Assembly (NCBI RefSeq): GCF_964204865.1
Contig: NC_135250.1
Location: forward strand, 4,836,001 to 4,900,000
Source of the DNA: Styela clava
Lineage: Eukaryota > Chordata > Ascidiacea > Stolidobranchia > Styelidae
DNA: 64,000 nucleotides
Reading direction: 5' to 3'
Of this stretch, positions 1 through 64,000 are shown piece by piece; the stretch's first letter is position 1; every line of letters begins with the position of its first letter. The notes below the pieces were generated by a model. The model did no database searches, was not told the origin of the DNA, and worked only from the letters and a program-made list of their open reading frames with translations. Position numbers and translations under genes: made by a program.

Positions 1-212
1 ATTTTCCGGAAGTAAGAAAATTTTTTTCGTTAATTTTGTGTCAAATTTGAGGAAAAATGCGTATACATATTCGTTGCTTCTTATTTTGCAATATATCTTT
101 TTATGGTCGCCATTGATATTAGTATATGATTATCACTAAACTGAAGTTAATATTATTGTACAGTCTATCTGGAACTAGGCTAGCTCGCGATTGAAGAATT
201 TTGCAATAATAT

Positions 213-2758
213 ATGATGACAATGTCACCAACTAAATATTATTATGATTTGATGTCACAACCATGCAGAGCAATCTACATCTTTCTCAAATGTGCTAGGA
301 TTCCTTTCCAGTCAGAAGTTGTGGCTTTGCGTAAAGGTAACAAGTTTGTTATAAAATATATAAAACAAAATTTGTGATCCGTATTTTCCTGCTCTTCTAG
401 GAGGGTTTTATATTCCTTTTTGAGTATTTGTTTTTAAACTTCCATGATTGATGGTCTATGAAGACTCAGTGTTGTGGCCAGTGCTCTTCTATAAAAATAC
501 CGTAGTTTAACTTTTAACATTTTTTTTTTAATTTTGGAGTAGCTCACATATATTTTGTTAGAAATCCTATTAACTCTAATAGTGAATATCGAAGCCATTT
601 GTCCTACCTTTCTACCAAGTCTCAACTCTAATAAAATTTTTAAGCAGTATAAATATTTTACAGGAGAACATAGAACTCCAGATTATTTAAAGTTGAATCC
701 AATGGGTTTGGTTCCAGTCATTGATGACAATGGTTTTGTTTTGACAGAGAGGTAAGTATTTGCGGATAATTTTTCTAGATATCTTATATAGAAATTTTGA
801 TTGATAAGACCAGGGGTGTGCAACGGGCGGCGAACCACAACCAGTATTGCCCTTATCAACACTCTGATTTTCCCCGTCCAGCATAAGTTCCTGATCCGAC
901 AGTTTATGGGTAATAAAAATACCTTTTTTTTTGCTCTCGTGCTGCTTTAAATCTTTCACCGTTTGCCCGATGCCTTTATTACTAAAAGGCTAAGAGGTAG
1001 CTGCATTCTTTTCTCATATCTTTCCCACGGCACTCTGGTTTTATTCAACGAGTGTCATGACTACAGGAATCCAATAGAAAAAGTCCAATATACTGTTTTG
1101 TCCATTATAAATTTTCTTGTTGTTATTGATATAGTTCGTCATAAATATTCTATTTTTTTTTTCAGTGTTGCAATAATGAAATATCTTGCTGATAAATACA
1201 GTGCTGATGAATCTCTGTATCCTAAAGATTTACAACTAAGGGCGAAGGTTGATGAATATTGTGCATGGCAGCATCTTAATACACGGTATTTGTCATAAAA
1301 CTTTGTATAATTACTGAATAGGGAACAGAAATTGCAGTCTGAGTGCGCACAAGGAATTTACATGAAGTTTTCATCATCTACTGACAGTTTCTTTTCGAGT
1401 TTTTATTTGGTTGAAATATCCACGGCTGAGAAGTTGGGTAAATTTACGATTGATTCAGAATAGTTGCTGATAATTTTGAATACAGCTCCAAATCAAATCT
1501 CGATAATAAAAACTGCAGCACATATGCAGAGATTTTTTTTATACACCATTAAAAACGCTTGTTCAACTATTCAGTTTTTTCTCAATGGAAATTTAATTAT
1601 CTCGATTAAAAGTCTTAAATTCTGACTCATGTGAGTTTGAAAACGACTCTCGAAATACCTTTATCAATGGGAAAACTTTCTTAGTTACTTTGATTATTAC
1701 TTTAAACAAATCTGTAAGAATTCATAATTTGAGTATGGCTTACTAATTGATAATGTTGTGAGAAGTCCCCAAGTCAAATCAATTACCAGGCCTCACTCTT
1801 TGTCTCCTGGTACTCGTACTACATTCCGGTGTTCGCCCTCTTGGTTCACGTACTACACACCTTTTTTCTATCATACGAACCATTGATTACTCTTACAGAA
1901 TGAAGTCAGCTAAAGTATTCATTGCAGAAGTCATCATGTCAACTCCTTCCTCGGATGTTGGTCACCTAGTTGATAATATGAATAAAATGTTGGACCAATT
2001 TGAAAATATATTTTTGAAGAAAAAGAAGTTTATAGCAGGTTAGAAAAGATATTTAATTGTAGCAAAAAGGCGTGAAATGGCATGTATGAAAAAATGTAAT
2101 AAAAAAGATACTTTTGGAAGCGGCATATGGCAAGAATGCAGCAGAGAAATTAATTATTTAAGATAGGATTTTCATATTTTATCTTGCAAGAGAGAAAACT
2201 TGATAAGATGGTTTAAATACATGGTTCAGTACAGCCTTGTCTGGTTTAGGTAATAGTAATACTCAGTTAACTGATTGTTAATTTTACCGCACATACGGTA
2301 ACTATATACCACAGCATTCACAGGTTTCAAATTTTGAAGCCAGCTCTCAAGGCAATATTAGGCGTAATAACAGTGACTCAAAAAATTTTGTCTCTTACTT
2401 TGCTAAATATGCTTTGGGTGAGCGTATGGAACGGGATTCATGCTAAATTCATCGTGATGATTATGATGGATATAATAATGTGCCAGAAGGTTAAAGTGTT
2501 CATATCAAGTGAAATTTCTGTCAAAATATGCCAATATGAACTCTCGATTTATTTCCAGGAGACCAATTGACAATCGCAGATCTACTAGCTGCCTGTGAAA
2601 TCATGCAACCGACATGTAGTGGTCGTGATGTTCTCGCTGGGAGGCCGGTTATAAAAGCATGGATGGATAGAGTCCGAAATGCTACTAACCCATATTTTGA
2701 TGAAGCGCATGCTATGGTTTATCGTGTCAGAGAGAAACGTATAAAGCAAAAATTGTGA
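213..2758 (+). CDS. GSTT: Theta-class glutathione S-transferase (5 exons, 223 aa)
   Basis: Exons reconstructed at 213-336, 664-751, 1166-1285, 1899-2038 and 2559-2758. All have GT donors and AG acceptors, and the phases join to 672 nt ending in TGA. The protein opens with [16 protein letters not shown]; Ser15 in LMSQPCR aligns with the theta-class catalytic Ser that activates glutathione. The thioredoxin-like N-terminal domain continues through [16 protein letters not shown], whose cis-Pro loop (VPV) binds the gamma-glutamyl part of GSH, and [11 protein letters not shown]. The all-alpha C-terminal domain has [18 protein letters not shown], the conserved N-capping helix region, and ends IKQKL, a theta-type tail. 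Family role: cytosolic GSH conjugation or peroxide reduction of electrophiles. At 223 aa it is close to the usual 230-240. ATGs at 216 and 222 are alternative starts. No disruption is seen. Confidence 0.93.
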
Positions 2759-2951
2759 TTGTTGGTCATGTGTTTAATTATTCATACAATTTCAATTCAA
2801 TCTCTATGCGGGGACGTTCGAAAACGATTGGTTATATAAATATATTCAAATTAGTAGATTTCTGATCATAAGAATAGGTATTTTGAAATTGATATCTCAT
2901 ATCACATTAAGAAAATACAGGCTTCTTGAATTTGAAAATTGTTGAGAATAG

Positions 2952-2957
2952 AATAAA
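2952..2957 (+). terminator. Candidate poly(A) signal of the GST gene
   Basis: AATAAA lies about 195 nt after the GST stop codon, on the same strand, at a plausible 3' UTR distance. Confidence 0.4.
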
Positions 2958-4134
2958 CATGAAGTCTACCTCACATCCAATCATATCTCTATAATTTTGC
3001 AATGATGAGTCATCATCCTCAATTCAGATGTTCTTGTTTTTTAGTGCGACATGGTTCTGAATTCATCTGCGACATGATTCTGATAGGAACCTATCCCCTA
3101 AATTTTTGAACCCAGTGATCCCAATTTAGAATACATTCCATATATTTTCAAATAGTAAAAATACGTAGTTCGGCCACCTCAGTGGATAGGTTCATGTCCT
3201 TGTGGTGTGGCATCCCAAAAATTTACTTATTTTTGTAGATGAATTTTGGTCTGAAATTCCTATAATGAAATTCTTCAAGGACTAGAGAATATTACAATCT
3301 CTGAATGAATTTTAAGTTAGTTGTTTGAGACTAGCAATTTTTCGTCTTCAATAATGATATGCAATTATTTTATTCAAAATTTATCATTGTTTTCATGTAC
3401 CTAATCATTTTTGTAATTTGTGCACTGTGCAAGGATATTATATAATTAATTAATAGATTATATTCTGGCATGTTTTGCTGGCCTCATCCACGGGGTAATG
3501 ATGATAGCTTCACGAATTATGTAGGTAATACAGGGTAGAAATATCACCCAGGTTTAATGGAGCTGTGACCATACGTTTTGTAATTATGTTGTTCTTAGTA
3601 TCGTTTTCACACTATTGGATCAATTGCTTGGAAATTTTCAGAGGTTGAAGATATATTTTTTTGCTAGAAGGCTATTACTATTTTGTTTAAAATAGTAAAA
3701 ATTGACTATAAATTATGGTCGGGCCCCTATAGATCCCATAAACTACTTCCAATCAACTTCAACAATAGAGTAAAAATTTAATGAGAAAAACATGCAACAG
3801 TATTTTGCTCTGCATCTAAGGGGAGTTAAATAATAAAGTAGTGAAGGAGTATGAAACAAACAGTAGATCATGATATGCACTGGTTATAGCAGTGTTTATG
3901 GACTGCTGACAAAGAGCAGCAAATTGAAGTAAAATAGCAACATAAACTTTGATTTTTCTGGTGAGGTATATATTTTAAAAAATAGAATCAGTACACATTT
4001 GTGATGATAAAGTGCATAAAAATGTTATCAGTAATCTTAACCAGTATCAGGTTATATAGAGATTTAGTACATTACATATATTGATAGCTATATACATCCA
4101 GAAATGCTAAATTAATCTTTCCATGCAGTTGCAG
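2958..4134. other. Convergent intergenic spacer, no gene seen
   Basis: AT-rich spacer between the 3' ends of the convergent GST (+) and universal stress protein (-) genes. I see no exon with coding character. A stretch near 3600-3690 resembles sequence near 21600-21660, suggesting a dispersed repeat. Confidence 0.5.
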
Positions 4135-4641
4135 CTAGGCACCAGGACATATCAAGACTGGTACAGAACTGTGGTGAAGCACATAGTGACTGACAGATCC
4201 CAGAATTGTTCGTCTTATTGTCCCTAAGCCTCTGGTACCAATAACAATCAATTTGGCATTATTTTTCTTGGCTGCATTTATTATAGCAACCCCTGGTCCT
4301 TTCTTTATATCTTCGTCAATTATAACTTGGTGGTTGAGCCCTATGTCGCTACATAATTTTTCATACTTCTCTTTCAATCTTTTATTGTGCAGCTCAATTT
4401 CATCATATGCAGCCATTAAGCTTTCGGGCATGAACCCTACCCCTCCACCAGGGACAAAAGCAGGTATTTTGACTTGGTCAGAAGCATGAAATATTATAAC
4501 ATTACTGTCAGATTGTCTGAAATTGCTGGTGAAGTATTGGAAAGCCTCTAGTGCATTTGAGCTACCATCCACACATATAAGAACTGTATTAGCAGGGCAG
4601 TCATAAATCTGCTCCATGGAAGGTGTACCAGGAATTGCCAT
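4135..4641 (-). CDS. Universal stress protein (UspA family), single exon, 168 aa
   Basis: An uninterrupted 168-codon frame on the minus strand, the usual length for one Usp domain. Strand beta-1 is NTVLICVDGSSNALEAF (residues about 19-35), with the Asp that contacts adenine or ribose in ATP-binding Usps. Near the C terminus KLIVIGTRGLG runs into IRRTILGSVSHYVL and matches the Usp ATP-binding signature G-x2-G-x9-G-S exactly. The last strand is SVPVLICPGA. The fold is Rossmann-like, alpha/beta, usually a dimer. Family role: nucleotide-binding stress protein; animal members are poorly characterised. No intron is visible. A TTATCAG just upstream on the minus strand could be the acceptor of a 5' UTR intron. 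The gene is convergent with the GST. Start ATG at 4641 gives MAIPGTPSMEQIYD. Confidence 0.92.
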   Translation of the reverse strand: MAIPGTPSMEQIYDCPANTVLICVDGSSNALEAFQYFTSNFRQSDSNVIIFHASDQVKIPAFVPGGGVGFMPESLMAAYDEIELHNKRLKEKYEKLCSDIGLNHQVIIDEDIKKGPGVAIINAAKKNNAKLIVIGTRGLGTIRRTILGSVSHYVLHHSSVPVLICPGA

Positions 4642-6251
4642 ATTGCTGCCTTAATGTTTGTCTGATAACAGTAACAAAGTTTATTCACACTGAATTGTCT
4701 AAAGCACTAAATGTTTAGTAAAAACAACAATTTAAATAACATAGTAGCCTACACAAGATACAACCTAATTCTAGTTGTCCTTTTTGCCAAGCCAATCCAC
4801 GACTACTTAGTTTGGTATAACTGTATAAGTTTATTTCGACTCCATAACCAGCAACAGACCATGAAATAATTGATAAAAACAAAATAAATAAAACTGATTA
4901 TAGAATCGGAAAGCAAACGAAACCTCAAGTAAGGTTTGAAGCGTACCGGTACAGATACAGATTTTAGGTGAGAAGGTATTAATAAAAGTAGTAGTACATG
5001 TTCGCTTACCCAAAAGATAAAAACTAATTAAGGCACGCACGTACACACACTCCCGACTTCCCCCAACTTCAATATCATACGGCAAGTACCGGTACTGTAA
5101 CTCTCCCTATTGGAGTCAATGCTGGTGCACTAGTATAATGTTTTATTTGATATTAAAATTGCGTTGTGAGAATGATCACAAAACAAAACAGTTTTTAAAC
5201 CGGCGACCAATACCGGTACCAAATATTTACTGATACCGTAATACCGTACCATACGGCACGGTAGTCGTATACGGTATATGTAAATCCTATCCTATGGGAT
5301 CTTATATATCATCCAAAAATTCGCTGTGATATATTTTTATTCAACAGAACCATGGTTTTTGATCCGCTAAGCGTGACAGCTGTCTTGATTTGCAAAATCC
5401 TGCTAAGCGGAAGTTTTTTCGATACCGCGCGGTGACGCACTGTAGGTGCAGAGGGTATGTAAGTCGTTGTTACAGAGGTAGATACGTAAGTTACTTTAGA
5501 AGTAAAGAACTGTAAATAATTTGAAACTACAGTTTTTGTCAAATCATGGTAAAGCTAGCACAGTCCGGGTACCAGTACTAGTGAGTTACGACGGTCCGCA
5601 GTTTCAGCTTCGCCCAGAATATGTTTTGGGTGAAATATTTAGTTTTGGATTTCGTGATGATATATTTGAGCATTTCTCTCTTGTTTCAGTGATATCGGGT
5701 TCGTTCTTTTTTTTTGAACTCTATACAAAGTTGTGTACAGCTTTCCAAAAAATTTCGTATTCTGTATATATATACATATCCCTGCATTTCAATATTAATA
5801 TCTATACTTTGATGGTGGGAATATTAGTTACTGCCGCACAATCTACTTGCATGTGATTTTTTCGGTGTCAAATAAAAATAATCAACAACAATGAACAGTG
5901 CATGTGGTTGAACTACTGCATATGTCATTGTATATCGAGTGTTATTTCGGTGTCCCTGAACTCCGACTCACAAGTCTTTCGAGTATGTGTCGAGTCTGAG
6001 TTCAAAGTCGAGCTATTCCATTCAAATGACCAAAGTCTGATGATAAATCGTGACCTCGACTCTCTCCAACACTGATTTACTCAACCACTGAAATCAAACT
6101 TATGTGTGTGAATCATTGTATTTACACTTAAACGACACACAAGAAATAAAGACTAAACAATAGAATAGTTGTGTGGCACTTAAAAGTGAGTTTGAAATAC
6201 TCGCCGAGAGCAAGTGTGACAAATAAGCCTGGTGGACGTGGTCTGTTTATT

Positions 6252-6440
6252 TTACATGGATCTCATGCATAACACTCCTGCAGCGTTTACGGTCGGTTTC
6301 CGGTTTTGCATGCCTCCTTCGATTCCGGGGTATTGACTGACCTTAACCACAACTCTCGTTTCGGCGGCATTCATTGAAGGGAAGTTGGAGTCCCAGGCTT
6401 GGTGAACCGCCCACTCTCTCTTGGAAATCACTTTTTGGTT
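6252..6440 (-). pseudogene. Orphan terminal exon of a coiled-coil lectin paralogue
   Basis: This 189-nt exon copy is preceded by an AG acceptor and ends in TAA followed at once by AATAAA. It has the same length and phase (0) as the last exon of the intact gene at 12142-12330. It encodes 62 residues with no internal stop, including WAVHQAWDSNFPSMNAA and AAGVLCMRSM. Substitutions relative to the intact copy are scattered. No matching upstream exons were found between 6440 and 8890; that space is filled by a foldback element, a dispersed repeat and a second foldback. I therefore read it as the remnant of a duplicated gene, although its open frame means use as an alternative terminal exon cannot be excluded. 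Confidence 0.65.
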
Positions 6441-6507
6441 CTAAAATTTTTTTTTTTTTTATAATTAAATAGTTTTTTATCAGCATCCAAAAGCAATTCC
6501 CGATATA

Positions 6508-7107
6508 CAGGGTGTCTCAAAAGTAAGTATAATATACACTTTCAGTTTTGATTTGCTTTCCAGGTACTCATGACTGAGCGTACACTTCTTCAGAAAACAT
6601 AGTATGGATAAATAGTAAAATTCAGGTATTGTTTGCATTTTTTGACAACCCACAGAATGACAAGGAGATTAACCCAAGTAATGAGGTGAAAAATTGCTGT
6701 TTGGCAAGAAGCATAAAAACAGAAAGGCATTTGGCACTTTTACGACGAAGAATTACGCAATTCATCTAAAATTCATAGAATCAGTAGATGATGCACAAAG
6801 ATCAGGAAAACCAAGGAGCTGACGCTCTGAAAAAAACATTCGAAGTTGAATTAATTTAAATTTCTCTGTTAAAGAGGCGCTAAGTTTGCCTTACTATTTT
6901 AAATGCTTCTTGCCAATCAGCAATTTTGCTCCAGATTTTTTGAGTTAATATCTTTGTCATTCTGTGGGTTGTATAAAGAAGCAAACAATACCTAAAAATT
7001 TTTACGAGTTATCCATACTATGTAACCTGAAGAAATGAACGCTCCATGATGAGTACCTGAAAAGCAAATCAAAATTAATAGTGTATACTTACTTTTGAGA
7101 CACCCTG
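6508..7107. mobile_element. Mariner/Tc1-like foldback element, 600 bp, TA target duplication
   Basis: The termini are inverted repeats beginning CAGGGTGTCTCAAAAGTAAG and ending with its complement. Imperfect pairing continues about 200 bp inward on both sides (for example ACCCACAGAATGACAA facing its complement). The element is flanked by TA on both sides. The homologous site in the duplicated segment near 12475 lacks it, which gives a natural empty site. No transposase frame is intact. Confidence 0.85.
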
Positions 7108-7379
7108 TATAATGAAAATTTACGTAATGTAAGGATGAGCGTAATCTGAATCATCTCCCAAATTTAACGTGCGAGGATCTGACTTGGATAATCGTATGGT
7201 CGTATCGCTCCATCCAGTCTTTATCAAAAAACATGTGGTCTGTTTATTTCATTCATTTGTTTTTAGTTAATTATTCAATGAATCAATCTTGTTATTCTCT
7301 AATTATGCAATTATATTGGGTGGTAGCTGACTGGTGACCCTCTCGAGGTCGTATGGCTATGCGAAACCTTTTTGTTCAT

Positions 7380-8027
7380 TACTTATCGATTTTAATCGGT
7401 AAGTATGTTGGTAGGTATTTGTCTGTTAGATGCACGCGATATCTCACGAAGGCGTGGTTGAATCTGCTCCAAATTTTGCATGTGCATTCATCATATCTCG
7501 GACCAGAAGCCTATTGATTTTGGATGATATGTCGTATAATTAGCGAGTTATTAATTAATTAGTGATGAAGAGATCTGGATTTTTACAAAGCGAGAGATTT
7601 TTGAGACGCGCTGAATGTGTGTGTGCGTGTCCGATGCGCAAGTTTTCACGCTAGTGAGTCAGAGCGAAGGTAACTTTGACGTCGTCGCGATGCGCAAGTT
7701 TCCTTCGCAACCCAGGTTAGCGCCGTTGTATTTGATTCAAAATATAGCATTGGTAAATAGGCTATTGACTGGAAACTAATCGAAACAATCCAGTTCGGGT
7801 TTGCAGAATTCTTCATAAAAGTATTTCCTCGATTAGTATTCCGACGACGACATGGGTAGTTGGCTATTGTTTCCTACATTTTTGATATTGGCTGAAAACT
7901 AATCAAAACAATCCAGTTCGGGTTTGCAGAATTTTTCGAATCGAAACCGCAGTTTCTGTTTTGGGGGATCCCCTAACTTTCGATCGATAAGTCTTCGGTC
8001 TCTGACCGATATTCTCGTTTATTTATT
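7380..8027. repeat. Dispersed repeat, copy 1
   Basis: Shares sequence in inverted orientation with 35545-36320 and 37650-38035. Shared segments include GACCAGAAGCCTATTGATTT, AGTTATTAATTAATTAGTGA, and an end with a CGATCGATAAGTC-type motif followed by TCTCTGACCGATATTCTCG. Unlike the other two copies it lacks the CAGACAGACAAA tandem array at the TCTGTTAGATGC junction. It carries extra internal sequence near 7610-7930, including a duplicated CAATCCAGTTCGGGTTTGCA. Confidence 0.7.
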
Positions 8028-8043
8028 GTTCATATATTGTCAC

Positions 8044-8883
8044 GCTAATAACCGAATTGCGTAAGTCATTTTTAGCAGTTTTGAGGAAAACGTAAAAAAC
8101 TTCCTAATGATATTGCTATGCCATTGAGAGTCAATATTTTGCCATAGGTCAAATTTTTGATCGTAGCCGGATTTAAGTTAATTTGTATGACGCAGTCATA
8201 TGACGTCATAATGGCGCACTGTGACTTAGGCAGAAATGTGTCTATGACTTGGTGACATACGCATTTTTGCAACTTGACTATATGCACCAGTCCTGAAAAC
8301 CAAACAATCCAAAAACGAATGTAATTCTTAGTATCTACGATGTCTAATCCCTAAAATAGCTAATCTGTTTCAATTACATTATTTTTTATGTTTAAAAATA
8401 TATATTTCATCAATATAACACGCTCAGCACACCCACCGAAATAAGACTGAGATTAAATATAGAGAATAAAACAGCAATGTACCCTTATATAGTAGCCAAG
8501 TACCAAGTAGTACCAAGTATAGTACCAATGTGAATTGGACTCAGACAGTGAACAAGTGCACGCCTTCCTATACTGTAGTATAAATTCAAATTTATAGGCG
8601 CTAAACTAGAATCTGAGATGCAAAAACTCGAAAATCCTTCGCCGAGGTTATTTTGCCTTTGTGACGTCACAATAGTTCTGCGGTACCAATGATAATTCAT
8701 TATGACGAAACAATTGAACAAATTTGCATGTCATACAAAATCTCAATTTTTATGGGTTATGGGTTTATGGAAATTTTTAAAATAAAATCTGAGTTAACAG
8801 GCAGGTGCGCAGCATTACATAAATACCTATTTTATAAAAAACTCAAAACCGCCAAAAATGACTTACGCAATTCGGTTATTAGC
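8044..8883. mobile_element. Foldback element, about 840 bp
   Basis: The ends are inverted repeats of about 42 bp: GCTAATAACCGAATTGCGTA at the left is mirrored by its complement at the right, extending inward to TTTTGAG/CTCAAAA. No coding capacity is apparent in the centre. It occupies the place where the 5' exons of the lost coiled-coil lectin paralogue would be expected. Target-site duplication is unclear. Confidence 0.7.
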
Positions 8884-8889
8884 CTGACG

Positions 8890-9720
8890 ATGTGGTAATT
8901 CAGCTCCGGCATATTGCATGGCTAAGCGTAACTTTTGTATGACAATCATGTAGTCATGTCCGTTTGTTACAAGCTTGATTTTTGAGACCGCAATTTTCGT
9001 AGATTAGGCTTTTGATTATTTTTTCAAAATAATAAATAAAATAGGATGATGTATCTCAGAATTGCGAGAAGTGCCGTGATTGAAACTTAGAGTCACCATG
9101 GCAAATATTTTCATCCATTTTGAATATTACGTAACAGTTTTCAAGAGGAATATTTGGGAAAATTATATCTTTTCATAGGAATTTTATATATTATCAAGAC
9201 TCTATACCAACTTCTATTAATGTATGTCGAGGATGTGTGAGTTTTTTGGAAATACTTGGTATTATTGTGTTGTGAGGATGGGATTTGATATCGGGCTCAG
9301 TCTTAAAGTGGTTGCTTCCTACCTTTCTTCTCAAAAGTTTAATAAACTTTCTCGGAAATCAATCAACCAATAAAAACATTTGGTATTGTTTATACTAGAA
9401 AGGGCGGTGTTTTTTCTCCAAATTTAATTGGGCCATATATTTTAATTTTATCATTTTCAGCAAACCGAAACTGACAATCGTGGTTTCGATTAGATTTATA
9501 CTCGAGATAAATTATAATATCCGTTCTCTTTCTTATTTATTTATAAGCAAGATCTCAGTCTACGATTATCAATATCCGGCAAACCGTGCTTGTCAGTTTT
9601 TCAATGGTGAAAATGATAAAATCAAAACGCGGTCCAACGAGAGTCGACGAAAACGAACAGCGTCGAGGTTCTAACAATAGCGATTGTATGTTCTTTTTCA
9701 CTTCCAAAGTGGTTTAACCA
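8890..9720. repeat. Degenerate copy of the upstream flank of the coiled-coil lectin gene
   Basis: Similar to 16938-18330: shared TGCTTGATTTTTGAGACCGC-type segment (AGCTTGATTTTTGAGACCGC here), shared TATATACCAACTTCT-type and TTATTTATTTATAAG segments, all in the same order. With 5086-7375 this shows that the whole lectin locus was once duplicated and that its middle, with most exons, was lost. No exon is seen. Confidence 0.65.
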
Positions 9721-10797
9721 GTATTCTCAACTTGATTTTTGAAATAGGCTTGAAGCTTTTATTTGGCTTACAGTAACTCCCAAGAAAAGTGTATAGCTGA
9801 AATTTATAGTTTATATACTGATGTAACGTTTAAATTTCAACTGTTAGATTGCTTCACGGTGTGGAATAATTTGGTCTGTTTCACTGTATTGTGTATGATG
9901 TATAATGTATATCAACAAAATAAAATCATGATATATTTATTAAAGGTTTTGTGAGCATAAGATGTATTTGGGCGCTGAAAATGAACTACAATGGAACAAA
10001 GGTTGACACCAACTTATTAAACTACTGAGACGAGATAAATACCATTGTTTATGGTAATAATATTTCACTTTTGATTAAAACAGATTTCAAAATTCATACA
10101 AAACCTATGTACTTTTTATCGCTTTCAAATCTTGTACACTATTTATATGAAATTCTATCTCAATATCCAAAAATAAGCAATCAAAATTTTTAAAATCTGG
10201 CGTCATTTGTGCATGTCATTTATTTTATAACTTATTTTGTTTATTTCATAGCTAAGATTGCTCACGCTGCTGCATTGCCAAAAATTAACCAAAAAAATGT
10301 AAAACTTCTGCATTAACACTTATGCCCCCTGGAACAAAATGCTGCTAGGCTTTGAAAAGCACATAAATTGTTATGTTCGTATGACGGCATTGTTGCTTCA
10401 GATTTCTTACCGTAGCTGAATTTCCTTTAAAGCCCTTTTTGTAGTTCCCTTCATCGTTCATTGTTTATACGTGTTCTGGCAGCAGCGATCGTCGCATTTT
10501 AACTGTAGATAGATATTTAGCAAAGGATGTTTACTTGGTAACTTATTACGGTACCAGGTGTTATTCTATATTTCGTTGAGATATATTCTGCATATCTGTG
10601 AAATACACATATAATATCTGATTTCTCTGTATTATTTTCACAGAAATATATTTTTTGCTGAGTGGAATTGAAACCACACCTCCGATTTAACTCACTGCCC
10701 TACACGAAGCACGGGTTTATTAATTCGAGAGAAAAGCGATAGAAAAAGAAAAAAAGATGCTGTTAGCTTCCCAGGGGTCTTCAGTATTGATATGATA
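9721..10797. other. Intergenic spacer, no gene seen
   Basis: AT-rich, with only short frames of no family resemblance. Nothing beyond low-complexity AT is seen. Confidence 0.4.
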
Positions 10798-11709
10798 TAG
10801 GTACTGTAACCCTCCCTATTGAAGTCAATGAGCTAGCTAGAGGCTCGGATGTAGGTATATTTACTGATATAGTCCATAGCTGTTAGCGCCAGCAAGCTAT
10901 CACTTTTATTTATTTCAAAATTTTCTATGAATCCTATGAGATCTGATATTTTATCCAGAACTTCCCTGTAACTATTTTTTATTCAAGAAAACATGTTTTT
11001 TAATCCGCCAAGCATGACAACTATCTTGCGCAAAATCTTGCTGCGAGAAAGGTTTTTCGATACCGGTGACTATATATGCTCATTACGGTGACGCACCGTA
11101 AGTTACTTTTGAAAGGTGAAGTGCTATATATAATTTAATACTGCAGCTGTATGTCGAATCATTTATCATTTTAATTCACGTTGGCACAAGACGCACGAAT
11201 CTTCATTTTCACAAGACCTGGTAAAGCTAGCGCACTCAGTCCTGGTACCGGTACTTGTCATAGTAAGTTACGATAGTCCACAGTTTCAGCTCCGCCCAGG
11301 ATATGTTTTGTGGAAAATTGTGGGTAAAATATTTCGTCTTGGCCTTCGTGATGATATATTTAGTCATTACTCTCTTGTTTCATTAATATCAGGTTTGTTC
11401 TTTTTGTTTTGAACTCGATACGTGGTTGTGTACGGCTTTCCAAAAGTCATCGTGTTCTGTATATACGTACTCCTGCATTCCAATATTGATATCTATACTT
11501 AGTGATGGGAATATTAGTTACTGCATAAGTGCTCAGTCTACTTGCATGTCATTTTCTGGGTGTCAAATAAAAATATTCAACGGCATTAAACAGTGCATGT
11601 GACATTGCAGCTCAAGTGATTGTTATTTATTTCGGTTTTCCTAAACCCCGAGCCACAAGTCTTTCAAGTTTCGTGTCGGGTCTGAGTACGAAGTCGAGCT
11701 ATTCCAATC

Positions 11710-11912
11710 GGTTCCATTACATTTGAACCCACGTACATTTGAACCCATGACAATTGCACCTGTATGCTATTGCACCTATGGAATTTTTTTTGTTTTTCGG
11801 ATAGTTGAACCCATACTAACCCTAACCCATGGGTTTTAGCACCCGCATATAGATTGAACCCGTGGATATACGCATGGGTTCAAATGTACGTGGGTTCAAA
11901 TGTACGGTCACC
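11710..11912. mobile_element. 203-bp MITE with 9-bp target duplication
   Basis: Flanked on both sides by ATTCCAATC. The right end reads GTACGTGGGTTCAAATGTAC then GGTCACC, and the left end mirrors it. The sister segment near 6011 lacks the insertion. A second copy is at 14790-14977. Confidence 0.85.
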
Positions 11913-12135
11913 ATTCCAATCAGATACCAAAGTATATGATAAATCGTGACCTCGCGCCTCTCCAACACTGATTTGCTCAACCATTGAAATCAAACTTATG
12001 TTTGTGAATCATTGTATTTACACTTAACAACACACAAGAAATAAAGACAATGAAATAGTTGTGTGGCACGTAAAAGTGAGTTTGAAATACTCGCCGAGAG
12101 CAAGTACGACAAGTAAGCCTGGTGGACGTGGTCTG

Positions 12136-12141
12136 TTTATT
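12136..12141 (-). terminator. Poly(A) signal abutting the stop codon
   Basis: AATAAA begins at the first base after the TAA stop of the coiled-coil lectin gene. The arrangement is identical in the orphan exon copy at 6246-6251. This implies an unusually short 3' UTR if used. Confidence 0.6.
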
Positions 12142-15100
12142 TTACATGGATCTCATGCATAACACTCCTGCAGCTTTTGAATTCGCTTTTCGATTTTGCA
12201 TGCCTCCTTCGGTTCCGTAGAATTGACTGACCTTGACTACAATTCTCGTATAGGCGGCATTCATTGAAGGGTAGTCATAGTCCCAGGCTTGGTGAATCGA
12301 CCATTTCCCATTGGCGTTCACTTTGTTAGTCTATAGAAAAAAAATCAAAATTTCATTATTTTAATCATACGGAACTACGTGATGAAGCGAAGTAAGGTAG
12401 TAGGCGTGATAGTCTTACGTAAACCCAACTGACAGCAACATTTTTGTATCAGAATCCAAAAACAATTCCCTGATATATGATTTAAATTTACATATCACAC
12501 AAATATGCTTTTTGAGCACAGATACTAAGTGAAATTATTTCCCGAATTCAACGTGCGAGGATTATACTGGGACCGTATGGGTTGTGTCCCTCCATCTAAT
12601 AAATTAATCTGTTTATTTGCTAATCATGCAATTGGTAACTCTTTAAAGGTCGTATGGCTACCGCAACCTTTTCATATTTATATATATATATATATATATA
12701 TATACATGTGTGTGTACATTTTTTTTTCGATTTGACAACTCTGATTAACTCTCTCTCTCAACGTACCGTAAAGTCAATGGTGAGTCCTATCCATATGTAG
12801 ACAGCTGCTATCGAGTCCCAACTTATCATGGGACTTTTTTTCTTCAAATCGCTTTCCATCAGTTTCATCATGTCTTTATAATGATCAGCCCGGTGAAAGT
12901 AACCTACAGTCCCACCTTTTTCCCTGAAAATTGTAAGAGATTTATCAGATAACTTTACTGAAGGATGTATTAACTAATCCTACGTGCCAGCTCTGTATGT
13001 ACAACTATAATAGTGTAAGGGAAGATTGGTACACTTTTTCTGCATATTTTGAGCCCTATATTCGGTACTCCGGTAGTATGTGAACCAAGATGGCGGACAC
13101 CGGAACGTAGTATGTGTACCAGGTCAGGGTTAGGCTAGAATTTCATTCCAATTTTCCTTATTTTAGTTCTATCACGAGTTCTGGATCTAGCCAACTGCCT
13201 CCCGTAGTATCTGTACCTGAAATTATGGCCTAATCTGGTACGCCAACTACGTTCCGGTGTCCGCCATTTTGGTTCACATCCTACGGGAGTAAACAATCAT
13301 TTCACTTTGCGGGGCTGTGAAATGTGTCTTTCACTGTCCCACCGTGGCCAACCTTCCCCTACTGCGTGTAATATTTTGTCTGACAAACCTGCAAATATCT
13401 TCACCTTCTTCATACGACATTCCTCCAGAGTTTACATAGAATATTGAAAAATAACATCTACCTTGGTATAGCAGTCCATCACAGGGTTCTAAATGTAAAA
13501 TGATTAAAGATGAAACCAATTCAGAGTAATAAATACCAGCCACATCGGCTTGGTCATTTCATATATATATCGAATCTTGCATGACAGCCCACTGACGTGG
13601 AAGTAGAGACATTCAAGTGGGTCATATACATATATATATATCATATTAATTAGGGCACTCCAGAAGTATGTGTGCTAATATGGAGGTGACTAATTTTGTT
13701 CACCTACTTTACATTAAATTGTGTAAAGGGTCTGAAACGTAGGGGGTATATATACTTGGCTCGCACAGACAATCACCGTACTCGTAATAGAACTAAAATA
13801 AGGAAATTGGAATAACATTATGGCCAACCCTAATCTGGTACACACACTACGGGAGTACGTTAATTAGTATTGTATATAGCAGAGCAATTAGCAATGCGTA
13901 ACATAGTTTCCGTGAGCCTGTAACAAATTTTTGTGAATTATTAAATCATAAAATATCCGCGCGAAACTATTTTTAGATGACTAGTAAAAAAAAAAGGTAA
14001 ATGTTGAAATCAGATCAAAACAGAAAAATCACATTGTTATGTAATTGAGTTTGGCTGTTTTGTTTATACTCTACAAATTATTTGAATGTGATATTTTCTC
14101 AATTTGTATTGTCCAACTTTGTAATAATATCACAAAGTTTTGTTTGTGCTCACCATTTTTACTAGCTGGGATATATCTTGGACGTGAAGTAGGACTTCTA
14201 GTTGGAGGTGCGGTACGGCTTCCTTTCCCCGATTCCAAGGCAGAAACACGTCTTTTGAGATCATAAATATCTGAAAACAAATAGCAGGTAAAATAAAATG
14301 TGTTAAATTTGGTTTTCATTTTTGCAATTTATTGCTAAAGGCTTCAGTACGTTACACCGCCATTGCTCGGTATATATGCGTGTAAAGTAATATCAAATAT
14401 GAGAGATTTGCTAGTTTTTTCATCGTTCCTATTTGGTAAATACCTCATAGTCCATTTACTTTTACAAACTCCATGAGTAGATAGAACTTTGCGCGAACCC
14501 GTTCTAGGACTGCTGCGACAATCAGCGACCTGTTCTTCATTTTTATTTTAGATGTTAGACGATTGCAGCAGGTGGGCAATGCGCACCGCAGCTGACTACT
14601 AGCATTATAGTTAGCTCTCCAAACGCAAATAATATTCATGTAAAGCGTGTTGTGTCAATGCAGCCTAATGAAGTGGCTACATACATTTTCGGCAACACGG
14701 TAACCTGTTGTTAGTGAGTTCGACACAAAAAAAACTGTTTCGAAACTTTTGAATTTCATCACTGTATATATATGCATTCTATAACAAAAGGTTCCCGTAC
14801 ATTTGAACCCACGACAATTGCACCTGAATACTATTGCACCTATGGAATTTTTTTTTGTTTTACGGATATTTGAACCCATACTAACCCTAACCCATGGGTT
14901 TTAGCACCCGCATATAGATTGATCCCGCGGATATACACTCGGGTTCAAATGTACGTGGGTTCAAATGTACGGTCACCACAACAAAAGCATCCATTATGCG
15001 GGGCTGCCTCTCATAAAGTCACGTTTATTACTCCAGACGCAAGATCTAACCTTTTGTATTTTGGGCAATTTCGTCATTGAATTCCAGCATGGTATCAAGT

Positions 15101-16539
15101 GTTGTTTTGGAAGTTTCCAACAGTGCTAAAAAAAGTAGGAAAAAGAAAACAATATATTAAGATGCTCAGATTACCATATCATAAAGATAGTTGAAACATG
15201 TTTTTTACACAAAACAGGGAATTAAATATCACAAATTTAATATATTATGGTATATTACGAAGAAAATTAATCCGTACAGCAAATACATTTGGCGTTAAAT
15301 TAAAAGTTACATTGAAATGTGTATGATAATGATTCGAATAAAAGTAATAAAATGTCTTACTTGTGACGGCCTTTTGCAACCTGGACACGGACGCTTCGAT
15401 GGATGACAGACTTGCCTTCTTCACGCCTGCGATGTAAAAATATGTAGGTTTTAGACCAAAAATTATGTCCACGAACAATTTTGCGATTCTGAATTATGTA
15501 AAATGTTCTTAGAAGACAAGATGACAGCCAGAGTGGTAGTTTAAAATTGAATGTCGAGGCGTCTATTGACTTCGGCCTATTTTGCTTATTGACAAACCGG
15601 GCCCTGATAACAGCTTGCAGGTCAGGATTACAGATCTCAATAAGTTGCCAAAAACGACCACATGATACGTAAAATCGCCTTTCGACAAAGTTATTCGCTT
15701 ATGTTATTTATAGCGTACTTTGTATGTGTAGGTACTATACGTTTTTGGTCACAGCATCGATTTCATACTTACTTCCAACTGCGCCATAATTTCCAGTACC
15801 GGATACTTTTTCGATATTTTCAACCAAGGCTGCAATAACTTTAGCTTGACTGTATATTTGAGACAATTTTTGACTTTGTTCCACCGCCGGCTCTGAATCT
15901 GAAAAATTGAAAAAAAAAGTCGAAAAATTACAGGAGAGGTTAAATTTAACGATAGCGAATTTCTGCTGTGCTTCGCTTATTTAGATGCCCTTTAGCGCCT
16001 CATGGTTTGTGGAAAATAGAACTTTTGGTGCATATCTTCGATTGGTGCATGTCTTTCAGTGAACATATACGAATAAACAAACAATTATATGTCGGACAAG
16101 GCTAGACGGATGGCTCCGTTGGCGAAATCTTTCGCGTGGAACTTACCCAAAGAGCAAAGCCAACGTACACGACAAATGTAATACTACTTTTACATATTAT
16201 TTACTAAAAAATGACTCGATTTTGTCGAGGAAATATTGAAATATAAAATAAAAATATTGTGTTATAAAAGATATTTAATTGTTAAATAAAAGTATGTAAA
16301 AGCAAAAATGTGCTTGCGGATTGCTAACGGTATTTGGTAATTGGTAAATCCCATCTTTCTTATCGATTGTTATATTCCTTTTTCAAAATCGAAATCGTCT
16401 TACCTGGATGTGGATCCATTGCTCTTCTGTTTGACGGTTCGCTAGAATGGCTCAGGTCTAGTTTTTCTTCGTTTGCAGTTGCAAAACCGATCAATGTGGC
16501 ACAGAACAGAAACGCGAGAGAAAATACTCTTTGCGCCAT
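12142..16539 (-). CDS. Secreted coiled-coil C-type lectin-like protein (8 exons, 339 aa)
   Basis: Exons in transcript order: 16539-16404, 15898-15773, 15426-15361, 15125-15051, 14270-14154, 13488-13335, 12923-12767, 12330-12142. All have GT/AG borders and the phases join to 1020 nt. Exon 1 encodes a clear signal peptide (FSLAFLFCATLIGFATA). Exons 2-4 and the start of 5 (about residues 46-145) are rich in Leu/Ile/Val heptads and charged residues (SLSSIEASVSRLQKAVT), predicting a coiled-coil oligomerisation stalk. Exon 5 then has a Pro/Ser/Thr/Arg linker. Exons 6-8 look like a C-type lectin fold: PCDGLLYQGRCYFS, MSYEEGEDICR, GRLATV, IWIGLTIDFT, GKWSIHQAW and a final AAGVLCMRSM. The Ca-site EPN/QPD and WND motifs are absent, so sugar binding is doubtful. 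The layout recalls collectin-like proteins without collagen. The exon 6 donor could alternatively lie a few codons earlier. Confidence 0.82.
12672..12706. repeat. (TA)n microsatellite
   Basis: About 17 TA units in the last intron of the coiled-coil lectin gene, followed by a short TG run. Confidence 0.9.
13063..13291. repeat. Foldback MITE family M (GTAGTATGTG family), copy
   Basis: Left end has TAGTATGTGAACCAAGATGG and CGGACACCGGAACG; the right end has the complements TTCCGGTGTCCGCCATTTTG and CATCCTACGGGAGT. The centre has CTGGATCTAGCC and GTACCTGAAATTATGGCC. Lies in an intron of the coiled-coil lectin gene. Confidence 0.8.
13652..13857. repeat. Foldback MITE family M, divergent copy
   Basis: GCACTCCAGAAGTATGTGTG at the left and CACACACTACGGGAGTACGT at the right. 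Between them are family segments such as AATAGAACTAAAATAAGGAA. Intronic. Confidence 0.65.
14790..14977. mobile_element. 188-bp MITE, second copy of the 11710 family
   Basis: The same sequence as 11710-11912 with scattered changes and slightly shorter. Flanked by ATAACAAAA and ACAACAAAA, a 9-bp target duplication with one mismatch. Lies in the intron between exons 4 and 5 of the coiled-coil lectin gene. Confidence 0.8.
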
Positions 16540-18898
16540 ATTTTTGTTTAGTAATTTTATTTACGGTTATAGGAATACACTAATCGAAATAAAGGAAATT
16601 TTCAGAGAATAGAATGCCACACGAAAGTCAAATTCTTATGTAAAGTAATTGCGATGATTTTGCTGGACAAATTTTATGTATTCGAGCGTATTCTCGAATA
16701 TTTTAAATCTTCAAAAGCGCTTTTTCGGAAAGTTTCTTTGCCCGATAGTCCGATACCAGGCTAGAGAGGAACAAATTTGAAACTTAGAATAATTGGTGCA
16801 AGTTAGCGTTTTTATCCCTTCAGAAACTGGGTTATTATTTTGCCAACGGCAATGATTAAATCTTGTTTTTAACGTTTTGAAAAATATTCCTGGTAAAACT
16901 TTTGTCGTTAAGTGTGTAATAAACAGGTTTGTAAGCCAATTGGGATAATGCAGCTCAGGCACATCGCATGTCTAAGCATAACTTCTGTATTAAAATCACG
17001 CCGTCAGGTTTGTTTGTTACATGCTTGATTTTTGAGACCGCAATTTTAAGATTAAGTCTTTGATTCGATTTTTTTAAACTAAAGAATAATACATAAAATA
17101 GGATGACGTATTTCAAAAACAGTTTTTTCAAATCAGGGGAAGTACCGTAATTGAAACTAGAGTAACCATGAGAAATCTATTTTGAAAATTAGGTAACGAT
17201 GTTTATGAGGAATATTTGTCAAAATAATATCTTTCAATAGGGGTTTTACGTATTATCAAGGCTATATACCAACTTCTGTTAATCCGTGTCGATGATGCGT
17301 GAATTTTTTGAAATACTTGGGAATATTCTAGCCATGCGGCCTACCTTGTTTTTTATTGTTTCATAATGGCACTACGATTAGGTGTTTGATAGCCTGTTTT
17401 GGTTTATCCGACCTCCCCTTCCCCAGTAAAACTGAGTGATTATCTTTTTTCTCGAAATTTGTTTATGACTGATTTTTTACTGGTTGTAAAAAATAAACTT
17501 GACTCGGCGCTATTGAAATGGACCGTTACTCAAACTCCATGTCGTTTGATTTTTTAAATGTTTTTAATTCTTTAAATTCTTCGTTGCTTGATTGATTCAG
17601 CCAAAAATTTAGATCTATTTTTTTCCGGTTAGGTAATGACGAACCGCGAAGATCCTGGTCCTTTCGGTAAATAGTAGCTTCTTACTATCGTTAAATATCA
17701 GTGGATGCTTGTACCGGGCCTTGTTCGGAGAGAATAAACAGACAGCTAAAAAAAAGCATGATGAGTAATCGCTGTTCGAGTTCAACAAGTCTTCAAATGT
17801 TTTTATTACAAGGTTATTTTTACGATTAAATTCTTCAAAGTGATACGACAAATAAAGACTGCAGTATCGTCTGGCGGTATTTCCGCATTTGCTTGTCATA
17901 ACTGATTATTATTGGGTATAGGTATACGATGGAAAAAAGTCTTCATTTAATTTTCCAAACACGTTTACGGAAATTACAAAACGAACAGAATTTTTTTGGA
18001 TTAAATGATCTTTTATTAAATCCCCCTCTTCCCCCTCCCCTACAAGCAAAAAAAAACAATATTATTTATAGTGTCTTGGTAGTTTAAACTACCTTCCTTC
18101 TCAACAGTTAATAACCAATAAAAAACATCGTGTATTGTTGTTGCGAGAAAAGGCGTTGCTTTTGTCCTCAAATTTCATTGGGCCACGTTTCAATTTTATC
18201 ATTTCAAGCAAACAAAAACTGACAATCCATTGTTTGCATTAAATTAATTAAATTATAATTTCCTTTCTTTTATTTATTTATAAGTATGATTCTAGTCTAC
18301 GATTCTCTCTATCCAACAATACCTTGTTCAACTATAAATGCGTTTATACTATTTACATTCCAATGTGTTTTTTGCTGAATTCATTGCCACGTGACCGATT
18401 TAATCAGAAATTTTACCCAAAAATTTGATAATATAATTTGGGTACTCCCGTAGTATGCGCCAAAATTTTTCTCTTCGAAAATCGTTCACACCATTCAGTA
18501 GCAATCTAAATTTTGATTCGAATTCAAGAAAAAAATACTTGATTTCTGTTTATTATTAATGTAAGTTATTTTCAATTTTTCAATTACGATCTTAATTGTC
18601 AAATAATTCTTTTCGCTTGTTGCATTTGCGAAGAAAGCTTATTATGTAATGGTAAACATATACATCAATGTGATGGTAACGAAATACATCACAAATAGAG
18701 TAAATCACATAAGCTTATGGCTGAAATTTCCGCCTTGATTGTAACAAATAAATTATTCAGGTTGCTTTGTAGCTGATGATCATCACGTAATGCTTAAAAA
18801 TATTTTTGTTGAATTTTACATTCCGTCGCCGCAGGCTTATTATTTCATGAATGAAAATATTGTTTCTGCAAACCGCAAAAAATCGAGAATGTTCTCTC
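16540..18898. other. Upstream flank of the coiled-coil lectin gene
   Basis: Putative promoter side of the minus-strand gene. About 16938-18330 is repeated at 8890-9720. No further exon or strong regulatory motif is recognised. A 94-codon frame at 17615-17899 (-) has no recognisable family and is not called. Confidence 0.45.
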
Positions 18899-19132
18899 GG
18901 TACTCCCGAAGTATGTGAACCAAGATGGCGGACACCGTAACGTAGTATTTTTACCAGGATAGGACTAGGCCATGATTTTAGGCACAAATACTACGGGGGT
19001 CTTGGCTAGTCCCCGACCTCGTAATAGAACTAAAATAAGGAAAAATGGAATAAAATTATAGCCTTACCCTAACCCGGTAGACAATCTACGTTCCAGTGTC
19101 CGCCATCTTGGTTCACATACTTCGGGAGTACC
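18899..19132. repeat. Foldback MITE family M, copy
   Basis: GTACTCCCGAAGTATGTGAA with AAGATGGCGGACACCG at the left and the mirrored TCCGCCATCTTGGTTCACAT then ACTTCGGGAGTACC at the right. Confidence 0.8.
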
Positions 19133-19377
19133 GTTCTCTCTGTTTGGGGAGTAACCATTACTGTAGTTGTAAAATTTAATTTTTTATTGTCACCTTTATT
19201 TTTTCGTGCAGAAAAAAATAACATACGAAATTGAAAAATAGCGAAATGTTTACGCACCCCGTTAAGTAAACAATGTGATATTTTTTTTGACTATTTGTAT
19301 AAAATCAACAATCCTTATATCTATCCTCAGGTCATATACTTTTCTATTCAACTTTAAGCAATACTATCTAAAGAGGC

Positions 19378-19696
19378 AAAGGTTCTCAAACGTTGGGGCG
19401 AACCCAACAAGGGGGGGCGTAGACAATTTTTTGAGGGGCGAGAAGCGAAATATAAATAAAAATATTTGTTAGATTTGATCTTGCCCACCTTATTTTGGAT
19501 ATTCACATTTCTTTCTTTTCAACGTTAATGTTCTATCCAATTATTTTCAACTTGATTTTTGAATGAAACATATTTTCCCCTTACTATCTGTTATCTGTAG
19601 CTTATTGTTAGCTAGGTATTTTTGAGTTAGGGCGCGAGACTTGACAAATTTTAAAAAAGGGGTGCAGCTTAAAAAATTTGAGAACCACTTCTGAAG
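19378..19696. mobile_element. Non-autonomous hAT-like element (GGTTCTCAAA type)
   Basis: Left end AAAGGTTCTCAAACGTTGGG and right end AAAATTTGAGAACCACTTCT are imperfect inverted repeats of the hAT type, also seen at 38305-38590. Flanks TAAAGAGG and TGAAGAGA resemble an 8-bp target duplication with two differences. An internal minus-strand frame (19547-19894) runs out of the element and is not convincing. Confidence 0.6.
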
Positions 19697-19914
19697 AGAC
19701 AATGTGGGCTTAGTTGTTTCATGTACTATGTTTATCTGAATTGCTGTTTTTCCCAAACAGATAGTGCCAGAGTTTCCTGCTACATGATAGAGTAATGATT
19801 TGAACTGGTTGAAAAACAACTGCTGATATTCAACTGAGTTCACAAGGAATAGAAAAGTAACGTTACGTTGTCCTGTAAAACTAGGCTTGCACACTTCGAA
19901 TAGAATAGGATCAA

Positions 19915-20203
19915 CATACTTATCCCGGAGGAGAGGTAAGCCGATAAGCCGTCTTAATCATATAGGGAGCCACGGCCCCACGTCTGATTAACAGTTCATG
20001 TCGGGCATGGAATTAGTTGTTTTGCATGGACTTGGCAGTAGAAGAAGCCGTAACCGACCGGTAGTTACGTCAAAAACCCTACGACGACGAAGGGTCCAAC
20101 ATTTCTCTTGGACATAATTATACCTCACGGGATTCGAACCTACTCAGAGTAATCAGAGGTGCTGTGGCAAGCGTATTCCTAACGCTTAGCCCCACGCCGA
20201 GCC
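19915..20203 (-). mobile_element. tRNA-derived SINE
   Basis: The minus strand from 20203 begins GGCTCGGCGTGGGGCTAAGC, resembling the tRNA 5' arm and A box. A perfect B box GGTTCGAATCC follows at 20140-20130, spaced as in a tRNA gene. A tail with GACGGCTTATCGGCTTA-type sequence follows. Related tail sequence occurs near 30836-30935, 34320-34370 and 61960-62060. It lacks a foldable full cloverleaf, so it is not called a functional tRNA. Confidence 0.6.
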
Positions 20204-20711
20204 AGGATTTTAAGCCAAGCAAGTTTGCAACTACAGCACGTTTTTTCGAATACTCGAAGAGAGATCATAGTTGTCACGCTATCATGTTTTTCGTGGAATT
20301 TTTTACAATGGTCGGCTCCTGTTTCTCAAACACATACGTATTGTCAAAAGTATGGCCGAGCGCAACGTCCTAAATATATTTTCAAGTCTGCCAATCTTAT
20401 TCTTTTGACTACGCAAGACCAACAAATATAGTAGGCTGTTTAGTATGCGTCATCCATGGTAATCTAATAAAATTTTGTTTTTAAAAACATACAATAAATA
20501 CATTCAAATTTTCTGTTTGTTTTCTCTATGAAAATAGTAAATACCATAAAATGATATGGCGTTAACACCGATGCCATAGATAGTGGAACAAGATGTGAAA
20601 ATTTGAAATTAGTTATCGAACATAACCACATTGGTGCTAAATTGATGAAATGATAAATGCGTAGAATTACAATATATTGAAAATAACGATGTTACAGAGA
20701 TATTGAATAAA

Positions 20712-20924
20712 AGGCGCTACAGAAGTATTTGTACCAATATGAAGGTAATTAATTTGTTAGCCTACTTTACATCAAGTTGAGCAAAGGGACTGGAACCTAT
20801 GGGTAGGAGGTATATCCCCTTGGCTAACACTAACAGTCCACGAGCTCGTAATAGAACTAAAATAGGGAAATTGGAATAAAATTATGGCCTGACCTTAACC
20901 TGCTACACACACTATGGGAGTACC
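20712..20924. repeat. Foldback MITE family M, divergent copy
   Basis: GGCGCTACAGAAGTATTTGT at the left and CACACACTATGGGAGTACCG at the right. Internal AATAGAACTAAAATAGGGAA as in other copies. Confidence 0.65.
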
Positions 20925-21135
20925 GAATAAAATGTGTTTCTTGCGGCCGATAATAGGAAGTTTATGAAAATGGGCTATTGCCACAAAACGATTACTCAGA
21001 TGAAAGATGAATATATATAAAATCAGTCTGTTTTGTGGGTGTTTGAACGCCACAGAAATGACGGGAAAAAATTGAAGCAATTCTAACAATATTCATATTA
21101 CACTATAAATGAATAGCCTTGTATGTTATGTATTT

Positions 21136-24100
21136 TCACAATTTTATTTCACACATGTACGCAATTAGGAGATTGCAGGATTCATCGTTGAGTTGCCACA
21201 AGTTTTCTGTGCGTACAGCCAGATGCACACAATCCTCGCCATCTCCGGAGTTGTTGGGCTCACCTTCGAACCAGGCTGTATTTTCTATAGTGGACGGCAC
21301 ACCATCAGCCCAAATAAAATCTCCTTCGTTCTTTATATCGTCCAAACCAATCCAGATTGGAGTGTTGCCGGCCACAAGAGAATGCTTTAATTCACTGAAA
21401 AAAAGAATTTACGTTACGATTACGTTGGGCAAAATATGTTAAGCTTATCAATTGAGAAAACAGAATTTTACATTTAGACTGTTTGTTTTTGGACACGTTT
21501 AGTGGCCATAACGATCGTTTCAAAATTTTGTTGTTATTGTTATTTTCTTTCGTCATTATCATTAAAAAATCGCTTTTCTCTTCGAAAACTGGACCAATTG
21601 CTTTGGAATTTTCAGTGGTTCAAGATTGATTTTTTTGCCAGAAGGCTATTACTTTCATTTATTCCTGAATTTTCTATGAATCTTATGAGATCTAATATTT
21701 CATCCAAAATTGCGCTGTATTTATTTTCAATTATGGGAACACGGTTTTTAATCCGCCAAGCGTGACGGCTGACTGTGGAAATTCTTGCGACTGAAAACCC
21801 GGAACTTTTTGAGGGTACGGTACCGGTAACGTCAAAGGTAAACCCTGCTTCGCTCTAGTCCACGTGTCCATATATTTGAGCGTTGCTCTCTTGTTTCTAG
21901 AAAGCAATCGTGAGTCAGCTGACAATCGACAATCTTCTGGGGAATTCCTAATAACACCCGCTTCCAGATGAAGTCAAGCCCCTGCACCACAAATCAAATA
22001 CTTCTTTAGTCGAGTCGCAAATTAGAATGCTCAAACACATTTTTGAATACAACGTATATATGTACATTTTGTTGAATTTCAAAATTTGCCTGCTGCTATA
22101 TCGAGTACGTCTAAATTTGCAATTTTATTTTTAAATATTACTCAAAAATTAGAATATTTTAGCGCAGTGGTACACAAAGAAATATGAGTGATTTTTTCAA
22201 ACTGAAACCGGGCAGAGATGAGGAAAAAGAGTTGACCTTCTGCCTTTATTATTAGGTCCATATGTTTACCAACTTTAAAAAGACATAAAGTACATATAAC
22301 GATCACGAAACTAATTTTTATTTGAAAGCAGCATTTTTTTCGTGTAAGTGCGCCGTGCGTTTTTTCCCTGGTAATATGGCGCCGCACGAACAAAAAGTTT
22401 GGGAAATGCTATTCTAACGTATTAGATGAAGATGATTGAATTTAAATTTTATTTACCTTCGAATTGCTGCAGCCCGAATACCAACTGATGCCAGATTAGC
22501 CGAGTATTTTTGACAGTTTTCTTTAGCAGTTGCATAGTTGACATTATCGAGAAACAATTTATAATGCAAGTTATTACTCGCTTTGAACCAAGTCCTGAAT
22601 TTCACGTTTTGTTTCAGTTGCATTATGAATTCTGAAAACGGTAAAAGCAAGGGTTTCATTTCTACACCTGGGAAAGTTGTTTTCTTTTCTAAAGTTACGT
22701 TTTTACCAGTCTTGGGTAGAATTTCTGAAACCTCTTACTATAAAACAGCCGTGAATCAACGGACAATCGGACTTTCGAGTAGGGCTGTGCATTTACGAAA
22801 TTTCAGAATCGATTAAAACATTTTTTTTCGACCCGAACAGAATCTGGAATACTTGGAAGATATTTGAATTAAAAAAATCGAGTCAATCACTGAGATAAGT
22901 CTCACTGGTCTCGATTCTTTTATTCTACTTTTATGTATGAGGCACAAGACAATCAGCCACTGCTAACTTACGATATGTAAAAAGTTCCTATTTTGAAAAG
23001 ACTTATATATATTTAGATATATATATTTCTGTTTCGGCATTTTCTACCCAATTTAGTACATTGTGGGTGAGGAGAAGGGATTTGGACTCAAGATATGCAC
23101 ATTTTACGTTATAAACGTTAGGCCATCGCGTTCAACTAAATGCTATGAATTGAATCAAAGCTGAATATTAATTACCTTCGGTATCAGTAGTTTCGCAAGA
23201 TCCCTCAGATATCAAACGACCGTTCATCAATTTTCGGATACATAACCCATCTGTGTGATTGACATAATGATTGAATGATGAAAGATTGAAGACTAAACTC
23301 TCTATGAGGTCTAAATGTTTTGGGGAAGTTGTTCAGTTCTAATAGAAGCTACTAGATACGCATACGGATCCACTGACCCGGGGGTGGCCAACTCGCGACT
23401 CGAGAGCCGCATGCGGCTCTTGCACCGGTTTCATGCGGCTCTTTTCGTCTTGTTTATTCTAAGGAAAAATATCTTGCTAATTACTATTCTTCACGTTTCA
23501 ATCCAACATATTATGACTCGTTGCGCGTTTTTTTTATGTCGAAAACACAAGAGCGCCTTCATTCACTTAACTGTACAATTGTCCATTATAACGATACAAT
23601 TGCATTTATTGGTGTGAATAGCGTTTATTGCAAGGCCTGAACGTTTCGTCCTTCTAACTTACAAAGGCATATCTGCTGTTCATGTGTGTTATTATTTATA
23701 ATGTGGCTCTTGGCTGTAATATGACACAAAATGTAGCTATCGATCTCTGACTGGTTGGCCAGCCCTGCACTAGCCGCTAGCGCAAGGGCATTGAGGAAGG
23801 ATTGCGACTTAGTCACACATAACCTCATCTCATATCTCCTGTTGTTGTTGTGAAAAAATCTCCGTCACAACTAATCAACCAAAAGGTTTCGAATATTTAT
23901 TACTTGGGGCTGCTAGAACGAAATGTTTTTTTTTTCAATTTACGCTAAAGTTTTGCTGGTTTTTATAATTCACCGACACACGTTAATATGACATTCGCCA
24001 TTCAGTACAATTTTTCTATCACCAACACTTATTGACATAACAGTGGCCATATATTTCATTTGACCTTCTGTTTCATATTTGAACATTTTTCATTATTTTG

Positions 24101-25387
24101 ATAATTGGGATCATAACGTCATATTCATATTGCATTCGTTGCAATTCTTATAAAATTATCATTTACTGACATTACGGTGGCCGTATCTTGCTCGGTATTC
24201 GACGTTTGACCTGTATAATCATTGTTTTAATAATAATCATCACAGAATATAAGAGCCTACCGGTCGCCCACGATCGTTTAGGTATCCGTTGGTTTCGCTC
24301 CTGACAAGGCCTTGTACAGTAGCAGCCACTGATATTTAACGACATGTAAGTCACTGCTAAGTTTGAAAACCCCGTACTGAAGCGAACGCGCCGTGGCAAA
24401 ATTTTCTTATCAAAGTTAGTTAGAATTCTGATTTTTTTTTTAAAAACTCCGGAATCTTCTTGTAATAGAGTGGGCCACGGTAACCTATCTGCTTAATCCG
24501 TTGGATTTCAACCTATGACATCGTATGTTGAAATCTCGAGTTAAAATTCCGTGCCCACCCGGGTGTCATAAATTGCAATCCCGGTCTGGGAAGATTAAGC
24601 TATGGTTTACCTATAGGCTTATCCATACGTCCTGGTTTAGCTGGGACAATGGATGTTAATGGGGGGAGTCTATTTATCGCTGATTTGCGACTCACATCAC
24701 TACTCCAGTAAGAGAATGAGAAAACTACTGTCATAACTATTATATGTTTAATATTTCAATTCATTATCTAACCTTAGCCGTACTGCCATTAAATTATCAA
24801 AAATGCCGACAAACAGCGCGTTTTCCAATGATTAGAATATCAATACTATTCATAAGAGTTGTATATACTAAGCCTCGTAATTGAACCAAAGGTTTGTCCA
24901 ATTCTTTGTCTTTTTTAAAATATGATAAGCCTATCCTTACCCAACAGTGACTGCATGTGCACAGCTTTGTTCGGAGGTAATGACGTACGAGTACGTATTA
25001 TATAAAAACAATGAACGACTGTCAACAAAATTGATTTTTATTATACAAAATACTGGGTACTTATGTAGTATGTGAACCAAGATGGCGGACACCGGAACGT
25101 AGTATGTGTACCAGGTTAAAGGTCATTAATTTCAGGTACAAATACAACGGGAGTCACTTGGCTAGTCCCTAAACTTGTAATAGAACTAAAATAAGAAAAA
25201 AATTGAAATAAAATTATGGCCTAACCTTAATCTGGTACACATACTACGTTCCGGTGTCCGCCATCGTGGTGCACATACTACGGGAGCGCCAAAAAATGAA
25301 GGTTATTGTATAATTCAGCTTACCTTGTTTTGCTGAACAGGCTAAAAGTAAAATGGCAATGACAAGAAAAATTAGATATAATTTCAT
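21136..25387 (-). CDS. Secreted C-type lectin, EPN type (4 exons, 190 aa)
   Basis: Exons in transcript order: 25387-25324, 23250-23176, 22631-22457, 21394-21136. The phases are 1, 1, 2 and the joined length is 573 nt. Exon 1 is a signal peptide (KLYLIFLVIAILLLACSA). Exon 2 encodes a 25-residue two-Cys module (GLCIRKLMNGRLISEGSCE). Exon 3 starts with a short Lys/Gln stretch and then the lectin N-terminal half (FRTWFKASNNLHYKLF; ATAKENCQKYSANLASVG). Exon 4 has WIGLDDI, EPN at residues 150-152, EDC at 158-160, WQLND at 171-175 and the final Cys at 186. EPN with LND is the Ca-dependent mannose-type pattern of the C-type lectin family. All four structural Cys are present. The 39-nt coiled-coil exon found in sister genes is absent, and exon 3 is correspondingly 175 nt rather than 145-148. 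The first 64-nt exon is duplicated at 56507-56444 and at 43059-43122. Confidence 0.88.
23384..23771. mobile_element. Non-autonomous hAT-like element
   Basis: Left end GGGGTGGCCAACTCGCGACT with a repeated GCGGCTCTT; right end has GTGGCTCTTGG and then GGTTGGCCAGCCCTGC, mirroring the left. This pattern is typical of short hAT derivatives. It lies in intron 1 of the EPN lectin and is absent from the corresponding place in copy B. Confidence 0.6.
25054..25290. repeat. Foldback MITE family M, copy in block A
   Basis: TATGTAGTATGTGAACCAAG with GCGGACACCGGAACGTAGTA at the left and the mirrored CGTTCCGGTGTCCGCCATCG, CTACGGGAGCGCC at the right. The same copy is at the same place in 56176-56410 and, inverted, 43155-43392, so it predates those duplications. 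Confidence 0.85.
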
Positions 25388-28079
25388 TTTGGTGTATATT
25401 GCTAATAATAATTCTCGCTAAATTGTTTTCTGCAAAATAGACCACCCTCATTTTTACTAATGAAAAAAAAAATTGAAATTATATTACACGCTATCGGGTC
25501 CTTAGCTATTTTATAATACAGTTTCGATTCAATACTCCCTACAACCTCGCTAAAAAATATAACCAATAAATTTCTAGAATAGTAATTAATGTAAAATGCT
25601 ATAGTGTCATTGATGAAGCATCGCGCTCGAGCTATTTCCTCACCTCAGCTTAAAATGCCAATATGATTTCCTTGTACAATAATAATAAAGCGCCATACAA
25701 TATGATGGGGGTTATTGAATAAAAAACATGTCATCAACGTTCATTGCCCTAGGAAGATAAAACACGCGATAGATGAGCAATAAGATCTAAATCTGTTCGT
25801 CATTACGAAATACAAATCTCTACCAATCTTCTATAACGAACATTATTCTCTTCTAAGTTGCAGAAGCGAACATTGTTCAGTGATGTTTTGATCCCACACG
25901 GATTTATCTTTGTCGCTCATGATGTTGTTCTATGATTTTTTAGCATGTTACATGAGGCCTACTTTTATTATAGACCAGCAATTCCCAAATTTTTTGTTCG
26001 TGCGGCGCCAAATTTTCAGGGAAAATCTCACGGCACACTTACTCGAAAAAAATGCTGCTTTCAAAGAAAACTCATTTCTGTGATCGCTAATGTGTACTTT
26101 ATGCTATTTAAAGTTTGTGAACATGTATGACTATCGAAAAATTGCAAAAGGTCAACTCTTCTTTTTCATCTCTGCCTGATTTTCTTTTGTTAGGCTAAAC
26201 ACTCATGTTCGCTAAATTCGGTTCAGCTGATAAATAAACAGCACGGAGTGAGGTTCACGTAGCCCTTAGCATATTATGATTTTCGCCACCATTCTAGTTT
26301 GCGAGACTCAGAAGATAAACTGAGAAACATGTTTCAGCTATTACTAACTATAGCAAAGACAGGTCATGTTCGAAAATATGACTTCAATAAAAAAAATTTA
26401 AAAATTCACCTCGACCTTTGACAGAAAGAAAAAAAATGGCGGCGGTTCGAAATTTATGTCTGAACAAATTCGAATAATTTACTATTCGATTCGACATGAC
26501 CAGTTCTATTTGTAATCGAGCAAGGGGCTTTTGTCCACAATATGAGTCTTTGAACGAGTGGAAAACAAAAATTAAAAAGTAATATTGATGACGTTGGCCG
26601 TTTTTTGCCAACGAATATTCGAAGATAGAGCCGTAATTGAATCAAGGAAAATGACGTGGAAGCTTCTTGTTCGTTGCCCAAAATGTATATTGGAATTAGT
26701 GCTAGGCATTTTTGAAAACCTGGTGATTTCAGAATTGAATTGAATATTTTTTTCGAAATGGATCTCGAAGATTTTCAACTGTATACTATGTGACATGTTT
26801 CATCAATATCTCACAAGAAAGAAAAGAGTCATATTTCGAAATTACGTTGTAAAAAGATGGCTTCAATAAAAAAAAATAAGGAATTAAGATCAACCATTTA
26901 TCTCTGATTCGAAACTCCCGCCTGAACCGGTTCGATAATTTTCGATTCGATATGCCCAGCCCTAATTGGAATGTGCTTCAATCAATTTCCACCTTGTAAT
27001 AAAGTCGATTTCTCGGGATTTACATGTCGAGAACTTTACGATCATATCAAATATTCTCCGATAAAAAATGACTGAACTTATCTTTATATACAATTATATA
27101 TAAAATTTAGCCTCCAAGTAACGCAGAAGCATTTCCTTGTATGAAAACTGACACATGAGAGTTCAAAATTTTCCCTTCACTACCCTCGTATCAAACATGG
27201 CGAATATTCGGTTTCTACTCAGCCAATATGACTCAACAAAACACACGAATGGTAGGTTGTAATGATTTCCGTGTCCGATGATTGAGTAAGTCTCCATTTA
27301 GCATGATTTGAATATGAATTGTATATATATGATCTAAAGAAATTCCTACTCTATACTTCCGTTATGTATACACTCATTAGATATAAATTCATACCGTCTG
27401 TGACATAGGACGCAAGAGGTGTAGTTTTCCATTAGTGTAGGATTGAGACCCCACATCAGATCGGCATGTTTTAATTGTGTTACGCTTAACCAGCATAAGA
27501 ATTGAACTACAGCTCAATTAATGTGTGTAGTAGGTAGGCCTATAGTTGTTTTATGATAGTGAATCCTTGCATACAGCGACTTGAGGTGAAATTCTGGATC
27601 AAGATTAGTGACATACAAGGGGAATATGACGTACCGACATAGAGATTATTTAATTACGTTGAATCCAAAACAATCGAGTAAAGAATGAAATAATTTGGAG
27701 TGTAAAAAGCCTTGTTTATGGTCTTATGCAAGGTTTTTTTTACCAGAGACTCGGCCTACTTAGAGGACTATGAGCGTTTCTCTAAAAGCCACAAACGCCT
27801 TCACTATGTACGATAGGCGGTGACTATACTGATTTAAAGTAAATTGGCAGTGATCTGTCTCCATTTTTGACTTTATTATTTTGCTCTATTGTTTTTAGTA
27901 GTATTGTTTAGTAGTATGAAAAACGACTGATAGAAGCGTGTTATTAGCAAACTTAGGTGTTTTAATGAAGCACAAAGGCTGACAGTCTTTTGAAGAGTAT
28001 CGCGCGCGAATCAGCAAAGTTTGAAAACCACTCGTCTAATGATTTACCATCGAAACTGGTAAAAAGTTGTTTCTTCAAC
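25388..28079. promoter_or_regulatory. Shared intergenic region of a head-to-head lectin pair
   Basis: About 2.7 kb separates the start codons of the minus-strand EPN lectin and the plus-strand stalked QPD lectin. The same arrangement and length is kept at 56508-59206. It includes a degraded element ending GCCCAGCCCTAAT near 26950 with an inverted-type partner. No core promoter motif is certain. Shared regulation of the two genes is inferred only from arrangement. Confidence 0.4.
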
Positions 28080-31000
28080 ATGAAGGCTGTGATCAAAATA
28101 TTTCTTCTGATTTTACTTTTACAAACTACAAACAGCCGTGTCAATGGTATGAATTTGATCTGGTAAACTTTAACTTTCTTGTACCTTGAAGTATCGATTA
28201 CCGGTTTCCTAGTTATAAAATAGTTATATCAGTGGCATTCAATCAGGGTTCCACCAGTACAGTCCAGGGTTCCGCAAGTTTACTTTCAGTTCCGATAGTT
28301 TGTATTATGAAATGAATATTGTTTAAATATAAATACACTGGTATATGAAATGTGTTCCACAAGTGTTCTGTGAATGGTACAAGGGTTCCTCGAGTCTCCG
28401 GAATTTCATTGTTGTTCCGTTCCAATAAAAATGTTGTAATACATTGAATTATATAATAGTGGCCATAGGTTGAACATTTGTATTCGTTTTTTTTCGATAT
28501 CTTCATTGTATTGGAATTTTACAGACCAAAAATAGCGGAAATAACAATGCGTCACATACAAAGCGCAATACAGTGACAGCTTATAAAATGCCAATCTTAA
28601 CGGGGACGACATCCGCTATTGCGTTTCATAGATCACAAAGTTGACTCAACATTCGAACTTTAATATGTACCAACTTACAGAGACTCGTTTTTGTGTATTA
28701 TTTTCCACCCACCATGTCATACACTCATTAGCGGTTTCTGCTTTTTATAAAACTTCAATGTATACTTCTCATTTACCGCTTTTAACTAAACTTTCAGGTA
28801 TGCTTTTTTCAAATGTTGTAGTAACATAAACCTTCATTTGAAAAAGAGTTTGTAGTTGAAGAATACAAGCGTTGAAATTTGAAAATAAATGCTAAGGAGG
28901 TCCTTAGATGGAGTTCTCACCTCTTTCGATAGAACAATGTCTATTCACACTTTTGTCAACAATTACCATGTGTAGCTCATGATAGAAGCGTTCATTTTTA
29001 TTGTATTTTAATTGCAGGAATCAATTTTTATGGTCAGAATTTATTTAGACACTGGAAATTCCGATTTAATATCACAATATTTTTATAATTAGCTCGTATT
29101 ATATTTTATCATTCAGGAAACTCGAACGAACCCTCCTGTACTGAGGACAGAGGCAAGAAGACTTTTCAAATAAACTTTTCCTCGGTGAGCGTAGCATTAT
29201 GCAATATACTTTCATACTAGGTCTTTTATGCAATGATACAGTAGTAAAAAATACGGCAACAATATATCAATACTGATACAATAACTAGAAAATAATAAAA
29301 GACCCAAGTACATACCGAACACAGCAGGAAGGAGACTAACGTTAGCACCTCCTTCGGCTTCATGTCGATTGTTTACGTTCGCGCGTCGAAAGCGATTGAG
29401 CGTAAAGATCACGTGACCAACAAGAAACCACTCGGGGCGCAATTGTACAAAATTTGCGATGAAACTGGAAGCCTATAAGAAATGTTAGAAATATAAAAAT
29501 AATAACCATTTGGCCTAACCCTAACTACAGAAAATTAGTAACCGATAGGCTTGGTTGGCACTTAATAGGAGAAGCAATTTTTCGCCTGTGTGAACTCCAA
29601 GAATTTTCCTGAACTTATATTTCGATCGTATTGTTTCATCGTTATCGTTAAGACAAAGTCAAGCAAAATCTAATTAACGATATTAGCCCACGAAAAGATG
29701 TAATCGAAATGGTATTTCCCAAACAATATTATAGGTTTAGATTAAAAAAAACTTAGATTGTAATTGTATCACAAATTTATTATATTCTAACACTTTGATT
29801 TTCTTTCTTCTCAGGTTGCTGATCTGGAAAGTAAGTGTAAAACATATTATTTTGGGAACGAAAATGAAAATCGGTCTTCTACAGAGTGGGGCAAATAAAC
29901 CTCCGCATTCTATTTAATTAGAAACTGCCTTTTTAATCACCTTAACTTATTTAATAAATCTGGGATGATAATACAACGCTACCTCCAAAGAAAGTATTGG
30001 TTCGCTTCAGCGTAGACGTGAAACAGATACAGGAAGTTTGACTTAACAAGTTTAAACAGGCTATGCGGTAGGCTAACAAATTGGCGCTCCGGCAGTATGT
30101 GTACCAAGATGACGCAAAATCTGAACCCTAACCTGGTACACATACTATGTTCAGGTTGTGCGCCATCTTGGTACACATACTTCGGGAGCACCAACAAACC
30201 CTATATTTTTTATCGTTAATATTTAAAAGCTTGACATGTTTGAAACTTCACAATAACGCAGATTAATATTCATTAGGTATCATTGATATTAATTTGTTTT
30301 GAGCATTCTTCTGAAATCAAATTACAAAAACAATTCAAATAATTCAAAATGAGATAAAAGAATATAGGCTACAACTTCCAAAGTGCTATGTTAATTTACT
30401 CAGAAAAGTTGGTGATGCCTGAATTCCGTAAGTTTCTAGCCAGGTAATACTACTAATGCAGTTTTCATCGAATGTCGATAAAGTAATCCAACGAATAAAT
30501 ACTTTAAAACCATTTTAAAAATATAAATTTTGTCCAGAAAAATTAAGAAACGATCCTGACCTACAACGTTACTTGGAAGAGAAACTATCGACAAATGCAG
30601 AAGAATATGAAATTACAACAGGTTATTATTATATTTGTCTTCACTTATTTTTGCTCAAATATTTAGTACTTTCTCTCATGAACCTGGGATTTCGATTTTG
30701 TTTTTCACATAAGGAAATTTGCTCAATGCAAGGTCCATAGCACTCACTCAGAAGTGTCATTAGTTAGTGAGGCAATAATGAAATATAATGTAGAATTGGA
30801 ATTGACGCGAGACATGAAGAATAGGATTGTCCTGTTTATCTTTGAGGAGAGGAAAGTCGATTAGTTGGCTTAATCAAAGGCCGTACCACGGTCTCTCGCC
30901 CTGTCCATGTCGGGTATGAGATTGGTTAGGCAGTTATTTGTTTTCAGATATTTCGACTCGATGTTCGGTTGCATCATTTCAGGTGATATGTTGTATGACA

Positions 31001-32546
31001 CAGTCATAGTAAAAAGCCATTTTTAACTACTCGATTATTCATCAAAATAGTAACTTTCCTGTTTAAAAACTACAATACGAGTTAAGGCCTACTTTTCAAA
31101 CAATGAGCTCTTCAGCTCAAACAATACACACACATATATATATATATATATGCCTACTAGTCTTGCTTTATGATTGGCGAATGATTTATTATATTTTACA
31201 GTTCTTCAATCTATCGATCCTCAATTAAGTGAGACAACGGCTACTTCTCCACAGATGGGGACCACTCATGCTGAAATGACAACAGAAAAATCAACTACTG
31301 GTATAATATATATGTTTACTGTCTATGTTTAGATGCTGGAAGCCTATCGAGAACTTGAATTTTGTGTACGTTATATGTCGGTGCATTTTTCTCGTTTGAA
31401 AAAGAAGAGCCCCCGTCGCTAAATTAATCAAAATGTCTGGGGAAGTTTTTCTAGAATCTGACATTTTTGGCAAATCTGCTTTTTCGTGTCAGGAATTTAT
31501 TAATTCAAATCAATATCCCTCTCTGCTTACAGCTTTTTTTCATTCAATATAGTACGATTATTCGCGATACTCGTCTAACCATTAAAAATAAGACTTCGTA
31601 TCAAATGAAGAATTCGTATCATTTTGAATCTATTTTCCATATATATGTGCAGACGACCTTAAGACATGGAATAAATCAAGCAGCAATTATTATTACAAAC
31701 TATTTCGCAACCCAGTCAACTACACAACTGCTAAAGCAAATTGTCAAAAGTTAGGAGCCGATCTTGCATCAGTGGGAGTGAGGAATGCTACCGTCCGCAG
31801 GTTAGGTGCTATTTGTTGCTAACATCAAGTAGACACATTACTTATATTTTAAATACATTCGGATCCCAAATAATCAGGTCAGTGGAGTTGGAATTTAGAA
31901 TTTGGCATGTTTTCTGCAGCCGGATTTAGAATTCCTGTATCCGGGGTCAAAGTTGGGGTCGAAATTTTAGAATTCCAATGGTAATAAAATCAGTTGAAAT
32001 TTTTTGCAGAAATATAGAAAAGCATTGATTTTTCCAAGCGTTTTAAACAGTCTATTGAAATAAAAATAATTTTGTGGCCCCTGAAGCCGACAACCTTAGA
32101 CCACCCTGGTTTAATTTAGGTGTTCATGGATAAGTATTATGGTGATAATAAAAACGAAAGAGTATCAATTATACTACGGCGAATATAAAGGTAGGAAATT
32201 CCTCCTCGTTTCAGAAATGTTGATTTGGGTCTTTAATTGTTTGATTACCTAACCTAAATTATATATATTTTATTGCAGCAAAATACTTCAAATGGTGAAG
32301 TCAGGGGAAAAAGATACTTGGGTTGGTCTGGATGACATCAATGAAGAAGGAAGATTTGTGTGGGCTGATGGCGTTATTTTAATAAAAGAGAATGCATATT
32401 GGAATGTTGGACAACCAGACGACTATGAAGACAACGAAGATTGTAGCGAATTCAGTGGTTATCAAAGTTGGAAGTTAAATGACGCTCGATGCTCAGACCA
32501 CCAATATTACATTTGCGAAAAAAGACCGTTTTTTTGGGATCAGTGA
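28080..32546 (+). CDS. Secreted C-type lectin with Ser/Thr stalk, QPD type (7 exons, 249 aa)
   Basis: Exons 28080-28146, 29117-29184, 29815-29830, 30538-30621, 31202-31300, 31653-31800 and 32279-32546. All have GT/AG borders, joining to 750 nt. Exon 1 is a signal peptide (MKAVIKIFLLILLLQ). Exon 2 has a single Cys (EPSCTEDRG). A 16-nt micro-exon (VADLE) leads into a charged helical segment (LQRYLEEKLSTNAEEYE), a probable coiled coil. Exon 5 is a 33-residue Ser/Thr-rich segment (SETTATSPQMGTTHAEM), a likely O-glycosylated stalk. Exons 6-7 are the lectin domain: LKTWNKSSSNYYYKLF, ANCQKLGADLASVGV, WVGLDDI, QPD at residues 206-208, EDC at 214-216, WKLND at 225-229 and the final Cys at 240. QPD is the galactose-type tripeptide of this family. 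No break is seen. A near-copy at 59207 is broken. Confidence 0.88.
30083..30192. repeat. Foldback MITE family M, short copy
   Basis: GGCGCTCCGGCAGTATGTGT with ACCAAGATG at the left and CCATCTTGGTACACATACTT then CGGGAGCACC at the right; only about 110 bp. In an intron of the stalked lectin and at the same place in its copy (61211-61320). Confidence 0.8.
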
Positions 32547-32563
32547 ATGAGATTCCTATAAAG

Positions 32564-33119
32564 CAGGGGTGGGCAACCTTTTTCGGCTCGCGTGCCAAAA
32601 TCGACTAAATTTAAAGAAAAAATTTATCCGCGTGCCGACCAAAATTGAAAACAATGCTTAGCTACTTTCAAAGCAAAAATACACAATAATAAACCTCTTA
32701 AAAATGTACAGACAGATTCAATATCCGGGAAAATATCAGTTCAACAAATAGATTTTATTAATTTTCTTATTCTACATCAGTGAGACTTCTGCTGCTGCAT
32801 TACCGCTGGTAGAGATTTTACATTGAGTATATTTTGTAACTTTCAAAGAAATACACGAACTACTGATTTCATCTTTTAGGCTACTCCTGTTACGAGACTC
32901 AATAAAGTCCATAACTGAGAACAGAGATTCACAAGCATATGTAGATGAAAACATGAAGAGTAATGCAGTTGCAAAGTTTTTGAGACACTAAAAATTCTCG
33001 GGAATGGAATCCCAATCAACCAATAGTTCGTTTTTTGCACTTCTCCCTCGTATACCCTTCTCTAATCGCTTACATTTCTTTTGAAATTTGGCACGCGTGC
33101 CAGGGGTTGCCCACCCCTG
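32564..33119. mobile_element. hAT-family element with transposase remnant, 556 bp
   Basis: Terminal inverted repeats CAGGGGTGGGCAACC and GGTTGCCCACCCCTG. Target duplication CTATAAAG / CTATAGAG (8 bp, one mismatch). Internal TTCGGCTCGCGTGCCAAA is mirrored by TTTGGCACGCGTGCCA. Inserted 17 bp after the stop codon of the stalked lectin, so it probably contributes to that gene's 3' UTR. It carries a minus-strand transposase fragment. Confidence 0.88.
32772..32990 (-). pseudogene. hAT transposase C-terminal dimerisation domain, remnant
   Basis: The frame includes YACESLFSVMDFIESRNRSS followed by LKDEI, matching the hAT dimerisation pattern (Tyr-x-Cys-Glu-Ser-x-Phe-Ser-x-Met, then Arg-x-Ser-Leu-x-Asp-Glu). 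Nothing of the catalytic domain remains in the element. Related broken sequence is in the 43839-44741 element. This assigns the 32564 element to hAT by coding remnant as well as by its ends. Confidence 0.7.
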
Positions 33120-33442
33120 CTATAGAGTGAGGTCCAACACATAATAGCGTGGATATACCATATAGCGTGAGGTCTACCGTTGCATGTCCCATCCCTGGTG
33201 GATATCATTTATTTCTGTTCATTTTAAATAGCCACACACACGCCCAATCATGTACACTCACTCAGACAGCACCAGGATAGAGACCGCACGCACAGGTAAT
33301 ACCTTATATTCTTTCAATATATAGAAAGACTATTGCATTACTGCGCATCTGGCTGAGAAGTAGCTGTAATTATGTCATCGGCTTACAAATCTTTTGCACC
33401 ACGCAGGCTCGAATGTGCATTGATTTGACCACAACGCATTTA

Positions 33443-33705
33443 TTTGATTCAAATTGACAAAATGTTGAATCAAAAAATAAACGGGAGAAATGTAAAACAT
33501 AAGTCTATATTTCTAACCTGCAATACAGAACAAATAAATATATTCAAAATTAAAAAAAAAATGTGACAAGTTTTTTTCATTTCACATTTTTTTTTAATTT
33601 TATATATATTTGTTCTGTACTGCAGGTTAGAAATATAGACTTATGTTTTACATTTCTCTCGTTTATTTTTTGATTCAACATTTTGTCAATTTAAATCAAT
33701 ACATT
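33443..33705. repeat. Near-perfect hairpin, arms about 124 bp, loop about 14 bp
   Basis: Left arm GACAAAATGTTGAATCAAAA through AGTCTATATTTCTAACCTGC to AAAATGTGA. The right arm is the complement, including GCAGGTTAGAAATATAGACT and TGATTCAACATTTTGTC. Single-arm relatives lie at about 34805-34915 and 48895-48990, downstream of two lectin genes, so the hairpin looks like an inverted duplication of one local 3'-flank sequence. Confidence 0.85.
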
Positions 33706-34749
33706 TACCCGCAATGCGCGATGCGATAGAAATCGACATATGTGATAAATATTTATTTCGATAATGAAAGTGGATTACTTCGTTAAATATAATATTAATA
33801 TTTTGTCGAAGTATTACGTTATTTCAAATAAGGAAAATGAAGGCAAACTTCAAAGATCCAACGCAAACAAAGGAACTCATTTCTTAATTTTCAACATTTT
33901 TCACTTTCCACGGCCATAAAACAAATAATAAAATGATAAATAAACATAATAATAAAGAATAAATAAATGATAAATAAATAATGTCTCGAAACTTCATAAT
34001 CAAGCCTCGTCCAAAGACGTACCTCCCACATCTGGTTCGAAACGTCCGTAGTCCAAAACGTCTGTATGTCATGTCATCACCATTTGAAAACAAGAGTAAT
34101 AAGCTTAATTCATATAGTAAAAACTACGACTGAAAATCTGTTTATTGCCCGTTTATGTAATATGCCATAAGTGTGAGAGTGTTACTTATTCTCGCCATTT
34201 TAAAATCACTTTTAGAAATGTATTTTTAGAAAAAAAAATGTGTAAAGAAAATATATATGTAAATATGTATTTTCAAAGTTCGGTGTAATGTCTTATATTA
34301 GGATAGCATTTCCGAATTTACCCGGGGAAAGGATAAGACGGCTTAATCATATGGCGTTACAAATAGTATTAACATTTTATTTCTAACAGCAATACTGCTT
34401 TATGTAGATCAGCTTATATTTCATATAATATATAAGCTTCAAACTGACATTTGTTCCTTCAGATTAAACGCCATTATTCACGTAAAATCACAGATCGGGC
34501 AATATTCGAAAACATTAGCACGGAAAGGCTCGAATGTTCAAATATTAAAATTTATCAAATTTAAGTTCAAGACCACCTTGATATCATTAGTAACTTTCCA
34601 TTCAACATGATTTTCAACAAAGCATAGCAAGCTTTAAATCAAACCGTATCACAATGCTGGTTTAAGACTCCTGACAGTGGCGGTTCAATCAAATTAGGAA
34701 AATCTGACACATTTATTTGTTGAAAGTTTTATCTTTAAAAGTGTTTTAT

Positions 34750-35260
34750 TCAATATTCACAATATTTGATCCCATTTTTCTTCATCTCTGTTGAACTTTA
34801 TCACATTTTTGTACTTGTGTATTTATTTGTTCTGTACTGCAAGTTAGAAATAGAGAATTATGTTTTCCATTACTTTCGTTTATTTTTTCATTCAACATTT
34901 TGTCAATTTAAATCAAATTAATGTGTATATATAAAACAAACTATAAGTTATGCATTACTACTTTATAGTCTGCATTCCAAAGTATATTATTTGTTTTCTA
35001 AATCAACAAACATTACTGAAATATCGAAACCAAAATCGTTTTGGTAATAAGAGAGAAGCACGCTGAAAATCAATCAATCAACGAATTCGAACGAGCAAAC
35101 GAACACAGCAAAAGAAAAACAAAATTAAACTTATGCCTTCGCCTAAATGGGCAACCGCGCTGGACCAGGTCAACCGCGCTGGACCATTTGGTCTACTGGT
35201 CAGTAGGAGTGGGCATTTTCGAATACCTGATAATTTTAGTTTCCAATATTTCCTTCTGAA
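34750..35260. repeat. Lectin 3'-flank repeat, copy 1
   Basis: Collinear with about 48800-49275, the flank after the 45716 lectin. Shared items include a TTTGTTCTGTACTGCA-type segment, ACTTTATA with TGCATTCCAAA, AGAGAAGCA and a GGTCTACTGGTCAGTAGGAG-type end. The two plus-strand lectin genes therefore share downstream sequence. Confidence 0.6.
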
Positions 35261-35544
35261 TCGATTCGAATTACCGGTCAAGTAAAAGGGAATGTTTGAA
35301 TTATTGTTAATTAAATCATCAAACTAAGCAACAAATTGATCCCTACAACGTGCTGCTCGGCGCCGCTACACCTATAACCCTCCCCTTAGCACGCTTCAGC
35401 ACCTGCAGTTTGAACGTTCAAGAAACGGAATAAAGACTTCTTTCTATTGAAAGTGAAAAAATGATTATCATAACATAAAGTGATTAAATATTTTACAACA
35501 GTAAGCGCAGCGATGGCTTCAAACCAAATAAGGCAAAATAAAAA

Positions 35545-36177
35545 ACGAGAATATCGGTCAGAGACCGAGGACTTATCGATCGAAAGTTAGGGGATCCTCC
35601 AAAACAGCGCTTTTACTCCATAGTGACACCTTGTGTCCCATCACTAATTAATTAATAACTCGCTAATGATACGACATAATTCATCCAAAATCAATAGGCT
35701 TCTGGTCCGACATATGATGAATGCACATGTAAAATCTGGAGCAGATTCAATCTCGTTTTCGTGAGATATCCCGTGCATCTAACAGACAGACAAGCAGACC
35801 GACAAACAGACAGACAAACAGGCAGACAAACAGACAGACAAACAGACAGACAAACAGACAGACAAACAGACAGACAAACAGACAGACAAACAGACAGACA
35901 AACAGACAGACAAACAGACAGACAAACAGACAGACAAACAGACAGACAAACAGACAGACAAACAGACAGACAAACAGACAGACAAACAGACAGACAAACA
36001 GACAGACAAACAGACAGACAAACAGACAGACAAACAGACAGACAAACAGACAGACAAACAGACAGACAAACAGACAGACAAACAGACAGACAAACAGACA
36101 GACAAACAGACAGACAAACAGACAGACAAACAGACAGACAAACAGACAGACAAACAGACAGACTAACAGACAGACAA

Positions 36178-36240
<63 letters not shown>

Positions 36241-36320
36241 AACAGACAGACAAACAGACAGACAAACAGACAGACAAACAGACAGACAAACAAATAGACA
36301 GACAAATACCTATCAGGAGG
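35545..36320. repeat. Dispersed repeat, copy 2, with internal tandem array
   Basis: Begins ACGAGAATATCGGTCAGAGA, continues TTAATTAATAACTCGCTAAT and AATCAATAGGCTTCTGGTCC, and leads into the 12-bp tandem array. It is the complement of copy 1 at 7380-8027 and parallel to copy 3 at 37650-38035. Confidence 0.75.
35786..36296. repeat. 12-bp tandem array (CAGACAGACAAA)n, about 40 units
   Basis: Highly regular 12-mer, itself made of 4-bp CAGA/CAAA subunits. One pure (CAGA) run lies at about 36190-36230, and there are a few point variants (a CTAA unit near 36163, a CAGG near 35820). All six frames are open because no stop can form, producing spurious 120-210-codon frames. Confidence 0.95.
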
Positions 36321-36577
36321 CAACTATTCTTTGTAAATTTGTCCATTTTTTTTCAAAATTCCGTATTCGTCTTGATGCCCTCGATTGTTTAAATATTTCC
36401 TTATTCCTAAAGTTCTGTGTCAAATCTTGTTCAATGTATTCATAGTATACCAGGCTTCTTTCCTCGTGATTTTCCGAAAGATCTACCCACTAATACAACT
36501 AGGCCTATTGTGTCTTAATAATAAAAAAATAAACACTCTCACATTTTACTGACTCAAACTTCAACCTTTATTTATAG

Positions 36578-37575
36578 ATGTTCTGGGACAACTGAGAAAA
36601 AGTGTCAAAGCAAAAAGTGAACTATTTATCACTTTTTGAGACTGTTTTCAATATATTTTCCAAGAAATCGAATCATGATTATGAGTTAAAGTTATTATCA
36701 CAAACATCTATATCTACATATCATAGTTCTTTATTCGTCTCTATGCATTTGCGCAAGTGAATCCGTATGTTCTTGAGCCAGAAGTTATTTTCAACTTTAT
36801 GTATTTGTAAGATTTTTGTGAGATAAGCATTATAGTGAGTGCGGCTACCTAGTGTTCAAAGCGTTGGACTAAACCACGGATGTGCACCCAGGGCCCACAA
36901 GGAAAAATTGTGCGACCCGCGGAGAAATGCCGAATCTAAATGGTGTGCGTCCTGCGAAACGAATTTTTAATTTAATTCAATCGGGTGTGAGTAATTTCAA
37001 TATTTTTGCGTTGTAAAATCTATGACCGAGTCCAATTTATTATCTATGCATATGGCAATTACTAGGAAAATTACTAGGTACTAGAAAAATCGATCCCCAC
37101 TTTTCTCTAGAATTGTAGTATATATTTGAAGAAATCCTGATACCGTACCAACTGGCAAAAGTCGGAGGTTAGATTATTATGCTAAATTCAACTTTTTTTT
37201 CGAGGGTTACACAAAAAATTCTACTCTTCCTTGCATCTGCGTCAATGGTTTCGTCTGCGTATGATACAAGAATAATATCCCAAATTAAACAAATAGAACT
37301 GAGTGAATTTGTTAATATTTTTGTTGCAGCGAAATAATGCCATTGATCAAAGCTGGCAACTATCACGTATGGATTGGTTTAAGAAAATTTGAAGGTAAAT
37401 TCATCTGGGCTGATGGCGTAGATTCAACTGAAAGTAACACTGATTAGTATGCAGAACAGCCAGATAAATGGAAAGGTGACGAAATTGTGTACAATTTTAT
37501 CCTGTGGATACATGCAAGTTAAACGATGTACGTTGCACCATGGACATGAAATATATATGCGAGGCACGTGCTTAA
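36578..37575 (+). pseudogene. Broken C-type lectin (EPS/EPN-type relative)
   Basis: Two exons are recognisable. The 39-nt helical exon at 36578-36616 reads DVLGQLRKSVKAK. The terminal lectin exon at 37330-37575 reads EIMPLIKAGNYHVWIGL, then KFEGKFIWADGV, and after a frameshift KLNDVRCTMDMKYICEARA. Three lesions are visible: an in-frame TAG at 37445-37447 where sisters have Trp (NTDW), a 1-bp deletion around 37485 that removes the conserved EDC cysteine and shifts the frame, and absence of the 145-148-nt exon carrying the first half of the lectin domain. Intron sequence from both sides of that exon is nearly joined between 36640 and 36740. Its closest relative by sequence is the minus-strand gene at 50207. 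Upstream exons were not found. Confidence 0.85.
36877..37030. mobile_element. Truncated hAT-like element (GTGCGGCCCGCGG family)
   Basis: CCACGGATGTGCACCCAGGG then AAAAATTGTGCGACCCGCGG, with only the left part present. Relatives at 40964, 42162 and 46521. Confidence 0.55.
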
Positions 37576-37649
37576 AAATATTCGATTCTATTGTAATCTC
37601 ATTTCGTAATTGGTTATACACAACTACGGATAAAAACAGTGTGCCCATA

Positions 37650-38035
37650 AAAAAACACGAGAATATCGATCGGAGACGGAAGAATAACGATATAAAGTTA
37701 GGGTATCCCCCAAAACAGAAACTGCGGTTTCGATTCATTTGCTCCGACTCTATAGTGACACCGCGCGTCCCATCACTAACTAATTAATGCCTCGGTAAAT
37801 ATACGGCATAATTCATTCAAAATCAATAGGCTTCTGGTCCGAGATATGATGAATTTACACGCAAAATTAGGAGCAGATTCAACCTCGCGTAAGATACGAA
37901 ACTGTCTAACAGACAGACAAACAAACAAACAAAAAAAAAACAAAAAAACAGACAGACAGAGAGACAGACAGACAGACAGACAGACAAACAAACAAATACC
38001 TATCACCATACTTACTGATCAAGATCGATAAGTAA
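37650..38035. repeat. Dispersed repeat, copy 3, short array
   Basis: Begins ACGAGAATATCGATCGGAGA and shares AATCAATAGGCTTCTGGTCC with copies 1 and 2. Here the internal array is only about 75 bp of mixed CAGA/CAAA (37911-37994). It ends AAATACCTATCACC then GATCGATAAGT. Confidence 0.75.
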
Positions 38036-38304
38036 CAATATATATATATAAGTAACAAGATCAATAAGTAATAACCAAGGTTATAGAATATAACTGTGAT
38101 GCGAAAAGCCCTGGAATACTGAAACTTGAGGGCACATTTATTCACTAACAAAAATTCGAGTGTAAAAGAAGTTTTTCATGTAAAGTTTTAAGAAATCCAT
38201 GATTAGTGTTTGTTCTAATTCACCCTGTACCACAAACATTAATGTGGTAATCTGTATCTGCTTTTGGTATTGATTCTGTTTAGCTGTTTGATCACCCTCT
38301 ATTA

Positions 38305-38590
38305 CAGTGGTTCTCAAACTTTTTAAGCCCCTCGTGCCCCACTTCAAAAATGATAATTAGGTAAAAATATCCCATAAATAACTGCTAGTAAGGCGAAAGT
38401 ATGTTTTATTCAGAAAACACGTTGGAAATACGTGCATCAAACGTGAATATACAAAATAAAGAAATGTAATTGTTCAAAATAAGGCTGGCAAGATCAAATC
38501 TAACTTTTTATTTTCAATTAGCTTCACGCCCCCTAAAATAGATTATCTGCGTCCCTTTGCTGGGCGCTTCCCGCCATTTGAGAACCACTG
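38305..38590. mobile_element. Non-autonomous hAT element, 286 bp, perfect 8-bp target duplication
   Basis: Termini CAGTGGTTCTCAAA and TTTGAGAACCACTG. Flanked on both sides by CTCTATTA. No coding capacity. Confidence 0.88.
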
Positions 38591-38781
38591 CTCTATTAGC
38601 TCGTTCTTTACTAACATATGTTTTTATCTCATTATTTACTTTCATTTCTAGTGAGGTGATCGATTTGACTTTATCTTTATTGCTATATTATTTAGAAAAG
38701 GGGTGGCCAAACCATTTCGTGCGCACCCCTTCTCTAGGAGATAGTTGTGGACATTTTTTACAACTTTATACGAAATTTTGA

Positions 38782-38787
38782 TTTATT
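38782..38787 (-). terminator. Candidate poly(A) signal of the 38935 lectin
   Basis: AATAAA on the minus strand about 150 nt after the stop codon. Confidence 0.45.
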
Positions 38788-38934
38788 TTCAACTTCATTT
38801 AAACTAATTACAAAATATATTCAAAAATATTTTCTCAGAATGTATTCGAAATAGTAAAACATTCGGTTGTGTTCATCCATGCTCCGGATATTTAAAATTT
38901 CGACTCCGCCTCCGCAACAATGGTCAAACCCTTT

Positions 38935-41492
38935 TCAAATTCTTTTCTCGCAAAGATATTTCATTGATATACTACATGTTATATCATTCAACTTCCACGA
39001 ATTGTCAGCGACGTAAAAATGCACGCAATCTTCACCCATTCCGTAGCCATTGGGTTCTCCTGTGTTCCAATCAGTATTTTCTTTAGTCGATTGTAAACCA
39101 TCAGCCCATATAAATATTCCGTCATGACCAATATCATCCAGGCCAACCCAAGTGTCATATTCCCCTGCCTTTATCATTGGAAGCAATTCGCTGCAATACA
39201 AACAAGAGATTTATGCTCAAATATAAGGATACGAAAGCCAAAACGAAGTAGTACCGGTATCAAATCTTTTACAGTAAGATATCGGTAGTCTTCCCGACCT
39301 CGACTGGCTGGTAATCCCGTGGTGTGTGTACCAGGTTAGGGTCAAGGCATAATTGTATTCCGATTTTCTTTATTTTAGTTCTATAACGAGTTCGGGGACT
39401 GTCTGTGTTAGTCAAATGAATATAAGCCCTGCCCATAGGATTCAGTCCCCTTACACAACTTGATATAATATATGGGAACAAATTAGTTGCCTTCATATTG
39501 GTAAACACACTTCTGGAGCGCCAACTGGCCACTGTCCATTTGCAATCGCAGAACCACCACACGGTGCGCAGTTTTGATTTGATGACGTCATCATACAAAA
39601 ACTTCAGAGTGAAAAACGAATTCCAAAGAAACGTTTTTGAAATAAATAAAAGTAAAGTAGCGTTCTAGCGACAAAAGCAATCTTCAACCACTGGAAATTA
39701 AAGCGGAAGCGATTACTAGAAGGCGATACTGACAGCCATAAAAAAACAATCCATAGATGTCAAATAGGCCGTGTAAGGTTGAATTGGTTTAAAAATCAAT
39801 ACAGCATTATTATTACTTGCGTATTGCAGGATTTCGAATGCCCACGGCCGCGATATCTGCTGAATAACTCTGAAAATTTGCCTTAGCAGTTGAGTAGTCG
39901 ACTTTATCGTTAAATAATATGTAGAAGTAATTGTTACTGGCTCGGTACCAAGTCTTGAATTTTTCTGTAATGTTCAAAAAAAATGAAAAAGAATTACGAG
40001 ATGGGCGTTTGGCAGGATAGTTCACAAGTTGTTAAAACTTATGAAAAGAACTGCCAAGCATTCGAATTGGAAATGACTCGAACATAGTAAGTTTGCAAAA
40101 TTCAAAATACATAGAGCCTATCACATTCCACTATTCATCAGCTTTTCAATGAAATATAGTCCTATCTGGTGCAGAATAATTGTCAAATACCAAACCACCT
40201 AATAATCAAACCCAAGTATTTCTTTCAATAATTATTTCTCAATACAATAAATGACTATTATATTTTACCATTCAACTCTTTTACAGCGACATCTTCTCTC
40301 ATTTGTTTGAGAACACCTAAAAAGTGGAAATTTATAAATTATCTAATCTTTGAATAACATGATAATATAATATTTCACATTGTTGCACAAACTTTTTCAA
40401 GGGAAAACTTTATTTCGACATTATGGCACGGAAAATTTTCATACAAAAATAATGAGTTTTCAATAGGAGGGAATGATGGCTTGTCACTAAAGCAAAAAAA
40501 AATTTGCGTCATTGACTAGGTCTTATGTAAGGGAATATCAGTGTCTGTTTACATAGAGTGGAAAGCGCGAATAAATGTCTTATGAAAAATGAATATTAGT
40601 TGAAATACATCTAATCTTCAAGTCTCATTATCTGATTCTGCTCTTGTGTCGGTACTCCTGTAGTATGTGAACCAAGATGTGAGTAAAAAAAACTATACCT
40701 TCAGCACTGGGATTGTTACAATCGCCAACAGAGACCCAACGTCCATCCTTCCACTTTGTAAGGCAGTGACCATCTGAATTTTAGATATGAAGAAAATTTA
40801 TAAATCAGTTGACTTTGGCAAAAATGCGTCGTTGCCCAGTTTACAACGCTTAGTCTGTATAGTTACGGTTGCAACGACACTAATATTTGAATGGAACCCA
40901 GAGACTGTACTGGGGGAGCGCTAGGATCCCACGGAAATCTCGTTGAAAACCACTGCTCTAAACCACGGGTGTGCAACCTGCTGCCCGCGGGACAAATGCG
41001 GCCCACAAAGAAAAATTGTGCGGCCCGCGGGGAAGTGACAATTTTGAATGGTGTGTGGCCCACGAAACGAGTTTCAATTTAGTTTAATCTAGTACGTGCA
41101 AGTAATTGAAACTCCTTTGAGTTGCAAAGCCTATTCTTGAGCCCGAGCAAAGCAAACAACGCATGTCATAAGACCAATAACCAACGTTTTTGTGCCTGCA
41201 ACTACTGGAATGCCTGCCTTGAATGAAGATGCGAACCGTGTATTTATTTGTAACTGCCCCTTCTGTAATAAAGCTTGCACACCCGTGCTCGAAACTATGG
41301 TCGCTTTCAAGAAGATCGTTTTTTCCTTCGGGCAGAATTGTATGAAAAATTATAATTGAGATGTTGTTATTATTACATCATAGTTTTGAATAATTCATAA
41401 AACATTATTTACTACATTACTGTTGTCTTACCTTGTTCAGTCATCCATATATTCGTCATAAAAATAAAACTGATAATGACAAAACATTTCAT
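38935..41492 (-). CDS. Secreted C-type lectin, EPN type, lacking one core cysteine (5 exons, 195 aa)
   Basis: Exons in transcript order: 41492-41432, 40773-40699, 40316-40269, 39964-39817, 39190-38935. Phases are 1, 1, 1, 2 and the total is 588 nt. Exon 1 is a short hydrophobic signal peptide (MKCFVIISFIFMTNIW). Exon 2 is the two-Cys module (GHCLTKWKDGRWVSVGDC). Exon 3 is a 16-residue helical segment (LKQMREDVAVKEL). Exons 4-5 are the lectin domain: FKTWYRASNNYFYILF, WVGLDDI, EPN at residues 156-158, EDC, WKLND and a final YLCEK. At residue 92 a Phe replaces the Cys that normally pairs with the last Cys of the fold (ANFQSYSA here, ANCQKLGA in sisters). The final Cys is therefore left unpaired unless it binds elsewhere. 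The frame and all splice sites are otherwise intact. Confidence 0.87.
39297..39524. repeat. Foldback MITE family M, diverged copy
   Basis: Contains GTGTACCAGGTTAGGGTCAA, TATTTTAGTTCTATAACGAG and ends ACACTTCTGGAGCGCC. Lies in the last intron of the 38935 lectin. The left boundary is uncertain. Confidence 0.55.
40964..41287. mobile_element. Non-autonomous hAT element, 324 bp
   Basis: Ends CACGGGTGTGCAACC and TTGCACACCCGTG. Target duplication CTCTAAAC / CTCGAAAC, 8 bp with one mismatch. Internal CTGCCCGCGGGACAAATGCG. Lies in intron 1 of the 38935 lectin. Confidence 0.8.
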
Positions 41493-42161
41493 TTTTCTTG
41501 AAATACAGTAGATCACCAAGAAAAATTAAAAGAGAACCTTATTGCTGATCAGTAGAAATTGTTGTCTCAGTAAATCTTGTTTCCCAGCCAGTTTCCTTTA
41601 GTATAAGTTAAGTTCTATCAATAAATGTAACTTGCTTACAGCTGAAATAAATGTGTGAGTTAAAATCCGTGTTTTTTAATAATAGTATTGGAGAGAGTGT
41701 CGAAGAAAAACAAAATCAACTGTTGGTATTTTCATGAGGATCTGATTTTTACTGTACGTTCACGACCCTATTTCCTGGTTGAACGAAGGGCCATCCATTG
41801 AAAAATAAAGAAATGCAATCAATAGCTGAAATAACGCAGATGCGAAGCGGTTCACTGCTCTGGTGACAATCAACATTAGATTATCAGATAACACACATAC
41901 GAATAACATTATGTATATATATACTAATTTTTAATGGTTTGGAAAACTTGGAAGTTTAAACCAGAACTAGGTTATATGTGCGATACGTGATTTTGATCTA
42001 TGCAATCTTAATAAAATTCCAATTTAGCAAACCACCACTCGACATGAACTGGTAACCAAACGAGTCACCGTGGTTCGTCACATGATCGGTCGTCTTAAAG
42101 GTTTTTTTCTCCACTGGGATGAATGTGAAATCCCTCCCTTAAAACAACAGTTTGGATCAAG

Positions 42162-42460
42162 GTTGTGAAAAGTTAACTGCGGCCCGCGGGCCAAATGCGA
42201 CCCACAAGAAAAATTGTGCAGCCCGCGGAGAAGTGCCAATTTTGAACGATGTGCGGCCCGCAAAACGAGATTTTAATTTAGGATAATCTAGTACGTGCGA
42301 GTAATTCCAATTCCTTTGCGTTGCAGAGCCTATACCTTGTAAGCTTGTAATTTTGTGCCTGTAACTACTGCAATGCCTATGTTGAATGAAGGTGCGGCCC
42401 GCGGTTTCAATCAGTTATTTGTATCTGGCCCTTCTATATTAAAAGTCACACACACCCCTG
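42162..42460. mobile_element. hAT-like element of the CGGCCCGCGG family
   Basis: Internal GCGGCCCGCGGGCCAAATGC and TTGTGCAGCCCGCGG; right end ACACACACCCCTG. The left end is degraded, so the boundary is approximate. Confidence 0.6.
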
Positions 42461-43058
42461 GTAGATAATATTTTACAATATCTCTATCTCCATCTCTATA
42501 CTATAAGCATACGACCCATGTACCACACGAAAAAAATCCTAAAACAACATCATGAGCGACAAAGATAAATCCGTGTGGGATCTAAACATCACTGACCAAT
42601 GTTTGTTTCTTAGAAGTGAATGTTCGTTAGGAGATCGATAGCGATCTGCATTTTGTAGTGACGAACAGCTTTAAATCTGTATTGCTAATTTCTAGCATGT
42701 TTTATCTTCAGAGGGCAACGAACCTTGATGGCATATTCTTTATTCAATGACCCCCATATGACGCTTCATTATTATTGTACAAGGAAATTGAATTGGCCTT
42801 TTAAGCTGAGGTGACGAAATAGCTCGAGCGCGATGCTTTATCAATGACACTATAGCATTTTACAATAATTACTATTCTAGAAATTTATTGGGTATATTTT
42901 TTAGCGAGGTTGTAGGTAGTATTGAATCGAAACTGTATTATAAAAAAGCTAAGGACCCGATAGCGTGTAATATAATTTCAATTTTTAAAAAAATGAGGTG
43001 GTCTATTTTGCAGAAAACAATTTAGCGAGATTTAATATTTAAAGCAAAATATACCAAA

Positions 43059-43122
43059 ATAAAATTATATCTAATTTTTCTTGTAATTGCCATTTTACTT
43101 TTAGCCTGTTCAGCAAAACAAG
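43059..43122 (+). pseudogene. Orphan signal-peptide exon, start codon ATG changed to ATA
   Basis: This 64-nt copy of exon 1 of the lectins starting at 25387 and 56507 reads KLYLIFLVIAILLLACSA in frame and has an intact GT donor. The initiator is ATA. No two-Cys exon was found downstream before the independent lectin starting at 45716, so it is a by-product of the inverted duplication. Confidence 0.82.
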
Positions 43123-43154
43123 GTAAGCTGAATGATACAATAACCTGCATTTTT

Positions 43155-43392
43155 GGCGCTCCCGTAGTATGTGCACCAAGATGGTGGACACCGGAACGTA
43201 CTATGTGTACCAGGTTAGGGTTAGGCCATAATTTTATTCCAATTTTCCTTCTTTCAGTTCTATTACGAGTTCGGGGAATAATCAAGTGACTCCCGTAGTA
43301 TTTGTACCTGAAATTAATGGCCCAACCCTAACCTGATACACATACTACGTTCCGGTGTCCGCCATCTTGGTTCACATACGGCATAAGTACCC
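43155..43392. repeat. Foldback MITE family M, copy in block C
   Basis: GGCGCTCCCGTAGTATGTGC and ATGGTGGACACCGGAACGTA at the left, mirrored at the right by CGTTCCGGTGTCCGCCATCT. The complement of the copies at 25054 and 56176. Confidence 0.85.
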
Positions 43393-43838
43393 AGTATTTT
43401 GTATAATAAAAATCAATTTTTTTGACAGTCGGTCATTGTTTTTATATAATACGTACTCGTACGTCAACTCCGAACAAAGCCTTGCACAGGCAGTCATCGT
43501 TGGGTGAGGATAGGCTTACCATATATAAAAAAAAACGAAGAATTGGACAAACCTTTGGTTCAATTACGAGGCTTACTTTGTATATAAAAATCTTATGAAT
43601 ATGATAACCAAATCATTAGAAAATGCGCTCTTTTTCGGCATTGTGGATAATTTAATGGCAGTACGGCTAAGATTAGATAATGAATTGAAATATTAAACAT
43701 ATATATAATAGTTATGACAGTAGTTTTCTCATTCTCTTACTGAAGTAGTGATGTGAGTCGCAAATCAGCAATAAAATAGACTCCCTCCATTAACATCCAT
43801 TGTCCCGGCTAAACCAGGACGTATGGATAAGCCTAGGT

Positions 43839-44741
43839 CAGGGGTGGGCAACCTTTTTCGGCTCACGTGCCCATATCGGCTAAATTTAACGACAAAATTC
43901 TTCCGCGTGCCAACCAAAATTAAAAACAATGCTTTGTTACTTTTAAAGCAAAAATACACAATTATAAACCTTCTAAACATGTAAGCTACAGACAGATTCA
44001 CTATTCGGGAAAATATCAGTCCGACAAATAGATTTTATTACTTTTCTTATTCTATATCAGTGATACTTCTGCTGCTGCATTACCGTTGATAGAGATTTAC
44101 ATTGAAAGAAAGTTACGAACTACTGGTTTCATCTTCCAGGTTACTCCTGTTATGAGACTTAATAAAGTTCATAACTGAGAAACTGTAGATAAAAACATGC
44201 AGTTGCAAAGTTTTTGAGGCACGAAAAATTCTCGGGAATGGCTTCCCAATCACGCGATAGTTCGTTTTCTGCACTTCTCTCTTGTATTCCCTTCTATAAT
44301 TGCTTATATTTCTTTCAAAATCAATTTATTTCGGTAAGTTAGCAAGTAACTCTAACCAACATGAGCTGTACAACCCCATAAATCAATCAGAAATGAAAAA
44401 AAATGGTGGCACAGACTATATATTACGTAACAATGAACCCCCCAATGAATGCTGTGTCTCGTTACAATTCGTCAAGAGCTAACTCAGTTGTTACGTCATA
44501 ATATATTTCTTTGTAGCCATATGTCATGAAAAGACAAAAAGAGTTTAAAATTTCAAATGAATAACAGATTGTTAACAAACGATAATGAATAAACAAACAC
44601 CGAGCTTCATCAGATAAATCAGAGCCTCGAAACTTTTTATTTGAAAGAGAATGATCTCGTTTCTGAGGCCTCGCTCGCGTGCCGAATAAATGGGCTCGCG
44701 TGCCAAGTTTGGCACGCGTGCCAGGGGTTGCCCACCCCCTG
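43839..44741. mobile_element. hAT element, 903 bp, perfect 8-bp target duplication
   Basis: Ends CAGGGGTGGGCAACC and GGTTGCCCACCCCCTG, flanked on both sides by GCCTAGGT. Interior related to the 32564 element, including the degenerate transposase dimerisation region near 44050-44200. The sister copy near 24618-24640 lacks it. Confidence 0.88.
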
Positions 44742-45029
44742 GCCTAGGTAAACCATAGCTTAATCTTCCCAGACCGGGATTGCTTAACCAATTTATAACA
44801 CCCGGGTGGGCACGGAATTTTAATCGGGATTTCAACATACGATGTCATAAGTTGAAGTCCAACGGATTACCCAGTTAGGTTACCGTGGCCCACTCTATTA
44901 CAAGAAGATTCCGGAGTTTTATTTAAAAAAATCAGAATTCTAACTAACTTTGATAAGTAAATTTTGCCATGGCGCAAAACGTGATCAGTATTCTATTCAG
45001 TTTACATACCGAGAGTGATAATTATGTTT

Positions 45030-45115
45030 TGGGTTGGAGCACAGGACTCAATCATGTTGACATCACATGTTATAAACCTCGGGTTCAAATCTCATGCGTT
45101 TCATTTACCCAGAAG
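45030..45115 (+). repeat. Possible tRNA-derived SINE head
   Basis: GGGTTCAAATCTC resembles a B box, about 40 bp after GTTGACATCACATG. The complement of a similar stretch at about 55290-55375, where the B box reads GGGTTCAAATCC. The A box is weak. Confidence 0.35.
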
Positions 45116-45715
45116 TCGTTCGCTTTAGTACGGGGTTTTCATACTTAGCAGTTACTTACATGTCGTTAAATATCAGTGGCTGCTTCTGTACAAGGCCTTG
45201 TCAGGAGCGAATTAAACGGATACCTAAACGATCGTGGGCGACCGGTAGGCTCATATATTCTGTGATGTTAATTACGAAAACAATGATTATACAGGTCAAA
45301 CGTCGAATACCGAGCAAGCTTACGCAGAGGGTGTGTGAGTGAGGGTTAATCCCAATTATCTAAATAATGAGCAACGCTCGGAATATGAAACATAAGGTCA
45401 GATAACAGATACGACCACCGTAATGTCAGTAAATGATAATTTTATAAGAATTGCAACGTATGCAATATGAATATGACGTTATGATCCCAATTATCAAAAT
45501 AATGAGAAATGTTCAAATATGAAACAGAATGTCAAATGAAATATATGGCCACTGTTATGTCTATAAGTGTTGATGACAGAAAAATTTTACCGAATGCCAT
45601 ATTAAACGTGTGCCGGTGAACGTTTCTAGCAGTTGTGGTAGTGTCGACTTTACTTCGAGTGGGACGTTAAAACGCTACTTGCAGAAGTAAATTAGATTGA
45701 AAAGTTATTGAGAAA

Positions 45716-48318
45716 ATGAATCTCTGCATTATAGGAACGCTTTGCTTGTTCATCATTAATATATCTTTGGTTGGAGGAGGTAATTTTTGCATTTTTAAAT
45801 TTTTTTTTATTTTATTTTTTTTTTATTGTGATAAGTAAGCACGAATGGGTGCGATGACCAAGTTGTCGAAGCGTTAGATTTAACTATGTTGGCATCGCAG
45901 ATCCCCACCTCACCCAGTGCGTAATAAAGTGGGAACTCTATGGCGAACCGAATATATATTATTCTTTACCTAATTTTGTTTGCCTACTTTACTTCTAGTT
46001 GTATAAAGGGAATGAAACCTGTGGGCAGGGGGTATATTTACTTGGATAACATAGGTATTCTCGCACTAGTAATGGAAATAAAACTAGGAAAATCGGAATA
46101 AAATTATTGTCTAACCTCAACCTGGTACATACACTACATACCTTGTTGTACCTTGTACCTTGTACCGAGCAGCGAGTACACCGTATAACAATTGGAAATT
46201 TTCTGAGTATTTTTCTGGGTCGTTTCAAATCTAAATACGTATTGTGCGCATTTATGTTCAGGTGGTCATTGTTATACAAAATGGAAGAATGGACGCTGGG
46301 TTTCGGTTGGAGATTGCAACAATCCCAGTGCTGAAGGTAATTTTATATTTCTATTAAATTTCGATTAATCTGAGTGGCGGTGTTAGAGTCGAAGTGTGAT
46401 TGTTGAATTACCAAGAACCTTTAGGTCCAACGTTGAGGAAACGGGATATAAGAATGTATAAACGACTTCTTTCTATAAGGAAATAAATTATAATTACATA
46501 CAGTGATTAATATTTTACAGCAGTGGTGTGCATCTGCGGCCCGCGCGCCAAATGCGGTTCACAAGGAAAAGTTGTGCTACGCACGGAGAAGTGCCAATTT
46601 GGAATGTTGTGAGGCCCGCGAAACGAATTTTTAATAAATTTAATTATAATTAACCAAAATTTTTGTGCATGCATCTACTAGAAAATCTATGTTAATTTGA
46701 ATAAACGTGCGACCCGCAGTTTCACCCGGTTATTTGTATCCGGCCCTCCTGTAATTAAGGCTGCACTCCCCTGTTTTACAGCATTCAGTACAGCGATTGA
46801 TTAAACCCAAATATAGGGAAATTTAAAATAAACAGTCTTGAGAAATTGAGAAAAACATATATTTTTGATTTTTAAACTTCAACTTTTTTATTGAAACACT
46901 TTGGTGAATATGTCTTTAAACTTTGATTAGAAACTTAGTCTAAAAAGCAACTATTCTTTGTAAGTTTGTCGTTTTTTTTTTAAATTCAATATTCGTCTTT
47001 TTGTCTTAGATGGTTTAGATATTTTTTTATTTTAAACTTCTGTGTCAAATCTTTTTCAATGCATTTAGTATACCTGGCTTCCTGTCTCGTGATTTTTCGA
47101 AAGGTTTACTCACTAATTAAATTAGGCCTATTGTGTCTTGGCAATAAAAAATAAACGCTCTCACATTTTACTAACTCGAACTTCAACCTTTATTTATAGA
47201 TGTTCTGGAACAACTGAGAAAAAGTGTCAAAGCAAAAGGTGAACTATTTATCTCATTTTGATTTGAACTAATTTTGAGACTGCTTTCAATATCTTTTACC
47301 AAAAAATCGAATCATAAAAATGTTATAAATTCATTATCACAAGCCAAGAGCATATGGCGTATAAAATTTATTGATTCCACAATTTCTTTAACATGCTCTG
47401 CACATGCATAAGTTGAGTTTACCGGATGTAAATTAAGAATTAGCGTACGGCGATGGCTTATTATGGCTCTAAAATAGTAACGCCGGAAATTTAATTATAT
47501 ATATGTATATATTATTATATAAATATGTACAGATGACCTCAAGACATGGGATAAATCAAGCAACAATTATTATTACAAACTATTTCGAGACCCAGTCAAC
47601 TACGCGACTGCAAAATCAAGTTGTCAAAAGTTAGGAGCCGATCTTGCATCAGTGGGAGTAAGGAATGCTATCGTCCGCAGGTTGGTTGATTATTTTTGGA
47701 AACATCAAGTAGACATATTACTTGGCATATGAATTACTTAGATTTTAAAATACATTAGGATCTCATTAATCATGGCTATATGGAACCACAGTCGGATTTT
47801 TAAAATACCCGGATTCTGAAATTGTAGTCAAATTTACAAAGCTTTCCTAATTAACAGTGTATCGAATTGCATAGCCAAAGCTTTTGTTGTTATTAAATGT
47901 TAAATTTTCTCGGAAATGTCGTCGGAGCCAAAATGTTTTCAACCCAGAATCGTTGAAGTTCGTTGAAGAGCATTTTTAAAATATGATGCCCAAAAGATTA
48001 CCTCAATTTAAAGAATTTTAACTTTTTGATTGAATAATTTGAATATTCATTTTTATTTGCAGCAAAATACTCCAAATGGTAAAGTCAGGAGGAGAAAATA
48101 CTTGGGTTGGCCTGGATGACATTGAACACGAAGGAAGATTTGTTTGGGCTGATGGCCTTATTTCAACAAGAGAGAATACCGATTGGACTGCTGGACAACC
48201 GGACGACTACGGAGAGAATGAAGATTGTGGAGAGTTCAATCGTGACCAAAACTGGAAGTTAAATGATTTCCGATGTTCAGAACGCCAATATTATATTTGC
48301 GAAAAAGGACGATTTTAA
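45716..48318 (+). CDS. Secreted C-type lectin, QPD type (5 exons, 193 aa)
   Basis: Exons 45716-45779, 46262-46336, 47200-47238, 47533-47680 and 48063-48318. Phases are 1, 1, 1, 2 and the total is 582 nt. Exon 1 is a signal peptide (CIIGTLCLFIINISLVGG). Exon 2 is the two-Cys module (GHCYTKWKNGRWVSVGDC). Exon 3 is the 13-residue helical exon DVLEQLRKSVKAK. Exon 4 is the first lectin half (LKTWDKSSNNYYYKLF, SSCQKLGADLASVGV). Exon 5 has WVGLDDI, QPD at residues 154-156, EDC, WKLND and a final YYICEK. All four fold cysteines are present. The lectin exons are closest to those of the stalked lectins at 31653 and 62977, while exons 1-3 match the short minus-strand lectins, so this gene combines modules of both groups. 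Confidence 0.9.
45992..46137. repeat. Partial family M MITE
   Basis: Contains GGTATATTTACTTGGATAAC, AATGGAAATAAAACTAGGAA and CAACCTGGTACATACACTAC; the ends are missing. Intron 1 of the 45716 lectin. Confidence 0.5.
46521..46773. mobile_element. Non-autonomous hAT element, 253 bp, perfect 8-bp target duplication
   Basis: Ends CAGTGGTGTGCATCTGCGGC and GGCTGCACTCCCCTG, flanked by TTTTACAG on both sides. Lies in intron 2 of the 45716 lectin. Confidence 0.85.
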
Positions 48319-48799
48319 ATGACATTAGTGAATGCGATTTCAATTAAAGATTTGTTATAGCGTGAGGTCTACCACGCCATAGCATGTATGTAGTAACGTA
48401 ACTTAAAGTCGGCGGTCAAATCCGGCTCAATAGGTAACTCGATCTGGCCTGCCTGATGTTGCCACAACCAACTATAAAACCACCTTTTTTTTAGCTAAAA
48501 TAAATTGAAATTGATGAGATTGCGATTAAATTTAGTTTTGGCACGAGGCTTATTGTTTTCCACCTTTGCTTTTCAAACACTGTAAATATTGTTCATAAAA
48601 AGTAACTTTTTACGTCACTCTTACATGACCCGCCAGTCTACATGGTCAAAATTTCTGGCCCCTGGTCCAAAAACCTTGCCAACCCCTGAGACGATAACCA
48701 GCGTTGAAAATGAAAATAATCGCAACCTACCTATTCTCAAATCTAATTGATTGTTTGGTTACCAGAACGTCTACATTTCAACAAATAATTTATTTCTTT

Positions 48800-49275
48800 G
48801 TTGGAAGTTTTATCTTCATAATTTTATTCTATATACACAATATTTAATCCCATTTTTATTCATGTTTGTTAAAATCCATCACATTTTTGTAATTAATTTG
48901 TATATATTTGTTTTGTATTGCAGGTTTGATATATAAATTTATGTTTTTCATCTTTCTTGCTTATTTTTTGATTCAATATTTAATCAAATTGATGCGTATA
49001 TATATACAATAAACTATAAGTCTATACATAACTACTTTATATTTTGCATTCCAAATCGGCATATTATTTGTATTCTGATGGAATATGAAAATAAAATTGT
49101 TTTGTATATAAAAGAGAAGCATGTGAAGCATGTCGAAAATCAATCAATAAATCAATCAAATCAGGGAATTCACAAAAACGAGCACAGTGAAAGAAAAAAC
49201 GAGAATAAATTTATGCATTTGTCAAAATGAACAGGACAACAGCAAATTTATTGGTCTACTTGTCAGTAGGGCTGG
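48800..49275. repeat. Lectin 3'-flank repeat, copy 2
   Basis: Collinear with 34750-35260 (TTTGTTTTGTATTGCAGGTT, TAGGGCTGGCCATTTTTGAA at the end). It follows the 45716 lectin as its partner follows the stalked lectin. Confidence 0.6.
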
Positions 49276-49659
49276 CCATTTTTGAATACCTGCTGATTTC
49301 AGAAACGAATCGAATATTGTTTTCTAATCAAATCGAACCTGCGTACTTGGGAAATATGTAATTGTGTGAGACTTTTTTATTTCAATTGGTCCTCCAAACA
49401 CATAAATTACTGAAAACTTAAAATTCATCACTCAAACAGTTCGCTACGTGTTTACATACAAAAAAAACATAATTTACCAATAACTCTCTATAAAATAAGG
49501 AAACAAAATGCATTGTAAAAGTATGACTCTAATAAAAAAAAATTTGGGGAATCCATCTCAACCTTTGGCGGCGAAAAAACAAAGCGGCGGCAATTCGATT
49601 CGATTAAAATGTTACTTGTCAACTTGAGGTTAATACTTTTGAACATTATTGTTAATACA

Positions 49660-49990
49660 AATCAAACATATAGTACTCTTTTACATAATGCAAATATTTA
49701 AATTTAGTTCAAAGATATGTGTCTAGTCATAAATCAAATTTTTCGGTGAGTTATAAACAAATGCAAAAATCCTCAATTTTCTGAATTCAATAACAAAGAA
49801 ATGCAAAATCAATTCACCCGAAAATGATTAAAATGCAAATATTTAATCCATGATTAGATAGATTTGCATAATAACTCATTACAAACCAAATTTTTCAGTG
49901 AGTTATAAACGAGATACATTTAATGCAAAAACACTTCCTTCCTGAATTCAATAAAGATATAAGTAATATTTAAGAAACGAAAAAAACTCA
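49660..49990. repeat. Diverged tandem duplication with octamer-like motifs
   Basis: Two consecutive versions of a roughly 170-bp unit share TTTTTCGGTGAGTTATAAAC / TTTTTCAGTGAGTTATAAAC and TCTGAATTCAATAA / CCTGAATTCAATAA. ATGCAAATATTTAA occurs in both, and a further ATGCAAAT follows near 50010. Confidence 0.6.
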
Positions 49991-50097
49991 AAAATAAATT
50001 TGCATGAAAATGCAAATACTGAATTCCTGCTTTTGTCTAATAACGAAGAACATGAAATGACATTAAAAAAAAAAACTTAAATCGGCATAAAATCTTG

Positions 50098-50153
50098 GCC
50101 CAACCCTAACCTGGTACACACGCTATGTTCCGGTTTACATACAACGGGAGTAC
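50098..50153. repeat. Family M MITE fragment
   Basis: CAACCCTAACCTGGTACACA then TATGTTCCGG and ACAACGGGAGTACC: an end-only fragment. Confidence 0.5.
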
Positions 50154-50206
50154 CAAAATATCAGCCAATCACAAAAGAAATGAGAATAACAACAGAATCA
50201 AGTATT

Positions 50207-53200
50207 TTAAGCACGTGCCTCGCATATATATTTCATGTCTCTGTTGCACGCTACATCGTTCAAATACCATTTATTCTCAGGCCAAAAATGTACACAGTCT
50301 TCGTCACCTCCCGAATTACTTGGCTCTCCTTCATGCCAATCCGTATTAATTGGAGTTGAAATCACGTCATCACCCCAGATGAATTTACCTTCAAATTTGC
50401 CTAAACCAATCCAAGTAAAATCGTTGCCAGCTTTGATCAATGGCATTATTTCTCTGCATCAAAAAAAAACAACAGATTAACATAGTTAACTTATTTCCGT
50501 ACATATACGGATCCACCGACGAGGTAGAGCAGGTAAGGGAAAGTAGATATTTTTGCTTGTGTTCAATGTTGCTTTCTCATCTACACCCTCCTGGTAAGCT
50601 TCATTGCGCGATGTTCTCAGTCAATAGTTAATTAAATATTTTGTATTCCCCCCAAAAAATAATGTATGACTCAAAACTTTGTCTGCTGCGCATCTGATGG
50701 ATAAAAATGGTAACTAAAACTCACAATGCTTATCTCACACAAATGTTACGAATAAATGAAGTCGAAAACATCTTTTGACTCCAGAAAATACGCACTTGCA
50801 CAAAGGCATAAAGCAAGAAAAGCTAATTAGACTCCCGTAAACCCAACTGATAGTTTGAAAATATTCAAGTTTAAATTTTTCAATCACCTGCGGACGGTAG
50901 GGTCTCTAACTCCAGTAGATGCCAGATCCGCCCCTCGTTTCTGGCATTCTGATTTTGCTGTTGCGTAATTGATTAGATCGTTGAATAGTTTGTAATAGAA
51001 ACCGTTGCTTGCTCGGTACCAGCCCTTGAATTCTGTTTAAAACACGAATAAAGAACTATGATATCTAGCTAGATGTTTCTTTCATTGATATTACAAGATA
51101 TTCGTCTTAGCGGTGAGCGCATACTAGATAACCCCCGGTGCTTAGCATTGACCGAGAGGCTTTAAAGCATGGTTGTCCAACCTTTTTGGCCAAAGTGCCA
51201 CATTTAGTTCACGAATGATTGCGCGGGCCACTTGACATGGTTGTTATGTTTTAGTTTTCACCAAAAAAAACTCACATTAAAATTATAAAAAGAATGAAAA
51301 TACAAAGATACAGTAAGGCAAATTTTTTATCACACATGTATATTTCAATGTCAAGTATGACGCCGCTTTCATCCAATAAGTTTGTCATTGTTCGGTGCGA
51401 TGAACGATGCTGCAATGCGAAGCGAATTTTTCATATGACTGTCAGAAATTGGCGATCTCACGGGAGATTTGACAAGGTTCATTCGCGACAAAACTTCCTC
51501 GTACAAGTAGCCTAAGTGCTGTCAAATATTGAGGTCATCAAAACTGCCCCTTTTAGCTTCATGGAAAAAAGACAGAAAGCAGATTGAAATACATGGCATA
51601 CGATAAAAATAAATTCAAACATCTCTTTCCCGCAATAACGCTCACAAAGGGACATAAATAGTCTTTTGATAGCTGGGTGGTGCTTCTCGCGCGTTTGAAT
51701 AACGAGAAATATTTTATTTATCAGATGTTTCAATAATGGCTTGTGAAAAAATTGAGATTCGAATAATACCACGCGGGCCACTCGGAAACCTTCGGCGGGC
51801 CACGGGTTGGACAACCCAGCGTTTAAAGCGTCAGATTTGACAATGTCGGAATCGCAGATTACACAGAGGAATTGTGAAATCTTTGACTTTTAAACTTCTA
51901 TACACCATACGCTCTTCACTTGTGGTAATAAATTTACAACATTTTCATTCGATTTCTTGGTTAAATATATTAAAAACAAACATAAGTCCAATTCAGAATG
52001 AGATAAATAGTTCACCTTTTGCTTTGACACTTTTTCTCAGTTGTCCCAGAACATCTTTAAATAAAGGTTGATCTTTAAATAAAGCCTATACCAGTACCCG
52101 GGTGCCACTGTAATATCAGTGAAACTAGCTAGCAAGATCTTGTTGGAAATACACGATGTTATAAAAGCGTGTTTCTGCCTAACTGAATTCGTTTAAATTC
52201 GGTGTGACAACAAATTTAAATAAAAGTTTTCTTTAGAAATTTTTGCGTTTTTACTCAAAATTTCTGCCAGGACCCCGAACAATGCCGTAAGATTAATAAC
52301 CAAAATATAAAGATTTTCTGCATACGAAAGTCCAAAAACCGAAAACAAAAAACGCGTGTATTGACATTTGTTTATTTCAAGTTAATTTAATGCAGTGCTT
52401 GAACCAGGGATATCGCGAACTTCAAATATCGTTTTTCGTGTTTGTAAGAATATCGAATATAACCCACATATCCAAGCGCCACGGCCGCTAACGTTTTGAT
52501 TTGAAACATTTTACAATTATTTCATTTTTTATCGTAATCGAAGGCAGTCGTGTGTGGCGCGGCAGTAAATTAAAGTTGGCATGAAAGAATTTCAATTATA
52601 GCGCTGACTTGAAGTTCTTATTACTAGGGCTGGAAATTTCAGGTGAAATACTTTAACCGTTAACCAGGTAAAATCAACCGGTTAACCGATAAACCGAATC
52701 GTGACATTTGATGTAATAGTTTACAATGTTAGCTTGTTACGTCACAATGGTTAATAGAAGCAATTTCGTGTGATCTGATCTTATCCCGGTATCGCTCAAA
52801 ATTATTTACGAATCGAGATAATTTCATGATCGCTCTGCTGCAAGAGATATGCAGCGTGCTTCGGACATATGGAAGTATTTTCGTAATAAAACCCGAATCC
52901 GTTAAATGTCATTTATGAGACAAGTTTTCAGTGTGTTCGACATGCAAATTCTACTCTGTGATATCATGAAGGAAAACGTCATCAACTGCGCGCTTGTTGG
53001 ATGACATCAAATATACATATTTTGTAATAAAATCTGGAACAATAAATTTCGCACGGTATCTAATTCTGAACTTATCATTGTCAAATGTTCATAATCAGAA
53101 ATCTTGGTACTTCAATTATTTTTCACATTTATTGGTTCCTTACCAATACAGTTAATGATACTATTTTAAATTAAAAGCCGCAGAAGATAAGTTTGCGATG

Positions 53201-56200
53201 ATGTAATCATTTTTGAAGAAATTGTTCGTTATAAAAAAGATTTCTACTCGAGTCAGTAAACAGTTAAAATAAATCGTAACCGGTAACCATCTAAAATCGG
53301 TTAACCGATTAATCGTTAACCATTCCCAGCCCTACCTATTACACGTCGAAGATGTTTCTGATTGAAAATATTTTACAATTATTATCGTGTATTTCAATTT
53401 TGTCGAGATAGTTTGGGCGGCCTCGGCAATAAATCTAAAAGCAAATTGTGTAAATTATTGTGTACAACCTTTCATTTTGATAGTGATCGAACATAAGAGC
53501 ACATTTTCTCATTTCTTGCAATAAGCAGTTTAAGTTGACGGTATTAATTTATAAACAAAAATAAAATCATAACAGCCGATATGAAAAATCAGCGCCGACT
53601 CGCAATATAAAAGAAGATCTCCGGTCCTAATTCTCTTTTATTGGCCGATGGGAATTTGGGAATAAGGTTTACTCATTTGATAATGACAGTGATCGCGTAA
53701 ATATATTTGCGTTTTACTTAATAAACGTATGGTGTCGTGAGCAATATAAAAACTAAATTTATAATAGCTGCCCTGCCACTAGCCAATCAACTATCTGTCA
53801 TGCCATTAGTCCTCTTTTTCATGTGCGTGTGCTCATTTTCGTACATAACTTTCTCTCTTAGATTTCAACTTTTAACGCATCATCCTCTCACCTCCTCCGA
53901 TCACCGTCCTCCCAATCTCCACGGTCTTCGCTTAAGTAGTCAAATATTACGTCCGAATTTTGTGGGGGCTTGGAACGGATAAATGTATTTTCAGGTAAAA
54001 AGCGTCCGTACTTACGAAATTTTCTACTTGCAAAGGGGCTTAGAACAAATTAATTTTGTTCCAATTACGGAAGCCCCTTCGTAAGTAGAAAATTCTGTGA
54101 GGTACACATGATAAGAAAAGAGAGCAGAGAAATAACAAATGAAAACTACAAATTTTTCATATTCAGAGACTTTCGTAGGCGGAGTTTGTATTTGGCCCTT
54201 TCGTGAAAAAGGTTGCACACCCCTGAGCTAGGCCATCGCGTTCAACTAAATAACACGGGTCGAGTTAACGCCGATTATTAATTACCTTCGGTATCAGTAG
54301 TTTCGCAAGATCCCTCAGATATCAAACGACCGTTCTTCAATTTTCGAATACATAATCCATCTGTGTGATTGAAATAATATTGAATGATAAAAAGGTTAAA
54401 GACGAAACTGTGTATGAAGTCAAAATGTTTTGGGAGGTAGTTCAGTTTTGATAGACGCTACTAGATTTCTAGAACGAAAGCATGTCTTAGGATTGTTTAT
54501 ATATAATCGGACAGAAAGTGGACCGTTTGCAAATCTATTTGTGTTAGTGTGCAGCAAGAATTTTTAATAGGATAGTCATGTTTATTCCTGCTGCAGCATC
54601 CTTGCATTATATGCATACGGATCTAACAGAGGAAGGGTATTGAGAAAGGATAGGGGCAAAAAATACTAATCTACTAACCAACTTATCAATTAATAGGTTT
54701 TGAATTTGTATTACACGTGGATAAAGTGCTGCAAGAACGAAATGTCATATTTCTTAATTTACGCTAAAGTTTTGCTGGTTTTTATAATTCACCGACACAC
54801 GTTAATATGGCATTCGGTGAAAATTTTCTATAATCAACACATTGACATAACAATGGCCATATCTTTCCTTTGACCTTCTGCTTCATATTTGAACATTTCT
54901 CATTATTTTGATAATTGGGATCATAACGTCATATTCATATTGCATTCGTTGTTATCATTTACTGACATTACGGTGGTCGTATCTGTTATCTGACCTTATG
55001 TTTCATATTCCAAGCGTTGCTCATTATTTAGATAATTGGGATTATACCCTCACTCACACACCCTCTGCGTAAGCTTGCTCGGTATTCGACGTTTGACCTG
55101 TATATTCATTGTTTTCGTAATAAACATCACAGAATATATGAGCCTACCGGTCGCCCACGATCGTTTAGGTATCCGTTTGTTTCGCTCCTGACAAGGCCTT
55201 GTACAGCAGCGGCCACTGATATTTAACGACATGTAAGTAACTTCTAGGTTTGAAAGCCCCATACTGGAGCGAACGAGTCTTGGGTAAAGTGGAACGCATA
55301 GGATTTGAACCCAAGATGTGTAACCTGTGATGCCAACACATTTTGGTTCATTGCTCCGACCCAAGACATATTATGAATATTAGTATTTAAACTAAATAGA
55401 ATACTGATCACGTTTTGCGCAGTGGCAAAATTGACCTATCAAAGTTAGTTAGAAAGTTTTGTAATGAAGTGGGCTGCGGTAACCCATCTGGTTAATCTGC
55501 TGGACTTTAACATCGCTGGTTGAAATATCGAGTTGAAATTTCGTGCCCACTCGGGTATAATAAATTGAGTATACCCAATTGCCTATAGGCAATGCCGGAC
55601 TGGATTAAGCTATGATAGCTCTTTAACTTGGTTTACCATACGTCTTGGTTTGGCTGGGACAGTCCCGATTTTGACAAGCTGTCCAGTCCGATAGACCCAA
55701 ATGTCCCGGTCATGTAGTATGGAAGTCATGAATATTTTTTTTATTTGATATCGATACAAAGTATCTTTTTAATCTTAATAAGGCAGTCTATTTATCGCTG
55801 GTTTCCGACTCACTTCCCTACTTCAGTAAGTGAGAGAGAACTATTATATGTCATAATTATTATATGTTCAATTTTCCAATTCATTATCTAATCTTAGCCG
55901 TACTGTCATTAAATTATCCAAAATGCCGAAAAAGAGCGCGTTTTCCAATGATTAGAATATCAATACTATTCATAAGAGTTGTATATACTAAGCCTCGTAA
56001 TTGAACCAAAGGTTTGTCCAATCCTTCGTTTTTTTATATTTATATGGTAAGCCTATCCTTACCCAACAGTGACTGCCTGTGCAGAGCTTTGTTCGGAGTT
56101 ATTGACGTACGAGTACGTATTATATAAAAACAATGAACGACTGTTAACAAAATTGATTTCTATTAAACAAAAAACTGGGTACTTATGTCGTATGTGAACC

Positions 56201-56507
56201 AAGATGGCGGACGCCGGAACGTAGTACGTGTACCAGGTTAGAGTTAGGCCATTGATTTCAGGTACAAATACTACGGCAGTCACTTGATTAGTCCCTGAAC
56301 ACGTAATAGAACTAAAAGAAGGAAAATTGGAATAAAATTATTGCCTAACCTAACCTAACCTGGTACACATACTACGTTCCGGTGTCTGCCACACATACTA
56401 CGGGAGCGCCAAAAAATGAAGGTTATTGTATCATTCAGCTTACCTTGTTTTGCTGAACAGGCTAAAAGTAAAATGGCAATTACAAGAAAAATTAGATATA
56501 ATTTCAT
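50207..56507 (-). CDS. Secreted C-type lectin, EPS type, apparent chimera (5 exons, 189 aa)
   Basis: Exons in transcript order: 56507-56444, 54360-54286, 52054-52016, 51032-50888, 50453-50207. Phases are 1, 1, 1, 2 and the total is 570 nt. Exon 1 is a signal peptide (KLYLIFLVIAILLLACSA). Exon 2 is the two-Cys module (GLCIRKLKNGRLISEGSC). Exon 3 is the helical exon DVLGQLRKSVKAK. Exons 4-5 are the lectin domain: FKGWYRASNGFYYKLF, SECQKRGADLASTGV, WIGLGKFEGKFIW, EPS at residues 151-153, EDC, WYLND and a final YICEARA. EPS replaces EPN; the ascidian lectin TC14 also has EPS and binds galactose. Exons 1-2 belong to the duplicated block shared with the 21136 gene, whereas exons 3-5 are of another lineage. 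The 2.2-kb intron 2 contains an hAT-like insert, so transcript evidence should confirm the join. Confidence 0.78.
51168..51820. mobile_element. Non-autonomous hAT-like element, about 650 bp
   Basis: Ends CATGGTTGTCCAACC and GGTTGGACAACCCAGC. Flanks CTTTAAAG / GTTTAAAG, an 8-bp target duplication with one mismatch. Internal GCGGGCCAC near both ends. It lies in intron 3 of the 50207 lectin. A 100-codon minus-strand frame inside has no recognised domain. Confidence 0.75.
52625..53334. mobile_element. Foldback hAT-like element, about 710 bp
   Basis: Ends TAGGGCTGGAAATTTC and ATTCCCAGCCCTA. Inner inverted matches TTAACCGTTAACCAGGTAAA and TCGGTTAACCGATTAATCGT. Flanks CTTATTAC and CCTATTAC resemble an 8-bp duplication. 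In intron 2 of the 50207 lectin. No intact coding frame. Confidence 0.75.
56176..56410. repeat. Foldback MITE family M, copy in block B
   Basis: TATGTCGTATGTGAACCAAG with GCGGACGCCGGAACG at the left and CTACGTTCCGGTGTCTGCCA then CTACGGGAGCGCC at the right. Orthologous to the block A copy at 25054. Confidence 0.85.
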
Positions 56508-59206
56508 TTTGGTATATATTGCTTTAAATATTAAATCTCGCTAAATTGTTTTCTGCAAAATAGACCACCCTCATTTTTTTTTAAAATATTACACACTATC
56601 GGGTCCTTAGCTATTTTATAATACAGTTTCAATTCAATACTCCCTACAACCTCGCTAAAAAATATAACCAATAAATTTCTAGGAGAGATTATTGTAAAAT
56701 GATATAGTGTCATTGATAAAGCATCGCGCTCGCGCTATTTCCTCCCGTCAGCTTAAGGCCAATATAATTTCCTTGTACAATAATAATAAAGCGCCATACA
56801 ATATGATGGGGGTTATTGAATAAAAAACATGTCATCAACGTTCATTGCCCTAGGAAGATAAAACACGCGATAGATGAGCAATACAGATCTAAATCTGTTC
56901 GTCATTACGAAATACAAATCTCTACCAATCTTCTATAACGAACATTATTCTCTTCTAAGTTGCAGAAGCGAACATTGTTCAGTGATGTTTTGATCCCACA
57001 CGGATTTATCTTTGTCGCTCATGATGTTGTTCTAAGATTTTTTAGCATGTAACATGAGTCCTACTTTCATTATAGACAAGCGGTTCCCAAATTTTCTGTT
57101 CGTGCGGCGCCAAATTTTCAGGGAAAATCTCACGGCACACTTACACGAAAAAAATGCTTCTTTCGAAGAAAACTCATTTCTGTGATCGCCAATGTGTACT
57201 TTATGCTATTTAAAGTTTGTGAACATGTATGACTATCGAAAAATTGCAAAAGGTCAACTCTTCTTTTTCATCTCCGCCTGATTTTCCTCTGTTATGCTAA
57301 ACACTCATATTCGCTAAATTCGGTTCAGCTGATAAATAAACAGCACGGAGTGAGGTTCACGTAAGCCTTAGCATATATATTATGATTTTCGCCACCATTC
57401 TAGTTTGCGAGACTCCGAAGATAAACTGAGAAACATGTTTCAGCTATAACTAACTATAGCAAAAACGAGTCATGTCCGAAAATATGACTTCAATAAAGAA
57501 AATTGAAGAATTCACCTCGACCTTTGGCAGACAGAAAAAAAAATGGCGGCGATTCCAAATTTATGTCTGAACAAATTCGAATAATTTACTATTTGATTCG
57601 ACATGACCAGTTCTACTGGTAATCGAGCAAGGGGCTTTTGTCCACAATCTGAGTCTTTGAACGAGTGGAAAACAAAAATTAAAAAGTAATATTGATGACG
57701 TCTGCCGTTTCTTGCCAACGAATATTCGAAGATAGAGCCGTAATTGAATCAAGGAAAATGACTTGGAAGCTCCTTGTTCGTTGCCCAAAATGTATATTGG
57801 AATTAGTGCTAGGCATTTTTGAAAACCTGATGATTTCAGAATCGAATATTTTTTTCGAAATGAATCTCGAAGATTTTCAACTGTATGTGACATGTTTCAT
57901 CAATATCTCACAAGAAAGAAAAGAGTCATATTCCGAAATTACGTTGTTAAAGCATGGCTTCGATAAAAAAAAAATAAGGAATTTACCTCAACCCTTTATC
58001 GGTGATTCGAAACTCCCGTCTGAACCGGTTCGATAATTTTCGATTCGATATGCCCAGCCCTAATTGGAATGTGCTTCAATCAATATCCATTTTGTAATAA
58101 GTCGATTTCTCGGGATTTAAATGTCGAGAACTTTAGGATCATATCAAATATTCTCCGATAAAAATGACTGAACTTATCTTTATATACAATTATATATAAA
58201 AATGAGCCTCCAAGTAACGCAGAAGCAGTTCATTGTATGAAAACTGACACATGAGAGTTCAAAATTTTCTTCCACTACCCTCGTATCAAACATGGCGAAT
58301 ATTCGGTTGCTACCCAGCCAATATGACTCAACAAAACACACGAATGGTAGGTTGTAATGATTTCCGTGTCTGCTGATTGAGTAAGTCTCCATTTGGTATG
58401 ATTTGAATATGAACTGTATATATATATGATCTACAAAAATATTCTTGATCTATACTTCCGTTATGTATAAACTCATTAGATAGCCTATTCACACCGTCTG
58501 TGACAATGTTCGCAAGCGGTGTAGCTTTCCATGGCTTAATGTCTTACCAGAAGAAAACTTTAGTCTAGGATTGAGATCTGAAGTCTGATAAGCATGTTTC
58601 AATTGTGTTACGCCTAACCAGCATAAGAATTAAACTACAGCTCAGCTTACGTGTGTACTGGGAGTAGTTTTATAATAGTGAATCCTTGTATATTGCGACT
58701 TGAGGTGAAATTCTGGATCAAGATTAGTGCCATAAAAGGGGAATATGACGTACCCGACGTAGAGATTATTTAATTACGTTGAATCCAAAACAATCGAGTA
58801 AAAATTGAAATAATTTGGAGTGTAAAAAAAAAAGCCTTGTTTATTGTCTTATGCTAGATGTTTTTTAACAGAGACTCGGCCTACCTAAGGGGCTATGAGC
58901 GTTTCTATAGAAGCCACAAACGCGCCTTCACTATGTACGATAGGCGGTGACTATATTGATTTAAAGTAAATTGGCAGTGATCTGTCTCCAATTTTGACTT
59001 TATTTCTTTGCTCTATTGTTTTTAGTAGTATTGTTTAGTAGTATGAAAAACGACTGATAGAAGCGTGTTATTAGCAAATCTAGGTGTTTTAATGAAGCAC
59101 AAGGGCTGACAGTCTTTTGAAGAGTATCGCGCGCGAATCAGGGAAGTTCGAGAATCACTCGTCTAATGATTTACCATCGAAACTGGTAAAAAGTTGTTTC
59201 TTCAAC
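56508..59206. promoter_or_regulatory. Intergenic region of the duplicated head-to-head lectin pair
   Basis: Counterpart of 25388-28079 with nearly the same length and content, separating the minus-strand EPS lectin from the broken stalked lectin. Confidence 0.4.
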
Positions 59207-61210
59207 ATGAAGGCTGGGATCGAAATATTTCTTCTGATTTTACTTTTACAAACTACAAACAGCCGTGTCAATGGTATGAGTTTGATCTGGTAAACTTTAA
59301 AACTTTCTTGTACCTTGAAGTATTGATTACCGTTTTCCTAGTTATAAAATGGTAATATCAGTAGCATTAAATTAGGGTTCCACCAGTACAGTCCAGGGTT
59401 TCACTAGTTTACTTTCAGTTCCGATAGTCTGTATTATGAAATGAATATTGTTTAAATATAAATACACTGGTATATAAAATGTGTTCCACAAGTGTTCTGT
59501 GAATGGTACAAGAGTTCCTCGAGTCTCCGGAATTTCATTGTTGTTCCGTTCCAATAAAAATGTTGTAATACATTGAATTATATAATAGTGGCCATAGGTT
59601 GAACATTTGTATTCGTTTTTTTTCGATATCTTCATTGTATTGGAATTTTACAGACCAAAAATAGCAGAAATACCAATGCGTCACATACAAAGCGCAATAC
59701 AGTGACAGCTTATAAAATGCCAATCTTAACGGGGACGACATCCGCTATTGCGTTTCATAGGTCACAAAGTTGACTCAACATTCGAACTTTAATATGTACC
59801 AACTTACAGAGACTCGTTTTTGTGTATTATTTTCCACCCACCATGTCATACACTCATTAGCGGTTTCTGCTTTTTATAAAACTTCAATGTATACTTCTCA
59901 TTTACCGCTTTTAACTAAACTTTCAGGTATGCTTTTTTCAAATGTTGTAGTAACATAAACCTTCATTTGAAAAAGAGTTTGTAGTTGAAGAATACAAGCG
60001 TTGAAATTTGAAAATAAATGCTAAGGAGGTCCTTAGATGGAGTTCTCACCTCTTTCGATAGAACAATGTCTATTCACACTTTTGTCAACAATTACCATGT
60101 GTAGCTCATGATAGAAGCGTTCATTGTTATTGTATTTTAATTGCAGGAATCAATTTTTATGGTCAGAATTTATTTAGACACTGGAAATTCCGATTTAATA
60201 TCACAATATTTTTATAATTAGCTCGTATTATATTTTATCATTCAGGAAACTCGAACGAACCCTCCTGTACTGAGGACAGAGGCAAGAAGACTTTTCAAAT
60301 AAACTTTTCCTCGGTGAGCGTAGCATTATGCAATATACTTTCATACTAGGTCTTTTATGCAATGATACAGTAGTAAAAAATACGGCAACAATATATCAAT
60401 ACTGATACAATAACTAGAAAATAATAAAAGACCCAAGTACATACCGAACACAGCAGGAAGGAGACTAACGTTAGCACCTCCTTCGGCTTCATGTCGATTG
60501 TTTACGTTCGCGCGTCGAAAGCGATTGAGCGTAAAGATCACGTGACCAACAAGAAACCACTCGGGGCGCAATTGTACAAAATTTGCGATGAAACTGGAAG
60601 CCTATAAGAAATGTTAAAAATATAAAAATAATAACCATTTAGCCTAACCCTAACTACAGAAAATTAGTAACCGATAGGCTTGGTTGGCACTTAATAGGAG
60701 AAGCAATTTTTCGCCTGTGTGAACTCCAAGAATTTTTCTGAACTTATATTTCGATCGTATTGTTTCATCGTTATCGTTAAGACAAAGTCAAGCAAAATCT
60801 AATTAACGATATTAGCCCACGAAAAGATGTAATCGAAATGGTATTTCCCAAACAATATTATAGGTTTAGATTAAAAAAACTTAGATTGTAATTGTATCAC
60901 AAATTTATTATATTCTAACACTTCGATTTTCTTTCTTCTCAGGTTGCTGATCTGAAAAGTAAGTGTAAAACATATTATTTTGGAAACGAAAATGAAAATC
61001 GGTCTTCTACAGAGTGGGGCGAATAAATCTCCGCATTCTATTTAATTAGAAACTGCCTTTTTAATCACCTTAACTTATTTAATAAATCTGGGATGATAAT
61101 ACAACGCTACCTCCAAAGAAAGTATTGGTTCGCTTCAGCGTAGACGTGAAACAGATACAGGAAGTTTGACTTAACAAGTTTAAACAGGCTATGCGGTAGG
61201 CTAACAAATC

Positions 61211-61320
61211 GGCGCTCCGGCAGTATTTGTACCAAGATGACGCAAAACCTGAACCCTAACCTGGTACACATACTATGTTCAGGTTGTGCGCCATCTTGGT
61301 ACACATACTTCGGGAGCACC
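61211..61320. repeat. Foldback MITE family M, short copy in block B
   Basis: The same insertion as 30083-30192, almost identical in sequence. Confidence 0.8.
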
Positions 61321-62265
61321 AACAAACCCTATATTTTTTATCGTTAATATTTAAAAGCTTGACATGTTTGAAACTTCACAATAACGCAGATTAATATCCA
61401 TTAGGTATCATTGATATTAATTTGTTTTGAGCATTCTTCTGAAATCGAATTACAAAAACAATTCAAATAATTCAAAATGAGATAAAAGAATATAGGCTAC
61501 AACTTCTAAAGTGCTATGTTAATTTACTCAGAAAAGTTGTTGATGCCTAAATTCCGTAAGTTTCTAGCCAGGTAATACTACTAATGCAGTTTTCATCGAA
61601 TGTCGATAAAGTAATCCAACGAATAAATACTTTAAAACCATTTTAAAAATATAAATTTTGTGCAGAAAAATTAAGAAACAATCTTGACCTACAACGCTAC
61701 TTGGAAGAGAAACTATCGACAAATGCAGAAGAATATGAAATCACAACAGGTTATTGTTGTATTTGTCTTCACTTATTTTTGCTCCAGTATTCATTACTTT
61801 CTCCCATGAACCTGGGAATTCTATTTTGTTTTTCACATAAGGAAATTCGCTCAATGCAAGGTTCCGAGCACTCACTCAGAGGTGTCATTAGTTAGTGAGA
61901 CAATAATGAAATATAATGTAGAATTGAGATTGACGCGAGACATGAAGAATAGGATTGTCCTGTTTACCTTTAGGAACAGGAAAGTCGATTAGTTGGCTTA
62001 ATCAAAGGCCGTACCACGGTCTCTCGTCCTGTCCATGTCGGGTATGATATTAGTTAGCCAGTTATTTGTTTTCAGATATTTCGACTTGATGGTCGGTTGC
62101 ATCATTTCAGTTAATATGTTGTATGACACAGTCATAGTAAGAAGCCATTTTATCGAACTCATTTTTAACTACTCGAATATTTACCAAAATGGTAACTTTC
62201 CCGTTTAAAAACTACAATACGGGGTAGGGCCTACTTTTCGAACAATGAGCTCTTCAACTCAAACA

Positions 62266-62267
62266 AT

Positions 62268-62294
<27 letters not shown>
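62266..62294. repeat. (CA)n microsatellite
   Basis: About 14 CA units. At the homologous position in copy A (31126-31150) the tract is a short CA run followed by TA repeats. Confidence 0.9.
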
Positions 62295-62298
<4 letters not shown>

Positions 62299-64000
62299 GG
62301 CCCACTAGTCTTGCTTTATGATCGGCGAATGATTATTTATATTTTACAGTTCTTCAATCTATCGATCCTCAACTAAGTGAGACAGCAGCTACTTCTTCAC
62401 AGATGGAAACCACTCATGCTGAAATGACAACAGAAAAATCAACTACTGGTATAATATATATGTTTACTTCATATATATTTAGGTGCTGGCAGTCCATCAA
62501 GAATTGAATTGGATTTTGTGTACATTATATGTTTGTGCATTTTTCTAGTTTAAGAAGGCACCCGTCGACCTCCGTTTTTTTTTTTTGTTAAAGAAATCAG
62601 AAGGCTAAAAAAATTCAAATAGAAAAATAGAATGAACAATATTTTACCCTATCAATTTCGGGTCGAGGGTCCTTATCCTGTAAACACATTAGTTATATTT
62701 AATTTTTGCGGAAAGCGCCCATCCGAAAAAAACACCTTCAACCACTGCCAAAACAAGTGCTAAAACTCAAAATGTCTTGGCATGTTTTTCTAAAATCTCA
62801 CACTTTTGGTAAATCCCCTTCTTGGCGTCAGGAATTTATTCAGTCAAATCAATATCCCCCTCCGCTTACAGCTTCTTTTTGTCCAATCTAGTACGATTAT
62901 TCGCCATACTCGTCTGACCATCAAAATAAAATAAAAATTTGTATCATATTGAATCTATTTCCCCATATATGTACAGACGACCTTAAGACATGGAATAAAT
63001 CAAGCAACAATTATTATTACAAACTATTTCGCAACCCAGTCAACTACGCGACTGCTAAAGCAAATTGTCAAAAGTTAGGAGCCGATCTTGCATCAGTGGG
63101 AGTAAGGAATGCTACCGTCCGCAGGTTAGATGCTATTTTTAAAAACATCAAGTAGACATATCACTTGGCATATGTAGTGCTTAGAATTTAAAATACATTG
63201 GGATCTCAAATAATTATGAGAATGGAGCCGCCGTCGGATTTTTAAACTTTTCGGGTTTTGGAATCGTAGTCAAAACCCAGAATTTTCCGTAGGAATCAAT
63301 GGAAGATTGCATACGCCAAAGCTTATGTTATTAGCAAAGCATTAATAAATGTTGATTTTTCTCGAAACTAGAGTCGAAGCCGAATCGTTTTCAGACCGGA
63401 ATCGACATAAATTGTGAATTTCCGCCATATCCTTGTGGATAGTGAGTTGTAAAAATTCAATATGCAAACTACCTTATTATTTTTGAGTATAAGAGATATT
63501 TTGCAAAATTTAAACATTTCATAACATTTCTGATTTTTGAAGAGCATTTTTGAAAAGTGATGCCAAAGGATTTACTTCATTTCATCAAGGATTTTAATTG
63601 TTTGACTAAATTATTTGAATTATATATAAACATTATTGCAGCAAAATTCTTCAAATGGTGAAGTCAGGAGGAAAAAGGACTTGGGTTGGTCTTGATTACA
63701 TTGAACAAGAAGGAAGATTTGTTTGGGCTGATGGCGTGAATTCAACAAGAGAGAATACAAATTGAAATGCTGGACAACCAGACGACCATAGAAAAAACGA
63801 AGATTGTGGCGAGTTCAGTCGTTACATGAATTGGAAGTTAAATGACGTCCCATGTTCATTGTTCCAATATTATATTTGTGAAAAATCTTAAATGGGATCA
63901 GTGAATGAGATTCCAATTAAAGATTTGTTATAGCGTGAGGTCTACCACACCATAGCTGGAGACGTATATAGTAACGTAACTTAAGGTCAAGGGTCAAATC

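Follow-up and report, generated by a model that had tools for sequence, protein, structure and literature searches.

A tandem cluster of putative secreted C-type lectins in Styela clava with excess replacements at predicted glycan-contact positions

Collectins are built in the order Cys-containing N terminus, helix, and C-type lectin domain (CTLD), and langerin and DC-SIGN are single-gene receptors in human rather than an expanded cluster. Clustered, rapidly diversified, mosaic recognition genes are known from snails (FREPs) and sea urchins (185/333). MBL-type collectin genes have been reported in Ciona and other ascidians, as stated in the part of PMC5465252 used here. The closest described ascidian system, TC14 of Polyandrocarpa misakiensis (PDB 1byf and 1tlg), is a secreted protein with a single CTLD. 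In the part of PMC3293724 used here, galactose and fucose are named as the sugars that TC14s recognise, the calcium ligands are given as Glu106, Asn109, and Asp127/128, and TC14 is presented as a factor in asexual budding, with TC14-3 being cytostatic during budding in a manner needing calcium and dimerisation. For langerin, the part of PMC3065333 used here reports that this EPN lectin binds 6-sulfated galactose and discusses positions 289, 299, 309, 310, 313, and 315 (langerin numbering) as touching the glycan or determining which glycan is preferred.

We analysed a 64-kb stretch of the Styela clava genome (the window), which contains six copies of a C-type lectin gene and one relic. The cluster extends beyond the window end, where a further gene, H, is located. 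The features are as follows, in window coordinates:

21136..25387, minus strand: gene D, EPN lectin, Pfam Lectin_C 71.3 bits; exons 25324-25387 (signal peptide), 23176-23250 (two-cysteine module alpha), 22457-22631 (short helix plus CTLD exon 1), and 21136-21394 (CTLD exon 2)
24664..31418, plus strand: segmental duplication partner 1, promoter side of D and most of A
28080..32546, plus strand: gene A, QPD lectin, 62 bits; exons 28080-28146, 29117-29184, 29815-29830, 30538-30621, and 31202-31300 (Ser/Thr-rich), CTLD exons 31653-31800 and 32279-32546
36577..37575, plus strand: relic lectin copy; helix exon 36577-36615, CTLD exon 2 37325-37575
38935..41492, minus strand: gene E, EPN lectin, 44.7 bits; exons 41432-41492, 40699-40773 (two-cysteine module beta), and 40269-40316, CTLD exons 39817-39964 (exon 1; Phe at the position of the first conserved Cys) and 38935-39190 (exon 2)
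42495..45620, minus strand: inverted copies, in pieces, of the intergenic sequence of units 1 and 3 (D/A and F/C), between E and B
45716..48318, plus strand: gene B, QPD lectin, 63.7 bits; exons 45716-45779, 46262-46336 (two-cysteine module beta), 47200-47238, 47533-47680, and 48063-48318
50207..56507, minus strand: gene F, EPS lectin, 51.9 bits; exons 56444-56507, 54286-54360 (two-cysteine module alpha), 52016-52054, 50888-51032, and 50207-50453
55782..62567, plus strand: segmental duplication partner 2, promoter side of F and most of C
59207..63891, plus strand: gene C, broken QPD copy with one in-frame TGA at 63763; exons 59207-59273, 60246-60313, 60943-60958, 61666-61749, 62350-62448, 62977-63124, and 63642-63891
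66064-68670 (beyond the window end), minus strand: gene H, EPN, CTLD exon 2 93% identical to that of F

The five multi-exon models D, A, E, B, and F have GT-AG introns and compatible phases, all five exceed the Pfam Lectin_C (PF00059) cutoff of 22.6 bits (44.7-71.3 bits) with the profile spanning nearly the entire domain, and each tripeptide is as reported in an earlier description of this DNA (the sequence-only reading). That reading also assigned the five genes one architecture. This holds for B, E, and F (signal peptide, two-cysteine exon, short helix exon, and two CTLD exons), but not for D, which has no separate helix exon, or for A, whose front half, as in C, is of a seven-exon type with a Ser/Thr-rich stretch and without the two-cysteine exon of the others. 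The five genes were moreover described as intact; all five models hold and the four cysteines of the two conserved CTLD disulphides are present in A, B, D, and F, but E lacks the first. By inspection, the first exon is hydrophobic in all models, and signal peptides and helices were judged by eye. The two-cysteine exon gave no Pfam match when searched inside the full proteins, and the window yielded no matches in an Rfam scan at the gathering threshold or in a tRNA scan. Most genes are arranged as head-to-head pairs, with an EPx gene on the minus strand and a QPD gene on the plus strand.

Among PDB chains, F matches TC14 best (1byf, E=4e-15), but TC14 ranks 29th for A and is absent among the 26 chains matching D at an E of 1e-10 or better, in rankings in which multi-domain receptors score high partly through summed scores. 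TC14 and F share EPS followed by Asn as well as a Leu ahead of the second calcium pair (LDD in TC14 and LND here), and the calcium ligands listed for TC14 in the part of PMC3293724 used here align, as counted in our alignment, with E, N, N, and D of F. Both the two-cysteine module and the helix exon are missing from TC14. Langerin and DC-SIGN have the same fold, and their contact positions, as given in that part of PMC3065333, correspond to the fast-changing columns described below, but they are membrane receptors that carry neck repeats and in which the WND motif is intact. The collectins MBL, SP-D, and CL-11 were matched by sequence and share the order of modules with the cluster; however, the helix here is very short, and no collagen-like Gly-X-Y run, as expected of a collectin, was seen by eye in any model. 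The FREPs and 185/333 proteins have other folds, while diversification here falls on the sugar contacts of a CTLD.

The two duplicated segments (24664-31418 and 55782-62567) are 93.0% identical, and the inverted pieces between E and B include a relic D/F-type signal-peptide exon without ATG (43059-43121). The relic at 37325-37575 resembles F (80.7% DNA identity over exon 2), yet reads QPD and carries one stop and one frameshift. H combines an F-type CTLD half with an inverted front half of the B type. N-terminal modules have been swapped among the genes, and H is a chimera. Exon 2 of D and F is saturated at silent sites, and only 32-47 of 81-84 aligned residues are the same between EPx and QPD exon-2 domains, contrary to the proposal that the tripeptide is the main difference among the paralogues. 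In A, B, and C, silent divergence is low in CTLD exon 1 (5, 2, and 3 changes) compared with CTLD exon 2 (18.5, 13.6, and 17.7 changes); the low divergence of exon 1 could be caused by gene conversion.

Genome-wide (376.6 Mb), we obtained at least 149 exon or domain matches to the CTLD, with 150 of 698 candidates scored, and related domains are spread over several clusters, which lie on different contigs (C1, C8, C13, and C16). For further analyses, we used 92 exon-2 domains, a sample chosen by split-exon look from the window, selected regions, and 60 short stretches, one of which (L039) gave no hit; L001-L008 were left out, and of 96 initial exon-2 hits, two fragments from C16 and two relic pieces (4 in all) were dropped before counting. 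Broken copies are C, the relic, C16b_10212375, C16b_10231028, and L045. According to the part of PMC12373286 used here, the dispensable genes of lancelets are enriched in the Lectin_C domain, which parallels the proposed birth and death of genes in this cluster. Our literature searches, which covered C-type lectin positive selection, tandem duplication, EPN and QPD paralogs, exon shuffling, and gene conversion, turned up no report on this lectin family.

The tripeptide changes 28 times on one tree of the 92 exon-2 domains, many forks of which are weak (42 of 88 inner branches have support <80), and it differs within 7 of 32 independent recent pairs. These switches, together with the near-identical domains of F (EPS) and H (EPN), support that the tripeptide diversity is real. 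In the same 32 pairs, the ratio of replacement to silent change (pN/pS) at the E/Q and N/D/S columns was 0.35-0.47 using the silent rate of all sites and 0.38-0.64 using their own silent rate. The tripeptide is constrained yet switches now and then. A, B, D, E, F, and H all carry the calcium-ligand pattern of E/Q-P-N/D/S, an acidic residue (E), and N-D, while in the sample the strict pattern is found in 50 of 92 domains and fails in 42; TC14, a sugar binder, would also fail because Gln occupies the acidic position two residues ahead of its third-loop Cys. Calcium-dependent sugar-binding CTLDs typically have Trp immediately preceding N-D (WND), but this residue is Leu in all six genes, as in TC14. 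Galactose-type QPD CTLDs have an aromatic stacking residue two positions after QPD and a Gly-rich loop; here, the former position holds Tyr in A and B, His in the broken C, and Trp in the relic, and no long Gly-rich loop is visible by eye in the QPD copies. We rejected EPS as a sign of an unknown third specificity, since TC14 carries EPS and is described, in the part of the source used here, as a galactose and fucose binder.

Selection for different ligands had been proposed at the tripeptide, with a per-residue comparison of replacement and silent changes as the check. This comparison speaks against the tripeptide itself and in favor of the adjoining contact positions (pN/pS of 1.9-2.3). Over the 32 pairs, pN/pS was 1.91 (bootstrap range 1.58-2.29) at the six langerin/DC-SIGN contact positions, one of which (column 56) has letters in both members of only 17 pairs, compared with 0.26 at calcium ligands and 0.53 at other columns. 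None of 4,000 random six-column sets matched the pN of the contacts, in a test that is not fully blind because the contact-residue paper was sought once the fast columns were known. Column groups were also first drawn after the column ranks had been viewed, an issue answered by the random sets and by held-out splits, in which the top eight columns picked in one half of the pairs had a median pN/pS of 1.69 in the other half and exceeded 1 in 300 of 300 splits. The contact ratio was 1.74-2.16 across all eight subsets tried; it was 2.03 (1.57-2.55) in the 16 pairs in which both members keep E293 and ND, where the calcium-ligand ratio is low by construction, and 2.03 in the 29 pairs without a stop. 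Counting silent changes at the contact columns alone lowered the ratio to 1.40 (bootstrap range 1.03-2.05). The consulted part of PMC3065333 also names Ile282, Pro283, and Gly284, which were omitted from the contact set; for columns 48-51 the ratio was 1.26 (bootstrap range 0.82-1.79). Together, the ratios at contacts, calcium ligands, and tripeptide support diversifying selection beside the tripeptide and not on it. F and H differ in exon 2 by six replacements and no silent change, three of the six being at 11 binding-site columns (P = 0.03). The two genes differ at the EPS/EPN site and two neighboring contact positions; in exon 1, away from the site, they differ by 10 replacements and 4 silent changes.

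We consider it probable that this is a birth-and-death tandem cluster of small secreted C-type lectins in which contacts are driven to change, and that it is part of a large genome-wide lectin expansion. The whole-exon pN/pS below 1 (0.57-0.74) counts against this explanation, as do the missing cysteine of E, the broken C, and the changed splice donor of H. The same low ratio, together with the several broken copies and the 42 domains failing the strict calcium pattern, would fit an oversized, redundant family whose surface loops drift under relaxed constraint without selection for new ligands. Drift alone, however, reaches a ratio of at most 1, which is exceeded at the contacts even with local silent sites, and the contact ratio is no lower in pairs with a preserved calcium site or without a stop; we regard relaxed constraint as unlikely. 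That the apparent paralogues are uncollapsed haplotypes assembled in tandem is suggested by the 93% similarity of the two segments, but E and B lie between these segments, exon 2 of D and F is silent-site saturated, and H mixes B-like and F-like parts, making such an artefact highly improbable.

Other rival readings concern function. The similarity of F to TC14 and the cytostatic activity of TC14-3 would fit lectins for development or growth control, as in budding, rather than for microbe recognition. The large copy number, repeated breakage, and rapid contact change would be unusual for a developmental signal, and TC14 is without the two-cysteine module, consisting of a signal peptide (residues 1-20) and a mature protein of 125 residues in the part of PMC3293724 used here; a developmental role likewise seems unlikely. 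Allorecognition or gamete recognition by lectins polymorphic among individuals, the former suggested by the sequence-only reading alongside immunity, would in principle suit extracellular recognition proteins that are clustered and diversify rapidly. Our view rests on one assembly, the several clusters on different contigs do not suggest a single polymorphic locus, and, to our knowledge, ascidian allorecognition systems are built on other protein types; we therefore judge this reading quite unlikely. A role of the cluster lectins in immunity or allorecognition would in either case be a matter of inference.

Under the favored explanation of a birth-and-death cluster, each protein would have a signal peptide and one calcium-type carbohydrate-recognition domain, and most would also have a two-cysteine module of ~25 residues and a short helix, perhaps for oligomerisation. 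Purifying selection would hold the calcium site, the tripeptide would toggle occasionally, and residues predicted to touch the remainder of the glycan would be driven to change. Head-to-head EPx/QPD pairs would duplicate, and duplication, inversion, and recombination would re-pair N-terminal modules with recognition domains. The proteins may thus bind sugars with different specificities and may serve as soluble pattern-recognition lectins in immunity or in gut or mucus. Overall, this is best read as a fast-evolving secreted lectin family of a known kind that probably serves as a pattern-recognition repertoire. More tentatively, and with the odds somewhat against it, the genes could form a modular repertoire in which the calcium core is kept, contacts are positively selected, gene recombination brings recognition domains together with different N-terminal modules, perhaps for oligomerisation, and divergent EPx/QPD pairs are the duplicating unit.

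Invertebrate lectin expansions are common, but whether their copies differ in ligand is rarely clear. Here, the fast-changing sites coincide with glycan contacts singled out in human lectin structures, and F and H form a natural near-identical pair, so that a difference in glycan reading is directly testable. Our results also caution against reading specificity from the tripeptide alone. If the modular repertoire is real, the family would represent an invertebrate analogue of a receptor repertoire, with C-type lectins as its building blocks.

The genome that holds the window (C1:4836001-4900000) comprises 376.6 Mb in 379 contigs, and the window itself is eukaryotic, with 33-37% GC, spliced genes, and numerous repeats. 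We reconstructed its lectin genes (A to F), in which the C-type lectin domain is split over exon 1 and exon 2, exon by exon. Models A, B, D, E, and F have GT-AG introns and a complete reading frame, with phase 1 introns ahead of the lectin domain (and one phase 0 intron in A) and a phase 2 intron within it, and all five exceed the family cutoff for Pfam Lectin_C. Their sugar-site tripeptides are those claimed by the sequence-only reading, i.e., EPN in D and E, QPD in A and B, and EPS in F; E has lost one cysteine. The cluster is real and of an already known kind. The earlier outline of five genes stands as far as these models go; it missed two broken copies and the continuation of the cluster past the window end, as follows.

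37325-37575, plus strand: relic, a decayed F-like lectin copy but with QPD, carrying one stop and one frameshift
59207-63891, plus strand: copy C, QPD, with a single in-frame TGA at 63763
66064-68670 (window coordinates), minus strand: gene H, EPN, in the flanking sequence

With the queries used, no lectin exons besides H were found from -10000 to +94000 (window coordinates).

The TGA in C occupies the codon of the Trp preceding the tripeptide loop. Trp occupies this position (column 47 of the alignment) in 89 of the 92 exon-2 domains sampled genome-wide, and TGA does so in the remaining three; stops at this codon are those in C (63763), at C16:10212375 and C16:10231028 (TGA), and in the relic near 37445 (TAG). 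In an intact exon 2, a stop can arise by 40-52 different single steps, of which this codon accounts for two, and the recurrence may be due to chance.

Other features of the window were as follows.

951-1295 and 2540-2755, plus strand: glutathione S-transferase-like pieces, the second with GST_C at 27 bits, the first recognized by eye only, its sole listed family being a sub-threshold PRF match
4135-4650, minus strand: uninterrupted universal stress protein frame (Pfam Usp, 81.1 bits)
About 12150-15980, minus strand: putative, divergent gene resembling C-type lectins, with a coiled coil in its front part; the cysteine pattern and a W-GL motif were recognized by eye, and none of the pieces tried gave a Pfam lectin match
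35781-36304: long array of 43 copies of the 12-base unit AACAGACAGACA, which accounts for the long open frames there

Along the cluster, the genes run D(-) A(+) [relic +] E(-) B(+) F(-) C(+) H(-), i.e., three head-to-head pairs of a minus-strand EPx gene and a plus-strand QPD gene, and one single gene. A cluster on contig C16 (6.43-6.51 Mb) has 12 full domains in strict strand alternation, followed by a broken plus-strand copy that breaks the pattern, while two further clusters, at 14.7 Mb on C8 and at 10.2 Mb on C16, each keep all their domains on a single strand. If the relic and that broken copy are excluded, the chance of strict alternation is 0.016 for the seven genes here and 0.0005 for the twelve C16 domains. 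Because 24664-31418 and 55782-62567 are 93% identical, we ascribe the alternation to duplication of a two-gene unit.

The claim of one shared architecture does not hold for A and C, the front half of which is unrelated to that of the other genes. Two-cysteine exons are of type alpha in D and F and of type beta in B, E, and H, while a short helix exon is near-identical in F, B, H, and the relic; therefore, the front and lectin halves differ in history. In H, 64698-66970 is co-linear with the 3' half of F (48797-51119; 89.1%), and 67269-68746 corresponds to B's front half (47395-45640), inverted and split into four pieces (77-89%). The splicing of H is uncertain because, at the end of its module exon, it has TT where B carries a GT donor. 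Dispersed repeats (32564-33087, 43839-44321, and many short stretches), perhaps MITEs, occur throughout the cluster and its flanks and are possible substrates for its rearrangements.

H and F are 92.7% identical in exon 2 of the domain, yet H has EPN. Among the 92 domains, we counted EPN 39, QPD 26, QPN 11, EPS 7, EPT 3, EPD 2, QPS 2, PPD 1, and EPK 1 times. On a tree built without the tripeptide columns, in which 42 of 88 inner branches are weak, at least 28 tripeptide changes are required (15 at the E/Q position alone), and in a C16 cluster, two domains of ~70 residues, one EPN and the other QPN, differ from each other at three residues. Thus, tripeptide diversity is a habit of the family rather than specific to the window. 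Among solved structures, F is closest to TC14 from the ascidian Polyandrocarpa (E=4e-15), which hints at a tunicate host, but for A and D vertebrate receptors are the better matches. In alignment, both TC14 and F have EPS, while TC14 has LDD where F has LND. PMC3293724 describes a TC14 calcium pocket (calcium ligands Glu106, Asn109, Asp127, and Asp128) that recognizes galactose and fucose; a reading of EPS as a third class is outweighed by this, and EPS is better read as TC14-like. The EPN/QPD rule is stated in PMC3065333, which also describes an EPN lectin that binds 6-sulfated galactose. A strict calcium-site pattern was failed by 42 of the 92 domains and would also be failed by TC14.

Whole-exon pairwise dN/dS among the window genes was 0.10-0.50, i.e., <1 wherever computable. 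For site-wise analysis, the 92 domains supplied 32 recent pairs that are independent of one another (dS < 0.9). pN/pS was 0.57-0.61 for the entire exon 2 (0.74 with transition bias), 0.38-0.48 for its first half, and 0.35-0.47 for the E/Q and N/D/S columns of the tripeptide (0.38-0.64 with local silent sites); in the 12 pairs with both exons, it was 0.42 for exon 1 and 0.65 for exon 2. Ratios were higher in the two residues following the calcium-binding N-D (2.0; bootstrap 1.6-2.4), past the next Cys (1.3; 1.0-1.6), and in the loop that follows the tripeptide (1.2; 0.96-1.55). Because these fast columns had been seen first, two further checks were made, using half-splits and contacts named in the literature. 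The top eight columns picked in a random half had a held-out median of 1.69, exceeding 1 in 300 of 300 splits. PMC3065333, a paper chosen with particular residues already in view, names the langerin contacts Ala289 and Lys299 and the DC-SIGN Lewis-x determinants equivalent to 309, 310, 313, and 315. At these six positions, located by counting from calcium ligands Glu285, Asn287, Glu293, and Asn307, pN/pS was 1.91 (1.58-2.29) vs 0.26 for calcium ligands and 0.53 for other columns, and when six columns were drawn at random 4000 times from the 76 that were well filled, no draw reached their pN. The ratio rose to 2.34 with a transition bias of 2.1 and was 1.40 (1.03-2.05) using silent changes from the same columns only; it was 1.74-2.16 across three divergence levels and when the C16 cluster, C8, and the window genes were removed in turn, and 2.03 and 1.81 in pairs with and without intact E293 and ND, respectively. 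The set leaves out Ile282, Pro283, and Gly284, also named there, the stretch of which gave 1.26 (0.82-1.79). Between F and H, exon 2 has six replacements, three of which are at 287, 289, and 309 (P 0.03), and no silent changes, while in exon 1 the two genes differ by 10 replacements and 4 silent changes.

Selection for different ligands had been proposed to act at the tripeptide; the diversifying part of this proposal is supported by the contact positions, but its placement is not, as the per-residue comparison of the 32 pairs put the excess beside the tripeptide and found the tripeptide columns constrained. Judged from sequence, the signal of diversifying selection sits in the residues beside the tripeptide rather than in the tripeptide itself, and recombination pairs recognition parts anew with N-terminal parts.
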